From contig NZ_KK211036.1 of the NCBI RefSeq assembly GCF_000619825.1, positions 553,787 to 617,786 of the forward strand: a stretch of DNA of 64,000 bases, read 5' to 3'. The position numbers were made by a program, and so were the translations under genes. Numbering within the stretch: the stretch's first letter is position 1; the number at the start of each line of letters is the position of its first letter. This document shows positions 1 through 64,000 of this stretch, piece by piece. The notes beneath the pieces were generated by a model that was not told the DNA's origin, made no database searches, and saw only the letters and a program-made list of their open reading frames with translations. The DNA is from Prevotella sp. MA2016. Its GTDB lineage: Bacteria; Bacteroidota; Bacteroidia; Bacteroidales; Bacteroidaceae.

Positions 1-50
1 TACAGCCAAAAACCATTCAATATGACATAAGTATCGATATAACAAACAAT

Positions 51-96
51 CAGCAGTGATATAAGGTATATATCACATATACCGATACCACCGCTG
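51..96 (-). terminator. Long imperfect hairpin downstream of the first receptor gene
   Basis: An imperfect hairpin with arms CAGC, GTG and GGTATAT pairing with ATATACC, CAC and GCTG lies 31 bases beyond the stop codon of the minus-strand gene ending at 128. Read on the minus strand it is followed by a moderately T-rich stretch. It is a plausible transcription terminator, but the U-tract is weak. The rest of 1-127 shows nothing else recognisable. Confidence 0.35.
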
Positions 97-127
97 ATTT
101 CAACCAAAAATATAGTTATTATCATAA

Positions 128-2494
128 CTAATTACTGCCCAGGCGCTCCTGTTCAGTTTTACCTGCTCCGGTACCCTTATACTTGCTCTTAGTAGCGTTG
201 AAGGTGTAGCGGATAGAGATATCCAATCTATGACTACGCACTTGGGTCTTCTGTTCGACATAGAAGAACCCACAGTCCATAGCCACATTCTGTATGTCGC
301 GCTGAAGCACATCATTTATGCTGGCTCTCAGGCAGAGAGCATCGTTTTTGAGCCAGCACTTCTGCACCACAAATCGAAGATAGAAAGATGGGGAGAGCGT
401 ACGGATGTTCTGCACGTCGCCCTTTGTCATGATGTTGGTATTGGCCTCCAACTGCCAACGATGTCTCAGGCGGAAGGTATTATTGAGGTTGAAGAAAAAG
501 AAGGGCTTGTTGTAGGTCACATCTTTCTTGCCAGTGTCTGTGCGAGGGTCGTCGTAGGTTATCGTGTTCCAGAACTTCTGTCCACCGATGGTCCACGAAG
601 GACTATAGATTCCCCATGTTTGGTTGGCTGAGAGAAAAATGCCGAGATTGCGTACGGGATCTTTCAGATTGGCCTGCTTCACCAGCATGACACCTTCATT
701 ATTATATGCCATAGGCATTTGGGTGATACTATTGTCGCGACGCTCGTAGTGCACAATGAGGCTCAGCCATTTATAGTGGGCATTGATGCTCATTTCCTGT
801 CTGATGGAATTCTTCAGCTTCGAGTCGCCCTGCTGCAATGTTAAGGAATTAATATACATGATGTGGTCGCTGAGTAAGCTATAGTTGGGGCGCATGGTTC
901 TCATGGCGTAAGACAGGGCCGTCTGGACAGGGCCGAACTGCTTTGCCCACGTTATGTTAGGGAAGAACTCGTCCTGATAGCGCGTCATACTGTTCTTGTC
1001 GTTAAGATGATCCGTATAGTCGAAGCCTACATGCTCGTAGCGCAGTCCTGCACTCAACATACCCCATTTTTGCAAGTTAGCATTATAGGCCACGAAGGCT
1101 GCCACATTGTTTTCCTTCACCTCAGAATCGTTCGAGGGAAGAGGATAGTTGGTGATGCTCGAACTGCTCTCGCGCTTGGCAAAGCTCATCTCTGTGCCAG
1201 CCTGCAGATTACCTTTCCACACGGGATAGCTAAACACCAATTTGGCAGCCCAGAGGCGTGACGAAGAATTACTTTTCTGCTCCATCTGTTGGGGGGCAGG
1301 CAGTAATACTTTGATAAGGTTATCGGAGTTTTCCTTCTCTGTCAGGAAATCCACATTCAAGTCGATGTTAAGTTTGCCCATCTGACCGTTATAGTAGGCG
1401 TTTCCCTGCCAATTATAAGGATAACGGTTATGACTCTCCTGACTCGAACGATCACGCCCCGTCAGATTGTTCTCTGTATCTTCCCACATGTTGTTATACG
1501 CTCTGAACTGGTTGTGGTTTTCCACCCTTGCACCCAGTGAGTGCCGGTCGTTGATCTGCCAGTTGAAGCCCAGATTGGATTTCACCCCCTTTCTGTGCCA
1601 ATTGTCGCGGATATGGCTATCTTGAAGGATGTTCTTGATGCTGCCGTTGTCTGCGAGGAAGGTGGACTGCTTGATGCTCACATCGTTAGGATTATTCCAC
1701 TCCCAGTAGTTCACCATTCCGAAGAAGTCGAGATTGTTGTGACGATAACGCAGGTTCAAGGTACTGCTGGGGTCGCTGTAGCCGAACACCAGATCTTGCT
1801 CGTTGGCTGCCATCAGGTCGAAGCCGAAGCCCTCACCCTCTCTTCTTACCGTCTTGATACGCACCACCGCCGAAACTGTCGCATCGTACTCTGCGCCTGG
1901 GTTAGTGATGACCTCTACACTCTTTATCTCTTCAGAGCGCAGGCGTTTCAATTCGTCATTATCCTGCATCTTGCGCCCATTAATATAATAGATAGGTGTA
2001 CCCTTGCCCAGCACCTCCAGTTCATCACCCTTCTGCGTCATGCCAGGCACTTTTCCCAGCATCTCCTTTGCTGTGCCAGAGCTGCCAAGTACGGTGCCCT
2101 GTATGGTGGTGATCATCGAATTGCCCGTTAGTTTGGTCTTCGGCATCTGACCTTTAACGGTTATTTCTTTCAACATGTGCTGGTCTTGCTCCATACGGAC
2201 GATACCCACTTCCGTGCCTTTCACATCGACATATTTAGTGCGATAGCCGATATAGGATAATCTTAAGATGCAGCATGCATCTGTTGTCTGAATCAGGAAA
2301 TACCCGTTCTCATCGCTTGTTGCACCTTGTATATAGGTTGAGTCGGCCGTGAGCAATGCCACACTTACGAATGGCATGGGCTCACCCTGCGCATCGACTA
2401 CTCGTCCACCAACATCTTCGGTCTTTGCCTGTGCTGTCACTGTCATCATTATTGCAGCCATCCAGACCACCATTTTCAAAACAAACTTTTTCAT
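128..2494 (-). CDS. TonB-dependent-receptor-like outer membrane beta-barrel protein with carboxypeptidase-regulatory domain
   Basis: 788 residues. A signal peptide ends near AQA (residue 23). Residues about 28-108 form a CarboxypepD_reg-like beta-sandwich, as found at the front of many Bacteroidetes receptors. A TonB-box-like segment (LKEITVKG, about 108) and a plug domain (about 115-215, with GTPIYYINGRKM and EVITNPGAEYDATVSAVVRI) follow, then a beta-barrel to the C-terminus of the OMP_b-brl_3 type. It is a paralogue of the 725-residue protein at 3641-5818, which lacks the N-terminal sandwich. It is the last gene of a minus-strand group and starts 7 bases after the stop of the DUF418 gene, so cotranscription is likely. 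The ligand is unknown. Being next to a LytTR regulator rather than SusD argues against a standard glycan uptake role. Confidence 0.85.
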   Translation of the reverse strand: MKKFVLKMVVWMAAIMMTVTAQAKTEDVGGRVVDAQGEPMPFVSVALLTADSTYIQGATSDENGYFLIQTTDACCILRLSYIGYRTKYVDVKGTEVGIVRMEQDQHMLKEITVKGQMPKTKLTGNSMITTIQGTVLGSSGTAKEMLGKVPGMTQKGDELEVLGKGTPIYYINGRKMQDNDELKRLRSEEIKSVEVITNPGAEYDATVSAVVRIKTVRREGEGFGFDLMAANEQDLVFGYSDPSSTLNLRYRHNNLDFFGMVNYWEWNNPNDVSIKQSTFLADNGSIKNILQDSHIRDNWHRKGVKSNLGFNWQINDRHSLGARVENHNQFRAYNNMWEDTENNLTGRDRSSQESHNRYPYNWQGNAYYNGQMGKLNIDLNVDFLTEKENSDNLIKVLLPAPQQMEQKSNSSSRLWAAKLVFSYPVWKGNLQAGTEMSFAKRESSSSITNYPLPSNDSEVKENNVAAFVAYNANLQKWGMLSAGLRYEHVGFDYTDHLNDKNSMTRYQDEFFPNITWAKQFGPVQTALSYAMRTMRPNYSLLSDHIMYINSLTLQQGDSKLKNSIRQEMSINAHYKWLSLIVHYERRDNSITQMPMAYNNEGVMLVKQANLKDPVRNLGIFLSANQTWGIYSPSWTIGGQKFWNTITYDDPRTDTGKKDVTYNKPFFFFNLNNTFRLRHRWQLEANTNIMTKGDVQNIRTLSPSFYLRFVVQKCWLKNDALCLRASINDVLQRDIQNVAMDCGFFYVEQKTQVRSHRLDISIRYTFNATKSKYKGTGAGKTEQERLGSN

Positions 2495-2501
2495 ATCCCC
2501 C

Positions 2502-3617
2502 TTATATCCATGTCATTTTTCTCCAAATACCCTCTAATGGCCCGCGAGAGTGATTAGCGAACCAATAACGTGCAAAAAGATACTGACAGACAATTATCCC
2601 ACATCCAATCATGACGGCATAGGTAGTACCTAAATAGTTGTAACACCCCAGTCCATAGCCGCAAAAGATAAAGCTACCAATGATAGACTGGAGCAGATAG
2701 TTGGTGAGACTCATCCGCCCCATCACACAGAAACAATGGAGCACACGCCTGAAACCCTTAAAAATGTACCATGCAAAAACGATTAACGATACCATCATCA
2801 TCATCATTGAGAAATTGTAAATGGAGGTAAACCATAATTCCAGTTTGCTCAGATCAACAAGATTGTATGATAAAACCAAATATGTCGACATACAAGCAAT
2901 GATACACCAAGCCCACAGGTGATCTCTCTCATTATAGAATAGTCGCTGGCGCCCAAGCTGCATGCCGAGGATGAAGAAGCAGAGCAACTGCGTCAGTCGG
3001 CCGCTCACAATATTGAAGCGTAGGTTCATTTCAAATCCATATAGTAGGTTGGTGAGTATATTGCCACAAAACGAAGCATGCTCATGAGCCTCATTGGCGA
3101 TACCAAACAACATGTAAAACCTGCTATTATCAATGCTATAGCCAGTAAGGAGGCAAAAAAGTTCCACTGGTTGGATGGCTAAAACGGCGATTATGCACCA
3201 CACCCATTTAGATGGCAGATAGCTGATGGGGATAAGCAGTAAGCCATAGCATGCATAGAGCATCAGGATGTCACCATCGTAGAAGGCCATATTAATGATG
3301 CCAAAAAGGAATAGCAAGCACATCCGCCAGGCAAAACGCCCAGAAAAACTTTTGCCCTTCTGCTGCTGATTGTCATTCATGATGAAGAAGCTCAAGCCGA
3401 ATAGCATGGCAAAAATGCCATACATCTTACCTGATAACAGCCATGTCAAGACATCGGCCACCAACTGGTCGTAGGCTAACGTATGCGCTATCTGATCCTG
3501 CGTAAAAATATTAAAATGTTCAACAGAATGAAATAAAATGATGCCGGCCACAGCGATACCTCTCAGTGCATCTGCCACCTGTATCCGGTCGTTAGGAAGA
3601 TTTCGAGTTCTATACAT
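2502..3617 (-). CDS. DUF418 family polytopic inner membrane protein
   Basis: 371 residues, mostly hydrophobic, with about ten predicted membrane segments. The N-terminus (RIQVADALRGIAVAGIILFH) and the C-terminal signature (GRMSLTNYLLQS, then FARYWFANHSRGPLEGIWR) are hallmarks of the DUF418/YeiB group, which is distantly like membrane acyltransferases. The biochemical role of the family is not established. It lies between two outer membrane barrel genes, 23 bases after one and 7 bases before the other, so all three probably share a transcript. This suggests the membrane protein works with the barrels, perhaps in export or modification of a surface molecule; that is inference. Confidence 0.85.
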   Translation of the reverse strand: MYRTRNLPNDRIQVADALRGIAVAGIILFHSVEHFNIFTQDQIAHTLAYDQLVADVLTWLLSGKMYGIFAMLFGLSFFIMNDNQQQKGKSFSGRFAWRMCLLFLFGIINMAFYDGDILMLYACYGLLLIPISYLPSKWVWCIIAVLAIQPVELFCLLTGYSIDNSRFYMLFGIANEAHEHASFCGNILTNLLYGFEMNLRFNIVSGRLTQLLCFFILGMQLGRQRLFYNERDHLWAWCIIACMSTYLVLSYNLVDLSKLELWFTSIYNFSMMMMMVSLIVFAWYIFKGFRRVLHCFCVMGRMSLTNYLLQSIIGSFIFCGYGLGCYNYLGTTYAVMIGCGIIVCQYLFARYWFANHSRGPLEGIWRKMTWI

Positions 3618-3640
3618 TTTCTTTATGAGACGATTGTAAT

Positions 3641-5818
3641 TTACATTCGATTGATTGCATCCTGCCCAGCATTACTACCACGATATTTGCTGCGTGATGC
3701 GTTGAAACGGTAATGAATGTCGAGCGTGATATTGCTTTTATGCTGATTGAATTCTTTACGAACAGAGCAGTTGCCATAATCGGCTACGGCATCGTAAACG
3801 ATACGGTCGAGCAGATTATTACCAGACAATCGGAATGTGAGATTGCCATTCATATATGTTCGTTGAAGAGCCACATTCAAAATCCATTTAGGTTGCTGGA
3901 GTAACGAGTTCTTATAGCTCATCTTACTTTGGTACTGAAGATTGATTTCCAGTTGGCATGGGATATTATCCCGATTATCTATCTTAAAGGTATTGTTAGC
4001 CATCACAACGAACATCGGATGAGAAAAAGAGGCCGTCCGAACACCTAAAGGCTCGGAAACATCTTTTAAGTCAAGCGTCAGGAACTGTTTCGAAAAGCCT
4101 ATGGTATAATTGGGCATCCAGCATCCTAATCTTGGTTGTGCCACGATATAGGTGGTGATACATTTTACTGGCTCAGGAAGATTCTTTGGTCTCAACAAGA
4201 TAGGACCGTAATCGTAATAAGAATTAGCCCAGTCCATGATGGCACGCTTGGCATTAAGATAATCGAAAGCAAACACCAACCACTTATAATTGGCCGAGAG
4301 CGACAACGTTTGATCGATGGTATTATCAAGTTGCGGATTACCATTCTCATAGATAAACTTACTATGATATCTCAGCGCGTCGATCAACTGCCAGTATTGT
4401 GGGCGGACCGTTCGCACGGTATAGTTGAGGGAGAGGTTCAACGGTCCGAAGCCTTTGCTCCATGAGAAGAAAGGAAACAGTTCGTCCTGCCTTGTCTTGT
4501 TATTGTTGGCAGATTCATGAATGTCCTCATAATCACGGACAACATGCTCGTATCTTAATCCTGCCATCCACTGACCGATAGGCGACATGAGCGAATATTC
4601 AGCAAACAAGGATGCCGTTTTTTCGTGTGTATTTGATGCTGATACCATAGAGAGCGATTGTGCTTCATAAGCATTGTCATTGTTGACGCTCACATATTCA
4701 CCGCCGAGTTTGAAGCTGCTCTTCTTGTAAGGATAGGATAACACTAGTTTAGTAGCCCACAGGTTATTTCTTGTATAGGTGCTGGTAGGAAACTGGCGCG
4801 GCTCTATCGTGCCCTTTTCCTTGATGTCATTATTCTGGCATGCCTTATGGTGATACCTGTCGAAATTCCAATCGATAGATATGTTTCCAATTTTCCCGTT
4901 ATAATAGGCATTGAACAGATACCCTCTATTGGGACGAATACGCCAATTGTCGAGCGTCGTCAGGCGGTCTCTCAGCTCACCATTAAACCATACTGTTTCT
5001 GATACAGTCTTATCGGATTTATCACTCCAGCAACCATCAAACCGCACTATAGCGCCAACCGAATTGCTGTCATTCAGCTGCCAGGCACTCCCCAAATTAA
5101 ACTGGTAGCCAGCCGAGCGTTCATGGATGCTGTAATCTCCAATCTGCTCACTGCTGACATTTGTGGATTTGGTTGTAGCAGCCATTTCTCCTCCTTCATT
5201 ATAGTGACCTATCCAGTTATTGGCACCACCAAAGATATCTATATTCTTATGACGATAATTCAGTGCCAGATTAAGTCCAGGAGAGGTTTGCTCACGATAG
5301 AGCGACTGCTCCAGCCTCATTTTGGCATCCAGTCCCAAGCCTTCGCCCTGAATACGTCGGGTTTTGATTTTCACTACAGCCGAGACCGTAGCATCATAAT
5401 CGGCACCAGGATTATTAATCACTTCAACAGCACGTATCTGCTCAGAATTGATCTGCTTCAATTCTCCCAGATCGTAGATGCGCCGACCGTTTATATAATA
5501 TATAGGTGCGCCACGCCCTATTACTTCCAGGGTTTCGCCATTCTTCATCATGCCTGGCACTCTTGTGAGCACATCCTCGGCACTGCCCACATGCTCCAGA
5601 TCGGAGCCCACGATGCGGGTTTCTATAGAATTGGCCTTCACCTTACTTCTGACTGGTGCTGATACCACCACCTCTTTCAGCTGCTGCACTTCATCCAGAC
5701 GACTGTGAGCAGCCGAATCCTTCACTTCGCCTTGCGCTGACAAATCAGCAGGAACACTTGCCATTAACATCATTAAGACAATGAATACATGGCATTTAAC
5801 AATACTTTTCTGTTTCAT
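3641..5818 (-). CDS. Outer membrane plug/beta-barrel protein (OMP_b-brl_3-like) without N-terminal sandwich domain
   Basis: 725 residues. The signal peptide is cleaved near SAQ (about 29). A short linker leads to a TonB-box-like LKEVVVSAP (about 48-56), then a plug domain (GAPIYYINGRRI and VEVINNPGADYDATVSAVVKI, about 85-180), then a barrel to the end. It shares this architecture with the 788-residue paralogue at 128-2494 but lacks the CarboxypepD_reg domain. The gene immediately upstream (5876-6229) is a truncated duplicate of its N-terminus. It probably belongs to the minus-strand transcript starting near 6290 and would be controlled together with it by the divergent LytTR regulator. Substrate unknown. 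Confidence 0.83.
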   Translation of the reverse strand: MKQKSIVKCHVFIVLMMLMASVPADLSAQGEVKDSAAHSRLDEVQQLKEVVVSAPVRSKVKANSIETRIVGSDLEHVGSAEDVLTRVPGMMKNGETLEVIGRGAPIYYINGRRIYDLGELKQINSEQIRAVEVINNPGADYDATVSAVVKIKTRRIQGEGLGLDAKMRLEQSLYREQTSPGLNLALNYRHKNIDIFGGANNWIGHYNEGGEMAATTKSTNVSSEQIGDYSIHERSAGYQFNLGSAWQLNDSNSVGAIVRFDGCWSDKSDKTVSETVWFNGELRDRLTTLDNWRIRPNRGYLFNAYYNGKIGNISIDWNFDRYHHKACQNNDIKEKGTIEPRQFPTSTYTRNNLWATKLVLSYPYKKSSFKLGGEYVSVNNDNAYEAQSLSMVSASNTHEKTASLFAEYSLMSPIGQWMAGLRYEHVVRDYEDIHESANNNKTRQDELFPFFSWSKGFGPLNLSLNYTVRTVRPQYWQLIDALRYHSKFIYENGNPQLDNTIDQTLSLSANYKWLVFAFDYLNAKRAIMDWANSYYDYGPILLRPKNLPEPVKCITTYIVAQPRLGCWMPNYTIGFSKQFLTLDLKDVSEPLGVRTASFSHPMFVVMANNTFKIDNRDNIPCQLEINLQYQSKMSYKNSLLQQPKWILNVALQRTYMNGNLTFRLSGNNLLDRIVYDAVADYGNCSVRKEFNQHKSNITLDIHYRFNASRSKYRGSNAGQDAINRM

Positions 5819-5875
5819 TTATATTTCATTTCAAAAAGAATATATACTTTAGCACATCATTCACAACAGAGTAAA

Positions 5876-6229
5876 TTACAGCAAAAAAAGATGCATAGCT
5901 ATTATAAAAAAAATGACTAGCGTTATCAAAACATCTCCTACGCTTGGGGCGTATTCCATCATTCCAGAGAGATTGCAAAGCTTATCACCCCCCCTTTCTA
6001 CATGCCTTGAATCTGATTCCACTTTGCAGGTTTTAACAGGATTGGATTTCACCTTACTTCTGACAGGAGCTGTAACAACTACTTCTTCCAGTTGCTGCAC
6101 TTCATCCAGACGACTGTGAGCAGCCGAATCCTTCACTTCGTCCTGCGCTGATATAGCAGCAGGAGCACTGGCCAACAACATCATGAATACGATGAAGACA
6201 TGGCATTTAACATGCATTTTAAGTTTCAT
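5876..6229 (-). pseudogene. Truncated, diverging copy of the receptor N-terminus, ending in a hydrophobic tail
   Basis: 117 residues. Residues 1-61 are nearly identical to the start of the 725-residue receptor downstream: the same signal peptide, the same KDSAAHSRLDEVQQL linker and the same EVVVTAPVRSKVK TonB-box region. Residues 62-92 still align without gaps but poorly, up to GMM. After that the resemblance stops and the protein ends in a new hydrophobic stretch (VLITLVIFFIIAMHLFLL). This is most simply a decayed tandem duplication. An intact frame, intact signal peptide and promoter-proximal position leave open a small membrane protein that presents a TonB-box segment. It is the first gene after the promoter at 6294-6301. 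Confidence 0.6.
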
Positions 6230-6293
6230 TTCTAATCCTATTTTATCTATTTATAATAACTGTAGCACTTCAATCACTGCAGAAAAACCGCGG

Positions 6294-6301
6294 CAAAGAT
6301 A
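6294..6301 (-). promoter_or_regulatory. Minus-strand -7 box for the receptor/DUF418 genes
   Basis: TATCTTTG on the minus strand matches the Bacteroidetes -7 consensus TAnnTTTG. It lies about 65 bases before the ATG at 6229 and is the only good match ahead of the four-gene minus-strand group. Confidence 0.6.
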
Positions 6302-6346
6302 AAAGGAATAATAATACCATCCAAATAACTGGGACAGATGCACCAT

Positions 6347-6415
6347 TTTGGGGATGAATACTTTGGGACGCGTGATTTTCCATTCGTGTACGAATCCTTT
6401 CCATTCATCCCCAAA
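6347..6415. promoter_or_regulatory. Candidate LytTR operator: 13-bp inverted repeat plus 9-bp direct repeat with 21-bp period
   Basis: TTTGGGGATGAAT (6347-6359) is repeated inverted and without mismatch at 6403-6415. Inside this span TTTCCATTC occurs twice on the plus strand, at 6377-6385 and 6398-6406, separated by 12 bp. Two 9-bp direct repeats with a 12-13 bp spacer is the known geometry of LytTR-domain binding sites, although the bases differ from the published AgrA-type consensus. The site sits between the divergent promoters of the LytTR gene and the receptor genes, so it could control both. Confidence 0.5.
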
Positions 6416-6432
6416 CCCTTATTTTTTCAGTG

Positions 6433-6469
6433 TTTTGTGCAATTATTATAAAGGAAATAGCTACCTTTG
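6433..6469 (+). promoter_or_regulatory. Promoter of the LytTR regulator gene
   Basis: TACCTTTG at 6462-6469 matches the Bacteroidetes -7 box. A TTTTG upstream (6433-6437) is a candidate -33 element, though the 24-bp gap is a little long. The start codon at 6499 is 29 bases downstream. Confidence 0.6.
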
Positions 6470-6498
6470 CACCAAATTAAACATATCATACGAGAGAA

Positions 6499-7404
6499 AT
6501 GAAACAGATACCCAAGGTCATTATCAAAGACTATCTCATTTTCAGCATCGGTCTATTCTTGATGATTGTCACGCTCGAACCATTCAACACCCGTGATTTT
6601 ATCAAGACCACCCCGCATGCCTACTTGTGGTTTGGGTTAGAGGCGATATCGTTTTTCTTGATTTTCATGTTGTGCGAAGTCGTCACCACATGGAGATTTC
6701 ATCTGCCGTGCGATTATTCCATGCCACGCGAATATCAGATACGTCGCCTTCTACATATCTTTATACCCTGCATTGTGCTCAATGCGCTTTTCGATGGAGA
6801 ATTTTTTTCTATAGTAAGTAATGGATGGAGCGGATGGCGCACAATCTGGTTTGACGAGCAGGGCCAATTCTCTCTTTATTGCATCATGTGCGATCTGATG
6901 GAGGCCTTGTTTGTTGGCTCGTTTTTATTAGCCTACATGCTATTCGTCACTCATCTGCGCATGCAGAAATACGTCATCAGCGAACTGCAGGAGATTAACT
7001 CTGCACTTGAGACTGAGCAGAACTACCTCAAGCCGCAAGCTGAAGGTGCATCCAGTAAGATTACGATCAGTAGCTATCGGAATGACACGCTGATAGTGGA
7101 TCCACAGGATATTCTATATATAGAGTCGATGGGCAACTACCTGAATGTCGAGTATTTTGATGATTCAGAGTTACGCCAGAAACGTTTGCGAAGCACTCTG
7201 AAAGACATCGAGGACATGCTGGCACCCTACCCTTACATCTTCCGTATCCACCGCGCATTCATGGTCAATATCAATTACATCACACAGATATCCGGCAATG
7301 CCGCTGGCTACAAAGTAGAACTGTTCAGTACCGACAAAATTCTGCCGGTATCAAAGTCAAATGTTTCCATTTTCAAGGAAAAAATAAAAAAACATTCAAT
7401 ATGA
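6499..7404 (+). CDS. Membrane-anchored LytTR-type transcription regulator
   Basis: 301 residues. The N-terminal half has about four hydrophobic membrane segments (roughly 12-30, 42-64, 90-108, 130-155). A short coiled region (ISELQEINSALETEQ) leads to a LytTR DNA-binding domain at about 195-297, with the typical core DILYIESMGNYLNVEY, then FRIHRAFMVNINYI. There is no receiver domain, so the membrane part is likely the sensor, as in other Bacteroidetes TM-LytTR proteins. The stop overlaps the start of the cyclophilin gene (ATGA), which implies translational coupling. Divergent receptor genes and an intervening 21-bp-period repeat suggest that it regulates them and itself. Confidence 0.88.
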   Translation: MKQIPKVIIKDYLIFSIGLFLMIVTLEPFNTRDFIKTTPHAYLWFGLEAISFFLIFMLCEVVTTWRFHLPCDYSMPREYQIRRLLHIFIPCIVLNALFDGEFFSIVSNGWSGWRTIWFDEQGQFSLYCIMCDLMEALFVGSFLLAYMLFVTHLRMQKYVISELQEINSALETEQNYLKPQAEGASSKITISSYRNDTLIVDPQDILYIESMGNYLNVEYFDDSELRQKRLRSTLKDIEDMLAPYPYIFRIHRAFMVNINYITQISGNAAGYKVELFSTDKILPVSKSNVSIFKEKIKKHSI

Positions 7405-8159
7405 AACGTATTTCTATTTTAGCATGCGCTTTGGGTCTGGCTTGGAGCCAGCTCTGCGCTCAGACTTCAACCACCGAAGTGTTGTTCGAAACCACGAAGG
7501 GCAATATCCGTATCGCTCTCTACGACGAGACGCCACAGCACCGCGACAACTTTCTGAAGCTCACCAAGATGGGCACTTACGACTCGCTGCTGTTTCACCG
7601 CGTCATCAAGGATTTTATGATCCAGACGGGCGATATCTTCAGCAAGCATGCCAAACCCGGACAGTTGTTAGGCACTGGCGATTACGACTATACACAGGAG
7701 GCCGAGTTCCGCCTGCCTAAGATATTCCATCGCCGTGGTGTGGTGGCAGCTGCACGCGAGGGCGACGCCAAGAATCCCGAGCGCCGTTCGGGTGCCAGTC
7801 AGATCTACATCGTATGGGGAAAGACTTACGACGACCGCCGACTGGACTACACCCAGCACAAGCTCGACTCGATCACTGGCGGACAGGTGAAGCTGACGCC
7901 CGAGATGCGCGAGGTGTATAAAACCATCGGTGGCTCGCCCCATCTGGATGGTCAGTACACCGTGTTTGGCGAGATTGTAGAGGGACTGGATGTAGTGGAA
8001 GCCATACAAAAAGAGGCGACCGACAAAAACGATCGCCCCTTGGAGGACATACGCATTCTGAAGGCCACTGTCACCAAGGACCTCCCTGCCCCACCAACAG
8101 CCAAGCCCGCTGCCAGCAGGAAAGCCAGCGTCAGGTCAAAAGCTTCTCGCCGCCGTTAA
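7401..8159 (+). CDS. Secreted cyclophilin-type peptidyl-prolyl cis-trans isomerase
   Basis: 252 residues with a signal peptide ending near LCAQ (21). The cyclophilin fold is marked by LFHRVIKDFMIQTGD and HLDGQYTVFGEIVEGLDVV; an insertion of about 40 residues separates the two halves. The protein ends in a Pro/Ala/Lys/Arg-rich tail with many basic residues. The family catalyses prolyl isomerisation and this copy should act in the periplasm, possibly on outer membrane proteins. The ATG overlaps the regulator stop by four bases, so the two are coexpressed. Linking it to folding of the neighbouring barrels is inference. Confidence 0.88.
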   Translation: MKRISILACALGLAWSQLCAQTSTTEVLFETTKGNIRIALYDETPQHRDNFLKLTKMGTYDSLLFHRVIKDFMIQTGDIFSKHAKPGQLLGTGDYDYTQEAEFRLPKIFHRRGVVAAAREGDAKNPERRSGASQIYIVWGKTYDDRRLDYTQHKLDSITGGQVKLTPEMREVYKTIGGSPHLDGQYTVFGEIVEGLDVVEAIQKEATDKNDRPLEDIRILKATVTKDLPAPPTAKPAASRKASVRSKASRRR

Positions 8160-8258
8160 TACGGGGCGAGTAGCCGAATTGACCATATTTCTTTTTCATA
8201 ATCTTCAATTTTTACCGAAACCGCCAACAAAATTGTTAATTTTTTCATCGACACCATA

Positions 8259-8289
8259 AAAAAAAGCGAGGCGCTGTGCCTCGCTTTAT
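8259..8289 (-). terminator. Terminator of the toxin-antitoxin unit
   Basis: GCGAGGC (8266-8272) pairs with GCCTCGC (8278-8284) around a five-base loop. Eight A residues on the plus-strand 5' side give a U-tract on the minus strand, so the main direction is minus. The plus side has only CTTTAT, a weak stop for the cyclophilin transcript. Confidence 0.7.
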
Positions 8290-8344
8290 ACCTTGATATT
8301 CAGTCATATAAACACCGTTAGATGTTTTGATGGATGCGGATGTG

Positions 8345-8608
8345 TTATACATTAATTAGCTTCTCTCCAAAGAATGTAGATAGAAGCGAAATAGTTCGAA
8401 TTGTAAAATTGTGCTGACCACTCAGCCATTTTGTAACTTCGCTAGGCCGTTTACCAAGAGCCTGAGCAAACTCCAGTTTGGATAGGCCGCGCTTTGTCAT
8501 AAGGTCATTAATTTTGTTTGAGATAGCAAATTCCAAATCTACCTCTTTCTGGATATGTGGTGGTACAGCTGCCAGCATATCATTAAACGAAGTCTTCATT
8601 GTTTTCAT
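8345..8608 (-). CDS. XRE-family antitoxin (HigA-like helix-turn-helix protein)
   Basis: 87 residues. A helix-turn-helix of the XRE type occupies about 30-80 (KRGLSKLEFAQALGKRPSEV, then TKWLSGQHNFTIRTISLLS). Such proteins neutralise the partner toxin and repress their own promoter. The start overlaps the stop of the upstream toxin gene (TCAT on the plus strand, 8605-8608), so translation is coupled. A second in-frame ATG three codons later is also possible. The order toxin first, antitoxin second is that of HigBA systems. Confidence 0.82.
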   Translation of the reverse strand: MKTMKTSFNDMLAAVPPHIQKEVDLEFAISNKINDLMTKRGLSKLEFAQALGKRPSEVTKWLSGQHNFTIRTISLLSTFFGEKLINV

Positions 8609-9075
8609 ACGTCAAAAGTGTTATTTGTTTCTATTTTATTTTCTGTAACGGATATAGACCCGTCTTTAATCCCTTCTTTTATCAAATTGTCGAAGTTTTG
8701 CAAAGTGAGCACATAACCTTTGAGTTCTTCACTTTCCTCATATGTTCTAGTGCCTTTTACTCCTCCATTTCCTAAAATAAGAATCTTGTCAGACAAGCGC
8801 AAGCAATAGAGGCGAATTTTAGATCGGATGACGGGCAATGCAACCACGTGATCATTCATTTTTCCTTCAGGTCTGAAATAGCGTTCTAAAGCGCCAGTAT
8901 CGGCAATCTTGCCTATGAAATTAACTATACGCATCAAATCTGGATTCAATTCTGCATCATCTTTAAATTTGTTGTAGAATTGTTCAAATTCACTATCGGT
9001 TTCTGATAGGAATTGAATTGTATATAAAGTACAATTTTTAGCTTCATTCACTAAGAGGAGTTCTGCTTCGCTCAT
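8605..9075 (-). CDS. RelE/HigB-like toxin of a type II toxin-antitoxin pair
   Basis: 156 residues, longer than the usual 90-110 of RelE toxins. The central block (VVALPVIRSKIRLYCLRLSDKI, then LILGNGGVKGTRTYEES) resembles the RelE/HigB core strands. The first 60 residues and the acidic C-terminal tail are extra. Toxins of this fold usually cleave mRNA on the ribosome; catalytic residues cannot be assigned here by eye. It is followed with a four-base overlap by an XRE antitoxin and preceded by a palindromic operator, which supports the assignment more strongly than the sequence alone. Confidence 0.72.
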   Translation of the reverse strand: MSEAELLLVNEAKNCTLYTIQFLSETDSEFEQFYNKFKDDAELNPDLMRIVNFIGKIADTGALERYFRPEGKMNDHVVALPVIRSKIRLYCLRLSDKILILGNGGVKGTRTYEESEELKGYVLTLQNFDNLIKEGIKDGSISVTENKIETNNTFDV

Positions 9076-9096
9076 GATTGTTACTTATTTTTGTTG

Positions 9097-9134
9097 CAAA
9101 TATACAGTCATTATTTTACTTATAAGTGAAATAA
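9097..9134 (-). promoter_or_regulatory. Autoregulated toxin-antitoxin promoter with 24-bp palindrome
   Basis: TATATTTG on the minus strand (9097-9104) is the -7 box. A palindrome centred on ACTTATAAGT spans 9111-9134, with one mismatched pair over 24 bp. It covers the position expected for the -33 box, so an antitoxin dimer bound here would block RNA polymerase. Confidence 0.65.
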
Positions 9135-9196
9135 TACCACAAATTACGCTTTTTTAACATAATAGTTAGGTACCAAAAGAACTATTATATTCTTTT

Positions 9197-9679
9197 TTAC
9201 TTGATACGTTTTAATATCGCCTGGGGATTGCTGCTGATTTCAGTTAGCATCTGTCCATCTTTACTCAGTTCATAGGTGATGGGCTTTTTACTTTTTACAC
9301 TGACAATAGTCAGCTTATTTCCATCAACAGTGTAGCTGGTGTTGCCACTCGACTGTCCTGTATTAATTCTCATTTTTGCCATCTTGCGATAAAACCATGA
9401 TGCGCCATTGGCTTTGGCTTTATCCTCATCGAATTTTACAATGGTGGTTACGTGAGCTGTTTTGTCATCAACAAACTTTACCGTTCTTTTAGCTGTTATG
9501 GCACTGGTGATAGCTTGGATACCGCTCATTTCTTTTTTGTCAGCCTGCGCCTTTACCTCTTTAATACCTGCAGCAAGCAAATTGTCGCAATGATACACCC
9601 TGCCGACTAGTTGATTCTGTCCGCATACATTTACTACTCCCGTAAAGGCAATAGCAAAAGCTAAAATTATCTTCTTCAT
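9197..9679 (-). CDS. Secreted protein of unknown function
   Basis: 160 residues with a signal peptide (cleavage near VCGQ, about 21). The mature part is Lys-rich, predicted mostly beta-strand, with phrases such as KRTVKFVDDKTAHVTTIVKF and SYTVDGNKLTIVSVKSKKPI that resemble lipocalin-like stress or 'DUF4488-type' Bacteroidetes proteins in style only; I do not recognise the family. It starts 12 bases after the protease gene stop and is probably its operon partner. Confidence 0.65.
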   Translation of the reverse strand: MKKIILAFAIAFTGVVNVCGQNQLVGRVYHCDNLLAAGIKEVKAQADKKEMSGIQAITSAITAKRTVKFVDDKTAHVTTIVKFDEDKAKANGASWFYRKMAKMRINTGQSSGNTSYTVDGNKLTIVSVKSKKPITYELSKDGQMLTEISSNPQAILKRIK

Positions 9680-9691
9680 TTTATTTTTATT

Positions 9692-10867
9692 TCACCAATA
9701 TTCTTTAGATTCGAGCACCACGTGTTTTTTCTGGCCCAGGGGCGTGATGATGTCCAGCTCGTGGCGGGGGGCTTTGTGCAGGGTTTCCTCCTCGTCCCAT
9801 GTGTAATCACGCACGTCGCGACCGTTGATAGCGATAATTGTGTCGCCAATCTCCACACCCGCCTCGTGGGCCTCGCTCGAACGCTTCATGTATGATACTA
9901 CCCAACCGCGACAGATGTCGGTACGGTTGCGCCAGCTATAACCATATATCTTTCCAGTGGGCTCGTCGGCCTTATGACGGCGCAGATACAGCTTCTGGTT
10001 CTTGGCATCGATAATGATGTTATACCTATCCCATACATCGTTACCGATAATACCCAGATAAGGTCGGTTGCCCATCGCCCCCACCCCTTCAGGCACATAG
10101 TCGATATCCGTATAGCGGATGGTGTCGCTGCCTATCAGTATATGGTCGCTCATCATCTCTACCCACGTTTCCAGCGCTTTGTCGCCAATGCCGGCCTGCG
10201 TCATATCTGCCAGATAGCGCTTGCCCTCAATCTTGTCAAGGGCATAATCAGAAACTGCCTTCGCGGTGAAACTCACCGAACCACCACTGCCTGTATCCAT
10301 CAAGTACCAGCCCTTGATTTTCTGGCCACCCAACTGCACTTCGGCCTGCAGCATAATCCGATCATCATCATACTTGATGGGCAACTGCTGATAGCCCTCG
10401 GTATTGGGCACGGTGCTGGTGTACTGTTTCAGATAGCGCTTCTCGAAATTGATTTCGAGCGGATATTTTGAGATATCCTTGATGCCCCAGATGCCATCCG
10501 CATGGCGATTCAAAACATCGCGCAACTTGAATATCGGCACGATTGGATACTGCTGCACCACCGACCCCATCTGCACCTTGGTGCCGTCGGCTATCACCCG
10601 CACCATAGTAGATCCGGCGGCACCACCTGCTCTGGCCTTGCCCACTTGCTGCGGATGCCAGGCCGACTGCGCAAGCGCCACACTGTCGATACCAAAGATA
10701 TTGGCCGCACCAGTATCAAAGAGCGTATTAACATGCACACTGTCGTTGATGGTAGTCTGCAGATAGATATGTCCGTGATACACAAAAGGCATGACATTAT
10801 CACCCCCACTCTGCGCCATCACGCTCAGACTACCTAATGCTAAAATAATGGTTGATAAACACTTCAT
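9692..10867 (-). CDS. Periplasmic retropepsin-like aspartyl protease with C-terminal PDZ domain
   Basis: 391 residues with a signal peptide (about 1-19). Two Asp-Thr-Gly motifs, DTG at 51-53 and DTG at 191-193, mark two aspartyl protease lobes as in pepsin-like or fused retropepsin proteins. A PDZ domain follows at about 318-386 (SEAHEAGVEIGDTIIAINGR). The family is common in Bacteroidetes (annotated 'aspartyl protease family' plus PDZ) and is expected to cleave peptides in the envelope; its substrates are unknown. The gene precedes the small secreted protein at 9197. Its -7 box lies only 10 bp from the end of an inserted IS element, which seems to have replaced the native -33 region. Confidence 0.85.
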   Translation of the reverse strand: MKCLSTIILALGSLSVMAQSGGDNVMPFVYHGHIYLQTTINDSVHVNTLFDTGAANIFGIDSVALAQSAWHPQQVGKARAGGAAGSTMVRVIADGTKVQMGSVVQQYPIVPIFKLRDVLNRHADGIWGIKDISKYPLEINFEKRYLKQYTSTVPNTEGYQQLPIKYDDDRIMLQAEVQLGGQKIKGWYLMDTGSGGSVSFTAKAVSDYALDKIEGKRYLADMTQAGIGDKALETWVEMMSDHILIGSDTIRYTDIDYVPEGVGAMGNRPYLGIIGNDVWDRYNIIIDAKNQKLYLRRHKADEPTGKIYGYSWRNRTDICRGWVVSYMKRSSEAHEAGVEIGDTIIAINGRDVRDYTWDEEETLHKAPRHELDIITPLGQKKHVVLESKEYW

Positions 10868-10896
10868 ATATACACCGTTAGTTATCTATTCGGGTG

Positions 10897-10904
10897 CAAA
10901 GATA
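10897..10904 (-). promoter_or_regulatory. -7 box of the aspartyl protease gene, next to the IS boundary
   Basis: TATCTTTG on the minus strand, 30 bases before the ATG. The IS left end begins at 10914, so the expected -33 position (about 10925-10928) lies inside the element, where no TTTG is seen at the right spacing. Confidence 0.6.
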
Positions 10905-10913
10905 CATAAAAAA

Positions 10914-10944
10914 AGGCAATTATATAGGGTTTGCCCCCAAATAA
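10914..10944 (+). repeat. Left inverted repeat of the IS element
   Basis: Begins AGGCAATTATATAG and matches the inverted right end at 13674-13704 with one mismatch in 14 bases, then more loosely. Confidence 0.6.
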
Positions 10945-10958
10945 TCAGTTATACATAT

Positions 10959-10986
10959 AAAAGTTCAGCTTGCGCTGGACTTTTTT
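10959..10986 (+). terminator. Terminator inside the left end of the IS element
   Basis: AAAAGTTCAGC (10959-10969) pairs with GCTGGACTTTT around a TTGC loop; one pair is G-U. Six T residues follow. It stands between the outer end and the transposase promoter, so it would stop transcription entering from flanking DNA while leaving the internal promoter free. Reverse-direction reading is also possible. Confidence 0.65.
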
Positions 10987-10988
10987 CA

Positions 10989-10996
10989 TATCTTTG
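10989..10996 (+). promoter_or_regulatory. -7 box of the transposase gene
   Basis: TATCTTTG directly after the internal terminator and 26 bases before the ATG at 11022. No ideal -33 box is visible at standard spacing. Confidence 0.5.
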
Positions 10997-11021
10997 CTAT
11001 AGTTTATAAAACGATAGCAAT

Positions 11022-12008
11022 ATGATTGATTTCTCACAGTTCGACAGTCTTATTTCAATGACAATGTACTTCAACAACGAAGATACTTGCAAACAAGCCA
11101 TCATCGAAACACGTTGGGGTGTTGGTGATGCACAAGACGTTGTTTGCCCTTATTGTGGTGAACATCACTGTGTAACTCGCAAGGATGGTAGGTTTCGCTG
11201 CAATCACTGCAAGCGCAATTTTTCTTGCAAGGTTGGCACAATATTCGAGGATAGCAACCTTTCACTTGTAAAGTGGTTCATTGCGATGTACCTCATTTCC
11301 TCACATAAGAAGGGTATTTCTTCTTGCCAACTTGCACGTGACATCAAGGTTACTCAGACTACTGCTTGGCATATGCTCCATAAGGTTCGTGCATTGCTTG
11401 CGCAAGACGATGCCGAAGGCTTCAGTGGCGAGGTTGAATGTGATGAGGTGTACATTGGTGGACGTGAGAAATGGAAGCATCAGTCTATGCGTACACCTAA
11501 CACTCAAGGTCGTTCTACCAAGACGAAGACACCTGTCTTTGGTATGATGGAACGCTCTGAGATTGAGAACGAGGATGGCGAGTTTGAGTTTATGTCCTAT
11601 GTCCGTGCTATGGTTGTGGAGAATACCAATCGTGACACTATCCTTCCCATTATCTCACAGTTCGTTGAAGAAGGTTCTACTGTATTCACAGACGAATTAA
11701 ACTCATACAATCGTCTTGCTGATATGGGTTATAACCATAAGATTTGCAATCACGGCTCATTGCAGTTCGTAATTGACGGTGAAACGTACACCAACAACAT
11801 CGAGGGTTTTTGGAGTCATTTCAGACGTATGATTAGTGGTTGCTATCACGATGTAAGTGACGAGCATTTGCAGTCTTATATTGACGAGGCTGTGTATCGT
11901 TGGAATACAAGAAAAGCGTCCCAATCGGAACGCTTTGAGGATATGTTCAATAAGTCCATTGGACTGATTGTTACTTGGAGTGCATTAAGGCTGTGTGATG
12001 CAGCATAA
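11022..12008 (+). CDS. IS1595 family (ISXO2-like) transposase
   Basis: 328 residues. The N-terminal zinc ribbon has paired CxxC motifs (CPYCGEHHC and CNHCKRNF, about 42-70). A helix-turn-helix region (SCQLARDIKVTQTTAWHMLH) comes next. The DDE catalytic domain begins with GEVECDEVYIGGREKWKH, continues with FTDELNSYNRL, and ends with NNIEGFWSHFRRMISGCYHD, giving an Asp, Asp and final acidic/Asn-type position as expected for ISXO2-like enzymes. Length and motif order are complete, so it may be active. The stop codon directly abuts the stop of the convergent cargo ORF. Confidence 0.92.
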   Translation: MIDFSQFDSLISMTMYFNNEDTCKQAIIETRWGVGDAQDVVCPYCGEHHCVTRKDGRFRCNHCKRNFSCKVGTIFEDSNLSLVKWFIAMYLISSHKKGISSCQLARDIKVTQTTAWHMLHKVRALLAQDDAEGFSGEVECDEVYIGGREKWKHQSMRTPNTQGRSTKTKTPVFGMMERSEIENEDGEFEFMSYVRAMVVENTNRDTILPIISQFVEEGSTVFTDELNSYNRLADMGYNHKICNHGSLQFVIDGETYTNNIEGFWSHFRRMISGCYHDVSDEHLQSYIDEAVYRWNTRKASQSERFEDMFNKSIGLIVTWSALRLCDAA

Positions 12009-13037
12009 TTATTGTCTGAATTTATCGCCACGACCTCTGAACATATCCCAATGATATGCTCCATTAGGGTCGAATTTTCTAAGATTTGCTGCTGTTTGAC
12101 TTGCATCATCATCATTGTACATGTGCATATCATCACTATTGAATTCAGCATCATTCCAATTCCCCTTGCCGTCATTTACCCTTTTACTCCACCCTGCGTA
12201 TGGATTTGGAGTTTGACCTTGCTGTTGTGCATTGTAATTATGAGCATCCCTTTGTGCTTTATCAAAGTACAATGAATATTTACCTTCAGGATGATTCATT
12301 TCAAATCTTCCATAGCCATTATCCATACCAGGATAGTTACCTTGATATGCGGCTTCTTTCAATATCTTCTGTACAGACTCTTTCACGATTCTATGAAGGT
12401 CTGATTCTGTTAATCTAATCAATTTCTTATTCATATTTGTATTTCTTTTATATTGTTTATTTTCAGGCTTTAGCCCTTTGTTATTTTGTAATTTCGTTGA
12501 TGAGTGAAATTCTTTCTCCTTTGCGGCTCTATAAAGGTCTGCAAGTGGGTCTATGTATTTCCCTTTTGTACTCGCTTCCGCAATTGCTTTCGTTAGACCG
12601 TTTATGTATTTTCTTCTGATACATTTACTACTGTATACATATTGAATCACGGTGAATGGTCTACCTATTTGGTCTTGTCCCTCAAACGTTTGTGGTTTGC
12701 ATGGTTCTATTTCACAACCTTCGCAATTTGGCATCCCTTTACAATCTTTCGTCAAATCTTCACCTTCATCAACAAAGACGATAGAGATATTGACGCGGAG
12801 AGCAGGATTCAACCTTTCTACACTATCGCCCAATTCGTTTCTATCACACCATGTCTCTAAATATGTGCCATGATTTGATAGTCTGATTTGTGTGGGCTGC
12901 AAACCTTCGCCTCTATTACTTATCAAATAAAAAGAGTCACCTTTAGTATTTGGTATGAACGATGGTGACTGCGGATATTTGGCACACAACATTTTATATC
13001 GCTGTAGAATTTGACTAATAATATCTGATGCAACCAT
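12009..13037 (-). CDS. IS cargo ORF of unknown function, apparently two reading units joined in frame
   Basis: 342 codons. Residues 1-190 have a Cys-rich patch (KDCKGMPNCEGCEIEPC, about 97-113) and match nothing I know. At residue 202 a second likely start (ATG at 12434) begins MNKKLIRLTESDLHRIVKE, a phrase I recall from uncharacterised proteins of gut bacteriophages; the remaining 141 residues are Asn/Asp/Tyr/Gly-rich and look disordered. The codons just before this ATG are very A/T-rich, like an intergenic leader. The ORF may therefore be two genes whose separating stop was lost, or a downstream gene with its own start. Function unknown. Confidence 0.55.
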   Translation of the reverse strand: MVASDIISQILQRYKMLCAKYPQSPSFIPNTKGDSFYLISNRGEGLQPTQIRLSNHGTYLETWCDRNELGDSVERLNPALRVNISIVFVDEGEDLTKDCKGMPNCEGCEIEPCKPQTFEGQDQIGRPFTVIQYVYSSKCIRRKYINGLTKAIAEASTKGKYIDPLADLYRAAKEKEFHSSTKLQNNKGLKPENKQYKRNTNMNKKLIRLTESDLHRIVKESVQKILKEAAYQGNYPGMDNGYGRFEMNHPEGKYSLYFDKAQRDAHNYNAQQQGQTPNPYAGWSKRVNDGKGNWNDAEFNSDDMHMYNDDDASQTAANLRKFDPNGAYHWDMFRGRGDKFRQ

Positions 13038-13088
13038 ATTTTTAGAGTTTTTTATTAATAAATAGTTTCATATTTAGAAATATATGCG

Positions 13089-13096
13089 TATTTTTG
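13089..13096 (+). promoter_or_regulatory. -7 box of the second IS cargo gene
   Basis: TATTTTTG fits TAnnTTTG and lies 29 bases before the ATG at 13125. Confidence 0.45.
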
Positions 13097-13124
13097 TAGC
13101 CATAAATTATTAAACGATATTGTT

Positions 13125-13661
13125 ATGTATCAGAATTTACAAGTGAATCCTGTTATCAATGACATATGGTGCGTATCATATGAAACTTTACAATTGAACG
13201 AAAATACAAATAGAAGATGCAACGAGACCTTTCCGCAAGGTATACCTAATAATGCTGTGATTATTTACTCATCTTCTGATAATGGGATTGTTGTTCTTGG
13301 ATATTATGTTCTTACTATCCAAAATATAACTGAATCTCATTTATACAATGTGCTGAGAGATTTTTCAATAAATATGAATGGAGTTGACCACCATCAATCA
13401 TTTTTGAACGCTGATTGCTACAAAATTGAAGAATGGGTGTTCGATAATTCTCTAAACAACAAACAACGTCTTTTCCACATCTTTAATAACATAGTATCTT
13501 CAATTGAAGTTAATGGAAGATTAACATTTCTATGGTGTGATAGCGGTTTTAATGAAATAGTTTATTATCCAATAAACAATGATGCCAACGAAAGTTTTTA
13601 TCCATTTGCTGAAAACTATTTCACAATAGCATTCTTTAATATTGCAAATGAGCAACCTTGA
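13125..13661 (+). CDS. IS cargo protein of unknown function
   Basis: 178 residues, Asn- and Ile-rich, with no signal peptide or membrane segment. It has alternating hydrophobic strands (NAVIIYSSSDNGIVVLGYYV, VNGRLTFLWCDSGFNEIVYY), suggesting a small alpha/beta cytoplasmic protein. I do not recognise the family. It has its own promoter and a terminator hairpin that overlaps its stop, and lies 30 bases inside the right end of the IS element, so it probably travels with it. Confidence 0.6.
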   Translation: MYQNLQVNPVINDIWCVSYETLQLNENTNRRCNETFPQGIPNNAVIIYSSSDNGIVVLGYYVLTIQNITESHLYNVLRDFSINMNGVDHHQSFLNADCYKIEEWVFDNSLNNKQRLFHIFNNIVSSIEVNGRLTFLWCDSGFNEIVYYPINNDANESFYPFAENYFTIAFFNIANEQP

Positions 13662-13680
13662 ATGGGCTGCTCATTTATTA
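13648..13680 (+). terminator. Terminator of the second cargo gene, overlapping its stop codon
   Basis: ATGAGCA (13648-13654) pairs with TGCTCAT (13668-13674), with an inner CC/GG pair, followed by TTATTA. The TGA stop at 13659-13661 lies in the loop. It is just inside the right inverted repeat, mirroring the terminator at the left end. Confidence 0.5.
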
Positions 13681-13704
13681 GGGTCTAATTCTATATAGTT
13701 GCCT
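13674..13704 (-). repeat. Right inverted repeat of the IS element
   Basis: Read on the minus strand from 13704 it begins AGGCAACTATATAG and matches the left end (10914) at 13 of 14 bases. Confidence 0.6.
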
Positions 13705-13833
13705 AAATTTATCCGTTTGATAGATGGTGATGAGTTTATTGAGATGTGGCAGGAGTACTACGATAAAATGAGTGACGAAGATAAAAACATGCTTCCCCTA
13801 AAACGCATCTCGTTCTTAGGGAATAATGAATAA
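13699..13833 (+). pseudogene. 3' remnant of a gene cut off by the IS element
   Basis: An open frame of 44 codons running out of the IS right end, ending at TAA 13831-13833, encodes FIRLIDGDEFIEMWQEYY followed by DKMSDEDKNMLPLKRISF. It has no start of its own; an in-frame TAG lies in the inverted repeat just before it. The style, 'LIDGDEF..' near the C-terminus followed by an acidic helix, recalls the tail of Mrr-like restriction endonucleases, but this is a memory-based resemblance. The matching 5' part is not found on the other side of the IS, so the insertion came with, or was followed by, a deletion. Confidence 0.5.
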
Positions 13834-13854
13834 AAGCATTTTTCTTAAAAAATA

Positions 13855-13886
13855 TTTGGAACTTTCAGAAAGAGTTCGTATCTTTG
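13855..13886 (+). promoter_or_regulatory. Consensus promoter of the candidate small RNA
   Basis: TTTG (13855-13858), a 20-bp spacer and TATCTTTG (13879-13886) form a textbook Bacteroidetes promoter. The spacer is 18/20 identical to that of the promoter at 15723-15754. Confidence 0.75.
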
Positions 13887-13892
13887 CAGCGT

Positions 13893-14036
13893 GAAAGGTG
13901 GAACCAAGTAGAGCCACGATGTGCGGAACGGTGGCATGGCTGCAGCAATGCAGAGATGATGAGCAATTCGACCTTGCCGCTTGGTTTCATAAGCATAGCG
14001 CCCATCACTCATTTGAATGGTGGGCGTTTTTATTTT
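13893..14036 (+). ncRNA. Candidate structured small RNA (about 145 nt) with own promoter and terminator
   Basis: Transcription from the promoter at 13855-13886 would start near 13893 and end at the T-run 14027-14036. By eye the RNA folds into a long arm: GAACCAAG (13901-13908) with CTTGGTTTC (13980-13988), then GCGG with CCGC, CAT with AUG, and CTGCA with TGCAG closed by a GCAA tetraloop. The last hairpin, CGCCCA with TGGGCG (13999-14026), plus the T-run is a good intrinsic terminator. A partial copy lies at 14570-14648. An ORF from ATG 13919 (45 codons, including AAWFHKHSAHHSFEWWA) overlaps it, so a small protein is the alternative; the terminator would cut that ORF short. Confidence 0.5.
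13914..14026 (+). repeat. Repeat copy A shared with 14570-14648
   Basis: Shares CCACGATGTGCGG at its start and a block from GCCGCTTGGTTTCATAA through the final hairpin with copy B. The middle 40 or so bases are absent from B. Both copies are in the same orientation and flank the gene at 14030-14485. Confidence 0.65.
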
Positions 14037-14485
14037 ACTGTTTTATATTTGGGTAAAGTAAACTCCATCGGATCTTTAACACGTGTTGCAGTAATGAAGT
14101 TCACAAGCTTTACCTGTTCGCGATTCACCTTCATCTTATAATTGGGATGAATGATAAACTTTGAGACTTCGTCGGTATAGATGAAGCATTCGCCATCGTA
14201 GTAAAGATCCATCTTAAATCTGCTTTTGGGAAAACGCACAAGTTCTTCTGCAGAAACAACCAGACCTTTGGCACCTTTTGAGGCACGCATACAATGCTGT
14301 AACTGCTTGGCACTCATATATAATTGTTCGCAGGCCAACGTTACTCCATTGCTCTGAGCAAACCGCATCATTCGTTCTTCAACATCACCAATACTAAATG
14401 GCTGTATGGCAGAAAATCCTTTCTGCTCTATATCAATCAAAACAGCTGTGATCTGTTCTTCTATCGTTGGCTTATCTGATTCCAT
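14030..14485 (-). CDS. Uncharacterised cytoplasmic protein flanked by direct repeats
   Basis: 151 residues from the ATG at 14485 (MESDKPTIEEQITAVLIDIE). The open frame extends to 14626 but the extra 47 codons run through the promoter and repeat copy B, so the later ATG is preferred; a TATCTTTG box lies 25-32 bases upstream of it. The sequence is mixed alpha/beta, ending KYKTVK, with no signal peptide or membrane segment. I do not recognise the family. Its stop overlaps the T-run of the convergent small-RNA terminator. Confidence 0.6.
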   Translation of the reverse strand: MESDKPTIEEQITAVLIDIEQKGFSAIQPFSIGDVEERMMRFAQSNGVTLACEQLYMSAKQLQHCMRASKGAKGLVVSAEELVRFPKSRFKMDLYYDGECFIYTDEVSKFIIHPNYKMKVNREQVKLVNFITATRVKDPMEFTLPKYKTVK

Positions 14486-14509
14486 ATACTTTCTTAAGCA
14501 AATCGACGA

Positions 14510-14517
14510 CAAAGATA
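14510..14517 (-). promoter_or_regulatory. -7 box of the 151-residue protein gene
   Basis: TATCTTTG on the minus strand, preceded at about 20 bp by TTG (minus strand), 25 bases before the ATG at 14485. Confidence 0.6.
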
Positions 14518-14569
14518 CAACTTTATTTTGAGCCCCACAAGCATCTATCATAAAAAAACAAGAAAAAAT

Positions 14570-14648
14570 CCACGATGTGCGGCGCTCGGCTCGGCCGCTT
14601 GGTTTCATAAACATAGCGCCCAGCACTCATCCGAGTGGTGGGCGCTAT
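14570..14648 (+). repeat. Repeat copy B: partial copy of the small-RNA sequence with a strong hairpin
   Basis: Matches copy A (13914-14026) at both ends but lacks the promoter, the 5' arm and the central part. Its hairpin is stronger: ATAGCGCCCA (14613-14622) pairs perfectly with TGGGCGCTAT (14639-14648), and CACTC with GAGTG inside. No T-run follows on either strand. It sits 16 bases past the stop of the GH43 gene and could stabilise that mRNA's 3' end. Confidence 0.6.
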
Positions 14649-14663
14649 TGTCACAAAACGACG

Positions 14664-15653
14664 TTATTTCTTGATGATGAGCTTGTCGCCGGAGAGATCT
14701 ACTTCGAAGAAATGAGGGATGCGGACGGTGCGGCCTTGGGCATCTTTGGCATGACTGTGAACCGACATCATCCACTGGCCATCGAAACGCTGGAAAAGCA
14801 TACTATGACCGTAAGTTGGCGGTGTGATCGGATCGGGCTCCTGAATCCATGGGCCATCGAGGGTGCCGCTGGCTGAATAGGCCACACCTTGGGTATAGAC
14901 ATCATACACCCACGAGGTCCACAGCATACCAAGACGGCCTGTACCGGTGCGGAAAAGCCATGGGCCATCTGTCACCTTATTCCAAGTGATGTTGCCCTGT
15001 TCGTCCTTTTCGCGGCTCCAGGGCGAATCGCTGGCACGGAACAGCAGCTTAGGCTCGCCAACAGTTCCACTCAGGTCGGGCTTCAATTCAATCTTCTCTA
15101 TCGTACCGTTCCAATTCTGCAGCCACTCGCCACAGAACACCATATAGGGTTTGCCATCGGTATCGCGCCAGAAGGTGCCATCGAGCGTAGGACGATTGGC
15201 GGGCAGATAAATGGCATCGCCGAATGCACGGTATGGACCCATGGGATTATCGGCACGCAGTACCTGACTGGCACGGCGCTCGATGACATTGCCTCGAACG
15301 GTATCAATCTTTACAGCCTGATTGGTGAACGTAGCAAAATAGTAATAATAGCCATCGCCCGTCTGATGCAGCTCGGCCGCCCAAATCATCGGACGAGCAC
15401 CCATCCATGAGTCGGCATCAAACTCGGTAACCCGGAAGGGCCCTTCCCACAGTTTCAAATCGGCACTACGCCACATCATGCCACCTGTACCCGTCATGTA
15501 GTACATCTTGGTTTTCTGATCGGCCAGGATAGCTGGATCGCTTAATCGGATTGAGTCGGTAGGAATATTACTACGAACCTTAAATGCTTGCGGTTGTGCC
15601 TGTGCCATAGTCATGCACATCAAAGCTACTATACTGAGAAATACTCTTTTCAT
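14664..15653 (-). CDS. Secreted GH43-like glycoside hydrolase
   Basis: 329 residues with a signal peptide (to about AQAQ, 20) and a five-bladed beta-propeller of the GH43 style. Candidate catalytic positions: Asp39 in RLSDPAIL (general base), Glu94 in WAAELH, Asp158 in TLDGTFWRDTDG (pKa modulator). The motif that normally reads EGP with the acid Glu is TDGPWLF here (Asp232). This variant is seen in some Bacteroidetes GH43-type proteins, but it makes the acid residue uncertain. Family members act on arabinofuranosyl or xylosyl linkages, which fits a xylan locus with GH115. It has its own -7 box (15674-15681) and lies beyond a convergent gene, so it is a separate transcript from GH115. Confidence 0.82.
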   Translation of the reverse strand: MKRVFLSIVALMCMTMAQAQPQAFKVRSNIPTDSIRLSDPAILADQKTKMYYMTGTGGMMWRSADLKLWEGPFRVTEFDADSWMGARPMIWAAELHQTGDGYYYYFATFTNQAVKIDTVRGNVIERRASQVLRADNPMGPYRAFGDAIYLPANRPTLDGTFWRDTDGKPYMVFCGEWLQNWNGTIEKIELKPDLSGTVGEPKLLFRASDSPWSREKDEQGNITWNKVTDGPWLFRTGTGRLGMLWTSWVYDVYTQGVAYSASGTLDGPWIQEPDPITPPTYGHSMLFQRFDGQWMMSVHSHAKDAQGRTVRIPHFFEVDLSGDKLIIKK

Positions 15654-15673
15654 ACAATAAATGAATTTTGCCG

Positions 15674-15681
15674 CAAAATTA
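15674..15681 (-). promoter_or_regulatory. -7 box of the GH43 gene
   Basis: TAATTTTG on the minus strand, 21 bases before the ATG at 15653. Confidence 0.5.
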
Positions 15682-15722
15682 CAACTTTATCTTGAAACAT
15701 CTATAATAAATAGTAATTAAAA

Positions 15723-15754
15723 TTTGGAACTTTGCGAAAGAGTTCGTATCTTTG
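15723..15754 (+). promoter_or_regulatory. Promoter of the 286-residue secreted protein
   Basis: TTTG (15723-15726), 20-bp spacer, TATCTTTG (15747-15754). The spacer contains GAACT and AGTTC as inverted arms and is nearly the same as that of the small-RNA promoter at 13855. Confidence 0.75.
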
Positions 15755-15788
15755 CTGCCAAATTATCAAATTAACCATAGTATAACGT

Positions 15789-16649
15789 ATGAAAAAATTG
15801 TTACTCATGGCCCTCTGTCTGGTTTTTGGACTGGAAACTTGGGCACAGGATGAGAGAAATGCCCGTGTAGTGGTAGGTATGAACAATCTTACCTATACGG
15901 TGAAAAAGACAAAGACACTTGAAAAGGTACTGGATGTACTGTTGACAGGTGAGGTTTCGAAGGATCAGTCGAAGTATCAGGATGCCGTTAGGGCTGCTAT
16001 CCTGAAGGGAATATCGCAGTCGCACCGCATGTCGGCTATCGACGGACAGCTATCGGATCAGGAGGCTGCACTCCCTGGCGCACGCTATGTAGATGCTACT
16101 GTATCTACCTTATCGACCACATCTAAAACCGAAACAGAGTATATCGACAAGGAGAAGAAAAAGACCCGTACTAAGACCTATTATAAGGCTCTGATTGGTA
16201 TCACCATGCAGTTTAAGAGCGCCAAGACCGACGAGATTCTGGCCAGTCCTACGTTCAACGTAACCGAAACCGACTTGTCGTGGATTGAGACCGAAGACGG
16301 CGCTATGCTGAAGGCCCTTGACCGTCTTTCATATTATGTAAACAGATACTGCAACCGCTGGCTGCCTTTGCGCGCTAATGTACTGGAGGGTGCTCGCGAC
16401 AAGAAGGACAAACAGAAGGAAGTGTATATCGACCTGGGCAGTGCCGAGGGTGCCTACAAGGGTCTGCACATGGGCGTATATACCATCAAGACGGTGGCTG
16501 GTAAGGAGGCCAAAAAGCAGATTGGCAAACTGAAGATTGAGGATGTACAGGGCGACGAGATCAGTCTGTGTAAAGTGCAGAGTGGCGGTCGCGACATCAA
16601 GTCGGCCCTCGACAACGGCGAAACGCTGGTCATCGAGACCACAGACTAA
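15789..16649 (+). CDS. Secreted protein of unknown function, possibly CsgG/LpoB-like
   Basis: 286 residues with a signal peptide ending near TWAQ (20). The first part (NARVVVGMNNLTYTV, then a helix with AVRAAILKGISQSHRMSAID) resembles the strand-helix pattern of CsgG/LpoB-like periplasmic domains. The C-terminal 90 residues (VYIDLGSAEGAYKGLHMGVY, KLKIEDVQGDEISLCKV) resemble small beta-barrel modules found with those proteins. This is a style match, not a family call. It lies between GH43 and GH115 on the opposite strand with its own promoter, so it may be unrelated to xylan use. It shares a bidirectional terminator with GH115. Confidence 0.6.
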   Translation: MKKLLLMALCLVFGLETWAQDERNARVVVGMNNLTYTVKKTKTLEKVLDVLLTGEVSKDQSKYQDAVRAAILKGISQSHRMSAIDGQLSDQEAALPGARYVDATVSTLSTTSKTETEYIDKEKKKTRTKTYYKALIGITMQFKSAKTDEILASPTFNVTETDLSWIETEDGAMLKALDRLSYYVNRYCNRWLPLRANVLEGARDKKDKQKEVYIDLGSAEGAYKGLHMGVYTIKTVAGKEAKKQIGKLKIEDVQGDEISLCKVQSGGRDIKSALDNGETLVIETTD

Positions 16650-16653
16650 ATAG

Positions 16654-16685
16654 AAAAAGCCTAACTTTTTAGTTAGGCTTTTTTT
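16654..16685. terminator. Bidirectional terminator inside the 3' end of the GH115 gene
   Basis: GCCTAACT (16659-16666) pairs with AGTTAGGC (16671-16678), loop TTTT, with five A residues on one side and seven or more T residues on the other. It stops both convergent genes. The last codons of GH115 (EKKPN and stop, from 16669) lie in the right arm. Confidence 0.85.
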
Positions 16686-19230
16686 CTGGTGCACCAAAAT
16701 AGCTATAGCACGAATCATCGGGATTCACTATCAGGCGCTCTATCACTAGCTCTGGATCAACCATGATTAACTTCAATGTATGTTTTCCTTTGAAGTCAAC
16801 TCTGAATGTAGCATCCAGCCAGCGGATATTGTCAAACACTTCGTTGCGGCGCAGCATGCGATAACCATTTAGCGCCATGGTGCCCTGTGCAGGCAGTGGC
16901 TTTAGTTTCTTGGAGCGAGCCAGATTATCGGGCGTGTACTCCAAGAAGGTATCCACCAGGCCGCGACGCGCATCCAGCACCTGAATACTATCATTGTCAA
17001 ACTGTACTGCCAGACGCAGTCCGCGCTCGGGGTTCACATCCTGCGTGGGCAGAATGCCGATAGCCACCTTCAGCCAACCTGTATGGTCCACATCAATATC
17101 GTACTCTAATCGGGCGCCACTTCCTACTGGTGCCGAAGCTGCCGTAACGTTGCTGGCACCCATGCAGCCATCATGTCGGCCCAGATCGGGCAGCAGTTTC
17201 CAGGTAAGCCCGTCGGCTGTGGTGACACGACTGTAGTGGATGGCTTCTATGGCATACTCATCCGAAACAGTTGGTGGTGTTACTACCGATGGTTTGGCGT
17301 CGGATGCAGTAACATAGGTGAACTGTGGCAGCTCGTTGCTTTGAGGCATGAACCACTCACGATAGCCCATGTGCTTATCCTGCATCATACCCTGCCATTT
17401 GCCACCAGCCAACTGATGATTATAATAGGCTGTGAGCAGCGAATCTTTCTCATACAATTGTTTGGCGCGATCGGCATAGGCATTGGCCCTCATATCGCCA
17501 CGCTGGGCATAATATCTGTTCATGGTGGCACAGTTATAAATCTCGGCCACACCTGCCGACGCTACTGCTGGATAATATACCAGCTGATAGTAAGCATCCT
17601 GCATCTCGGCTGGCACACGCAGGCGCAAGGCTTCGGCCTGCTCGGCCAGTTGTCGCCACATCAGTGTGACACGCTCAGCCTCATTCCAATGTTCGGCACT
17701 GAAGATGCCCGGCACCTGTACTTCGGCCTTACGCCACAGGTTATACTTAGGATATTTCACCAGAATATCGGTTACGTCATCAGCCAGGTCATCACCAAAA
17801 ATCGAGGCAGCCCACTGGTGCACATACGCACGCTCATCGCCAGGCTGCACAGCATCAGGATTCCAAGCATAGTTCATGATGAAATCAATAGGCAGCTCCT
17901 TGGGTTTCAGATCGCCTACGTTGATAATCCAGATGCGATCCAGGCCCGACTGATAAGCCAGATTCAACTGCTCGCGGAGCTTAGGAATGGGGGATGTGTT
18001 TACCCATCGGTCGTTCCATGGACCACCATTCATGTCGATATGATAGTAGAGGCCCATGCCCCCTTTGCGCTGCCGCTCGCTTTCAGGTCCCGTACGGCGC
18101 ACGTAGCCCCAGTTGTTGTCGCAGAACAGCAGGGTGACATCGTCAGGTACGTTGAAACCGGCATCATAGTAACGCTGCACTTCGGTGAAGATAGCCCACA
18201 GCTGGGGTACGGCATCAGGACGCCCGTAGATATCCTTGATAATCTGGCGCTGACCTTCGATGACCTTGCCCAGCGTCTTGATATTATCGGCATCGTCGCC
18301 CTTACCCATGGCCACGTCGCCATCGCCACGCATACCGATGGTTACCAGGTTTTCGTAAGCTTTATTGCGCTCCATACCATCACGGAAGAACTTATCCAGT
18401 CGCTGCTTGTTGACCGCATAGTCCCAGGGGCCCACTTCCTCTCTGCGCGAGGTATATTCCTTATGAGCGCGCATCATGGGCTCGTGGTGCGAGGTGCCCA
18501 TCACGATACCATATTCGTCGGCCATGGCTGGGTTCAGCGGGTCGTCTTCGTTAAACATCGAGTTCCACATGGCTGGCCACATATAGTTGGCCTTCAAGCG
18601 CAGAAGCAGCTCGAACATGCGGGTATATACCTTGGAGTTCTGACCGCCAAACTTATTGGTGGTCCACTCGCCAAACGATGGCCACTCGTCGTTAATAAAA
18701 ATGCCGCGGTACTTCACCTTTGGCGAGGGCTGCACTACCCTGCCCTGCTGATAAATTAAACTGCTGCGATGCTGCACGGGCACATCTGCCCACCAATACC
18801 AAGGCGACACGCCAATCTGGCGACTGATTTCATAGATGCCATAGATAGTGCCGCGCTTATCGCTACCGGCTATCACCAGACTGCCATCCACCACATCAAT
18901 CAGATATGACTCCCACTGGCCGCGAACCTGACTCACGTCGATTTTATGCTTGGCTATCAGCCCATTGATGGCACGGCTCTTGCCAATGGTGCCCACGATG
19001 ATGGCTTTGCGACTGTTGCTGCCAGACTTGATGACTTCGGCTGGAGTGCCTGTCACCTTACGGATGTCGTCGGCCAGATCGGAAGCAGCACGAACCACGC
19101 CTTTCCAATCACGACCATCGATGATGATGGGCGACACCACACCATGATCGGCAATAGTGAATGCCTCATGCTGGGCGGAAGATATCATGCATACGCATAC
19201 AAAAAAGAAAAATAAATAGATTCTTTTCAT
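16669..19230 (-). CDS. GH115 family xylan alpha-1,2-glucuronidase
   Basis: 853 residues with a signal peptide (cleaved near SSAQ, 20). The N-terminal domain (about 25-170) resembles the GH115 N-terminal alpha/beta unit; the catalytic barrel begins with KYRGIFINDEWPSFGEWTTN and continues with LLRLKANYMWPAMWNSMFNE and EYGIVMGTSHHEPMMRAHKE, the family signature. C-terminal domains fill about 650-853. Known members remove (4-O-methyl)glucuronic acid from internal or terminal xylose of glucuronoxylan. It follows SusD but with a terminator hairpin between, and no -7 box is seen before it, so expression may depend on readthrough. Its 3' end forms part of a bidirectional terminator. Confidence 0.93.
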   Translation of the reverse strand: MKRIYLFFFFVCVCMISSAQHEAFTIADHGVVSPIIIDGRDWKGVVRAASDLADDIRKVTGTPAEVIKSGSNSRKAIIVGTIGKSRAINGLIAKHKIDVSQVRGQWESYLIDVVDGSLVIAGSDKRGTIYGIYEISRQIGVSPWYWWADVPVQHRSSLIYQQGRVVQPSPKVKYRGIFINDEWPSFGEWTTNKFGGQNSKVYTRMFELLLRLKANYMWPAMWNSMFNEDDPLNPAMADEYGIVMGTSHHEPMMRAHKEYTSRREEVGPWDYAVNKQRLDKFFRDGMERNKAYENLVTIGMRGDGDVAMGKGDDADNIKTLGKVIEGQRQIIKDIYGRPDAVPQLWAIFTEVQRYYDAGFNVPDDVTLLFCDNNWGYVRRTGPESERQRKGGMGLYYHIDMNGGPWNDRWVNTSPIPKLREQLNLAYQSGLDRIWIINVGDLKPKELPIDFIMNYAWNPDAVQPGDERAYVHQWAASIFGDDLADDVTDILVKYPKYNLWRKAEVQVPGIFSAEHWNEAERVTLMWRQLAEQAEALRLRVPAEMQDAYYQLVYYPAVASAGVAEIYNCATMNRYYAQRGDMRANAYADRAKQLYEKDSLLTAYYNHQLAGGKWQGMMQDKHMGYREWFMPQSNELPQFTYVTASDAKPSVVTPPTVSDEYAIEAIHYSRVTTADGLTWKLLPDLGRHDGCMGASNVTAASAPVGSGARLEYDIDVDHTGWLKVAIGILPTQDVNPERGLRLAVQFDNDSIQVLDARRGLVDTFLEYTPDNLARSKKLKPLPAQGTMALNGYRMLRRNEVFDNIRWLDATFRVDFKGKHTLKLIMVDPELVIERLIVNPDDSCYSYFGAPEKKPN

Positions 19231-19250
19231 AAACTTAAGTTTCTAATCAA

Positions 19251-19285
19251 GAAAAAAGTGCATCCTATCTCACGACAGGATGCAC
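19251..19285 (-). terminator. Hairpin with U-tract between SusD and GH115
   Basis: GTGCATCCT (19258-19266) pairs with AGGATGCAC (19277-19285); on the minus strand six U residues follow. This is a good intrinsic terminator placed after susD and before GH115, so it may lower GH115 expression relative to the transporter. Confidence 0.75.
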
Positions 19286-19331
19286 GCTGTCAAATTAATT
19301 ACTAACCAACTATCACAAATATAAATATCTA

Positions 19332-21281
19332 CTAATTTCTGTATGCGGGATTCTGATATGCCTTCTTCTCCTCATCAGTCATCTCCATACCATCGAGCTG
19401 TCCCTGTGGGATAGGACGGATGTAGTAACCTGCAGGAATATCACGCTTAACGGTCTGCAGATCCTTGTCGGTATAACCTGCTCCTGCGATGCGATAGGTG
19501 CTGGCGCGCTCGGCCCACTTCTGAGTACGAACGAGATCGAACCAACGGTATCCCTCACCCCAGTACTCACGGCTACGCTCGTCGAGAATGAAGTCGATAT
19601 CAATAACAGCAGGTGTAGCTGCTACCATCTCGGCACTCTTGTCAACAGAAACTGCCTGGTTGTCGTTCTGGGCAAATGTCTGCTTACCAGCACGGGCACG
19701 GAGCACGTTGACCAGTGTCTTAGCTTCAGCCTGTTTGCCAAGTTTCACAGCTGCCTCGGCACCGATGAGATAGAACTCAGAGAACTTAGCTACATTCCAA
19801 GGACGTGGGCTACCACCATTCACCTTTGAACCCAGACCACCATCATTGTCGGTACGATAGATACCAATCTTCCAGTTGATGGGGTACTTCTTACGGCTGA
19901 TGTGATTGACTGCCACTACGAAGTCGGCACGTCCAGGCATCTCACCGAAGCCGAGCTTACCATCGGCACCAGTGTAGTTGATGTTGGCATCCTCGCTCTC
20001 AGGAACCCAGCTGAAGTAAACCTCGTTAGGACCTACCTGCATACCGTTAGCTCCAAACACGTAAGGCTCGGCATTGCCTGTCTTATGCCAGTTGGTGTGA
20101 TAGCGCAGCGTGAAAGTTGCGTCGTAGCGAGAGTCGATAGCCTTAACAGCATCTTCCCAAACACCACCTTCCATGAAGTTGTCGGCGATAGGAGCCATAC
20201 GAGTCCAAGGACGACCGAGGGCCTGAACAGCCTCACGCTGGATGGGGTTGATAGTGTTACCCGAAGCAGCCTTGGCAATCATCTCGGTATAGTTCCAGGT
20301 TTCCATCCAGTAAGCGAAGTTCTCAGGAGAACCACCACTACCCCAACCGTAACCAGAACCGCCGTTACCAAACTTCTCGTCCTCATCATGATCGGCATAG
20401 AGCATGATCTCAGCGTTACGATCGTTGGTAGCCACGTTTACATCGTAGAATGTAGGCTGCAGCGCGTATGGGCCAGGGTTGTTGATGGCAGCCATCGCTG
20501 TGTCGTAAGCCTTCTGGAAATAGCTGTTAGCCTGACTGGCATCGCGGCTGCACTCAGGATAGGTAGGAATATTGTTGGGGTTTTCCAACCACCAGGCATA
20601 AGTGAGATATGCCTTTGAGAGATACAGGCGGGCCAGGTTCTTGGTAGCAGTGCCTGTGAGACGTGGGTTCTCGGGCAGTTCGCTGACAGCCTTCTCAAGG
20701 TCGGCAAAGATAGCTGCATAAACCTCAGGCACAGTATTGCGTACAGAGGTGCGGATGGTGGAAGTGTTGAACTTCAGTTCGCCGGCACCCAAATCGAGGG
20801 GCACACCACCATAGGTCTGCACCAGGATAAAATAGTCGAAAGCACGGAAGAAATAAGCCTCTGCCAGCAGTGCCTCGTCGATACCGGCAGCAGCGCCGTT
20901 CTCGATAATACCACTACAGGTATTGATATTGGCAAACAGAGTGCCCCATGCGCCACCAGCCACCGTACTGTTGGGAGTAACCGAACCAACACCCGAGAGG
21001 TCGGCATCCTTAAAGTTACCGTCGGCACTCTGTGCATAGGTATATTCGTCGGTACCGGTTTCCAAACTGTTCAGATAGTAACCGTTGCCATAGAAATAGC
21101 GCAGGTGAGCATAAAGCGAGGTAAGACCTCCCTCAATACCAGCCTTCGTATTAAAGAAGGTGGGATCGAACTGCGTGCGAGGCTGCTCGTCGAGCACGTT
21201 ATTGCAGGATGTCATGGCAGTAGAAAGACCGCAGCATACGAGACCCGCAGCAAGTATATATTTGATACTTTTAGTTTTCAT
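19332..21281 (-). CDS. SusD/RagB family surface glycan-binding lipoprotein
   Basis: 649 residues. A lipoprotein signal peptide ends at TAMTSC (Cys26). The SusD/RagB fold is shown by the N-terminal NNVLDEQPRTQFDPTFF, tetratricopeptide-like helices and the C-terminal signature FILDERSREYWGEGYRWFDL. It binds the glycan at the cell surface and caps its SusC partner, encoded 39 bases upstream. In this locus the cargo is probably a glucuronoxylan-derived oligosaccharide, inferred from GH115. Confidence 0.93.
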   Translation of the reverse strand: MKTKSIKYILAAGLVCCGLSTAMTSCNNVLDEQPRTQFDPTFFNTKAGIEGGLTSLYAHLRYFYGNGYYLNSLETGTDEYTYAQSADGNFKDADLSGVGSVTPNSTVAGGAWGTLFANINTCSGIIENGAAAGIDEALLAEAYFFRAFDYFILVQTYGGVPLDLGAGELKFNTSTIRTSVRNTVPEVYAAIFADLEKAVSELPENPRLTGTATKNLARLYLSKAYLTYAWWLENPNNIPTYPECSRDASQANSYFQKAYDTAMAAINNPGPYALQPTFYDVNVATNDRNAEIMLYADHDEDEKFGNGGSGYGWGSGGSPENFAYWMETWNYTEMIAKAASGNTINPIQREAVQALGRPWTRMAPIADNFMEGGVWEDAVKAIDSRYDATFTLRYHTNWHKTGNAEPYVFGANGMQVGPNEVYFSWVPESEDANINYTGADGKLGFGEMPGRADFVVAVNHISRKKYPINWKIGIYRTDNDGGLGSKVNGGSPRPWNVAKFSEFYLIGAEAAVKLGKQAEAKTLVNVLRARAGKQTFAQNDNQAVSVDKSAEMVAATPAVIDIDFILDERSREYWGEGYRWFDLVRTQKWAERASTYRIAGAGYTDKDLQTVKRDIPAGYYIRPIPQGQLDGMEMTDEEKKAYQNPAYRN

Positions 21282-21320
21282 AACTCTTAAATTTCTAAAT
21301 TCTTAATTCTTAACTCTTAA
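21282..21320. repeat. Heptamer repeat between susC and susD
   Basis: Four 7-bp units (TTCTAAA, TTCTTAA twice, CTCTTAA) fill 21293-21320, and a looser copy reaches the susD start codon. Confidence 0.6.
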
Positions 21321-24300
21321 TTAGAATGTTACGTTAAGGCCGAAGATGAAGTTACGGGTAGAAGGTGTGTTATAACCCACGATAGGCATCTTGTGCTTAC
21401 CGGTATAACCATCTACAGCCACAGCCGTATTCTGGTTGGCCCATGAGTTGGTTTCGGGATCCAGACCGCTCTCGTTGTTGAATGGCGAGAAGAATACAAA
21501 TGGGTTCTGAACAGTAGCGTAGAGGCGCAGACGGCTGATGCCAAGATCCTTCACAGCCTTCAGCTTGTCGAAGTTGTAGCCCAGGGTGATGGCGCGGATC
21601 TTCAGATAGCCAGCATCGAAATAACCGAGTGTAGAACCATACTTAGGATTATCACCATTCTGGATGCCACCGGGTTTGGGATACTTGGCGCCGGTGTTCT
21701 CCTCGGTCCAGTAATCCACATTCATGTTGTTCACACGACTGGTGAGCTGGTTCAGATAACCGCTTGATGAGTGGAGGGCACTGATGAGTTTACCGCCTAC
21801 CTGGAAGGCGCCAATCACATTCAGGTCAAAACCTTTGTAACCCACGGTGGTGTTGAAACCTCCCATCAGTTTGGGCTCCATGCTGATAATCTGACGGTCT
21901 TCAGGACCAATCTGGCGACTGGGGGTGACACCGTCTTCCTTGAAGTCGCCCTTTGAGGCATCGCCACGATACTTCACCTTGATCATACCTACGTTGCCAC
22001 CTGGCTCAAGGATATCCAGATAGGGATCGTCCTTCTGCCACAAGCCTACATACTCGTAGTCGTAGATCACGTCGATAGGATGGCCCACGAACCAGCGGTT
22101 AGCTTCATCGGCATCGCGACCCGACTCCAGAGCCACCAGTTTGTTGCGGTTGGCATAGAGGTTGATGCCGGCATCCCAGCTCCAGCCATTCTTATTGTCG
22201 ATGATGATACCATTCAGTGTGAACTCCCAACCCTTATTCTCGGTCTTACCGATGTTGCCTGTGAAGCTGCTCACACCTGATGTAGAAGGCAGCGACACAT
22301 CGAGCAGGATATCATTGGTTTTCTGGGTATAGTACTCGAACGATCCTGACAGGCGACCATTGAAGAACGAGAAGTCGAGACCGAAGTTCCAGGTCTTAGA
22401 GAACTCCCATCCCAGGTCGGGGTTAGGCAGTGAGTTTACATAGTAGCCAGCCTTATAGGTGGTGCCGAAATTATAGTTGCGCACAGCCAGTCCGCCCAGT
22501 GTAGAATATGGGTTGATGCTCTGGTTAGAGGTCTCACCATAACCCACGCGCAGCTTCAGGTTGTCTATCCAAGTGAGATTCTCCATAAACTGCTCGCGAG
22601 CGATGTTCCAACCGGCACTAACTGCAGGATAGGTGTGCCACTGATGGCCCTTGGCCAGGCGCGATGAAGCATCCGAACGGAGGGCAGCAGAAATCATATA
22701 CTTATTATCATATGAATACATCACACGTCCCATCCAAGAGATCAGTCCGCTCTGCCAGTAGTTGTAACCGGTGAGGTTGGCCTGACCCACGGCCTTGTCG
22801 AGTGCATAGTACTGGAAGTAATCGGCTGGGATATCCTGGGCGTTGGCACCTGTTGATTCGTAAGTAGTTTGTTCGGCCGAATACATAGCCACCACATTCA
22901 GGTTGTGTTTCTCGGCAAAGGTGCGGTCGTAAGTCAGGATATTCTCTACAGCCCAGTTGCGCATCTGGTCTTCAGAAATCCATCCGCCGTTCACAGCCTT
23001 AGGATCCTTGTTGTTGACACCCGTACCGGTAAAGCCGCCACCTTTCGAGCTGCGGAAGTTAAGACCTACGTTTACACGATAGCTCAATCCCTCAACCCAT
23101 GGGCACTTCACCTCGGCAAACAGGGTGTTGTAAGAACCGATACCCTTGTTCTCGCTCAGCCATACATTCTTGTCGCGCTCCACGGTCTCGCGGGTCACCA
23201 CGGCCTTATCATCGGCAGGCATGGCAATGTAGCGCTTGATGTTGCCATCGGCATCGTAAGGACTGGCCAGCGGACTCATCGTGAGCACGGCATGCATATC
23301 GTTCACACCCTGGGTTTTGCGATAGCTGTTGTTGGTGGTCAGACCAAAGCGGAAGTACTTACCTACTTTCTGATCGAAATTGCCACGCACATTCAGGCGA
23401 TCATAACCCTCGGTGGGCACTACCGACTCGTCGTGGTAGTAGCCGGCACCAAAACTGTAGCTACCGCCATTGGTACCACCGGCCACGCTCACATCATGGT
23501 TGTGGCTGATACCGGTCTTATAATACAGGTCCTGCCAGTCGGTATTGTTGCTGTCGCTCTCGTCGAGCGAGTTCTGATACTTACCTACATACTGGCGGAA
23601 CTTGCTGTAGGTAGGACCGTCCATCATAGGATACTTCTTAAAGATTTTCTTAAAGCTCACATAACCATTGTACGACACCTTGGCAGGGGTGCCCTGTGCG
23701 CCCTTAGCGGTGGTGATGATGATCACACCATTGGCACCACGCGAACCGTAGATGGCGGTGGCCGAAGCATCCTTCAGGATATCCATCGACTTGATGTCGG
23801 TGGGGTTGATATCCGACAACTGACCCATAAAGGGGATTCCATCCAGCACGATCAGCGGGTCGTTGCTGGCTGAGAGAGAGCGCTGACCGCGGATACGGAT
23901 CTGCATCTCTTGTCCGGGCTTGGTGGATGTCTGGGTCATCAGCACACCAGCCACACGGCCCTGCAGTGCCTGGGCGGCATTGGTAGCGGCAATCTGATTC
24001 AACTTCTCGCCACCGATGTTGGCCACCGAACCGGTTACAGCTTCGCGGCGTTGGGTTCCGTAACCGATCACTACCACCTCGTTGACTACATGACCATCCT
24101 CTTTCAAGGTGACAGCCATGTTGCTGCCGGCTTTGATCTCCTGGGGCACATATCCCACATAGGAAATAACGAGCGTGGCGCCGGGTTTAACACTCAAAGA
24201 GAATCTACCATCGAAATCGGTAACGGTACCGTTATTAGTACCTTTCTCCATTACTGTGGCACCAATCAAAGGACCCTGCGAGTCGGATACCTGACCGGTT

Positions 24301-24425
24301 GCCTGCTTGTTTTGCTGAACGGAAGCTACTGCTGTGGTAGCTGCCGAAACCTGCTGTGTGCTGGCCATGCCAAGCATGCACATGCCCACAATGTAAGTGG
24401 TTCTTCTTAGGAAAGCAGTTTTCAT
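21321..24425 (-). CDS. SusC/RagA family TonB-linked outer membrane transporter
   Basis: 1034 residues. Signal peptide to about VSA (28). CarboxypepD_reg-like domain at about 42-110 (TGQVSDSQGPLIGATVMEKG), TonB box NEVVVIGYGTQ (about 114), plug domain with ALQGRVAGVLMTQTS and IRIRGQRSLSASNDPLIVLD, then a 22-strand barrel ending in the typical aromatic C-terminus (NFIFGLNVTF). It imports oligosaccharides with SusD, driven by TonB. A -7 box (24467-24474) lies about 42 bases upstream. The adjacent hybrid sensor gene, read in the same direction, is the expected activator. Confidence 0.95.
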   Translation of the reverse strand: MKTAFLRRTTYIVGMCMLGMASTQQVSAATTAVASVQQNKQATGQVSDSQGPLIGATVMEKGTNNGTVTDFDGRFSLSVKPGATLVISYVGYVPQEIKAGSNMAVTLKEDGHVVNEVVVIGYGTQRREAVTGSVANIGGEKLNQIAATNAAQALQGRVAGVLMTQTSTKPGQEMQIRIRGQRSLSASNDPLIVLDGIPFMGQLSDINPTDIKSMDILKDASATAIYGSRGANGVIIITTAKGAQGTPAKVSYNGYVSFKKIFKKYPMMDGPTYSKFRQYVGKYQNSLDESDSNNTDWQDLYYKTGISHNHDVSVAGGTNGGSYSFGAGYYHDESVVPTEGYDRLNVRGNFDQKVGKYFRFGLTTNNSYRKTQGVNDMHAVLTMSPLASPYDADGNIKRYIAMPADDKAVVTRETVERDKNVWLSENKGIGSYNTLFAEVKCPWVEGLSYRVNVGLNFRSSKGGGFTGTGVNNKDPKAVNGGWISEDQMRNWAVENILTYDRTFAEKHNLNVVAMYSAEQTTYESTGANAQDIPADYFQYYALDKAVGQANLTGYNYWQSGLISWMGRVMYSYDNKYMISAALRSDASSRLAKGHQWHTYPAVSAGWNIAREQFMENLTWIDNLKLRVGYGETSNQSINPYSTLGGLAVRNYNFGTTYKAGYYVNSLPNPDLGWEFSKTWNFGLDFSFFNGRLSGSFEYYTQKTNDILLDVSLPSTSGVSSFTGNIGKTENKGWEFTLNGIIIDNKNGWSWDAGINLYANRNKLVALESGRDADEANRWFVGHPIDVIYDYEYVGLWQKDDPYLDILEPGGNVGMIKVKYRGDASKGDFKEDGVTPSRQIGPEDRQIISMEPKLMGGFNTTVGYKGFDLNVIGAFQVGGKLISALHSSSGYLNQLTSRVNNMNVDYWTEENTGAKYPKPGGIQNGDNPKYGSTLGYFDAGYLKIRAITLGYNFDKLKAVKDLGISRLRLYATVQNPFVFFSPFNNESGLDPETNSWANQNTAVAVDGYTGKHKMPIVGYNTPSTRNFIFGLNVTF

Positions 24426-24466
24426 TTCAATTAATAAGTTTTGTAAGTGAATAAAAAAAACTGCTG

Positions 24467-24474
24467 CAAAGATA
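24467..24474 (-). promoter_or_regulatory. -7 box of the susCD promoter
   Basis: TATCTTTG on the minus strand, 42 bases before the susC ATG. The 90 bases upstream up to the sensor gene would hold the activator site; no clear direct repeat was picked out. Confidence 0.65.
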
Positions 24475-24566
24475 CGATGATTGCCAGAAAAGAGTTTTCG
24501 TGTTTAACCCATTTGCTTTTCTGTTTGACACGTAGTGCCGAATCTTACAAAATAATAAACTAATGA

Positions 24567-27500
24567 TTACTTTTGCTGGGCCACATACTCGGATGGTGAC
24601 ACGCCGAAATGCTTGCGGAACACCGTTGAGAAGTGGGCCAGATTGCTGAAGCCAACCGAATAGGCCACCTGTGATACGTTCAGTTTCTGCTCGCGCAACA
24701 TACGGGCGGCTTGTTCCAGGCGCAGGTTGCGCACAAACTCCTTCACGTTCAGTCCGGTGATGTCCTTCATCTTGCGCTGCAGATGGGTACGACTGAGGCC
24801 TACCTCGGTAGCCAACTGCTCGGCGGTAAAGTCGCTATCATCCATGTGCTTGTTTACGGCTTGCATCACGCGCTCCATCAGCGCTTCGTCGTTGCTCTTC
24901 ACCTGTTTCTCCTCTATCTTATCCTTCTGTTGCTGGGCGCCGGTGAACTTGCCCTTCAGTCGGAGCACATTGCTGATCAGACTGTTGATGACCACGTGCA
25001 GCTCATGGATATTAAAAGGTTTGGCCATAAAGGCATCGGCACCTCCCTCCAAGCCTTCCAAACGGTTGGCTACATCGGCTTTCGACGTGAGCATGATCAC
25101 GGGTATATGATTAACGACCGGATTCTTCTTGATCATACGCAGCAGCGTGAAACCGTCCATCTCGGGCATCATCACATCGCTAACCACCAGATCGTAAGGC
25201 GTATTGAGCAGCGTCTTCATAGCATCACGCCCATTATAGCAGGTGTCCACATGATAATACTTGGCCAGCTCTCGAACAATGAAACTGCAAAGTTCAGCAT
25301 CATCGTCAACAAACAAGATGCGGTAGTGACTTGATGGTCGGATAGAACTGTTGGTAGGTTTTTCTTCCACCTCAGTTATCATCTCCTGCGGCTGAAGATG
25401 GGCATGGCCCTTAGGCAAGCGCACCACGAAACGACTGCCCTGCTCATCGGCACCTGTAGCCACATCGATGCTGCCATGATGCATATCCACAATCATCTTG
25501 CACAGGTTGAGCCCAATGCCCGTGCCAGCCAGATGAACCTCGCCAGAGGGATGACTCTGGTAGAAGCGGTCGAAGATATGCTTGCGGTCTTCGGGCTTGA
25601 TACCTATGCCGTCATCCTCAACCGTCAATGAGATATGGCCGTCGGCAGTGTCGTTCAAACCAAGTGTGATATGCCCGCCATCAAAGGTATATTTGAAAGC
25701 GTTGGACAGCAGATTACTAATCACCTTGTCGAACTGGGCATGGTCTATCCATGCCATCAGGCGCTGGTCGGGATGCTTGAACTCGTAAGTAATATGGCGC
25801 TCGTTGGCATTGTATTTATACATATTAAACACGCCCTCGGCAAAAGCCACCATATCGGTATGCTGGCACTGCAGCTGCATCTGCTGCTTGTCGATCTTAC
25901 GCATATCCAGAATCTGGTTCACCAGGTTCAGAATACGCTGGGTGTTGCGTTCTATCAGTCCCAGCTCTTCGGCATCCTGAGCAGTCGGATGGCGCTGTTT
26001 CAGTTTCTCGAGTGGCGCCATGATAAGCGTGAGCGGCGAACGGATGTCGTGAGTGGCATTAATCAGGAATTTCATCTTCTCATCATCCATCTGCCTGCGC
26101 TTTTCACGTATATAAATATAAATAAGGAAAAGCAGGATGGCCAGTGCTATAAAGAGATAGCACACGATGGCCCAAGCCGAACGATACCAGGGAGTTAGCA
26201 CGACAACGGTAAACATACTGACCGGCGAGTAAACACCATTGACGTTGGCCCTGACACTGATACGATACGTGCCCGAAGCAAGGTGATTGAAACTGATGGT
26301 ATTGTCACCTGCATCAAGCGCCGTCCAGTCGGCTGCGTTGTTCACCTGATACTCATAAATGGTATTGTCAGCATGAAGAAAATCCAGCAACGAGAACTCC
26401 ATCGTAAAAGAGTTGGTCTGGTAAGGTATCTCAAAATACGCCAGCTGATGGGTTGGGTAATGATAATCGGTTGTTACCAGCGCCGTAAGCACTACCTGAC
26501 CACACGACTGGTTGGGCATTAACACCTGGTCGGGCTTAAAGGTGGTGATACCATCGGCTGTGCCGAAATAGATGCTGTTGCTATCGGTATGCAGACCGGC
26601 CCCCACCACATACTCGCGGTTGCTCAGCCCGTTGCCTCGCACATAACTGGTCCATTGGGCGTTTCTGCTGTCGTAGTAACAGATGCCCATCGAGGTGCTG
26701 CACCAGATGCCGCCACTACGGTCGCACACCATATAACTGATGATGCGGTTGCGCAGCAGTTCTGAATGAGCCAGCTCCTCTACCCTGTTGCTCCGGCTGC
26801 GATACACAAACAGCCCCTGACCGGTGCCTATCAGGATGTCGCCCTCGTTGGTTTCGCAAAGAGAGTAACACATGGTGTCGTTAAGAATATGCGACCAACC
26901 AAGCGAGTTGAAGCTGCCTGTAGCAGGCTCAAAGCACGAAACACCGGTAGAAGTGGCAAACCATACGCGCCCTTTACTGTCGGGCAATATGGCTTGTATC
27001 CAGTTGTTGCACAGCTCACCTTTCTTACTATTCTTCTGATAGGAGTTGTAGTTGACCAGCTGACCTGTGGCTACATCATAGATGCAGAATCCACGCGAAA
27101 AAGTAGAGATGTATATCTTGCCTTTGCCATCATCGGCAAGCACATTAAACTTATCGCAGTCATACTCGGCCACCTGCTTATAGGCGCCCGTCAAGGGGTC
27201 ATAGCTATAGAGCGCCTTGTCAGTGCCCACCCAGTAGCGTCCCTGCGCATCGCGGTGTATCGACTCGATGGGCATGGGCGCTTTAGGCTGCTGAACCAAC
27301 TTGCCCTGCAGGTTAAAGCCATATATACCATTTTCTTGTACCGAGCACCAAATCAGTCCGTTATCGCCCTGACAGATGGCTGTGACAGGGGCACCTATGG
27401 CGTGCGACGCTGGCGAGATCTGCCAACTGGAAAATGGTAACGCACGCTGCGGCAGCATGAGCAAACCGCGCTGTTGGCAACCTATCCAGAGATTGTCTTG

Positions 27501-28430
27501 ACGGTCTTTAAAGATGCTCCACACTTTCGAGGTGTTCAAACCGGTTTCTGGGGTGTCGGTCTCAATCCTGGTCATACGGTTGGTGCCTTTCTTCATACAG
27601 AACAAACCGCTACCACGGGTGCCGATATACAAATCGCCTGTCTTATCCTTATAGATGGTTCGGAAAACAAGCCCCTGCATGGTGCCTCCTGACACCTCGT
27701 AATCCATCGGCTGCAGCTGTCCATTCTGATAACACAGAATACCGTGCATACAGAGTATCAGCACCTTACCGTCGGTCTCAGCAAAGCCCATCGGGGTCCC
27801 TAAAACCGACACATACTTCTGTGCGGAGGCATGACTATGCAGCTTGCCGACAGATATGCCTTGACTGGCATCACATTTCCAAAGCCTACCTGTACTATCC
27901 TCAAACAGATTAGAATAAAACTCATCGTCATCGGCAGTAGTAAAGCCTTTTACGCGGCTCAAGGTAAGGGTGTGCTTGTCGGCCTTATACAGACCATAGC
28001 CAGCCGTGCCCACCATCAGATCGCCACTGGTGAGGCGCAGTATCTTGGTGACGCGTGGTTTCAAACCATCGGGAAACCTGAAATGCAGGAAATTACGAGC
28101 TGACGGGTTATACAAATCAAGTCCTTTACCAGTGCCTATCCAAACCTCGCCCGTTGGCTCGCAGAAAACGGTAGATACCAAATTATTGGCTATACTGGCA
28201 GGGTCGGCAGGATTATTCAGGAAACTCACAAAATGGTAACCATCATATCTATTCAGACCATATTCGGTGCCTACCCAGATATAACCCTCAGCATCCTGAC
28301 AAACCGAAGCTGCCGAAATGGTAGTGCTAGATAATTGTTCGGCCGTAAAAAAACGCCAAGCAACACTCTGCGCTGGTTTTAGCCAGAACAGAACAAGCAG
28401 AAGAATCATCAAACACCTTACACGCCTCAT
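24567..28430 (-). CDS. Hybrid two-component system sensor-regulator (HTCS)
   Basis: 1287 residues on one chain. A signal peptide (about 1-24) is followed by a periplasmic double seven-bladed propeller of Reg_prop repeats (for example GYIWVGTEYGLNRYDG) and a Y_Y_Y domain. One membrane segment lies at about 748-775. Then come a histidine kinase (ATHDIRSPLTL, His near 794; ATPase motifs NLLSNAFKYTFDGG and GTGIGLNLCKMIV), a receiver (VVSDVMMPEMDG, Asp near 1085) and an AraC-type DNA-binding domain (about 1180-1287). HTCS proteins bind specific oligosaccharides and activate the adjacent locus. Its position next to susCD and GH115 makes a xylo- or glucuronoxylo-oligosaccharide the likely signal. 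Confidence 0.96.
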   Translation of the reverse strand: MRRVRCLMILLLVLFWLKPAQSVAWRFFTAEQLSSTTISAASVCQDAEGYIWVGTEYGLNRYDGYHFVSFLNNPADPASIANNLVSTVFCEPTGEVWIGTGKGLDLYNPSARNFLHFRFPDGLKPRVTKILRLTSGDLMVGTAGYGLYKADKHTLTLSRVKGFTTADDDEFYSNLFEDSTGRLWKCDASQGISVGKLHSHASAQKYVSVLGTPMGFAETDGKVLILCMHGILCYQNGQLQPMDYEVSGGTMQGLVFRTIYKDKTGDLYIGTRGSGLFCMKKGTNRMTRIETDTPETGLNTSKVWSIFKDRQDNLWIGCQQRGLLMLPQRALPFSSWQISPASHAIGAPVTAICQGDNGLIWCSVQENGIYGFNLQGKLVQQPKAPMPIESIHRDAQGRYWVGTDKALYSYDPLTGAYKQVAEYDCDKFNVLADDGKGKIYISTFSRGFCIYDVATGQLVNYNSYQKNSKKGELCNNWIQAILPDSKGRVWFATSTGVSCFEPATGSFNSLGWSHILNDTMCYSLCETNEGDILIGTGQGLFVYRSRSNRVEELAHSELLRNRIISYMVCDRSGGIWCSTSMGICYYDSRNAQWTSYVRGNGLSNREYVVGAGLHTDSNSIYFGTADGITTFKPDQVLMPNQSCGQVVLTALVTTDYHYPTHQLAYFEIPYQTNSFTMEFSLLDFLHADNTIYEYQVNNAADWTALDAGDNTISFNHLASGTYRISVRANVNGVYSPVSMFTVVVLTPWYRSAWAIVCYLFIALAILLFLIYIYIREKRRQMDDEKMKFLINATHDIRSPLTLIMAPLEKLKQRHPTAQDAEELGLIERNTQRILNLVNQILDMRKIDKQQMQLQCQHTDMVAFAEGVFNMYKYNANERHITYEFKHPDQRLMAWIDHAQFDKVISNLLSNAFKYTFDGGHITLGLNDTADGHISLTVEDDGIGIKPEDRKHIFDRFYQSHPSGEVHLAGTGIGLNLCKMIVDMHHGSIDVATGADEQGSRFVVRLPKGHAHLQPQEMITEVEEKPTNSSIRPSSHYRILFVDDDAELCSFIVRELAKYYHVDTCYNGRDAMKTLLNTPYDLVVSDVMMPEMDGFTLLRMIKKNPVVNHIPVIMLTSKADVANRLEGLEGGADAFMAKPFNIHELHVVINSLISNVLRLKGKFTGAQQQKDKIEEKQVKSNDEALMERVMQAVNKHMDDSDFTAEQLATEVGLSRTHLQRKMKDITGLNVKEFVRNLRLEQAARMLREQKLNVSQVAYSVGFSNLAHFSTVFRKHFGVSPSEYVAQQK

Positions 28431-28451
28431 TCTTAGTTATTTATTCGGGTG

Positions 28452-28459
28452 CAAAGTTA
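28452..28459 (-). promoter_or_regulatory. -7 box of the hybrid sensor gene
   Basis: TAACTTTG on the minus strand, 22 bases before the ATG at 28430. Confidence 0.6.
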
Positions 28460-28529
28460 CAATAAAAAACTTAATTGACCTTTTATATTTGACACATTTT
28501 CTTTCAATTTTAACACACACAAAGTAGCA

Positions 28530-28958
28530 TCAATCATAAAAATAAAGGATGTTATCCTTCATTTCAGGGCGCTTACCGTGTGGTGGCTGCATCTTCTGGT
28601 AAGACTTATACTGCTCGTCGGTAAGAATCTGCTTCAGCTTCTTCTCGTATTCCTGACGCTTAGCCATATGCTTACTGTCGGGTTTCTTTGGCAAAGCCTT
28701 GTTGCCATCCATCTTGGGTGGTTTTGGTCTGCTGCCATCAGCCTTCTTAGGTGGCTCTGGTGGCATCAGAATATCCTGGTACTCCTTGTTCAGCGCAGCC
28801 ACTTTGCTTTTCTGTGTATCGTTCAGCTTCAGCTTACTGGTCATCTGGGTTGTCATCTCCTGATGCGTCATCTTCTTAGGTGCCTTTCGGTCCGATGGCT
28901 GAGCCATCGCTGTAGTCATCGACAGGAGAGCTACCATCATTACAATAATCTTCTTCAT
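28530..28958 (-). CDS. Small periplasmic CpxP/Spy-like protein (DUF4890-type)
   Basis: 142 residues with a signal peptide ending at TAMAQ (20). The mature protein is Lys/Pro/Met-rich and alpha-helical: THQEMTTQMTSKLKLNDTQKSKVAALNKEY and YEKKLKQILTDEQYKSYQKM are two helix pairs like the LTxxQ repeats of CpxP/Spy chaperones, joined by a proline-rich linker (MPPEPPKKADGSRPKPPK). Such proteins bind unfolded proteins or sense envelope stress. It has its own promoter and no operon partner here. Confidence 0.72.
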   Translation of the reverse strand: MKKIIVMMVALLSMTTAMAQPSDRKAPKKMTHQEMTTQMTSKLKLNDTQKSKVAALNKEYQDILMPPEPPKKADGSRPKPPKMDGNKALPKKPDSKHMAKRQEYEKKLKQILTDEQYKSYQKMQPPHGKRPEMKDNILYFYD

Positions 28959-29022
28959 TGTTTCTAAGTTTTTATAATTGTTATTACTATCAATAATTGT
29001 CGATGTTTGTATTTCGACGCTG

Positions 29023-29030
29023 CAAAGATA
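29023..29030 (-). promoter_or_regulatory. -7 box of the CpxP-like gene
   Basis: TATCTTTG on the minus strand, 64 bases before the ATG at 28958. Confidence 0.55.
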
Positions 29031-29100
29031 GTAATATACTCAATACCAGCAAAATAATTTCAGCCAACCTGCTTTTTTCTTCAGCAAGCACTTGTATGTT

Positions 29101-30015
29101 TCAAAATAAAGTACTATCAATAAACTTTAATTCGGCTTCGAGCATGGCTAATTTCGGCATCTCGAAGCCGACTTTTTTTGCCTCTGCAATTGGTCGCGAA
29201 TAGAGGTATTCAATCTCCATGGGACGATGAAAATCGAAATCAAGTTTCATCGACGGACTGTAGGGTACCATCTCATCGGTCATCTGCATCATCTTATCAG
29301 CAAATTCTGACGTCAGCGTCTTTACACCTAAGGCGTTAGCTGCGCCTATCACCTCCATCATCTGGTCGTATATCAACTGGCGTGTGGCTGGGTTCTTCAA
29401 CAGCTTGTCGGTGCTGGTGTTCAGCGCTACCGTCATACCGTTAAACGGCATGTTCCATACAGCTTTTTTCCATCGTGCTTCCAGGTAGGGCACCTCGGCA
29501 GCCTGGATGCCGGCATCAATCATATCTTGCAATAGCACCTCGAACTTTTCCTGCTGGCACGAGAAGTTTCCCAGATTAATGCTACCATAGCACTGGTGCG
29601 AAACATGGCCTGGACCAACCTTGGCTGAACAGATAAATGCCAAGCCAGCTACAATCTGCAGTCCGGGGAACTCTTTCTGTAAATCATCCTCCAGTCCTAT
29701 ACCATTTTGTATAAGTATTACAATCGAATGGTCGTGGACGATGGGGCGCAACAGCTCTGGCAACACATCGTGGTTCTTAACCGATTTCAGACCTACGATG
29801 ATCACATCCGACTTAGGCATATCCTTCGGAGCTGTGTAGGCGTTAATATGTGGAAGATGAAAATCGCCGTCGCACGAATCTACTCGCAAACCATTCTGCA
29901 ACACATATTGACAGTCACTATGTGAGAGGAAATGTACCTCACGTCCTGCTTGTGCCAAACGTCCGCCATAATAGCCTCCGATGGCTCCCATTCCTATTAT
30001 AGAATAACTTAACAT
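29101..30015 (-). CDS. panE: 2-dehydropantoate 2-reductase (ketopantoate reductase family)
   Basis: 304 residues, the normal length. The N-terminal NADPH-binding Rossmann fold begins SIIGMGAIGGYYGGRLAQAG (residues 4-23), followed by VGLKSVKNHDVLPELL and VILIQNGIGLEDDL, typical of ApbA/PanE. The helical C-terminal domain carries the expected lysine region (ARWKKAVWNMPFNGM). The enzyme reduces ketopantoate to pantoate for coenzyme A synthesis; many paralogues have other 2-keto acid substrates, so the exact reaction is not certain. Single gene with its own -7 box (30042-30049). Confidence 0.85.
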   Translation of the reverse strand: MLSYSIIGMGAIGGYYGGRLAQAGREVHFLSHSDCQYVLQNGLRVDSCDGDFHLPHINAYTAPKDMPKSDVIIVGLKSVKNHDVLPELLRPIVHDHSIVILIQNGIGLEDDLQKEFPGLQIVAGLAFICSAKVGPGHVSHQCYGSINLGNFSCQQEKFEVLLQDMIDAGIQAAEVPYLEARWKKAVWNMPFNGMTVALNTSTDKLLKNPATRQLIYDQMMEVIGAANALGVKTLTSEFADKMMQMTDEMVPYSPSMKLDFDFHRPMEIEYLYSRPIAEAKKVGFEMPKLAMLEAELKFIDSTLF

Positions 30016-30041
30016 GCTGATACTTTTTAATTAAATCCGTG

Positions 30042-30049
30042 CAAAGGTA
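30042..30049 (-). promoter_or_regulatory. -7 box of the ketopantoate reductase gene
   Basis: TACCTTTG on the minus strand, 26 bases before the ATG at 30015. Confidence 0.6.
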
Positions 30050-30257
30050 AACAAAAAAACTGTAAGCGGCAAACATGCCGTTATCTTTTTAGGATTCATT
30101 AGGTACTGGTTACAAATCGTAACAAAATGTAGGGGTTATAATTATAATTTATTTCAAAAGCACACGTTTTAAAGCGTATCATATTACAGAATGTTAGTTT
30201 GAAAGAGTTTTTATAATCAAACTGAAAGATTTATGCTTGTATCATTTTGAATGTTTG

Positions 30258-30265
30258 TACCTTTG
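30258..30265 (+). promoter_or_regulatory. -7 box of the ammonium transporter gene
   Basis: TACCTTTG lies 27 bases before the ATG at 30293. It sits inside the longer open frame that begins at 30251, which argues that the 30251 start is not used. The 200-base divergent region upstream shows no other clear signal. Confidence 0.65.
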
Positions 30266-30292
30266 CGGGCGGAAATTTCAAACAACATAAAT

Positions 30293-31687
30293 ATGATGAA
30301 GGTAAAAAAACGTTGGATTATCCTGATGACAGCAATGACACTGATTGCTGTCATGGGTGTGTTTGTGGGCGAACCCACATTTGAGTGCGACTGGCGTGTG
30401 ATATCGGCAGCTGATGTAGCGTGGATTATTACTGCTACCATCTTTGTGTTGATGATGACGCCAGGACTCTCGTTCTTTTATGGTGGTATGGTAGGCGCTA
30501 AGAATGTGATTTCTACCATGCTGCAGTCGTTTATTGCCATGGGACTGATTTCGGTGCTGTGGGTAGTAGTAGGTTTCTCGCTGTGTTTTGGCGACGACAT
30601 CGGTGGTATTATCGGTAACCCGCTCACGTTCCTGATGTTCCAGGGTGTAGGTGGCGAGGTTTATACCACACCTGCAGGTAATATATTAGGTGGCGCTACC
30701 ATTCCTTTGGCACTGTTTGCACTGTTCCAAATGAAGTTTGCCATCATCACCCCATCGCTGATTACGGGATCGTTTGCCGAGCGTGTACGCTTTTCGGCCT
30801 ACATGTTCTTTATGATGTTCTTTTTCTTCGTCATCTACTGTCCGCTGGCACACATGACGTGGCATCCCGAGGGACTGTTTATGCGCTGGGGCGTGGTTGA
30901 CTTTGCCGGTGGTATCGTGGTACACGCATCGAGTGGTGTTGCCGCACTGGCAGGTGCTATCTTCTTAGGTCGACGCAAGGCTGAGACACGTAAGAGCGAG
31001 CCAGCCAACATCCCCTTTGTGCTACTGGGTGCTGCCATGTTGTGGCTGGGATGGTTCGGCTTTAACGCAGGATCGTCGCTCCATGCTGATGGTATAGCTG
31101 TAAAGGCATTCCTGAATACCAACACCGCATCGGCCACTGCGATGATGACCTGGATTTTCTTCGACTGTCTGCGCGGTCGTAAGCCATCGGCCATGGGCGC
31201 TGCCGTGGGTTGTGTAGTTGGTTTGGTAGCCATCACACCATCGGCCGGTTATGTAACCGTAGGACAGAGCATCTTTATTGCATTCGTTATCACACTGATT
31301 TGTAACATTGCCGTGTACTGGCGCTCACGTACCAGCATCGACGATGCACTCGACGTATTTCCAACCCACGGAACTGGTGGTATCTTTGGTACTGTGCTGA
31401 CGGGTATTTTCATTCAAGAGGGTCTGATTGCCGGTACCTGGGAAGGTTTCGTCATATTCCTGTATCACCTGCTGGCCATTGTCATAGTTTTTGTTTATAC
31501 ATTTATTATGAGTTGGTTGGGTTACAAGCTGATCGACCATCTGATTCCTATGCGTGTATCAGCCTACAGTGAGAAGGTAGGACTCGACTTCTCGCAGCAC
31601 GACGAGCACTACGGACTAGCCCACATTGGTGAACGTGAGTTAGCCGAGTACGAAGAGCATATTCGTGAGAAATACAAAGCCCAGTAA
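30293..31687 (+). CDS. amt: Ammonium transporter (Amt/MEP/Rh family)
   Basis: About 464 residues from the ATG at 30293 (a second ATG follows directly). Eleven or so membrane segments. Family marks are LSFFYGGMVGAKN, GGIVVHASSGVAAL and the second pore histidine in FPTHGTGGIFGTV, so the twin-histidine pore is intact. It conducts ammonium/ammonia across the inner membrane. No glnK/PII gene is next to it, unlike many amt genes. The C-terminal tail (about 35 residues, cytoplasmic, with many Glu) is intact. Its stop is one base from the stop of the convergent IMPase-HD gene. Confidence 0.93.
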   Translation: MMKVKKRWIILMTAMTLIAVMGVFVGEPTFECDWRVISAADVAWIITATIFVLMMTPGLSFFYGGMVGAKNVISTMLQSFIAMGLISVLWVVVGFSLCFGDDIGGIIGNPLTFLMFQGVGGEVYTTPAGNILGGATIPLALFALFQMKFAIITPSLITGSFAERVRFSAYMFFMMFFFFVIYCPLAHMTWHPEGLFMRWGVVDFAGGIVVHASSGVAALAGAIFLGRRKAETRKSEPANIPFVLLGAAMLWLGWFGFNAGSSLHADGIAVKAFLNTNTASATAMMTWIFFDCLRGRKPSAMGAAVGCVVGLVAITPSAGYVTVGQSIFIAFVITLICNIAVYWRSRTSIDDALDVFPTHGTGGIFGTVLTGIFIQEGLIAGTWEGFVIFLYHLLAIVIVFVYTFIMSWLGYKLIDHLIPMRVSAYSEKVGLDFSQHDEHYGLAHIGERELAEYEEHIREKYKAQ

Positions 31688-31688
31688 A

Positions 31689-33065
31689 TCAGGCGTATCT
31701 AGAAAATACCTGATCTACCAAAGCTGCGAATTCTTGGAAAGCATCGGTGTCGCTGAGCGACGAGAGGCTTTTTACCAGTTGGCGATAATACCAGGCGTGG
31801 CACGCTGGATCTTTCTGATTAAAGCGCTGCCATACCTGCTCGCCCTGCTCATGATAATGAAGGAGCATGGCACGCATGTTTGACAGTTTATCGCCAAGCG
31901 CCACAATCTTAACATCGCGACTGGCTGCTGCGATATGATCGATAGCAGCCTGTTTGCGTATCTGCCAGCTATCAATATGACTCATGCCAGGCACCTCGCT
32001 GTCGGTCTCCGAATCAACCAGAGCAGCTACACGAGGGCCGAACTCGGTACGGATATCGGCCACATTTACACCGGCATCCTCAACCACATCGTGCAGTACG
32101 GCTGCTGCTAACAATTCCTGATCGTCGGTAATAGAACCCACGATAGCCATAGCCTCGAGGGGATGCGCAATGTAAGGGATTTTAGTACCCTTACGAACGA
32201 CGCCTGAATGGGCCTTAGTGGCAAAACAGATGGCACGATCAACCAGACTAGAATCGATGGTTTGCTTTTTCTTATCGTGAGGTTTCACGTTGGTAAGGTG
32301 CGACAACAAATCGTGCTGGATGATACCATTGGTAGCCACCACACTGTTGCCCTGGGTGAAGTCGGGCTCGCCATCGTAGTTGGTCACGGTGCCACCGGCC
32401 TCTTTCACGATGAGTGCACCTGCCATGAAGTCCCACTGTCCGATGTACTGTTCGGCATAGCCGTCGTAGCGTCCGGCAGCCACATAACACAGCGCCATGG
32501 CAGCCGAACCACACATGCGGATGCTGCCTACATGACCGTAGAGCTGATCGATGAGACGCTTGATGACGGGCTTATAGGCATCGCTGTTATAGGGCAACTG
32601 CAAGCAGAGCAATGCGTCAGAAATTTTCTGGGTGCTTACGCGCAGCAGATGGCCGTCGATATAGGCGCCCCCACCCTGCCAGGCATAGTAGCACTCATCG
32701 GCACACACCTCATACACCACGCCCAGCAACACCTCACTGCCCTGCAGCAGGGCAATGCTCACGGCATAAGGGGCATACTGATGGATGAAATTGGTGGTGC
32801 CATCAAGCGGATCTACCACCCATAAGAGTTGCTCCTGATCGTGACCAGCCAGTCCTTCCTCAGTGATAAAACCTGCCTCAGGAAGCAGCTGGCGCAGAGC
32901 GGTTACAATCAGTTGCTCGGAGCCTTTATCTACATACGACACGTAATCGTGGGCATGTTTTCTTTCAACGTTCTCAAGTGAGAACTTACTTCGTTCGTTC
33001 CTAATGTAAGCGCCCGCCTGCCTAGCTATCTGGCAGACGGCGCTTGTCAATTGTTTTAAATCCAT
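31689..33065 (-). CDS. Fusion of an inositol-monophosphatase-family phosphatase and a SpoT/MESH1-like HD hydrolase
   Basis: 458 residues. Residues 1-260 are an IMPase-family enzyme with all metal-site motifs: Glu69-Glu70, DPLDGTTNF (85-93) and WDFMAGAL (211-218). Residues 270-458 are an HD domain of the RelA/SpoT hydrolase type: AHSGVVRKGTKIPYIAHPLE (His301), LHDVVEDAG (His325, Asp326, Glu329, Asp330) and VKIVALGDKLSNMRAM (Asp392). All HD ligands are present, so (p)ppGpp 3'-pyrophosphohydrolase or related nucleotide hydrolysis is possible. No synthetase, TGS or ACT domain follows. The ATG directly follows the korC stop, so it is the last gene of the oxidoreductase operon. The joint role is unknown; nucleotide turnover (pAp/ppGpp) is one idea. 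Confidence 0.85.
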   Translation of the reverse strand: MDLKQLTSAVCQIARQAGAYIRNERSKFSLENVERKHAHDYVSYVDKGSEQLIVTALRQLLPEAGFITEEGLAGHDQEQLLWVVDPLDGTTNFIHQYAPYAVSIALLQGSEVLLGVVYEVCADECYYAWQGGGAYIDGHLLRVSTQKISDALLCLQLPYNSDAYKPVIKRLIDQLYGHVGSIRMCGSAAMALCYVAAGRYDGYAEQYIGQWDFMAGALIVKEAGGTVTNYDGEPDFTQGNSVVATNGIIQHDLLSHLTNVKPHDKKKQTIDSSLVDRAICFATKAHSGVVRKGTKIPYIAHPLEAMAIVGSITDDQELLAAAVLHDVVEDAGVNVADIRTEFGPRVAALVDSETDSEVPGMSHIDSWQIRKQAAIDHIAAASRDVKIVALGDKLSNMRAMLLHYHEQGEQVWQRFNQKDPACHAWYYRQLVKSLSSLSDTDAFQEFAALVDQVFSRYA

Positions 33066-33611
33066 TTACTTGACTTCCTGGATGATTTTTGCACCCTCTT
33101 TAAGGGCTTCCATATTCAGAGGTATCAGTCCATGATGGCGCTCAGGGAGAGTTTTGTAGAGAGCCTTCTCTACACCCTTGTCGCTTACTACAGGAGCTAC
33201 CTTCAAGAGTCCGCCCAGAACAATCATGTTGAACACCTTACCGTTTTTCATCTCGGCAGCCTTGTCCATGGCGTTGATTTCATACACAGTGATATCCTTA
33301 CGGGTTGGCTTGTTGATGATACCGAAGCCATCGTAGATCAGAATGCCACCGGGCTTGATTTTGGGCTCAAACTTTTCGAGTGATGGCTGATTGAGCACTA
33401 CGGCAATGTCGTACTTGCTGAGGATAGGCGAAGAGATACGCTCGTCGCTCACAATCACAGTCACGTTGGCGGTACCACCGCGCTGCTCAGGACCGTAAGC
33501 TGGCATCCATGTCACCTCCTTATCCTCCATCAGTCCACTATAGGCCAGAATCTTACCCATTGAGAGCACGCCCTGACCTCCGAAACCTGAAATAATTATC
33601 TCTTTTTTCAT
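33066..33611 (-). CDS. korC: 2-oxoacid:ferredoxin oxidoreductase, gamma subunit
   Basis: 181 residues, the normal size of a separate gamma subunit. It opens EIIISGFGGQGVLSMGKILA and continues WMPAYGPEQRGGTANVTVIVSD, both diagnostic. It is part of the four-gene cluster at 33066-35732. The complex converts a 2-oxoacid plus CoA to acyl-CoA with reduction of ferredoxin. The order ferredoxin-alpha-beta-gamma fits either 2-oxoglutarate (Kor) or branched-chain 2-oxoacid (Vor) enzymes; the gene name is provisional. Confidence 0.88.
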   Translation of the reverse strand: MKKEIIISGFGGQGVLSMGKILAYSGLMEDKEVTWMPAYGPEQRGGTANVTVIVSDERISSPILSKYDIAVVLNQPSLEKFEPKIKPGGILIYDGFGIINKPTRKDITVYEINAMDKAAEMKNGKVFNMIVLGGLLKVAPVVSDKGVEKALYKTLPERHHGLIPLNMEALKEGAKIIQEVK

Positions 33612-33645
33612 TTTATCATTATTTCATTCTTACATTTTTACATTA
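33609..33645. repeat. Octamer-period repeat between korB and korC
   Basis: On the minus strand AATG recurs five times at exactly 8-base spacing from 33644 to the korC start codon at 33611. Four of the ATG triplets are upstream of the real start and in other frames. Confidence 0.65.
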
Positions 33646-34413
33646 AAGACTCGTCGTGTCTTTCAGGTCGCCTTTGGGATAGAAGGGGAACATGTTCTCC
33701 TTCATCCATTCGTTAGCCTTGGCAGGAGTAAGCTTCCAACCACTGTTACAGGTTGAAACAAACTCTACTAGCGATGAACCCTTACCTGCCATCGAAGCCT
33801 CGAAAGCCTTGCGCAGCGCCTTCTTAGCCTTCAGGATGGAAGCTACGCTCTCTACACTCTGACGGGTGACATAGCAGGTACCCTCGAGACCGGCAGCGAT
33901 ATCGGCCATCTTCAGGGGATAACCGTGAATCTCTGGATCACGACCGTAAGGACAGGTAGAGGTCTTCTGACCAATCAGTGTGGTTGGCGCCATCTGACCA
34001 CCCGTCATACCATAAATAGCATTGTTGACGAAGATAATCACGATGTTCTCACCACGGTTGAGGGCGTGGATGGTTTCGCAGGTACCGATACATGCCAGGT
34101 CGCCATCACCCTGATAGGTGAACACCAGGCGATCGGGCCAGGTGCGCTTGATGCCAGTGGCCAGTGCGGGTGCACGACCGTGGGCAGCCTCCTGCCAGTC
34201 GATATCTATATAGTTGTAGGCAAACACAGCACAGCCCACAGGCGATACGCCGATGGCCTTGTCTGCCATACCCATCTCTTCGATTACCTCGGCAACGAGC
34301 TTATGTACCACACCATGGCTGCAGCCTGGGCAGTAGTGCATATGGTTGTCGTTCATCAGCGTCGGCTTCTTGCAGACGATGTTCTCTGGTTGAACTATTT
34401 GATTTCTATCCAT
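33643..34413 (-). CDS. korB: 2-oxoacid:ferredoxin oxidoreductase, beta (thiamine pyrophosphate) subunit
   Basis: 256 residues. The TPP-binding motif runs from GDGDLACIGTCETIHALNRG to FVNNAIYGMTGGQ (about 105-140), and cysteines YCPGCSHG (26-33) are positioned as iron-sulfur ligands in the beta subunit. It lies 31 bases before korC on the minus strand and 3 bases after korA, in one operon. The product binds the 2-oxoacid and TPP at the active site. Confidence 0.9.
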   Translation of the reverse strand: MDRNQIVQPENIVCKKPTLMNDNHMHYCPGCSHGVVHKLVAEVIEEMGMADKAIGVSPVGCAVFAYNYIDIDWQEAAHGRAPALATGIKRTWPDRLVFTYQGDGDLACIGTCETIHALNRGENIVIIFVNNAIYGMTGGQMAPTTLIGQKTSTCPYGRDPEIHGYPLKMADIAAGLEGTCYVTRQSVESVASILKAKKALRKAFEASMAGKGSSLVEFVSTCNSGWKLTPAKANEWMKENMFPFYPKGDLKDTTSL

Positions 34414-34416
34414 AAC

Positions 34417-35499
34417 TTACATTACCTTCTTAAGTGCGTTAACAATTTCCTCGGGATCGGGAACGATACCTCCCAAGCGACCGAACTGCTCTACGGGCAC
34501 AGCACCGTTGACAGCCAGGCGCACATCCTGAACCATCTGTCCGGCGTTGATCTCGGCCACCAGAATACCCTTTACCTTCTTAGAAAGCTCAGCAATCTGC
34601 TTTTCGGGGAATGGGAACAGGGTGATGGGACGGAACAGTCCTACCTTGATGCCCTGCTCGCGGGCTATCTCAACACTCTTCTCAGCAATACGGGCTGCAC
34701 TACCGAAGGCTACGATAGCATACTCAGCGTCGTCCATCTGCTGCTGCTCAAAGCGCACCTCGTTCTCCTGAATCTTGCGATACTTCTCCTGCAGGGCGAT
34801 GTTACGCTTCTCCATAGCCTCGGGCTTCAGCTCGAGCGAAGTGATCACCACGCGCTCACGGTTCTTAGGCTTACCGGTAGAGGCCCATGGGCACTCGCGG
34901 ATCACCTCCTCATCAGTACGGCGGGGCTTGATAGGTGGCAGCACCACCTTCTCCATCATCTGACCGATCACACCGTCAGAGAGAATCATGGCAGGGTTGC
35001 GATACTTGAATGCCAGCTCGAAAGCCAGGTCAACAAAGTCGGCCATCTCCTGTACTGATGATGGGGCCAGCACGATCACCTTGTAGTCGCCGTTACCACC
35101 ACCACGGGTAGCCTGGAAATAGTCGCCCTGTGAAGGCTGGATGGTTCCCAGACCAGGACCGCCGCGCTGCACGTTAACAAACACTCCTGGCACCTCGGCA
35201 CCAGCCATATAGGTGATACCCTCCTGCATCAGCGCAATACCAGGCGATGAAGAAGAGGTCATGGCACGCTTACCGGCACCGGCAGCACCATAAACCATGT
35301 AGATACTGGCCAGCTCGCTCTCGGCCTGAACCACCTGCATACCAGTGGTCTCCCAAGGCTTCAGCTCAGCCAGCGTCTCAATCACTTCACTCTGCGGAGT
35401 AATAGGATAGCCGAAATAGCCGTCGCATCCGCAACGAATAGCAGCGTGGGCAATAGCCTCGTTGCCTTTCATCAACACAACTTCTTTCTGTTCTGCCAT
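34417..35499 (-). CDS. korA: 2-oxoacid:ferredoxin oxidoreductase, alpha subunit (VorB/KorA-like)
   Basis: 360 residues. It carries the pyruvate-flavodoxin oxidoreductase N-terminal domain (KGNEAIAHAAIRCGCDGYFG, YPITPQSEVIETLAEL) and the second domain with TSSSSPGIALMQEGITYMAG. It ends GRLGGIVPDPEEIVNALKKV. Sequence style is close to genes annotated vorB (3-methyl-2-oxobutanoate) as well as korA, so the substrate is open. Two bases separate it from the ferredoxin gene upstream and three from korB. Confidence 0.88.
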   Translation of the reverse strand: MAEQKEVVLMKGNEAIAHAAIRCGCDGYFGYPITPQSEVIETLAELKPWETTGMQVVQAESELASIYMVYGAAGAGKRAMTSSSSPGIALMQEGITYMAGAEVPGVFVNVQRGGPGLGTIQPSQGDYFQATRGGGNGDYKVIVLAPSSVQEMADFVDLAFELAFKYRNPAMILSDGVIGQMMEKVVLPPIKPRRTDEEVIRECPWASTGKPKNRERVVITSLELKPEAMEKRNIALQEKYRKIQENEVRFEQQQMDDAEYAIVAFGSAARIAEKSVEIAREQGIKVGLFRPITLFPFPEKQIAELSKKVKGILVAEINAGQMVQDVRLAVNGAVPVEQFGRLGGIVPDPEEIVNALKKVM

Positions 35500-35501
35500 A
35501 C

Positions 35502-35732
35502 TTATTCCTCCACTTTTTTACGGTACACGGTGATACAACCATCGGGACAAACGATGCCACACGAAGCACAGCCCACGCAGGCCTCCTCGTTGACAGCCTC
35601 CACGTAGGGGTAGCCGTGCAGATTAACTTTGTTGGCAAGGGCAATTACCTTCTGAGGGCAAGCGATGATGCAGAGGCTGCATCCCTTACACCTCTCGGTA
35701 TTCACCTCAATAGCGCCTTTCATTTTAGCCAT
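35502..35732 (-). CDS. korD: 2-oxoacid oxidoreductase, delta (2[4Fe-4S] ferredoxin) subunit
   Basis: 76 residues with two Cys clusters: CKGCSLCIIACP (Cys 15, 18, 21, 25) and CVGCASCGIVCPDGC. It transfers electrons from the TPP site to external ferredoxin. First gene of the operon; a TATCTTTG box on the minus strand (35773-35780) lies 41 bases before the ATG. Confidence 0.9.
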   Translation of the reverse strand: MAKMKGAIEVNTERCKGCSLCIIACPQKVIALANKVNLHGYPYVEAVNEEACVGCASCGIVCPDGCITVYRKKVEE

Positions 35733-35772
35733 AATATTCTTGTTTACGCTTTTTAATCACAATTTCGGGTTG

Positions 35773-35780
35773 CAAAGATA
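35773..35780 (-). promoter_or_regulatory. -7 box of the oxidoreductase operon
   Basis: TATCTTTG on the minus strand, 41 bases before korD. Serves korD-A-B-C and the IMPase-HD gene. Confidence 0.65.
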
Positions 35781-35861
35781 CTAATTAGTTATCAAAATGC
35801 AAAAGAAAAACACCATTTTCTTTCATTTTAACTCAAAAAGCTATTATTTTCCTAACAAAAA

Positions 35862-37688
35862 TTAAGGCAACACCTCTACCACTGGATAGTTGGCGGGAAC
35901 GTGAGTGAACTTGAACTTAGTACGTTTGAAATCGGTTGTATATAAGTTATTAAGCTCAGCGTTCAGCTCACCAACTTTGCCTTTCAGCCAGCCTTCAGTA
36001 AACGATGTGATCTCGCTGGCGATGTAGCATCCCACAGCTTTATCACCTCCGTTGCCAATCAAAGTGCCGCCAGCTGTTTCGCCTACAATGATGTCGCCCG
36101 TGCAATAGCAGGCATGCACCGTGCCAGTGTTGGTGCCCACCAGAGCACCGCCATCGGTAGTAATATCATCCACCACACGGCAACCGCCTATGATGCCGGC
36201 ATTGATCACAGCCAGTGCCCCACCCCGGATGCTGCCCACGGTGGTAATCTGCAACTGCTCCACACAAGCCTGACTGCCCAAACAACCAAACAGTCCGCTA
36301 CCATTCAGACGGTTGATAAATCGGTCGCCCCCTAAGAACGTACCCTGGAAGGGTTTATCGCTGGTACCGATACCCTGCCACACATTACCAGTATCCGTAG
36401 TACTCTTCTGCATGGTGATATCAGCATCCAGACGGATAAACTTACCTTGGAAGGTCATCCCACCTTCGCTGACCTCCTTAGCCAGCGACAACAACTGCGC
36501 CGCCGACTTGATGACATAAGCATCAGCTTCTGTGCCGCCACTATGCCCATAGATATCCTTCACATCACTATCTGGTCCATACAACCACGTGGCATCGTCG
36601 ATGGTAAGCCCCGACTGATTATGAGTCGTCACATCCTTAATTTCCATCGTCATAAACGTAGACTTCTTGCGCAGCAGACCTAAGTCGGGCGTGGCTCGAT
36701 AGTTCCAATCATGATAGTCAACACCCAGATGCATCTGCTCGTTGCGGTGGTTCAGTATGATGGTCAGCGTGGTTTGCTGGCCCGAATGGAATTTCACCTT
36801 ACTAAACGTACCCTTATAGGTTTTGGTGAGCATCTTATCAGGCTGTGTGGCATCGGGATATTTCACCGTAAACGAGAATGGCACATCGCCTGTATAGGGC
36901 GTGGTGATGCCATAAAACGAGAAGCCGTTTTGATAGAGTTTGATCGTTTTATATATCTGATCAGAGGGTGCTATATCAAGATTAGTACCCTGGGCCGACC
37001 ACGTGAATCTGGCGGGCTGATGGCTGATAACCATATTGCTCACCTCCACTTTTTTATCCAACTCTCCGGCTATAAAGTCGGTGGTGTTTACCACCACGCA
37101 CACATTGCTCAGCGCATGGGCAAAACGCACCTTGGTAGAGAGTCCGCCCGTCTCGGCCTTGGTGTTGAGATTATAGCACAGCAACAAGTCTTCGGCAGCC
37201 ATCGCTGCAGTGCCTTTGGTATAATCCACTTCAGTGCTATTTGTTCCCCCCAGCTCGCCAGCATAACTACCATCAGGCTGCACGAAGTTATAAGTAGCAA
37301 CTGGCAGACTATAGCCCACAAAAGTGTGGGCCGAGCTACCGTCAGACCAGTATATCTTATCAGGTCCATTATCGCAGCGCACCCATTTTGAGCCATCATT
37401 CTGATAGCTGATACCGCTATAGGTAAAAGCCGTCAAAGGCGTAGTGGTGCGACGGATGGTAGTAAACACAATCTTATCGTCTTTGACAAACTCCTTGCGA
37501 CCTACCACAACGCTGGCAGCCGAACCCTCGGCAGCAGCACGGGTGAGGGCTGCGGGCTCCTCGCCATCTACAGCCACCTGGATGCCACGTATCTCTAACT
37601 GAGCATCGGGCACTGGCGTTTCATCGTTAGCACTACAAGCCGAGAGCAGGGCCACGGCCAAGAGGAGAAATAGGTTGTTATGCTTCAT
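35862..37688 (-). CDS. Fimbrillin-like lipoprotein with C-terminal GLUG/beta-helix-like domain (tip candidate)
   Basis: 608 residues; lipobox ends at Cys18 (LLSAC). The Thr-Arg motif ALTRA has Arg50. A fimbrillin domain (about 60-340) holds the conserved AHALSNVCVVV strand. After a linker, residues about 390-580 form a repetitive region (WQGIGTSDKPFQGTFLGGDR, LFGCLGSQACVEQLQI, ALVGTNTGTVHACY, TLIGNGGDKAVGCY) of GLUG style, expected to fold as a beta-helix and typical of adhesin tips. Last gene of the operon, with its start overlapping the previous stop by 11 bases. Confidence 0.8.
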   Translation of the reverse strand: MKHNNLFLLLAVALLSACSANDETPVPDAQLEIRGIQVAVDGEEPAALTRAAAEGSAASVVVGRKEFVKDDKIVFTTIRRTTTPLTAFTYSGISYQNDGSKWVRCDNGPDKIYWSDGSSAHTFVGYSLPVATYNFVQPDGSYAGELGGTNSTEVDYTKGTAAMAAEDLLLCYNLNTKAETGGLSTKVRFAHALSNVCVVVNTTDFIAGELDKKVEVSNMVISHQPARFTWSAQGTNLDIAPSDQIYKTIKLYQNGFSFYGITTPYTGDVPFSFTVKYPDATQPDKMLTKTYKGTFSKVKFHSGQQTTLTIILNHRNEQMHLGVDYHDWNYRATPDLGLLRKKSTFMTMEIKDVTTHNQSGLTIDDATWLYGPDSDVKDIYGHSGGTEADAYVIKSAAQLLSLAKEVSEGGMTFQGKFIRLDADITMQKSTTDTGNVWQGIGTSDKPFQGTFLGGDRFINRLNGSGLFGCLGSQACVEQLQITTVGSIRGGALAVINAGIIGGCRVVDDITTDGGALVGTNTGTVHACYCTGDIIVGETAGGTLIGNGGDKAVGCYIASEITSFTEGWLKGKVGELNAELNNLYTTDFKRTKFKFTHVPANYPVVEVLP

Positions 37689-38739
37689 TCTGCTTACTAA
37701 TCTTCATCGTTACTGAATAGAGTTGTCCGGCATCAAACTGCGTCTGACTGAGCTGCATCTTATAGCGCTTGTTGCCATCGCGCAGCCACAGGGTGGCATT
37801 ATGATTGAGTGCGCATGGTGGCACAATCAGGCGATAGCTCTGACTGCCTGCCTCATGATAGGCGGTATAGGTACTGAGCTTATCCACGGGGATAGGCTCG
37901 CAGGTGGCACTGTTAGCTCCAATCTTAGCCACGCCAACCACCACACCATTCTGATGCTTTTCCGAAACGGCATTCTTGTTCTTATACCCAAAGCCAGTGA
38001 TGTTCACCTTGCTCTTTCCGGCATAGTAGTCGCCCACTATCACCTCGGCCTGATCGATGTCGGGCATACCTTCGAGGGTGAGCACGGCATCTTCAGAGAT
38101 GGAGATGCCATCAGCAGGCGACAGTTTTATCATGAGTGCTGCCATCACGTGCTTGAAACTCAGGTGCACATTATACGAACCTGTCTGCTGGATGGTCTGT
38201 GCCCACATCACGTCGCTGGCCTTATAATGAGCCTCCTTGTGCTGGTCGGCATGAAACACGTTACTGTACTGCTCTATTCGGGCACCAGAACCTGTGATAT
38301 ATATCTGCTCCTCGCTCCAAGTCTGAGCGGTAAACACGTATGGTGTGGGCTGCGCCAGATAGCGCTGAAACACGTCGGGACCATTGGATGGTTTATAGTC
38401 GCCATCGATATCGAACCCGTCATCCGAAACCACTTTCACCCATGAGCTTGTGGTAGCATCCCACTTCAACAGCCAGAAACCATCGAAGCTGGCACTATAG
38501 GTACTCTCGCCAAACTCGGTGACCGACGACTGCGGACAGATAATCTTGAGTTTGATCAAATCACCTTTCTCAAAGGCATCGCCCTTGATATTGGTACGCG
38601 TGAGCGCACGACCCACGAAATTATCTACCGACGTGCTGAACGCCAGTGTGCCAGTCGGTTGCTGCGTGGGCTGCGGCTCATCAGCCTGGCAGCCCACTAA
38701 CAGCATGGCAATAGAGAAAAAGTAATTTTTATATTTCAT
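37678..38739 (-). CDS. Fimbrillin-like lipoprotein, single domain
   Basis: 353 residues; lipobox LLVGC (Cys17); ALTRT with Arg48. The fimbrillin domain fills the rest, with KHVMAALMIKLSPADG as the conserved central strand and a C-terminal LYSVTMKISKQ strand typical of type V pilins. No extra tip domain. It sits between two tip-like pilins, so it may be an adaptor or minor pilin; role inferred from position. Confidence 0.78.
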   Translation of the reverse strand: MKYKNYFFSIAMLLVGCQADEPQPTQQPTGTLAFSTSVDNFVGRALTRTNIKGDAFEKGDLIKLKIICPQSSVTEFGESTYSASFDGFWLLKWDATTSSWVKVVSDDGFDIDGDYKPSNGPDVFQRYLAQPTPYVFTAQTWSEEQIYITGSGARIEQYSNVFHADQHKEAHYKASDVMWAQTIQQTGSYNVHLSFKHVMAALMIKLSPADGISISEDAVLTLEGMPDIDQAEVIVGDYYAGKSKVNITGFGYKNKNAVSEKHQNGVVVGVAKIGANSATCEPIPVDKLSTYTAYHEAGSQSYRLIVPPCALNHNATLWLRDGNKRYKMQLSQTQFDAGQLYSVTMKISKQNEA

Positions 38740-38763
38740 TCTTCAACTTTTCAACTCTTCAAT
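38740..38763. repeat. Octamer repeat spanning a gene junction in the fimbrillin operon
   Basis: Three 8-bp units (TCTTCAAC, TTTTCAAC, TCTTCAAT) run from the start codon at 38739 into the last four codons and stop codon of the upstream gene. Confidence 0.55.
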
Positions 38764-41207
38764 TCTGGATATCGGTTTGCAAAGCCTTCGCTTTTCATCT
38801 CATACTTCATCTGACAGGGAACCAGCTTGCCAATGGCAGATGTGTTATACGCTTCGATGCCCTGGTTCATCGCTTTCCAGGGAGCTATGCCATACATCTC
38901 GCTGAGCTGAGTGGCAGAGAGCTTCTTCTTGTCAACCTCAGGGTTGATCATATAGTCGTTCTTTGCCTTGAGCACATGCGACTTGGCTCCACGCACATAC
39001 AGATCGTAATCGTAGGTGGCAGCAGAACCGCCCACGGCAACAGCACCTGGCGAGAGCTCGGTATCATAATAGTTGTACTTAAAGCCGTTCTTGGCTGTAG
39101 TGCCTGAGCCTAACAGCGCACCTGCATCTTTAGCGATGCCAGCAGCTGCCTGCATGCAACCTATCATAGTGAGATTGCTAGCCGAACCTACCAGAGCTCC
39201 TGTAGCTTCGCCCACATGGATGCAGCCCACCACATGACTGGTGCCATTCAGCTTGGTGGCAATGGCGTTCTTACTGCTGGGGCAACGCATAGAAATGCCT
39301 GCGATACGACAGCCCCAATTAGAAGATGACTTACTGGCTGAAGCTTCGCGGAGCAGATTCACATCGTGGGTGCTCTCTATCTGCAGATTGCTGATGGCGC
39401 CATCCATCACATAGTGGAACAGATAGCCATCAGGCAGATAAACATGACTGAGCTTATGGCCCTGACCATTAAACTGTCCGCGGAAGGGATAATCCTTCTG
39501 GGTAGCCACGCCGGGCAACTGCCAATCCACAAGGTCGAGATCGGCAGCAAGTTTCACCATAAATCGGTTGCCCGAAATCTCATCATAGAAATTGTAAGGG
39601 CCATCCACGCACATCTCCTCGGCATAGGCACCATTGGTAGATACACTCTTATGGAAGATGGGATAGAACTTATAGCCCATATTCTGCGCCTCGGTACGGG
39701 TGTATTTGCGGAGCTCACCGTTCTCATCCTTATCACCCTCGATGGTCCACCAGTAGCTGTTGATGCCATCGATGGTTATAGTCTTTCCATCCTCATCCTT
39801 ACGCAATTCGCCACGGGTAATCTTGGGCAGATTCAGGGCCGTACCATTACACAGGCGCATGAAGGTAACAAACTGTGCAGGCGTCGTGAGCAGAAACTCG
39901 GGATTGAATGTCACACTATTATCCTGCATCGACTTCTCAATAGCAGCTTGGAAGCCATCTATCCACCACTGGAAGTCGAGTTCGGCATCGGCTCGGGTAT
40001 CATCGTCGGCAGAGGTCTCGGCCAACGGGTGTTCCGTCCAGGCGAAACTGTCGGCAGCGGTGATGGTGAGGCTGTCGTACTGATAACCCACACTGAAGCT
40101 ATAGCTATAGCCTGGGCGCAGGGTGATACCATCCTTAAAGGGGTTATTGCCCTGCTTATTCTTAATCTCGCTCAGCGTGGCATAGTGAAACTTATCGCCA
40201 CCATCGCCACGCAGATACACACGGAAACGAGTGCAGGCGGGCAGCACCAGACTGCTACCGGCACTCTCCTTACTCATATCAACAGGAATGGCCATGAGAT
40301 ACTGGCAACCGTTGTTATTGCGGAACGAAGGATGCTGCACAGTTTTGCGGATGGAAGCAGAATCAAGCTTACCATACTTAACCACACCTTCTGTGTTAGC
40401 CTCCAACGCATTGAGATCTGCGGAGTTCTGATACAGATCCTGCGTCATCGCTGTGAGCAGGAAGGTCGAATCATCCACACCGGCTGGCACGCACATCTTA
40501 TTAAATACAGCCATCACGTCGGCGTAATCTTTTTCTAGAACGTAATCGCTGCTATTGGTACAAAGCTCCACCTTGCTGAACTCATTGCCAGGCTTGCAGG
40601 TCAAGGCAATACGACAAGCAATGTGGCGCATGGTGAGGGGGATATTCTGCGTGGGACCTGATACGGTAACCCAGTCGCTCACGGTAAAGTCGGGATAGAA
40701 GCTACTGCGGATGGCATCTGGAGTAGTGCCCGACATGCAGCCCGACAGATTGCTGCGGCCCCAGGCACGGAAACGCACGGTGCGACCGTTCTCCCACGTA
40801 AGCGAATCGGCAGCAGTCTGAACTATAGGGGTGCTGCCTGGGGCATCCGACTTGAGTCTGCCGGCTTTCGGCAACCAGTCGGAACCTAGCGACAGCGAGT
40901 TGCCTGCAGCATAGTTCACCTTACGATAATAGGTGCGGAAGATTTCGCCATCGGCATCAAACTTGGTGATATCGTTATCAGTGGCATACTGGCGGAAGAT
41001 GCGCAACTCGTCGCCCTCATTAAATGAGCCATCGGCATTATAGGTGGTACGGGTGACAAACGGACTGGCCATAGTGGCACTGAAGTTAACCCCCTGCCCT
41101 ATCAACTCTTGCTGCTCGGGAGCCAACTGCCACAGCTCATCATCCGCACTACAAGCCATGAGTGCAACCCCCGCCACCAAATATATAATTCGCTTAATAT
41201 TCATCAT
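38751..41207 (-). CDS. Large fimbrillin-like lipoprotein with GLUG/beta-helix-like C-terminus (tip candidate)
   Basis: About 818 residues from the ATG at 41207 (an upstream in-frame TTG at 41210 is unlikely). Lipobox ALMAC (Cys19); FVTRT with Arg53. Fimbrillin part about 40-430, with MRHIACRIALTCKPGNEF as the conserved strand. Residues about 560-780 carry YPFRGQFNGQGHKLSHVYLP, IAGISMRCPSSKNAIA, GEATGALVGSASNLTMIGCM and DAGALLGSGT, GLUG-like repeats. The latter suggest a surface adhesin. Members of the same operon show the same two-part design. Confidence 0.8.
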   Translation of the reverse strand: MMNIKRIIYLVAGVALMACSADDELWQLAPEQQELIGQGVNFSATMASPFVTRTTYNADGSFNEGDELRIFRQYATDNDITKFDADGEIFRTYYRKVNYAAGNSLSLGSDWLPKAGRLKSDAPGSTPIVQTAADSLTWENGRTVRFRAWGRSNLSGCMSGTTPDAIRSSFYPDFTVSDWVTVSGPTQNIPLTMRHIACRIALTCKPGNEFSKVELCTNSSDYVLEKDYADVMAVFNKMCVPAGVDDSTFLLTAMTQDLYQNSADLNALEANTEGVVKYGKLDSASIRKTVQHPSFRNNNGCQYLMAIPVDMSKESAGSSLVLPACTRFRVYLRGDGGDKFHYATLSEIKNKQGNNPFKDGITLRPGYSYSFSVGYQYDSLTITAADSFAWTEHPLAETSADDDTRADAELDFQWWIDGFQAAIEKSMQDNSVTFNPEFLLTTPAQFVTFMRLCNGTALNLPKITRGELRKDEDGKTITIDGINSYWWTIEGDKDENGELRKYTRTEAQNMGYKFYPIFHKSVSTNGAYAEEMCVDGPYNFYDEISGNRFMVKLAADLDLVDWQLPGVATQKDYPFRGQFNGQGHKLSHVYLPDGYLFHYVMDGAISNLQIESTHDVNLLREASASKSSSNWGCRIAGISMRCPSSKNAIATKLNGTSHVVGCIHVGEATGALVGSASNLTMIGCMQAAAGIAKDAGALLGSGTTAKNGFKYNYYDTELSPGAVAVGGSAATYDYDLYVRGAKSHVLKAKNDYMINPEVDKKKLSATQLSEMYGIAPWKAMNQGIEAYNTSAIGKLVPCQMKYEMKSEGFANRYPELKS

Positions 41208-41228
41208 CAATTGTCAATTATCAATTAC
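41208..41228. repeat. Heptamer repeat before a fimbrillin gene
   Basis: Three 7-bp units (CAATTGT, CAATTAT, CAATTAC) exactly fill the gap between one stop and the next ATG. Confidence 0.6.
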
Positions 41229-42643
41229 TAGTAGGTCGGTATTTCTGGCATGTGAACCACCTTGCCGCTGGCATCTTCGCAATTCTCTACATGACCTGTA
41301 AGCTGGTCGTTAGATACCTGGAACAGGCGTCCGCCCGCTATCTTGGTGTTCACCACTTCGGCCTGCCAACCGCTACCAATGCTGCTGAAGAGCCAGTTGC
41401 GCTCTGCTTTAACGTTTTTCAGCGTGATGGTATGGTCGAGGGCATCCAGATGACCAGTAAACACAAAGTTGGCAGGGAACTGGTTTACATCAATCTCGAT
41501 ATCAGAATGCAGAATGAAATAGCTACCGTGGAGATTGCCATTAGTCGTAGCCTGCTTCAGCTTATTAATCCATTCGGCTGTAGATATATACTGATGTCCC
41601 TGATACGTCTCACCATCCTTATTGGCATACTCAACATTATCATTGGTGAAAGCGCGCTGCCAACTGCTGCCTGCTTTTGAGAGAGCATGACCGCCAGGAT
41701 TATCCACACCATAATAGTCGTCGCTACCAGCCACCTCTTTCCACAGGCGCGAACCGGCACTGGTATAGTCGATGCGCTCTGGGGTTACACGCAGATAAAC
41801 CACCGTCTCGTTGTTGGCATTCAGGTCGAACTTGAAATGCTTCTCATACTCCAGTCCATTGGCCAACTTGAGTTCAAAATCGATGGCGTTCTCAAAATTC
41901 TCGCCAGCGGCTTCTGTGGGATCTGGTTCATCATACATCACCGAGTCCTTATGGGTGTAGGTAGGGCGCACTATGAGGTCGTAGCAGGGTGCCTCAGTAA
42001 AGCCTTTGGCCTGCTCTACGTTCTCTTCTATCTTTTGTACACCAAGATAATTAGGCGTAACCTTACGCGCCTTCTGCCACACAGGTTGGCCATTGGCCAC
42101 ATTCTTCAATGTCTGCACATTGCAGAAGTGCAACTCACTGATTTCAGTTTGCATCGAGGTGTCTATCAGCACATAGGCCATCACACGGGCCAGACGGTGC
42201 TGCAGGGGGATGGTGATGCTACCCACAGTGGCGGCAATCTTGGTGGCAGGCGGTGTGGCAGTATAATGACTCAGGTCGGCATAAGTATGCTCCCCTTCAG
42301 TCTTCAAGCCATCGGGCACATAGGCACCCTCGAAGATATGGGCACCATTGCCCAACCACTTGGCGGGCTCTCCTTCGGCAGTCAAACTATAGTTGCCGGC
42401 ATCTTCCAGCTTCAGCTTCACCTGCTGCTTTGTGGCATCGCCAGTCTGATAATAACTCAGGTTCAAGCCTTGCTTCAAAGCTTCACTCAACCACCCCATG
42501 CCCTCATCGGTAGCGGCAGCACGCGTCACACCACCCACATGGATGATGCTAGCACTATCCTCGACAGTGGCAACCTGCTCGTCGTGCGTGCAAGCCGTCA
42601 CCATCGCAAAGCCCATCAGTAAATATTTATATGTTACTTTCAT
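41228..42643 (-). CDS. Fimbrillin-like lipoprotein with short beta-helix-like C-terminus
   Basis: About 471 residues from the ATG at 42643; an upstream TTG at 42694 would overlap the previous gene and bury the signal peptide. Lipobox MVTAC (Cys18); GVTRA with Arg41. Conserved strand LQHRLARVMAYVLIDTS in the fimbrillin domain. The C-terminal 120 residues (FVFTGHLDALDHTITLKNVK, NWLFSSIGSGWQAEVVNTKI) look like the first turns of a GLUG/beta-helix domain, shorter than in its neighbours. Possible minor tip subunit. Confidence 0.76.
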   Translation of the reverse strand: MKVTYKYLLMGFAMVTACTHDEQVATVEDSASIIHVGGVTRAAATDEGMGWLSEALKQGLNLSYYQTGDATKQQVKLKLEDAGNYSLTAEGEPAKWLGNGAHIFEGAYVPDGLKTEGEHTYADLSHYTATPPATKIAATVGSITIPLQHRLARVMAYVLIDTSMQTEISELHFCNVQTLKNVANGQPVWQKARKVTPNYLGVQKIEENVEQAKGFTEAPCYDLIVRPTYTHKDSVMYDEPDPTEAAGENFENAIDFELKLANGLEYEKHFKFDLNANNETVVYLRVTPERIDYTSAGSRLWKEVAGSDDYYGVDNPGGHALSKAGSSWQRAFTNDNVEYANKDGETYQGHQYISTAEWINKLKQATTNGNLHGSYFILHSDIEIDVNQFPANFVFTGHLDALDHTITLKNVKAERNWLFSSIGSGWQAEVVNTKIAGGRLFQVSNDQLTGHVENCEDASGKVVHMPEIPTY

Positions 42644-42659
42644 TTTCAATTCTTCAATT

Positions 42660-45218
42660 TTACTCCCTCGGAGTAACTCCGTTTCTCTTACCAATCACGG
42701 CATCCTGAGAAGAGCCCTGATATTTAGCCACACCCTTGGCGGGCTTGCCATCCAGATTGTTTGGCCACCAGTTACCCTGGCAGTCCTTAGTAGCATTCTC
42801 ACCATTCTCCAGCATCGCATAGCCTAAGATACCACCATGATAAGCATCCTCGGGATCGATAATATAGCTGCTGCAGAAACTGGTGCAGTCGGTAATCGTA
42901 ACCTGGGGCGCTTCACCACTCCATGAAGATACACCACCCACGATACCACCATAATAGATGATTTTGGCACTCATGATATCTGGAGATAGTTTGAGATAGC
43001 TGCTTTTATGGAACACGCACTGCGAGATGGTGGCCAAAGAAGCGGTTGACACGATGCCACCGGCATACTTCAACTCGTTTGATACTTCATCTGGCTTTGA
43101 TACCCACGCACGGATATCGGCAGTAACTTCGCAACGGTTCACCTTGGCGCCACCAGCTGCCCAAACCACCAAACCTGCTGGGTTTGAGGCCTGGATATAA
43201 GTATTGGGAGCCATCGTCACCTGGATATCGCTCAACTCGGCCTGAGAGCCAGCCACAGCGTAAGCCAGTGGGGCCATATGGTCCTTGTCACCATTAATAT
43301 TCTTAGCAATCAGACTTTTGTTGACATGCACCTTCAAATCATGCACACTGCCCGAAATTGTATAGAAGATACGGGCTGAGGTGGCTATCTGTTTGCCATT
43401 GCCATCCAAATCGTATTTAATTTCGCCAGGAATAGTATCTGTTAGGCTGATATCCTTGGCCAGACGATAACGATTGCCTGCAGCGTTATGTCCGCTGCTA
43501 GCAGAAAGCAAGAGTTCTGCGTTGCTATCGATGATACCCGTATAGCGGTTGGCAGTAACATTCTTCATGCTCAGGTCGTCGGCAACTGTGGGCCAGGCAT
43601 TGCCATCGGCAGAAAGACTACCCTGGGCTGCGCCTACGATATTCTTATGCGTTGCGGGATTCTGCGACAGGGTGATACCGTACTCGAAAGTGTTGTTGAT
43701 TACAGAGCCATTGGCCAGACCAACAATACCGCCACCAGCATTGCCGCCCTTCACGCTGTTGGTAACCAGACAGCCATCGATAAGGGCCTGCTTCTCGGTG
43801 GAAGAGAGCGACTGGGCAGCGATACCACCTACGTATAGTGTGCCATCAGCACCATTAACAGCTAAGGCCGACTGACACTTGGCTATCACACCGCCATTTT
43901 TTTTCACCAAGCCCGCCACAGTGGCGTGAGCATCCTGATCGGCGGCTTCCACCTTCACATCCTCTATCGTACCACCGTTGGTATCGGCAATGGCAGCATC
44001 CACAGTGCCAGCAATCTTCACCGTACCATTCTGCAAGTTGCCTGTGCTGGCAATACTTTTCAGGAAGCGCTCACTGCCCGTAAGCGTCCAACCGCCCAAG
44101 TTAAGCGTACTCTTCAGATCGGATGTTGATGCCCAAGAAGTCAGAGTGATATCGTTGACCACCATTGCCACATTGCCTGGCTTGTTCTGTTTTTCGTCGG
44201 CAAGGAAGTTATACAACTCATCGCGCGTCGTAATATATATTGGATCACCCGCATTGCCATAGTCGTCGCAGATAGTGGTGTAAACATCCTCAGTCCAGTC
44301 CTCTATATAGGCCGTCATGTACACCTCGCGACTGTTGCGGCCCAGCGTCACGGTGATAGTGAGATGCTGTCCGGCCTGCAGATTGTAGCGCTCGGGACTT
44401 GTCTTATAAGCCGCATCATTGGTGGCAGAGAACGAGTAGTTCTGGCCTGAAAGACTAATCTTGGTAATGAGTTCTGATTCAGCATTCGAGCGATAGTCGT
44501 GCGGCTCTACGATGGCGTCATAGCGGGTGGTACTATCCTCATCGTTCCAGATGCCAGTGGCCAGCGGGTTGATGGCAAGCTGCTCAACACCATTAGCACC
44601 ATCTGTATACGAATAGATATGGGTGGTGATATCCCTTTGGGCAGCAGAATAGCGAAGTGCCTTAGCACTCACACCCTCGCCTGCCTTCAGAATGATGGTG
44701 ATGAGCGCACGCTTGTGATTCATCGTCAGCGGAATAACCTTATCCGAATATAATCCTTTCCATTCCTGAGCACTATAGCATGTTTCTCCACTGCCGCCTT
44801 CCAAGCGGTCTTGTTGCAACCACTGTGTTTTGGTGCTCTGATCGGGGTTCAGCGTTTCGGATCCTGCATGAGCCCTGAAGCCATACCGCACCGTTGTGCT
44901 GTGCCAATAGAGAGGTTTCACAGCTTTTAACTCTCCACCTTCCTCGCCAACGGTGTAGGTGCCGTCAGCGCCTTCTTGTGCGCCATCCACTTTATACATG
45001 CCAATGGTGAACGTGTAGCCCTCGCTCAGCGCCTCAGTAGAGGCAGCACGCGTCAGACCTCTCATCTGCATCTCAGCCGAGAAACTTATCTCGTCGCCCG
45101 CTTCTATATCACCAGCCAGCAACTGCTGGATGGTCTCACGGCAACCAGTCAGTCCGCACACCATGCAGACAGCCAGCAGCCATTGCCAAAGTATTGATAT
45201 ATGATGATTACTATTCAT
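42660..45218 (-). CDS. Largest fimbrillin-like lipoprotein, long beta-helix-like C-terminus (tip candidate)
   Basis: 852 residues; signal peptide to Cys26 (GLTGC); GLTRA with Arg57. Fimbrillin domain about 45-320, with MNHKRALITIILKAGEGV as the conserved strand. About 330-850 is a long repetitive beta-rich region (LNLGGWTLTGSERFLKS, TNGGTIEDVKVEAADQDAH, GGGIVGLANGSVINNTFEYG, GGIVGGVSSWSGEAPQVTI), expected as a right-handed beta-helix. It ends with a Trp/Asn-rich tail (CQGNWWPNNLDGKPAKG). The size and form fit a distal adhesin. Confidence 0.8.
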   Translation of the reverse strand: MNSNHHISILWQWLLAVCMVCGLTGCRETIQQLLAGDIEAGDEISFSAEMQMRGLTRAASTEALSEGYTFTIGMYKVDGAQEGADGTYTVGEEGGELKAVKPLYWHSTTVRYGFRAHAGSETLNPDQSTKTQWLQQDRLEGGSGETCYSAQEWKGLYSDKVIPLTMNHKRALITIILKAGEGVSAKALRYSAAQRDITTHIYSYTDGANGVEQLAINPLATGIWNDEDSTTRYDAIVEPHDYRSNAESELITKISLSGQNYSFSATNDAAYKTSPERYNLQAGQHLTITVTLGRNSREVYMTAYIEDWTEDVYTTICDDYGNAGDPIYITTRDELYNFLADEKQNKPGNVAMVVNDITLTSWASTSDLKSTLNLGGWTLTGSERFLKSIASTGNLQNGTVKIAGTVDAAIADTNGGTIEDVKVEAADQDAHATVAGLVKKNGGVIAKCQSALAVNGADGTLYVGGIAAQSLSSTEKQALIDGCLVTNSVKGGNAGGGIVGLANGSVINNTFEYGITLSQNPATHKNIVGAAQGSLSADGNAWPTVADDLSMKNVTANRYTGIIDSNAELLLSASSGHNAAGNRYRLAKDISLTDTIPGEIKYDLDGNGKQIATSARIFYTISGSVHDLKVHVNKSLIAKNINGDKDHMAPLAYAVAGSQAELSDIQVTMAPNTYIQASNPAGLVVWAAGGAKVNRCEVTADIRAWVSKPDEVSNELKYAGGIVSTASLATISQCVFHKSSYLKLSPDIMSAKIIYYGGIVGGVSSWSGEAPQVTITDCTSFCSSYIIDPEDAYHGGILGYAMLENGENATKDCQGNWWPNNLDGKPAKGVAKYQGSSQDAVIGKRNGVTPRE

Positions 45219-45227
45219 TATTTGGTG

Positions 45228-46295
45228 CTAATTATTAACTGTGGTATCAATCGTGCCATCCGTTTTATACTCAGTCTTATCTTCAGTCCATGGGGTGATT
45301 TCTGCTTTCACCTGAGCTATCAGACTGCGGCGCAACTCGATATTATAGATGTATTTCTTGCCACTCTGTAAGTTCTTATGCGCATCGTCGAGACCTTGGT
45401 AGGTGGCCACATGCTGCAAAGATGAACCTTCCTCAGATTCGTGCCAGGTGATGCGGATGCCTAACAATCGACCGAAGGCTATACCCTCGAACGACTTAAG
45501 ATAACCAGTAGGAGCCGTATCACGCAAAAACAACTCGAAGGCATTATTCAAAGGGGCTGGCTCAAAACTGGCAGCAGGCACTGTGCCATCAGGAGTTATG
45601 TCGTAAGTAACATATCCCCTATTAGTTACGCCTATCAACTCCACTTTCTCTATATGCTCTTTCTGAATGTTTGCCGACTCATTTTGTGAGCCCTTCAGAT
45701 TGACCTGTATCTGCGAAAACTGGTGGTGAAAGAAGAGGCTGACGCGGTTGGCCTCGCTGGTTGCACCAACAGGACTCATCGTGGTGACGGCCAGTAGCGG
45801 GTCGGGCTGCTCGGCCATCGAATTCTTGCTACCACGAGTCAGGTCGAAGGCCACTTTCTCGCCTACTTTGAAATTGGGCATAGAAGTGAGCTGGTTGTTA
45901 TCCGTTAATGCCAGGAACACATGGTTCAGACGGTTCTGCCAATAGAAGGTGCTATCCTTCTGCTGATAAGCAGCATTGCCATAGTCATTATCCACCTTCA
46001 TAAGGGCCGATGACATGTTGACATCCCTAACAAGCGGATTGGCATCTGAATAGTACTTCGAATCATTATTATCACTAGCACCTGCGTGAAAGAACATGGC
46101 GCAGGCGAACTGGCTGTTTTGGGGCATATAGGATGCCGAGGCTGCTCGGGTGAGCGCCCTATTCACATTGCCAGCCGAAAAGAGTACGGGCATCAGTCCT
46201 TTAGACTGCTGTCCATCGTCGTACGCTTCCTGCTCAGCAGAACAACCTGCCAATAGCAATGCCACGATTAAATATATGTTATAACAAAATTTCAC
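45228..46295 (-). CDS. Fimbrillin-like lipoprotein, single domain
   Basis: 355 residues from a GTG start; no ATG precedes the signal peptide. Lipobox LLAGC (Cys18); ALTRA with Arg50. Conserved strand FHHQFSQIQVNLKGSQ. C-terminal KKYIYNIELRRSLIAQVKAE followed by WTEDKTEYK matches the last strands of type V pilins. Likely a structural or adaptor pilin. Its 5' end is preceded by a four-unit 7-bp repeat. Confidence 0.78.
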   Translation of the reverse strand: MKFCYNIYLIVALLLAGCSAEQEAYDDGQQSKGLMPVLFSAGNVNRALTRAASASYMPQNSQFACAMFFHAGASDNNDSKYYSDANPLVRDVNMSSALMKVDNDYGNAAYQQKDSTFYWQNRLNHVFLALTDNNQLTSMPNFKVGEKVAFDLTRGSKNSMAEQPDPLLAVTTMSPVGATSEANRVSLFFHHQFSQIQVNLKGSQNESANIQKEHIEKVELIGVTNRGYVTYDITPDGTVPAASFEPAPLNNAFELFLRDTAPTGYLKSFEGIAFGRLLGIRITWHESEEGSSLQHVATYQGLDDAHKNLQSGKKYIYNIELRRSLIAQVKAEITPWTEDKTEYKTDGTIDTTVNN

Positions 46296-46297
46296 TT

Positions 46298-46325
46298 CTT
46301 AACTCTCAACTCTCAACTCTAAACT
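46298..46325. repeat. Heptamer repeat before a GTG-started fimbrillin gene
   Basis: Four 7-bp units (CTTAACT, CTCAACT, CTCAACT, CTAAACT) lie just before the GTG start and reach the upstream stop codon. Confidence 0.65.
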
Positions 46326-48076
46326 CAGTCCCAATCCAGCGATGCGTTGCCACTGCCAGACTTCGGATCCCAAGGCTCAATCTTGGCACTGAATTTCACC
46401 GCTTCCTTCTCTACATAGATGGTGTAAGTATAGCTATTGCCACTCTCCCACTTGTCGATATTTGTGATGCCTTTCAGCGCCAGCGAATAGCTAGTACCAT
46501 CCTCCCAAGTGATAACAATTCTGGATGTCTCAGCGATAGTCTGTGGCACCATGAAGGTTTCGCCTGAGATAGTTACCACGCCCGACTTGCTACCAGCAGC
46601 AACGGAACCAGTAGCAACAGAGATGCTGCCATCGGTTGTGATAGCAGTCATTGTGACGGTAGCACCCGTCAGATCAACAGCTTTGGCTGCGTCATCTTCC
46701 GAAGTTTTAAGCACTACCTGAACCTTACTCATCGCATGACTGAACGTCAGGGGAACAGTACCAGTACGGGGTGCGATAGCCTCATCACCACTAGTGCCCC
46801 AGAGCACATCCTTGCCCTGAGCCACGCTGGTATCATCAGTACCACTCAACGCACGGAAGTAATAGCTATTACGGCCGTTGGGCCAGTAGATGGCGGGCGA
46901 GTTATTAAACTTGCTGCCATCGTATGTGGCTGTTGTAGCATAATCATAATCAGCAGCATCAGATTTCTTCCAATACAAACGGAACTTATCACCATCCTTC
47001 AGACTTGCATCATTGGTGTCGATAGTTTTAACATCATTAGCAAACTGAATTTCGCCTGTGCCTGTAGCACTCACGTCAGACCAACCTGACAAGGTTGCAG
47101 TAACAGCAACAGCCTGCTTGTTCAGCGTTACGGTGAGCTTGTAGTTCACACCGCTCCGACTCTTGCCTCCGGTGAGACCAGTAGCCCAAGATGTAAGCAT
47201 GCTTTCTGATACCATCACCTTATAGTTATTGCCATCCATCTCAATAGTAGCCAACTGCTGCTCATTCCCATTAAGCGCAGTATTAGGCACCACAACGGCC
47301 TCGAAAGCACGACATGGCTTATTGTCGGTGGTAGTAGAGGTAGCATTGCCATGCATCTTTACTTCAGTGGTTTCCTCGGCAGTAACCTTAGCTGTAGGCG
47401 CTGTGAAAGTGCCCTTCAGGTTCATGCCATGCAGCGTGACTGTAGCAGTCGTCAAATCATCTGTCTTAAAGCCATCACCAGCCACAACTACCACAGTAAA
47501 CTTACTCATAGCGTGGGTATAAGGCACATTGATAGTACCATGCGCATCCTTAGCATGTTGATACTCAACAGGATTCTGCTCATCCGACCACAGCAGGTCG
47601 TATGGTTTGATGCCTGCAGTTTGGTCTGCGCCAGTTTCCCAGCTAAGCACACCAGTTTCTTCAATCAGCTGGCCATCAGTTACGGTTGCCCCATTATAGC
47701 AATAGCCGTAATACGACTGCAGTGCATGCCCTGGAGTGTGCAGGTCTTTTGAACCATCATCTGTAGCTTGGCTAAAGTCATCCCAATACAATGCCTTGGT
47801 GGGCTGGTTGTTTTTGATTGTTACCAAACTAGCTTGAACGCTTGTGCGGCCTGTACCCTCTACATACACGTGGCGCACATAGCTCAACAACTCGTCTGTA
47901 GTCTCGATCGTATTATCGTAAGCGCGCGTCAGAGGGCGTTCAGTAGAGAGACTGGTAGCAAAACGGAGTGGCAGACGTTCATCTGTCGTCGAATCGCTGT
48001 TTGCAGCCTCATCACTTGCACAGCTTGCCAGCATCAGGGCTGATATCGGGAGTAATATATAATGCTTAATATTCAT
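46325..48076 (-). CDS. Tandem-domain fimbrillin-like lipoprotein
   Basis: About 583 residues from the ATG at 48076, which gives a good signal peptide (MNIKHYILLPISALMLASC, Cys19); the frame opens at a GTG nine codons earlier. PLTRA-type motif with Arg51 (PLTRAY). Two fimbrillin domains in tandem, marked by YTHAMSKFTVVVVAGDGF and FSHAMSKVQVVLKTSEDD, each ending in a W-containing strand (LSGWSDVSA and EPWDPKSG). Two-domain pilins of this kind may form longer stalk units. Closest in design to the two genes upstream. Confidence 0.8.
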   Translation of the reverse strand: MNIKHYILLPISALMLASCASDEAANSDSTTDERLPLRFATSLSTERPLTRAYDNTIETTDELLSYVRHVYVEGTGRTSVQASLVTIKNNQPTKALYWDDFSQATDDGSKDLHTPGHALQSYYGYCYNGATVTDGQLIEETGVLSWETGADQTAGIKPYDLLWSDEQNPVEYQHAKDAHGTINVPYTHAMSKFTVVVVAGDGFKTDDLTTATVTLHGMNLKGTFTAPTAKVTAEETTEVKMHGNATSTTTDNKPCRAFEAVVVPNTALNGNEQQLATIEMDGNNYKVMVSESMLTSWATGLTGGKSRSGVNYKLTVTLNKQAVAVTATLSGWSDVSATGTGEIQFANDVKTIDTNDASLKDGDKFRLYWKKSDAADYDYATTATYDGSKFNNSPAIYWPNGRNSYYFRALSGTDDTSVAQGKDVLWGTSGDEAIAPRTGTVPLTFSHAMSKVQVVLKTSEDDAAKAVDLTGATVTMTAITTDGSISVATGSVAAGSKSGVVTISGETFMVPQTIAETSRIVITWEDGTSYSLALKGITNIDKWESGNSYTYTIYVEKEAVKFSAKIEPWDPKSGSGNASLDWD

Positions 48077-48093
48077 ATCAATCCATTCTTTAT

Positions 48094-50190
48094 TTAGAAC
48101 CACACTTCTTCGCTAGCCTCAACGGTTTTCCAGTCAGTGAGCGAGGCTGTGGCAGTAATCTGCGTTTTGGTGATGTTTAGGTTATACACGTAATGCACGC
48201 CCGACTGCCAAGCATCAGTTGCTTTAGCAGCATCAGTAGAGCCCACAACTTTCACCTTAATCGGAGCCACATCGGCATAGTAAACACTCTTCTTGGTTTT
48301 CTGAGCATCAGCATATACCGTAATCTTGAACTGCACCTTATTGCTATCGCCATTCACCAGTGTTTGTGGGATAATCACACCGTGATAGTTATTCCCTGAT
48401 GTATAAGGCAAAGTGAAAGTACCCTCCTCCGTAACCACCGCAGAACGATCCTTCAGCAGGATTTTACCTTTGGTGCCCACATTCACCAGCTGAACTTCAG
48501 CATTGGCCAAATCCACTTCAGCATTAGAGTCACCAGACTTCGAAGTAAGATTCACCTCCACCTGACTCATCATATAGCGGAAGTTGAGGTTGATAGCCGA
48601 AGTGCGGGCGCAGATACCAGCCGTGCGCATATCCACCTGAGTATGCTCTGGGTTGCCGCACAATGCTTCGGCAGAGAACTCTGGCATACCAATCATCAAA
48701 TTGCTGGGGAAAGAGTTAGAAGCATAACCTCCATTTGACACCTCAACATACTTACAGCTTTTATCTACTTTTTCTGTAGGATAAACGCCACGCAGATGGT
48801 AATGGGTGTTGTGGTCGGGCCAATACAATGGGTTAGTCGTGCTCCAATCAATAGAGCCACCAGCCTTGATGAAAGGCTGTGCACCACAAATATAGCTTCC
48901 TTCTAAGTTCTCACTATACCAGAAATCAAACTCACGATCAAAGTCTGTAGGTATCTCACCATCCTTCTCACCAACAACAGCATCGACATTGATTAATGGC
49001 TGAGTTTCCTCAGAGTTGACATCCTTCCAAGCGGAAACAGTAGCTGTGGTAAAGATGCCAGTCTTGTTGAGAGTGACATTAATAATATAATTATGACCAG
49101 CTTTTGTCGTGTAGTCTGTATTGGCATCATTTGCCAACATAGCTGCACGAATCTGATCAGCCTTGATATAATATACATTATCATCAGCCTGGATTACAGC
49201 AATAACAGCATCTTTGGCGAATGGCGTACTAGGATAAACGATGGCCTGCTCAATGACGGTATAAGTTGTGTCGGTTGTGCTGGTGACACCTGCTATTACA
49301 GCAGCTTTAGTGCCATCATTTGTTGCTGCAGCATTAGCGATGCTTACCGTACCCTTTGTCAGCGCATAATCATTACTTGAAGTACTGATATCTTCAAGTT
49401 TGCGCGCATTAGTCAGAGTAACTGTCGGAGCATTCTCAAACTTATAATTGGTATCACCCACAGAACCTTTGGTAAAGCCTACACCAGCCTTGATGTTGAA
49501 AGTGATTTTGCTTAGAGGATGCTTGAAAATCAACTTCTTGGCATCGGCGTTGTCTCTTTCTGCAAACTTATAGGCAGTGAGATTGTTAGACACGAGAATA
49601 TCTTTTGCAAGCAGCTTCTTGCTATTGACCTCGGTCTTGCCATTAGCATCTACTGTGGTCCACGATAATGATGTCCAATCAGCAACCTCGGGAGCCTCGG
49701 TATTACCATCTACTGCTACAGCGAGAACTGATAAGCCTTTGTCTTTGTTCAGATTGCCTCCTGCATCTTTATTGTCAGGGTCGCCTGTGCCGTAGTCGTC
49801 CCAGTAGAGGGTTTGACCTTCATCGTAATTCAAAGTGTTGACAGCAGTCTCCGAAGCCTCTGTTTTGCAAGTAGCCTGCTTGGTAACAAGGCCGTTTGTT
49901 TCTTCAATACGCTTCCACATGCCATCCACTTTGAGGCGGAGCTGGGTACCACCCTGCAGAGCGTAATAGCCTTCGCTTGCAGCAGGAGTCTGAGTCTGGT
50001 TATTTTCGTCAGCTGCACGCGTGAATGCACGGCGGGCTGGTGAACCCTCTACCCCAACGGTAAAGTCGATGGGCCCATCAACAGTGCGGTCGAAAGTATC
50101 CCAAAAGTCCTCACTTGTACATGACCCAAAGGCCAGCACAAGCGAGGCAATTAACAATTTATGAAATGAAATAAATGTATATCGCTTCAT
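48094..50190 (-). CDS. Tandem-domain fimbrillin-like lipoprotein
   Basis: 698 residues; lipobox AFGSC (Cys24); AFTRA with Arg58. Two fimbrillin domains: FKHPLSKITFNIKAGVGF in the first and FRYMMSQVEVNLTSKSGD in the second, each followed by the typical turn and a final strand near SAWKDVNSEE or TDWKTVEAS. The gene follows its neighbour by 9 bases. Paralogous to the adjacent 716- and 583-residue proteins; local gene duplication is the likely origin. Confidence 0.8.
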   Translation of the reverse strand: MKRYTFISFHKLLIASLVLAFGSCTSEDFWDTFDRTVDGPIDFTVGVEGSPARRAFTRAADENNQTQTPAASEGYYALQGGTQLRLKVDGMWKRIEETNGLVTKQATCKTEASETAVNTLNYDEGQTLYWDDYGTGDPDNKDAGGNLNKDKGLSVLAVAVDGNTEAPEVADWTSLSWTTVDANGKTEVNSKKLLAKDILVSNNLTAYKFAERDNADAKKLIFKHPLSKITFNIKAGVGFTKGSVGDTNYKFENAPTVTLTNARKLEDISTSSNDYALTKGTVSIANAAATNDGTKAAVIAGVTSTTDTTYTVIEQAIVYPSTPFAKDAVIAVIQADDNVYYIKADQIRAAMLANDANTDYTTKAGHNYIINVTLNKTGIFTTATVSAWKDVNSEETQPLINVDAVVGEKDGEIPTDFDREFDFWYSENLEGSYICGAQPFIKAGGSIDWSTTNPLYWPDHNTHYHLRGVYPTEKVDKSCKYVEVSNGGYASNSFPSNLMIGMPEFSAEALCGNPEHTQVDMRTAGICARTSAINLNFRYMMSQVEVNLTSKSGDSNAEVDLANAEVQLVNVGTKGKILLKDRSAVVTEEGTFTLPYTSGNNYHGVIIPQTLVNGDSNKVQFKITVYADAQKTKKSVYYADVAPIKVKVVGSTDAAKATDAWQSGVHYVYNLNITKTQITATASLTDWKTVEASEEVWF

Positions 50191-50199
50191 TACTAAGAA

Positions 50200-52350
50200 T
50201 TAATCTTCAAGAGAAATATTCTTGTTATCTGCTGTTACGTCAGTCCATCCCTCAACGGTACAGGTAATCTTATCGATACCAGCCTTCTTCAGTGTAAAGG
50301 TATAGGTATAGGTGTGACCGGGGAACCAACGTTTGATGGCTGAACCCTGAGTCTGACTCTTAACGTTGCTTACTGTCGAGGCTGTAATCTCGCTCAGCTT
50401 CTTAACGATATAATACTGGTTGTTATCTGCTGTAACAATCGTGATGCCAACATAATCATCATCTGTTGCATTCGTTGTAGCACGTACGAGAGCCTGAGGA
50501 ACAATAGCATAGGTAAACTCTGTACCCTCATTATTACCTGTCATCTCCTGCTGTGCGGTTACATTACCAGTAGGTGTCACAAGACCTGTACCCATCAGCA
50601 CATTACCTGTAGTATGAAGCTTAGTGATGTAAACTTTAGCACCAGCAAGGGTTACCTTGTCATTGCCATCAGTTGTCTGAAGCTTAACGGTGATATTACT
50701 CATCATGTGCTGGTCGGTGATATTAATCTTAGCATTAGTAGCACCAATAGCACTTGAAAGACAATCAGTATAACCATTAGTTACATTATATACGGGCTCA
50801 TTGGTCATAGGAGCACCCCAGTGAGGATCTGTAGAGGCTACTGGGCCTGCTTCAATTATAAAGTAGTCTGCTACACTATTATCTGTATCACTTGTACCCT
50901 CAATAGTTATACCTTCATTTACCGTACGGAAGTGATAGTAAGCCTTATTGCTTTCGAAATACCAGTTGGTGCTCCAACTACCATCTGTGTTCTCTGCCAA
51001 GGTAGCAGCATCGGTATAATTGCCATTCCATTTCTTGCCTACATAAGTGTCGGTGATCTCATCACTTTCATCCAAGACACGATAAAGAGTGAAATCAGTG
51101 CTCTTCTTACCAGAATTTGAATCATAAATACCATCCAAAGTGATACGAGCATTAGAAGGTGTAAACTCTTCTGCATTAACGTCAGACCATGGCTGTACAA
51201 CTGCTGTTACATTGATAATATTGGTCTTCTTAACTGTAATAGTGAAGTTATAGTTCAGCCCCTGCTCCATTGTTACCTCACTAGCATCCTTCTTTGTCAT
51301 ACCTGTAGCATCCTTCAAAGCATCGTACATCTGCTGCTGAGTGATGAAATACTGGTTATCATCGATGGTAAAGGTGAGCATGTTTGTTGTTGATGTAGCG
51401 CTGATTACGTAATCAGGCAGAATCTGTGCCATCAACGTATAAACTGCACCTGTTGCAGCTTTCTGTTTTTGATACATCGAAACTATATCACCAAGAGATC
51501 GGTTAGACCATGTACCATTAGTCAGGTCCAAATCACCAGAAACGGGTACATTCAGAATCTTAACGCTAGTTCCATTGGTAAACTCAAACGCACCAGTAGT
51601 TGGATATCCATCGCCCTTTTTCAGGTTCACAGTGATGCGGCTCAAAGCATGATTAAACATCAGATGTCCCTTATCAAACTTACCAGGGCCATCTGTCTCT
51701 GTAGCAGTCTGAAGGCGGAACTGCATTCTACCATCAGAAAGACTGGTGTTATCGTTTGGATATTTATTCTGAGTAAAGTCATACTGATATACGCCACCAG
51801 TACCACCGTCTTTAATATTATTACTGTAAGTAAGGTCTTCATCATCAAGAGTGGTTGATGTCTGAGTAGTAGAAATCTTCCAGCTTATCTTCTCATTCTC
51901 AGTAGTCTCAGTAAACCATGTATCTGTTCCTGCAGTCAATTTCTCCTCTAAAGACTTTTCGTCGTTTTTAATATCGTCTTTGTTGGGTACTGCAATAGCA
52001 AAAACAGACAGATTAGCTGCACGTCCGTAGGCATCATCCCAGTAACGCACGTAAGCGCCATCTACTGTAATTGAAGAATAATCTTTGCCCGATGCGGCTG
52101 CTGCAGTAGCTACCGTACGAGTATAGCGGTTAGCCTTGCCTGTAGCTTCACTCTTAATGCGCATAGCGATTTTTGTGATGTCAGTAAAACCAGCACGAGT
52201 CAATGCTCTACGTTGTTCTTCTACTGAAAACGAAATGGCGGTTTTGCCATTGGGATCGACGGGGGTGTCGAAGTCGGTTTCATTTGTGCTGGTACATGCG
52301 GTGGCCACGAATGCAGTGGCAAAGACTAGTGGATAAAGTAGATTCTTCAT
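50200..52350 (-). CDS. Tandem-domain fimbrillin-like lipoprotein
   Basis: About 716 residues from the ATG at 52350; a TTG four codons earlier is the only other start. Lipobox VATAC (Cys19); ALTRA with Arg52. Two fimbrillin domains, with FNHALSRITVNLKKGDGY and DQHMMSNITVKLQTTDGN, and both ending in VQPWSDVNAEE- or VEGWTDVTAD-type strands. Thr-rich, as is usual for these pilins. A stalk component is the likely role. Confidence 0.8.
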   Translation of the reverse strand: MKNLLYPLVFATAFVATACTSTNETDFDTPVDPNGKTAISFSVEEQRRALTRAGFTDITKIAMRIKSEATGKANRYTRTVATAAAASGKDYSSITVDGAYVRYWDDAYGRAANLSVFAIAVPNKDDIKNDEKSLEEKLTAGTDTWFTETTENEKISWKISTTQTSTTLDDEDLTYSNNIKDGGTGGVYQYDFTQNKYPNDNTSLSDGRMQFRLQTATETDGPGKFDKGHLMFNHALSRITVNLKKGDGYPTTGAFEFTNGTSVKILNVPVSGDLDLTNGTWSNRSLGDIVSMYQKQKAATGAVYTLMAQILPDYVISATSTTNMLTFTIDDNQYFITQQQMYDALKDATGMTKKDASEVTMEQGLNYNFTITVKKTNIINVTAVVQPWSDVNAEEFTPSNARITLDGIYDSNSGKKSTDFTLYRVLDESDEITDTYVGKKWNGNYTDAATLAENTDGSWSTNWYFESNKAYYHFRTVNEGITIEGTSDTDNSVADYFIIEAGPVASTDPHWGAPMTNEPVYNVTNGYTDCLSSAIGATNAKINITDQHMMSNITVKLQTTDGNDKVTLAGAKVYITKLHTTGNVLMGTGLVTPTGNVTAQQEMTGNNEGTEFTYAIVPQALVRATTNATDDDYVGITIVTADNNQYYIVKKLSEITASTVSNVKSQTQGSAIKRWFPGHTYTYTFTLKKAGIDKITCTVEGWTDVTADNKNISLED

Positions 52351-52391
52351 TTTGATTTTCAATTCTTTCTTTAAGTATTATTTCTTATGAT

Positions 52392-53549
52392 TTATTTTTC
52401 AAGATTGGTATCGATATTAGCGCCTTCTACATCTGTCCATGGGGACAACTGGGCACTAAACTCGATGGTAAGCGGACTGAGGTCGCTAATGTTAATATAA
52501 TAGGTGTATATATTGTTCGGCGCCCAATCGAAGGAACTATCTCCGTTTTTTACAACGATAGGAATATCGCTATAAGGGGTGCTGTTGATGTCGAACGATA
52601 TCATCAGCTTAACACCCTTCTGAGGTATCTGCAGCAGACCTTTATCGTTGTCGCTTCCATCACTACCTGCAAAATAAGCATGATCCTTATCGGTGGCCGT
52701 GATCAAATCTTTAGTATGAGCTTTATCTGTTTGAAGCAGAAGCTTATCGGCATCGGTTGATGCTTTTGTCTGTTCTGTAAACTCACCATTAAATATGTCA
52801 GCAGTGGAGGCAGTATAGCCTTTTGCAGCTATTACGAAATTGTCTGAAACGACTTTAACCTTGACATTGGAAAGGTTGAAGTTGCTTGACGCAAGCTGCG
52901 TATTACTGCTATATATACCAAAGCGCACCTTCGACATGATATGGCGGAAAGGCAAAGCCACACGGTCAGCCGTAGAGTAAGAAGCCGCTGCCACATAGTA
53001 GGGCTCTTTCACATCGTCGCGTGTTTCATTATTGCAGGTTTGATAATAAAAGGGTTCTGAGATGACTAACTGATCTTTTGATAATTCAAAATTCTTGATG
53101 TTACCATGCGCTGGGCAGGGACTGATGGCATAGAACTGATAAGGGAAAGCAGACTGGTCCCAATAGCGCTGCACCTGGTCTTGCCAGAAGCCATCTGGCG
53201 TATCGCCCTTTTTACCTACATAGCCCCAACTTGACTGATTCTCCCATTGATCTGTTCTATATTTCACCTCGTATCTGTCCATCACCGTAAGCTTGCTGCT
53301 ACCCTTAAAGCAGCTTACGAGAAAGCCTTGCGCTAAAGTTTTAGAACCTTGCCCTTCAGCGCGAGTGGCGGCAGCGCGAGTGAGAGGTACATCAACCGCA
53401 GCCTGACCAAACTGCATAGGAATCTGCTCCAGAGGATCCTCAACCTCATGGACAGTTGTATCAGAAGAACATGCCAAAAGGCTGGCGCACAAAAGTGCGC
53501 CAACCATCCAGCATGATATAGAGTTTAAACGATTAAATATTTGTATCAC
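52392..53549 (-). CDS. Fimbrillin-like lipoprotein, single domain
   Basis: About 385 residues from a GTG at 53549, overlapping the upstream stop by 17 bases. This start keeps an Arg in the n-region of the signal peptide; a later ATG (53507) would give a short, uncharged one. Lipobox LLAC (Cys27). PLTRA (Arg58) is followed five residues later by ATRAE (Arg63), a doubled cut-site motif. Conserved strand FRHIMSKVRFGIYSSN. Second pilin-like gene of the operon, likely a shaft subunit. Confidence 0.76.
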   Translation of the reverse strand: MIQIFNRLNSISCWMVGALLCASLLACSSDTTVHEVEDPLEQIPMQFGQAAVDVPLTRAAATRAEGQGSKTLAQGFLVSCFKGSSKLTVMDRYEVKYRTDQWENQSSWGYVGKKGDTPDGFWQDQVQRYWDQSAFPYQFYAISPCPAHGNIKNFELSKDQLVISEPFYYQTCNNETRDDVKEPYYVAAASYSTADRVALPFRHIMSKVRFGIYSSNTQLASSNFNLSNVKVKVVSDNFVIAAKGYTASTADIFNGEFTEQTKASTDADKLLLQTDKAHTKDLITATDKDHAYFAGSDGSDNDKGLLQIPQKGVKLMISFDINSTPYSDIPIVVKNGDSSFDWAPNNIYTYYINISDLSPLTIEFSAQLSPWTDVEGANIDTNLEK

Positions 53550-54597
53550 TTGGATCAAGAGTTGCTGCTTCGTAATCTACGATAGTAGGAGTATCAAATA
53601 CAATAGGACTAAGAGCCGTATCTGTAATTGTGAAATTATAAGTGTAAGCCGTGTTTGACTTCCACTCTAACTGATTAGCTGGAATAGTCACTGTAGCATC
53701 ATTAACTACAATCTCCTCTTTATTATCATCAGCAATCAGCTTGTAAGACACGTGGAGAGTGAAAGTGTTAGTTGCCTTCTCTGGCTGAATTACTGCATAG
53801 TATGTAGTTGACGATGCTTTATATGTAGCATCGGCCCCCTCAGGAAGGTTTCCGGAAAAGATATCAAACTCCAAATTATCTGGAGAAGAACCTGCTGTAG
53901 ATGTATTAACAGTAGGTTTATCTGGATTGTCATAATTGATTGTTACACTCGCTGTAGTATTATATGTTCCAGTAGGTTCAAGCACAACACCTTTACCTGA
54001 TTCAACATTAAGAAGCTGAACTTTATAACCATCGATATTCTCACGGAAGGCAATATTTACCTTTGCACCAACGTGCTTGAACGTAAGGGGCACTTTTTTA
54101 CCATAACCATTTTTCTTATCTACTGATTTACCAGCATAGATTACATCATTTTTAGCCTCGTAACCTGCAGTTGAAGAAACGGTGATAGTTTTGTTTTTTT
54201 CATCAAACTTTGTTCCAGAAACATAAGGTGCATAAGCATAGAAGTTTGTGCTATCAGTAGAATAATCCCAATAACGGGTAACCTGACCTTCAACTTTACC
54301 TACATAATCCCAACTTGCTGGAGTCTCTCCTGCTGCAGCTGTATGAGCAACTTTGTAGTTATCCATTACCAGCTCTGGAGTTGCACCTTCACCGCTCTTT
54401 ACCTTATAGGCAAATACTCCGAAATCCTCGTAACCATTCTCGTTAAGGTCATCTACCGCACGGGTGATGTTACGCTGGCCTACGTTGAAGGCGATGGGGG
54501 CCTCGTTGGTTACAGGCGAATCGCCTACGAGCGAATCGCTGCTACAGCTGGCAAGGGCCAAGACTGCTACTGCACAAAATAAATTTGTTTTCATCAT
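53533..54597 (-). CDS. Fimbrillin-like lipoprotein, single domain (first pilin of the operon)
   Basis: 354 residues; lipobox ALASC (Cys18); NITRA with Arg46. A single fimbrillin domain with FKHVGAKVNIAFRENIDG as the conserved strand, and VTIPANQLEWKSNTAYTYNF near the C-terminus. Compact size (about 35 kDa) and first place among the pilins suggest a major shaft subunit, in the manner of FimA/Mfa1-type genes. 28 bases separate it from the DUF5119 gene. Confidence 0.8.
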   Translation of the reverse strand: MMKTNLFCAVAVLALASCSSDSLVGDSPVTNEAPIAFNVGQRNITRAVDDLNENGYEDFGVFAYKVKSGEGATPELVMDNYKVAHTAAAGETPASWDYVGKVEGQVTRYWDYSTDSTNFYAYAPYVSGTKFDEKNKTITVSSTAGYEAKNDVIYAGKSVDKKNGYGKKVPLTFKHVGAKVNIAFRENIDGYKVQLLNVESGKGVVLEPTGTYNTTASVTINYDNPDKPTVNTSTAGSSPDNLEFDIFSGNLPEGADATYKASSTTYYAVIQPEKATNTFTLHVSYKLIADDNKEEIVVNDATVTIPANQLEWKSNTAYTYNFTITDTALSPIVFDTPTIVDYEAATLDPSDTNI

Positions 54598-54625
54598 TTG
54601 TTTTTGTTTTGTTAATATAAAGGTA

Positions 54626-55792
54626 TCAAATATCTATTTCCCATTGTACTTCATCATAATCCTCGATCGTGGGGATGAACAAACTGCCACCTCCATCGCC
54701 ACTCTGCTCGGGCGGCGTGAGCTTGGAGCAATCAATCTTCACAGTGATAATACCGCCATGAGACTGAGCTTGCAACTGACTGGTGACATCGGCCTGATAA
54801 GTGACGGTCTCACCATTGTTCCAAACCATATCGTAATAGATGATGTTATTAAGCGACGCACGGTTGCCCCTGTAGTCAGAGCCCGAACGCTGGTAAGGCT
54901 CGTTGTCGCAGAGTCCGAATGTGGTGAGCTTTCCGCCAAACACATCGCAACGCTGACCATCAACCATGATGTCGGGCTTCATACGGGTGTTGAAATATAC
55001 CAACGTGGGGCGGCTGCTGGTATGACCGGTGTTGATATTGGTGCTGGCAGCCATCGACGAGATGGCAGCATTGCCGTTGACTCCCTTGATGCGGTGGTCG
55101 TCATTATTGTAAAGAATGAACTGCACCAGGTAGATATACACCAGAGGCTGCAACTGAGCCTCGATATGCTTGATATACACATTCTCTACAGGGTCGTAGT
55201 CGTAATCTTTCAAATCTGAAGATATATACACATTCTCAGAATAAGCTCCATAGAAAATCTCTGGCTGATTGAGAATGCCAATAGGTGCATCGCCATTATC
55301 ACTGCTTGCACGGCTGGCCTCGACGATACTGCGCGAGATGCCTCGGGTGCCCGTGGTGGTGGCGATAACAGAGTCGCCTTCTTCCTTAATTACCAAAACC
55401 TGCGTGCCGTCCTTAGAGTCGATATTACTGTAGAACAGCATATCGTAATAACCAAACTGGAAGTAACGACGGAAGCGGTTGGTGTCGATGGTGAACATAT
55501 CCACATCGGTGTGTGGCGCCAAGGGATTATCACCTTTATAATAACGATAAACTTCGTAGCTGCTGGGATGAGGATAGGCAATGCCGCCCCAGATGGAGTC
55601 GTCCTTCAAATCCCAACCATAAACCCACTCGTGCTCTAACTGCACCTCGTGGTCCCAAATAAGCTCTAACTCTGTTTGTGCCACCTGCAGATCAACGGCC
55701 AACTCCTGACCGGGCAGATGCAAGGGGGGCTCAATGCATGATACGAAGCCCAGCATGGTGGCTATTATATATATAAGGTGTAAACGTTTCAT
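54626..55792 (-). CDS. DUF5119 lipoprotein of a fimbrillin operon
   Basis: 388 residues; lipobox GFVSC (Cys19). The DUF5119 pattern LHLPGQELAVDLQVAQTELE and ELIWDHEVQLEHEW is followed by beta-rich segments. This family is repeatedly found between DUF3575 proteins and fimbrillins in Bacteroidales. It lacks the Thr-Arg pilin motif, so it is probably an assembly or anchoring factor, not a shaft protein. Its start overlaps the DUF3575 stop by four bases (ATGA). Confidence 0.8.
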   Translation of the reverse strand: MKRLHLIYIIATMLGFVSCIEPPLHLPGQELAVDLQVAQTELELIWDHEVQLEHEWVYGWDLKDDSIWGGIAYPHPSSYEVYRYYKGDNPLAPHTDVDMFTIDTNRFRRYFQFGYYDMLFYSNIDSKDGTQVLVIKEEGDSVIATTTGTRGISRSIVEASRASSDNGDAPIGILNQPEIFYGAYSENVYISSDLKDYDYDPVENVYIKHIEAQLQPLVYIYLVQFILYNNDDHRIKGVNGNAAISSMAASTNINTGHTSSRPTLVYFNTRMKPDIMVDGQRCDVFGGKLTTFGLCDNEPYQRSGSDYRGNRASLNNIIYYDMVWNNGETVTYQADVTSQLQAQSHGGIITVKIDCSKLTPPEQSGDGGGSLFIPTIEDYDEVQWEIDI

Positions 55793-57195
55793 CGGGCGGC
55801 CTCCTTTCGCTGCTTGCGGTAAATAATATCATAGGTGATGTGCAAACCGGCATTGGTGGGGCCGAACCAGAGGAACTGGTGGTTGCGCTTCTTAAAGTCG
55901 CTCACATTGCCATGATAGTCGTAATAGTATTTGCCATCTATCTTGCCACTATTGCCCCACACATAGGGATCGTAACGGGTGATGAACATGCCGAAATTGG
56001 CTGTCAGCTCCAAGCGCAGATTGCCTCGCTTGGTGAGATTCCAGCTGTGACCCAAGCCGATGCCAGCACCTCCACCCTCGCCTTCCCAGCCTTTGGACTC
56101 GCTAAAGCCGATGCCATACATCATGCCCTGCAGATAGGCATCTACGAAGGTACCGATGAACTGGCCCTGCCCCTTGAAATAGCGGCGAAGCTCTAACTGC
56201 ACATCACGAATCTGGAAGAACTTATGCGTATCCCAATGGCGATGATTGTGGAACGTGAATCCGGCATTAAACGTGTAGTGGCCCGACAGCGGATAGTACT
56301 CCAGCTGGATATTGCCTCCTGGCGCGAAACCAAACTGGGGCACATACAGGAAATCGTGCAGCAGATTGGTGCGAATGGCTATCAGGTGGCGGCGCGAACG
56401 TGGCTGAACAGCAGTGGTATCGGTCACAGACAGTGGCAGATACGCATCCAGACCTGGCACCTTGAGCATATCGGTAGTTGACATGAGGTTGCACTTGGGG
56501 AGTGGCATGTGCTCAGGATTAACCATATACCAGAGCACCATGCGACTTTGGCGCAGCGTGGGGAAATACGTCTTCAGCAGGCGCTTCCAAGTGGTGCCGC
56601 CATTCAGCGCCATCAGCTTGGATTTGCACAGGCGCTCATCACCCCCGCAGGCATCCCAGATGGCCTTCACTTGATGGTATTCGGCATCGCCGGCCAGCTG
56701 CATCAGTCTCACCAGATAAGCATAGTCTTCAGTTACAAACTTCGAGTTGATAGGCTGATGAGCAATGGTCTGATCGAGGTTGCTACTCAGGAAATCAATC
56801 AAGCGATAGGTGCGACGACGACTCAACCATACGTTGTTGTCGTAAGGACCTTCGGGCGAAGCGGCTCCCTTCACAAACACCTCACGCAGAATGAGATTGT
56901 GCTTCTTGAGCCAGGGAACAAGACTGTCGTTATAAAGCGAGACAAATGGATCAGACGAAGGAATCTCAGTACGATTGACCTGGAATCTGACACCATGCGC
57001 TATCTCATCAAACAGCGAATCGGTGATCAGTGGCGGTGTGGTAACGATGGAGTCGGAAACAAAGACAAAGGGGTATTTGGGCAGTTGCCTATAGAGCGAC
57101 GCATCAGGCTTCTGAGCCAACACAGATGTTTGGGCCAGAAGTACGAATAAAACACACCAAAAGTGTTTCAGTAGACTTTTGTTTATTCGTTGCAC
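55789..57195 (-). CDS. OmpA-like plus DUF3575 outer membrane protein, first gene of the fimbrillin operon
   Basis: 468 residues from a GTG start; no ATG precedes the signal peptide (cleaved near VLAQ, 28). Residues about 60-140 (VRFQVNRTEIPSSDPFVSLY, GAASPEGPYDNNVWLSRRR) resemble the OmpA C-terminal peptidoglycan-binding domain placed near the N-terminus. The last 190 residues (RTNLLHDFLYVPQFGFAPGG, ELRRYFKGQGQFIGTFVDAY) are the DUF3575 barrel. Such proteins often head fimbrillin operons and may anchor the fibre or form the assembly site; that role is inferred from gene context. The only clear promoter of the operon lies upstream. Confidence 0.82.
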   Translation of the reverse strand: MQRINKSLLKHFWCVLFVLLAQTSVLAQKPDASLYRQLPKYPFVFVSDSIVTTPPLITDSLFDEIAHGVRFQVNRTEIPSSDPFVSLYNDSLVPWLKKHNLILREVFVKGAASPEGPYDNNVWLSRRRTYRLIDFLSSNLDQTIAHQPINSKFVTEDYAYLVRLMQLAGDAEYHQVKAIWDACGGDERLCKSKLMALNGGTTWKRLLKTYFPTLRQSRMVLWYMVNPEHMPLPKCNLMSTTDMLKVPGLDAYLPLSVTDTTAVQPRSRRHLIAIRTNLLHDFLYVPQFGFAPGGNIQLEYYPLSGHYTFNAGFTFHNHRHWDTHKFFQIRDVQLELRRYFKGQGQFIGTFVDAYLQGMMYGIGFSESKGWEGEGGGAGIGLGHSWNLTKRGNLRLELTANFGMFITRYDPYVWGNSGKIDGKYYYDYHGNVSDFKKRNHQFLWFGPTNAGLHITYDIIYRKQRKEAAR

Positions 57196-57242
57196 TTTAA
57201 TTTTCTAAATAATTTTTCAATACCTGTTGTTCAAACTGAATG

Positions 57243-57273
57243 CAAAGGTACAAATTATCTCGAAAACGACAAA
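57243..57273 (-). promoter_or_regulatory. Promoter of the fimbrillin operon
   Basis: On the minus strand TTTG (57273-57270), 19-bp spacer, TACCTTTG (57250-57243): a full Bacteroidetes promoter 48 bases before the GTG at 57195. No other clear promoter or terminator was noticed down to 35862. Confidence 0.75.
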
Positions 57274-57303
57274 AACCGGAAGTGTACGTTTAACGTTATT
57301 TAA

Positions 57304-57345
57304 GCAAAAAAAGAAAGAAGTTTGCGCTAATGTTGCGCAAACTTC
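57304..57345 (-). terminator. Terminator of the ATP synthase operon
   Basis: An 11-bp perfect stem, GAAGTTTGCGC (57317-57327) with GCGCAAACTTC (57335-57345), followed on the minus strand by a U-rich run. It lies 10 bases beyond the atpG stop and separates the operon from the fimbrillin promoter. Confidence 0.9.
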
Positions 57346-57354
57346 CATTTCTTG

Positions 57355-58326
57355 TTAGTTGTTCACCGAACCGCCCACAATATCAAGCAGTTCGGAGGTA
57401 ATAGCTTGCTGACGACTCTTGTTGTACTGCAGATTCAGTTGGCGAAGCAGTTCGTCGGCATTATCCGTAGCCGTCTGCATGGCCACCATACGGGCGGCAT
57501 GCTCGGAGGCATTACTATCAAGCAAGGCTGTGTAAAGCATCAGGTGAGCCAACTTTGGCATCAGCTGCGAAAGCACGGTGTTCATGTCGGGCTCTACGAT
57601 AAAGTTATCGTTGAGCGGCTTCACATCATCCTGCTTCTGCTCAGCCTCGCGCTCTCCACGCTTCTTCAGATACTCCTGCGACTCGCGGGTGGCTATCGTA
57701 GAAGTGAGGTCGCGCTCATGGTCGGCCTGCAACTCGCTCTCCACATCGATAGGCAGGAACGTCTTGCGCGTAAGCACCTGCGAACCTGCACTCTTGAAGT
57801 GGTGGTAGATAAGTTCTACCTTGTCTATTTCGCCTGCGGCAAACTTACGGCCCAGTTCCATCGCTATCTCGATGCACTGCTGCACGTTGGGATGATCGGC
57901 CAGAGCCGAATAATCACCCTGAACGTTGAGCCCCATCTTACGTGCCTTCTCATACACCTTGCGACCAATGGGATAAATCTCCACATTGTCGCGACCGATA
58001 GTGGCATCATACTCATCTACAGCATGCGCCATGAGCTTGATGGTGTTGGCATTGAAACCGCCACAGAGCGACGAGTTGCTGCTGAACACCACCAGCGCAG
58101 CGCGCTTCACAGGGCGCACCTGGTCGAAGATGGTCTGTGCCTCTGCCTCGGCTGCGAGAAACGACTTGAGGATGTGCTCCAACAGCTCTTCGTAAGGTAG
58201 CATATTCTGAATAGCCACCTGGGCATGATGCAGCTTGCTGGAGGCAACCATCTTCATAGCCGACGTAATCTTTCGCGTGGAATTGACTGAGGCTATGCGG
58301 CCTTTAATTTCTTTCAGGCTAGGCAT
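57355..58326 (-). CDS. atpG: ATP synthase gamma subunit
   Basis: 323 residues. N-terminal helix MPSLKEIKGRIASVNSTRKI and the C-terminal helix ending LLRQLNLQYNKSRQQAITSE are the coiled-coil rotor shaft. The middle domain includes a charged insertion (KKRGEREAEQKQDDVKPLND) that makes it longer than the usual 285-290 residues. It rotates inside the alpha3beta3 head. Last gene of the operon, right before the terminator. Confidence 0.95.
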   Translation of the reverse strand: MPSLKEIKGRIASVNSTRKITSAMKMVASSKLHHAQVAIQNMLPYEELLEHILKSFLAAEAEAQTIFDQVRPVKRAALVVFSSNSSLCGGFNANTIKLMAHAVDEYDATIGRDNVEIYPIGRKVYEKARKMGLNVQGDYSALADHPNVQQCIEIAMELGRKFAAGEIDKVELIYHHFKSAGSQVLTRKTFLPIDVESELQADHERDLTSTIATRESQEYLKKRGEREAEQKQDDVKPLNDNFIVEPDMNTVLSQLMPKLAHLMLYTALLDSNASEHAARMVAMQTATDNADELLRQLNLQYNKSRQQAITSELLDIVGGSVNN

Positions 58327-58332
58327 AGGCTA

Positions 58333-59919
58333 TCAGGCTTTATACGTTCCAGCAATGTCGGCCATTACAGCCTCGATAGTTGCGGTGGTAGCATCGTCGA
58401 TCTTACCACTGGCCAGGGTCTCGATAACCTCAGGATGGGCAGAGCGCAACTTATCGAGGAATGAAGTCTGGCACTCACGCACCTTATTGATAGGCACCTG
58501 ACGCATCAGACCATGCACACCACAATAGAGGATGGCAATCTGCTCGCCTACTGGCATAGGACTGTACTGAGGCTGAATCAAGAGCTGATTGTTCTTACGT
58601 CCACGATCCAGTGTCATCGCTGTCACAGCATCCATATCGCTCGAGAACTTAGAGAAGGCCTCAAGCTCACGATACTGAGCCTGGTCGATCTTCAGTGTAC
58701 CAGCCACCTTCTTCATACTCTTGATCTGAGCCGAACCACCCACACGAGATACGGAGATACCTACGTTGATGGCAGGACGGAAACCTTGGTTGAAGAGGTC
58801 GCTCTCTAGGAAGATCTGACCGTCGGTGATAGAGATCACGTTGGTTGGGATGTAAGCCGACACGTCGCCAGCCTGGGTCTCGATGATAGGCAGAGCGGTG
58901 AGCGAACCACCACCCTTCACATGGCCCTTCATACACTCAGGCAGGTCGTTCATCTGCTCAGCCACCTCCTGCTGTTCGTTCATCTTGGCAGCACGCTCCA
59001 AAAGGCGTGAGTGCAGATAGAACACGTCACCAGGATAAGCCTCACGTCCTGAAGGACGGCGCAGAATCAGTGACACCTCACGATAAGCGACTGCCTGCTT
59101 CGACAGGTCGTCATATACCACGAGTGCTGGCAGACCGCGGTCGCGGAAATACTCGCCGATGGCAGCACCAGCAAATGGTGCATAATACTGCATGGCAGCA
59201 GGATCGGCAGCTGTAGCAGCCACTACGATGGTGTAAGGCATGGCACCATGCTCCTGCAGTGTAGAAACGAGCGCAGCAACGGTACTGGCCTTCTGACCAA
59301 TGGCTACATAGATGCAATATACGGGCTTGCCGGCCTCATAGAAACTCTTCTGATTGATGATGGTATCGACAGCAATGGCGGTCTTACCCGTCTGGCGGTC
59401 GCCGATAATGAGCTCGCGCTGACCACGACCGATAGGAATCATTGAGTCGATGGCCTTCAATCCTGTCTGCAGTGGCTCCTTAACGGGCTGGCGATAGATA
59501 ACACCAGGGGCTTTTCGATCCAGAGGCATCTCAAATGCATCTGTAAGGTCGATATCACCCTTACCGTCGATAGCCTGTCCGAGCGGATTGATGACACGTC
59601 CCAGCATGTTGTCGTTGACACGGATAGAAGCGATGCGCTTGGTGCGCTTCACTACCATGCCCTCCTTGATGCCCGAGGTAGTGCCCAGAAGCACGCAACC
59701 TACGTTGTCTTCCTCGAGGTTCATCACGATAGCCATCGTACCGTTCTCAAACTCCAACAGCTCGTTAGCCTCGGCATTGCGCAGACCGTAGATACGTGCC
59801 ACACCGTCACTGACGGTAAGAACAGTACCCACCTCGTCGAACTTCTCGGCATCAGAAATGCCCTTCAGCTGGTCGAGCAGTACTTGGGATACTTCGCTTG
59901 GTTTAATTTTATCTGACAT
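58333..59919 (-). CDS. atpA: ATP synthase alpha subunit
   Basis: 528 residues. Nucleotide-binding P-loop [20 protein letters not shown] (about 172) and the signature [19 protein letters not shown] are intact. It forms the head with beta and carries non-catalytic nucleotide sites. Six bases after atpH stop on the minus strand. Confidence 0.97.
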
Positions 59920-59925
59920 TGTTGT

Positions 59926-60462
59926 TTACTTTTTTAATGTATTGAGAATACTGTTGAGTTTGGTTTTGACGCTGGCGTCCATACGATAGGTATCGTATTC
60001 CAGGATAAAACCACCGATGATGTCGGGGTTCACCTGCGACTCAAACTCTACTGTTCCATTAGTCTTACTCTCCACCATGCGGCGCATCTTCTGTTCTGTT
60101 TCAGGCGACACGGCAGCAGCGGTGATGAGACGTCCGCGGATGACATTCTTCTGCTGGCGGTAAAGCGTGACGTACGAATTGGCGATGAACTGCATCACAT
60201 TCTCGCGGTCTTCCTTCAGCACAAGCTGTATGAAGGCCTTCATCAGATCGGAAGGCTGCTGGCCTGCTGCCGTGAGCAGCAGGGCCTCCTTCTTATCTTT
60301 CGAGAGCATCGGATTGTCAATCGTGGAGCGCAACTGTGGTACCTCGATGTAGCTCTTAGCTATCTGCTGCATCTCGGCATACACCTGCTGCTCTATCTTG
60401 GCGTCGGTAGCACTCTTCAGGAGCGCTCGCGCGTATCTTACCGATATGACTCCTATATCCAT
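59926..60462 (-). CDS. atpH: ATP synthase delta subunit
   Basis: 178 residues. Starts GVISVRYARALLKSATD and ends VNPDIIGGFILEYDTYRMDA, typical of the OSCP/delta family. It links the head to the b-subunit stator stalk. Located between atpF and atpA. Confidence 0.93.
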   Translation of the reverse strand: MDIGVISVRYARALLKSATDAKIEQQVYAEMQQIAKSYIEVPQLRSTIDNPMLSKDKKEALLLTAAGQQPSDLMKAFIQLVLKEDRENVMQFIANSYVTLYRQQKNVIRGRLITAAAVSPETEQKMRRMVESKTNGTVEFESQVNPDIIGGFILEYDTYRMDASVKTKLNSILNTLKK

Positions 60463-60473
60463 ACGTACATGAT

Positions 60474-60989
60474 TTATTTATCAGTGGAAACATCATCCAG
60501 CATGCGGTCGATCAAATCCATCTGGGCTTTATCGTCTTTCAGGCTCTGCTTGAGAACCTTCTCGGCGATGCCAACGCTGAGTGCGGCAACCTGCTGACGG
60601 ATATCGGCGATAGCGGCCTTCTTCTCCTGGTCGATAGCCACACGGGCATCTTCCAGCAGTCGGGCACCTTCGGCTCTCGCCTTCTCCTGAGCCTGCTCCA
60701 CAATAGCGTCGCGCGTCTCGGCAGCCTCTTTCAATATCTGAGCCTGCTTGGCGCGAGCCTCCTGCAAGATGGATTCTCCCTCCTTCTCGATGTTTGCCAG
60801 GCGCTCTTGGGCCTCGTGGGCCTTCTTGAGACTGTCTTCGATGTAGCGGTTTCGCTCTTCCACCATACCTACGATGGCAGGGAAGCCAAACTTGGCCAGA
60901 ACGAAGAAGACTACGGCAAACGCCAGAAGCATCCAGAACAGAAGTCCCAGATCGGGGGTGAGAATTGCTGGCAGTTTACTGAAATCCAT
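60474..60989 (-). CDS. atpF: ATP synthase b subunit
   Basis: 171 residues. One N-terminal membrane helix (LLFWMLLAFAVVFFVLAKF) is followed by a long charged coiled coil (EERNRYIEDSLKKAHEAQER onward). It is the peripheral stalk. The spacer to atpE (60990-61028) is an A/T-rich period-7 repeat. Confidence 0.95.
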   Translation of the reverse strand: MDFSKLPAILTPDLGLLFWMLLAFAVVFFVLAKFGFPAIVGMVEERNRYIEDSLKKAHEAQERLANIEKEGESILQEARAKQAQILKEAAETRDAIVEQAQEKARAEGARLLEDARVAIDQEKKAAIADIRQQVAALSVGIAEKVLKQSLKDDKAQMDLIDRMLDDVSTDK

Positions 60990-61020
60990 TTTTTAATTTT
61001 TATTTTTTATTTTTTTATTC
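60990..61020. repeat. A/T-rich period-7 repeat before atpF
   Basis: T-runs broken by A at about every 7 bases (60995, 61002, 61009, 61017) fill the gap next to the atpF start codon. Confidence 0.5.
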
Positions 61021-61028
61021 TTTTCCCC

Positions 61029-61268
61029 TTACTTGATAAGGAATGCACAAGCTGCAATAGCGAAAAGGGCACAACCCTCAACGAATGCAGATGTCAGAAT
61101 CATGTTTGTCTGGATCTTACCAGTAGCCTCTGGCTGACGGGCGATAGCATCCATGGCGCTGCCACCAATCTTACCAATACCCAAACCTGCACCAATTGTT
61201 GCAATACCTGCACCGATACCGCAGCCCAGCTGAGCCAGACCCTCGGCTAAAAATAAAGCTGAAATCAT
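61029..61268 (-). CDS. atpE: ATP synthase c subunit
   Basis: 79 residues, two membrane helices joined by the polar loop ARQPEATGKIQ. The ion-binding residue is Glu64 (SAFVEGCALFA). The first helix (GIATIGAGLGIGKIGG) lacks the Gln, and Glu64 is not followed by Ser/Thr, so the sodium-binding pattern is absent and protons are the likely coupling ion. Confidence 0.96.
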   Translation of the reverse strand: MISALFLAEGLAQLGCGIGAGIATIGAGLGIGKIGGSAMDAIARQPEATGKIQTNMILTSAFVEGCALFAIAACAFLIK

Positions 61269-61357
61269 AATACTTTTAATTTTTAATTATTAATAATGTT
61301 GTTTTCTATTCGAATTATTTGAATTCTATAACTTTTCAATTTTTACTATTTTACATT

Positions 61358-62413
61358 TTACTCAGCATGGTGCTCCTTGTGGGCAAGCCCGATAAACACC
61401 GCACTAAGCATAGTAAATACGTAGGCCTGAACAAACGCTACCAGCAACTCGAGTGCATTCATAAACAGAAGCATGATGATGCTGAAAGCATTGAGTCCGA
61501 GACCGAATCCTACGCCCATCGACCAACCGAGGAAAATCACACAGGTGAACGAGAGTATCACAGCGTGACCAGCCATCATGTTGGCAAAAAGACGAATCAT
61601 CAGCGCGAAAGGCTTTGTGAACACTCCGAACAGCTCGATGAGCGGCATGACAGGAGCGGGATAGGCCTTGAGGAACAGAGGTACCTCGGGCCAGAAAATC
61701 TCCTTCCAGTACTCCTTATTGGCAAAGATGTTGATGGCCAACATGGTGCACACCGCCAAGAAGAAGGTGATGTTGATGTTGCCCGTAACGTTAGCGCCAC
61801 CAGGGAATACAGGTATCAATCCGATGAGATTACATGTAAGGATGAAGAAGAACACTGTGAGCAGGTAAGGCGCATACGGTTTGTAGTGCTTCTCACCTAT
61901 CGACGACTTGATGAGGTCGTCGTGAATGGTCATCACAATCATCTCCATCGCTCCTACAAATCCCTTCGGAGCCTCGCTCTTCGCATCGTGATTCTTATAC
62001 CAGCGGGCACAACTCAGGAATACTGTAATCAGCACAGCCACCACGATCCATATCTGCAGTACACTCTTGGTGATGCTCAGGTCGAGGGGGCGCACCTCTT
62101 CGCCTCCCACACGCTCATAAATTTTGCCGTGATGTTCCTCGCTGAAGAAGAACTGTTCGGGCAGACTGTGAGCGGTACAGAAGAACCACTTTTGTCCTGG
62201 ATTATCGCTCGCGCTACGAAGGATGATGGGCAGCGGAATGCTGATATGACTACCCTGATAGCTGGCGATATGCCATTCGTAAGAGTCGGCCAAGTGCTCC
62301 AACACAATCTCTGGGATGTCGAGCTCCTCGCCTTCTCCACCCTCGTTAGCGAGGGCAGGCACAGGCAGCAAGGCTACCATCATCAGGAGGATTATCGTTT
62401 TAATTGTTTTCAT
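61358..62413 (-). CDS. atpB: ATP synthase a subunit with periplasmic N-terminal extension
   Basis: 351 residues, longer than the 240-270 of most a subunits. A signal peptide-like start (to ALAN, about 23) leads to an extra 100-residue extracytoplasmic region, then the membrane part. The essential arginine is in FALMIRLFANMMAGH. This long form is usual for Bacteroidetes. The gap to atpE (61269-61357) holds two AATTAAA-like units and no gene. Confidence 0.95.
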   Translation of the reverse strand: MKTIKTIILLMMVALLPVPALANEGGEGEELDIPEIVLEHLADSYEWHIASYQGSHISIPLPIILRSASDNPGQKWFFCTAHSLPEQFFFSEEHHGKIYERVGGEEVRPLDLSITKSVLQIWIVVAVLITVFLSCARWYKNHDAKSEAPKGFVGAMEMIVMTIHDDLIKSSIGEKHYKPYAPYLLTVFFFILTCNLIGLIPVFPGGANVTGNINITFFLAVCTMLAINIFANKEYWKEIFWPEVPLFLKAYPAPVMPLIELFGVFTKPFALMIRLFANMMAGHAVILSFTCVIFLGWSMGVGFGLGLNAFSIIMLLFMNALELLVAFVQAYVFTMLSAVFIGLAHKEHHAE

Positions 62414-62419
62414 TACTAC

Positions 62420-62812
62420 TTATCTATTATTAATTCTGGCGAAGAAGATGGAATGGTGGGCAAGCATTGCAAAATAGAACGCTATAAACACCATGAAGAA
62501 ACGAAGCATAGAGTCCTGAGTATCAACCAGATAATAGACAAACATCACTGCCAGAGCCAATAGCATGCGGAAGCCCGACACCGCTGTAAAGAAGGTGGGC
62601 AGGCTCTCAGCAGAGCGCTGGGCTACACGGCGCCATATCAGGGCGATGGCCACGCATACCACGAGCGAGAACACCACACTGACAATGACGGGCGCAAGCA
62701 AGTCGAGATACTTCACCTGCATCACCAACAGGGCGATGAGCGCCAAGGCTGCTGTCACCATCAGTCCCTGACGAATGTAGGCTATACTCAACTTCTGGAT
62801 ATCCATTGTCAT
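62420..62812 (-). CDS. Small membrane protein of the ATP synthase operon (AtpI-like)
   Basis: 130 residues with four membrane helices (for example GLMVTAALALIALLVMQV and FRMLLALAVMFVYYLVDT). It has the place and size of AtpI, which helps c-ring assembly in other bacteria, but the sequence match by eye is weak. An ATG two codons later (62806) is an equal start choice. Seven bases before atpB, in operon. Confidence 0.72.
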   Translation of the reverse strand: MTMDIQKLSIAYIRQGLMVTAALALIALLVMQVKYLDLLAPVIVSVVFSLVVCVAIALIWRRVAQRSAESLPTFFTAVSGFRMLLALAVMFVYYLVDTQDSMLRFFMVFIAFYFAMLAHHSIFFARINNR

Positions 62813-62825
62813 TATTATCTAAAAA

Positions 62826-63068
62826 TTACTTCAGTTCTACACAAAGACTTACCACATTCTTCTGCACCTCCACGAAACCACCTTGTATCTCCAGCTGGGT
62901 TTTGCCCTCGGCAGTGGTGAACTCCACTGTGCCGCACTGGAGGGTAGAGATGATAGGTGCGTGATCCTGCAGTATCTCGAACTGGCCCATAGTGCCAGGC
63001 ACGAGCACGCTCTCAACAGCGCCGTCGAACTCTATCTTTTCGGGAGAAACAATCTTAAGCTGCAACAT
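62826..63068 (-). CDS. atpC: ATP synthase epsilon subunit, short form
   Basis: 80 residues covering only the N-terminal beta-sandwich (LKIVSPEKIEFDGAVESVLV, GTMGQFEILQDHAPIISTL). The C-terminal helical hairpin (about 50 residues), which inhibits ATP hydrolysis in many species, is absent. The stop is clean, so the short form is genuine. Confidence 0.93.
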   Translation of the reverse strand: MLQLKIVSPEKIEFDGAVESVLVPGTMGQFEILQDHAPIISTLQCGTVEFTTAEGKTQLEIQGGFVEVQKNVVSLCVELK

Positions 63069-63071
63069 AAA

Positions 63072-63092
63072 CTTTAATGTTTAATCTTTAAT
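63072..63092. repeat. Heptamer repeat between atpD and atpC
   Basis: Three 7-bp units (CTTTAAT, GTTTAAT, CTTTAAT) fill the gap ahead of the atpC start codon. Confidence 0.6.
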
Positions 63093-63093
63093 G

Positions 63094-64000
<907 letters not shown>

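Follow-up and report, generated by a model that had tools for sequence, protein, structure and literature searches.

Thirteen co-directional open reading frames on the minus strand occupy positions 35862-57195 of the 64-kb stretch of DNA analysed here (the window), and are numbered g1 to g13 in the order of transcription. The gene atpG lies before g1, and a 2-oxoacid:ferredoxin oxidoreductase operon follows g13. The features are listed below.

57243..57272, minus strand: promoter-like -33/-7 motif, TTG-N19-TACCTTTG, ahead of g1 and downstream of the atpG terminator hairpin
55789..57195, minus strand: g1, DUF3575 outer-membrane-type protein, GTG start (Pfam DUF3575, 52.2 bits)
54626..55792, minus strand: g2, DUF5119 lipoprotein without processing motif, candidate anchor (Pfam DUF5119, 24.7 bits)
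53533..54597, minus strand: g3, single-domain fimbrillin, candidate major shaft subunit (Pfam, 85.9 bits; model and fold search)
52392..53558, minus strand: g4, single-domain fimbrillin, exact start uncertain (TTG at 53558) (Pfam, 52.2 bits)
50200..52350, minus strand: g5, tandem two-domain fimbrillin, ATG at 52350 (Pfam, two stretches, 100.2 bits)
48094..50190, minus strand: g6, tandem two-domain fimbrillin (Pfam, two stretches, 98.1 bits)
46325..48076, minus strand: g7, tandem two-domain fimbrillin, ATG at 48076 (Pfam, two stretches, 157.1 bits)
45228..46295, minus strand: g8, single-domain fimbrillin, GTG start (Pfam, 51.3 bits)
42660..45218, minus strand: g9, fimbrillin with a GLUG-like C-terminal part of ~530 residues, tip-like (Pfam, 49.7 bits)
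41228..42643, minus strand: g10, probable divergent fimbrillin, a lipoprotein with a processing motif and an extended C-terminus, ATG at 42643 (without Pfam match)
38751..41207, minus strand: g11, lipoprotein with processing motif and a GLUG-like C-terminal part of ~420 residues (fimbrillin match sub-threshold, 17.9 bits)
37678..38739, minus strand: g12, single-domain fimbrillin, candidate Mfa4-like terminal or adaptor subunit (Pfam, 55.8 bits)
35862..37688, minus strand: g13, fimbrillin with a GLUG-like C-terminal part of ~270 residues, tip-like (Pfam, 52.4 bits)
35773..35802, minus strand: promoter-like motif of the next operon (2-oxoacid:ferredoxin oxidoreductase), marking the end of the fimbrial unit

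In the raw list of open reading frames, g4, g5, g7, g10 and g11 begin too far upstream or have doubtful starts. When the most plausible starts are taken, the gaps between the genes range from -14 to 41 nt and three junctions overlap (g1/g2, g3/g4 and g12/g13), in agreement with the original prediction of a tightly spaced 13-gene run. The single promoter that it had placed ahead of the run is likewise supported: a motif of the Bacteroidetes-type -33/-7 form sought here (TTG...TAnnTTTG) lies at 57272-57243, and three relatives have similar promoter-like motifs ahead of g1. Within the operon, the full motif is matched once only, at 41210-41178, with a spacing of 22 and overlapping the g11 start; chance expectation in the whole stretch is ~0.9. 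Internal promoters were rejected because the motif matches stand at this chance level. A single intergenic promoter-like motif in front of g1 supports, without proving, the reading of g1-g13 as one transcription unit. Searches of the operon found no inverted repeats of at least 20 nt, no long repeats, and no invertible repeats or recombinase; phase inversion was rejected on the absence of inverted repeats. Rfam and PADLOC returned nothing. The idea that g3 is the most highly expressed gene was dropped, as a codon-adaptation proxy did not single it out.

Eleven of the genes had been read as fimbrillin-like lipoproteins carrying 14 fimbrillin domains. Nine of the eleven (g3-g9, g12 and g13) pass the 27-bit cut-off of the Pfam family Mfa_like_1 (PF13149), and g5, g6 and g7 contain two such stretches each, which brings the number of domains found to 12; g11 scores below the cut-off and g10 has no match, so that the count of 14 is supported in part. 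In the whole genome PF13149 matches occur at this locus only. A Pfam match is seen in none of 13 g10 orthologues, and profile-profile comparison did not link g2 or the N-terminal parts of g10 and g11 to the other subunits. Since g10 and g11 both carry a lipobox and the processing motif, they are probably divergent subunits. A weak resemblance of g8 to Mfa2 (16.7 bits in Pfam) is under the cut-off.

Structure prediction, proposed at the outset as a check, succeeded for one of two proteins. The AlphaFold2 model of g3, built with 13 orthologues, reaches a pLDDT of ~85 across the core, with a disordered pro-region. Its best match is BVU_2522 (4qb7; Z 15.0, 253 residues, 4.6 Å), followed by BACUNI_00621 (4k4k; Z 12.5), a structure also found by sequence from g7 (E 1.7e-5). 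Matches to FimA (4q98, Z 9.2; 6jzk prepilin, Z 8.8), Mfa3 (Z 9.1) and Mfa1 (5nf3, Z 8.0) follow, the lower of these scores, such as that of Mfa1, being near the level of chance matches. All of the top 22 fold matches are Bacteroidetes fimbrial or putative cell adhesion proteins, and Foldseek agrees that g3 resembles Bacteroidetes fimbrial structures. The model thus indicates a two-domain beta-sandwich fimbrillin fold for g3; for g4-g9, g12 and g13 the PF13149 matches point to this fold. The model of g2, from 16 sequences, has a mean pLDDT of 39, too poor for a fold search.

The precursors of type V fimbriae carry recognizable signatures. In P. gingivalis, Mfa1, Mfa3 and Mfa4 are made as lipoprotein precursors that Rgp cleaves at Arg49, Arg43 and Arg54, respectively, and the anchor Mfa2 has no Rgp site (PMC5789003). 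The corresponding signatures were tested on g2-g13 from 13 genomes. A lipobox is present in all of g2-g13 in the window and in nearly all orthologues. The pattern T/S-R-(A/T/S/G/V), in which the Arg follows the lipobox Cys by 23-45 residues, is found in 127 of 136 g3-g13 sequences as against 15% of shuffled ones, with all 11 families represented; in several sequences outside the strict pattern, T-K replaces T-R. None of the 13 DUF5119 proteins orthologous to g2 has the site. In g3-g13 it appears equivalent to the protease site of type V prepilins, and cleavage is predicted there. By eye, the second domain of g5-g7 is without a cut site. Together with the Pfam matches and the g3 fold, the presence of lipobox and Arg site in all 11 families upholds the assignment of the region as a surface-fibre locus of the FimA/Mfa type.

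The C-termini add a further level of differentiation. In the shaft subunits of P. gingivalis a conserved Trp precedes an extended C-terminus, and polymerisation cannot proceed without its final six residues; Mfa3 runs ~100-105 residues beyond its Trp, whereas an integrated strand closes Mfa4 (PMC5789003). The C-termini of g3-g13 sort into the same classes. Those of g4-g8 have a conserved Trp and then a conserved tail of ~11-19 residues. In g3 a variable Pro-rich linker leads to a conserved YPIVFDGAT strand, with Tyr in the place of Trp; the possibility that this strand copies the first strand of g3 was discarded, the similarity not exceeding that of shuffled sequences. g12 stops abruptly at its last core strand, with no Trp-plus-tail extension, and long C-terminal additions are carried by g9, g10, g11 and g13. 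Beta-helix tips had been proposed for the locus. A GLUG-like motif is enriched in the C-terminal parts of g9, g11 and g13 (~1 per protein against 0.01-0.03 in shuffles), those of g11 and g13 are alike in profile comparison, and 2 of 12 g9 orthologues have a weak Pfam Glug match (PF07581), although g9, g11 and g13 have none at gathering level. This suggests, but does not prove, a beta-helix in these three; in g10 there is no GLUG-like motif.

As had been claimed, DUF3575 and DUF5119 genes lead the operon, and the two are paired in relatives as well. The N-terminal region of g1 contains an OmpA-like ASPEG stretch; DUF3575 is matched in 9 of 9 orthologues, and two of them have weak OmpA matches. 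The DUF5119 score of g2 is just under the 27-bit cut-off, and DUF5119 is matched in 16 of 16 orthologues, as the only match common to all. No profile match links g2 to the Mfa2/FimB anchor family (PF08842). A profile search with g2 gave no PDB match, and profile searches of g1, g9, g10, g11 and g13 against PDB sequences likewise gave nothing convincing. The lipobox, the missing cut site and the constant place in the operon nevertheless make g2 the best candidate for the anchor, an uncut, lipid-anchored base.

A maturation protease is less readily named. No gingipain was found in the genome, and the only C25 peptidase gene found there encodes the T9SS sortase PorU; a C11 clostripain-like lipoprotein is also encoded. 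With C25 represented by PorU alone, the candidate for the protease is the C11 lipoprotein or another enzyme. Rgp is the enzyme of P. gingivalis and is not known to be needed in other genera, so a missing Rgp does not exclude membership in type V. A complete surface-fibre system, as first proposed, is plausible in that the locus includes a candidate anchor as well as shaft-like and tip-like subunits, but the anchor candidate is unlike Mfa2/FimB and the one C25 enzyme is the sortase.

Gene content was also compared in related genomes, another check proposed with the prediction. A genome scan with g2 yields 15 close loci in rumen Prevotella/Xylanibacter, among them P. ruminicola KHT3, X. ruminicola D31d, X. 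brevis and P. communis. In 12 of these the operon was recovered (in one case g13 is cut short by the end of the assembly, and in another g5 is split), essentially gene for gene and in the same order, except for one extra g5-like gene in P. communis and an extra g5-like gene that replaces g6 in D31d. The positional orthologue is the best cross-species match in 1690 of 1692 cases; the differentiation of the subunits therefore predates the compared species. Mean identity to orthologues is lowest for g3 (36%) and g4 (41%) and highest for g2 (69%), and g12 is the best conserved fimbrillin of the set (61%). Since the operon recurs in this form, its subunits would hold old, fixed roles. An ATP synthase neighbour is common to three genomes, the window included, and the others are without it, so that the block has been moved or inherited as a unit. 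The size of the operon is the norm for its clade. Of 398 congeners, 66 have DUF5119 of the g2 type, but no more than 16 have the g10 marker, weak matches included. Other long arrays also exist among the congeners, such as that of genome G024 with 16 matches.

More distant congeners display a second architecture. Their loci open with the same DUF3575-DUF5119 pair. Behind it stand one to three fimbrillin-like lipoproteins of ~600-700 residues and two shorter ones, and a single giant secreted protein (3.7-4.3 kaa) comes after them. The giant proteins have GGNVYGGGN-like starts and no Pfam or NCBIfam match; their end resembles a T9SS tail by eye, a likeness for which NCBIfam gave no match. At ~29 loci (counted by eye), a relative of the giant protein is encoded on the DUF5119 contig, downstream of that gene. 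These arrangements suggest a modular layout, in which a conserved base and shaft would be combined with an exchangeable distal part.

The locus is probably a single operon for a type V fimbria of the FimA/Mfa1 class. The gene set, the signatures, the g3 fold and the orthology form the solid part of this explanation, and from them we infer polymerisation, the roles of the subunits and the involvement of a protease. FimA assembles by protease-mediated strand exchange (reviewed in PMC7616799), and a similar route can be drawn for the operon. g3-g13 would be exported as lipoproteins to the outer surface, where an Arg-specific protease would cut each subunit at T-R, ~30 residues past the lipid-bearing Cys. 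The first beta-strand would be lost with the cut, leaving an open groove that a neighbouring subunit would fill with one of its strands, so that subunits chain into a fibre. Without a cut site, g2 would stay lipid-anchored at the fibre base, and g1, with its OmpA-like part, may serve the outer-membrane step. The shaft would consist mainly of g3. Given their shaft-like Trp-plus-tail ends, g4-g8 may extend or link it, and three of them would act as covalent two-domain units. g9-g13 would be distal, as the long C-terminal additions of g9, g10, g11 and g13 and the core-strand end of g12 are features of tip subunits. The subunits would then hold fixed, non-interchangeable roles, most simply as positions in or around one composite fibre. 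Against this explanation count g10, in which no fimbrillin similarity is detected, the sub-threshold match of g11, the candidate anchor g2, which has a poor model and does not match the known anchor family, the absence of gingipain, the second domains of g5-g7, in which no cut site is seen by eye, and the first strand of g3, which resembles its C-terminal strand no more than shuffled sequences do.

A fully specified version of the same idea would be a hard-wired heteropolymer, with eleven Arg-processed fimbrillins each at its own position in one composite fibre, a DUF5119 anchor, a non-gingipain protease and a distal module swapped in sister species for a single 4000-residue protein; this version is rather unlikely to be right. 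The original prediction had allowed for one composite fibre or several alternative ones. Four proteins carry long C-terminal additions, yet a chain has one distal end, and the replacement of the distal part in congeners by a single giant protein looks like the exchange of a replaceable module. A common base (g1 and g2) and shaft could accordingly be capped by any one of four tips (g9, g10, g11 or g13), and a cell would then display several kinds of fibre side by side, each with its own tip and binding target. This is possible but on balance unlikely, as every recovered operon retains all four genes, several proteins sit together in known tip complexes too (Mfa3-5), and the operon is without invertible repeats or recombinase; the fixed one-to-one orthology and the absent invertible repeats disfavour a phase-variable form in particular.

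That the proteins do not polymerise at all, and are fimbrillin-fold adhesins displayed singly on lipid anchors, would fit a genome without gingipain, the lipoprotein nature of every subunit, and the absence of a free shaft-like tail from g12 and the C-terminally extended proteins. It is improbable, because the T/S-R site in all 11 families but not in g2 is best explained as processing that frees a subunit from its lipid, and the shaft-type C-termini of g3-g8 are highly conserved. Least credible is a recent tandem expansion of interchangeable copies serving antigenic or phage-receptor variation. The rapid divergence of g3 and g4, a GC3 that is lowest in g3-g7 within the window operon, and the additional g5-like copy in P. 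communis could be taken in its favour, but the almost complete positional orthology and the lack of long repeats make it very improbable. The fimbrial operon thus remains the preferred reading; the original observation was largely right, with 12 rather than 14 domains secured, and its interpretation is supported in part.

Nearly all that is known of type V fimbriae comes from the five-protein systems of one oral pathogen. The same genes in the same order in a dozen species make the operon a fixed, part-rich version rather than a one-off pile of copies. If the preferred reading is true, a conserved 13-gene version in rumen Prevotella means that this assembly route can build far more complex fibres, DUF5119 represents a second kind of anchor, and a non-pathogen without gingipains becomes a model in which to seek the maturation protease. 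It also offers a testable handle on the attachment of dominant rumen bacteria to feed, protozoa or each other. A literature search found no description of a comparably large conserved fimbrillin operon or of a rumen Prevotella fimbria of the g1-g13 kind, and DUF5119 was not named there.

Among known systems, the closest solved folds to g3 are BVU_2522 and BACUNI_00621, products of structural genomics in Bacteroides that are known as single structures. The FimA fimbria of P. gingivalis (FimA-E) is related through the match of the g3 model to FimA and its prepilin; its anchor, however, is FimB and its tip set FimC-E, and gene number and the other features differ as they do for the Mfa1 fimbria. 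The latter (Mfa1-5) resembles the Prevotella system in its lipoprotein subunits, an Arg site after the first strand, the two-domain fimbrillin fold, C-terminal tails of the shaft type and tip-like members with extra C-terminal parts, and its uncut anchor has a candidate counterpart in Prevotella. It differs in that the Prevotella operon has three tandem-domain subunits and a DUF3575 gene in the lead, its anchor candidate is DUF5119 instead of Mfa2, and the Rgp gingipain was not found in the genome. The unusual size claimed for the locus holds against the fimbriae of P. gingivalis, which consist of five proteins (PMC5789003), compared with 13 genes and 11 families of predicted processed subunits here, but not against its 12 relatives with the same operon. 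The class of type V fimbria is a known one, and what appears new is an unusually large, ordered set of subunits predicted to be processed, three of them two-domain and four with long tip-like extensions.

GC3 of the fimbrillin-like genes g3-g7 (window 46325-54597) is 0.31-0.48 vs. ~0.54-0.62 in the other operon genes, and most relatives likewise show low GC3 in g3 or g5. Elsewhere in the window, GC content descends to 0.35 at 12001-14000 and ranges from 0.41 to 0.53 over the remainder. An additional tandem-domain g5-like gene is inserted in the P. communis operon (L057), bringing it to 14 genes, and one takes the place of g6 in X. ruminicola D31d (L048).

Directly 3′ of DUF3575-DUF5119-fimbrillin genes in a congener locus lies the gene of a giant secreted protein (L013:7807-18960), and another such giant occupies the equivalent position in the congener genomes G083, G067 (contig C5), G022, G050 and G072. 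These giants are 3.7-4.3 kaa long, begin with GGNVYGGGN-like sequences, produced no match in Pfam or NCBIfam, and possess a tail that, judged by eye only, looks like a T9SS sorting domain. The same genomes contain additional open frames of 4-8 kaa with weak similarity.

The congener G024 carries an array of ~17 mostly co-directional ORFs (L026:1-20000 and L027:1-20000; G024:C1:2376000-2415999), each 520-930 aa long and spaced by ~57 nt. Each of the three ORFs tested has a glycine-rich ALK_LTK_GRD domain at its C-terminus, accompanied in two cases by a fimbrillin domain. Because a tyrosine recombinase gene sits at its edge, the array is possibly a gene-shuffling locus.

In the source genome, the best candidate for an Arg-specific maturation protease is a C11 clostripain-family lipoprotein (L069:1369-2673).
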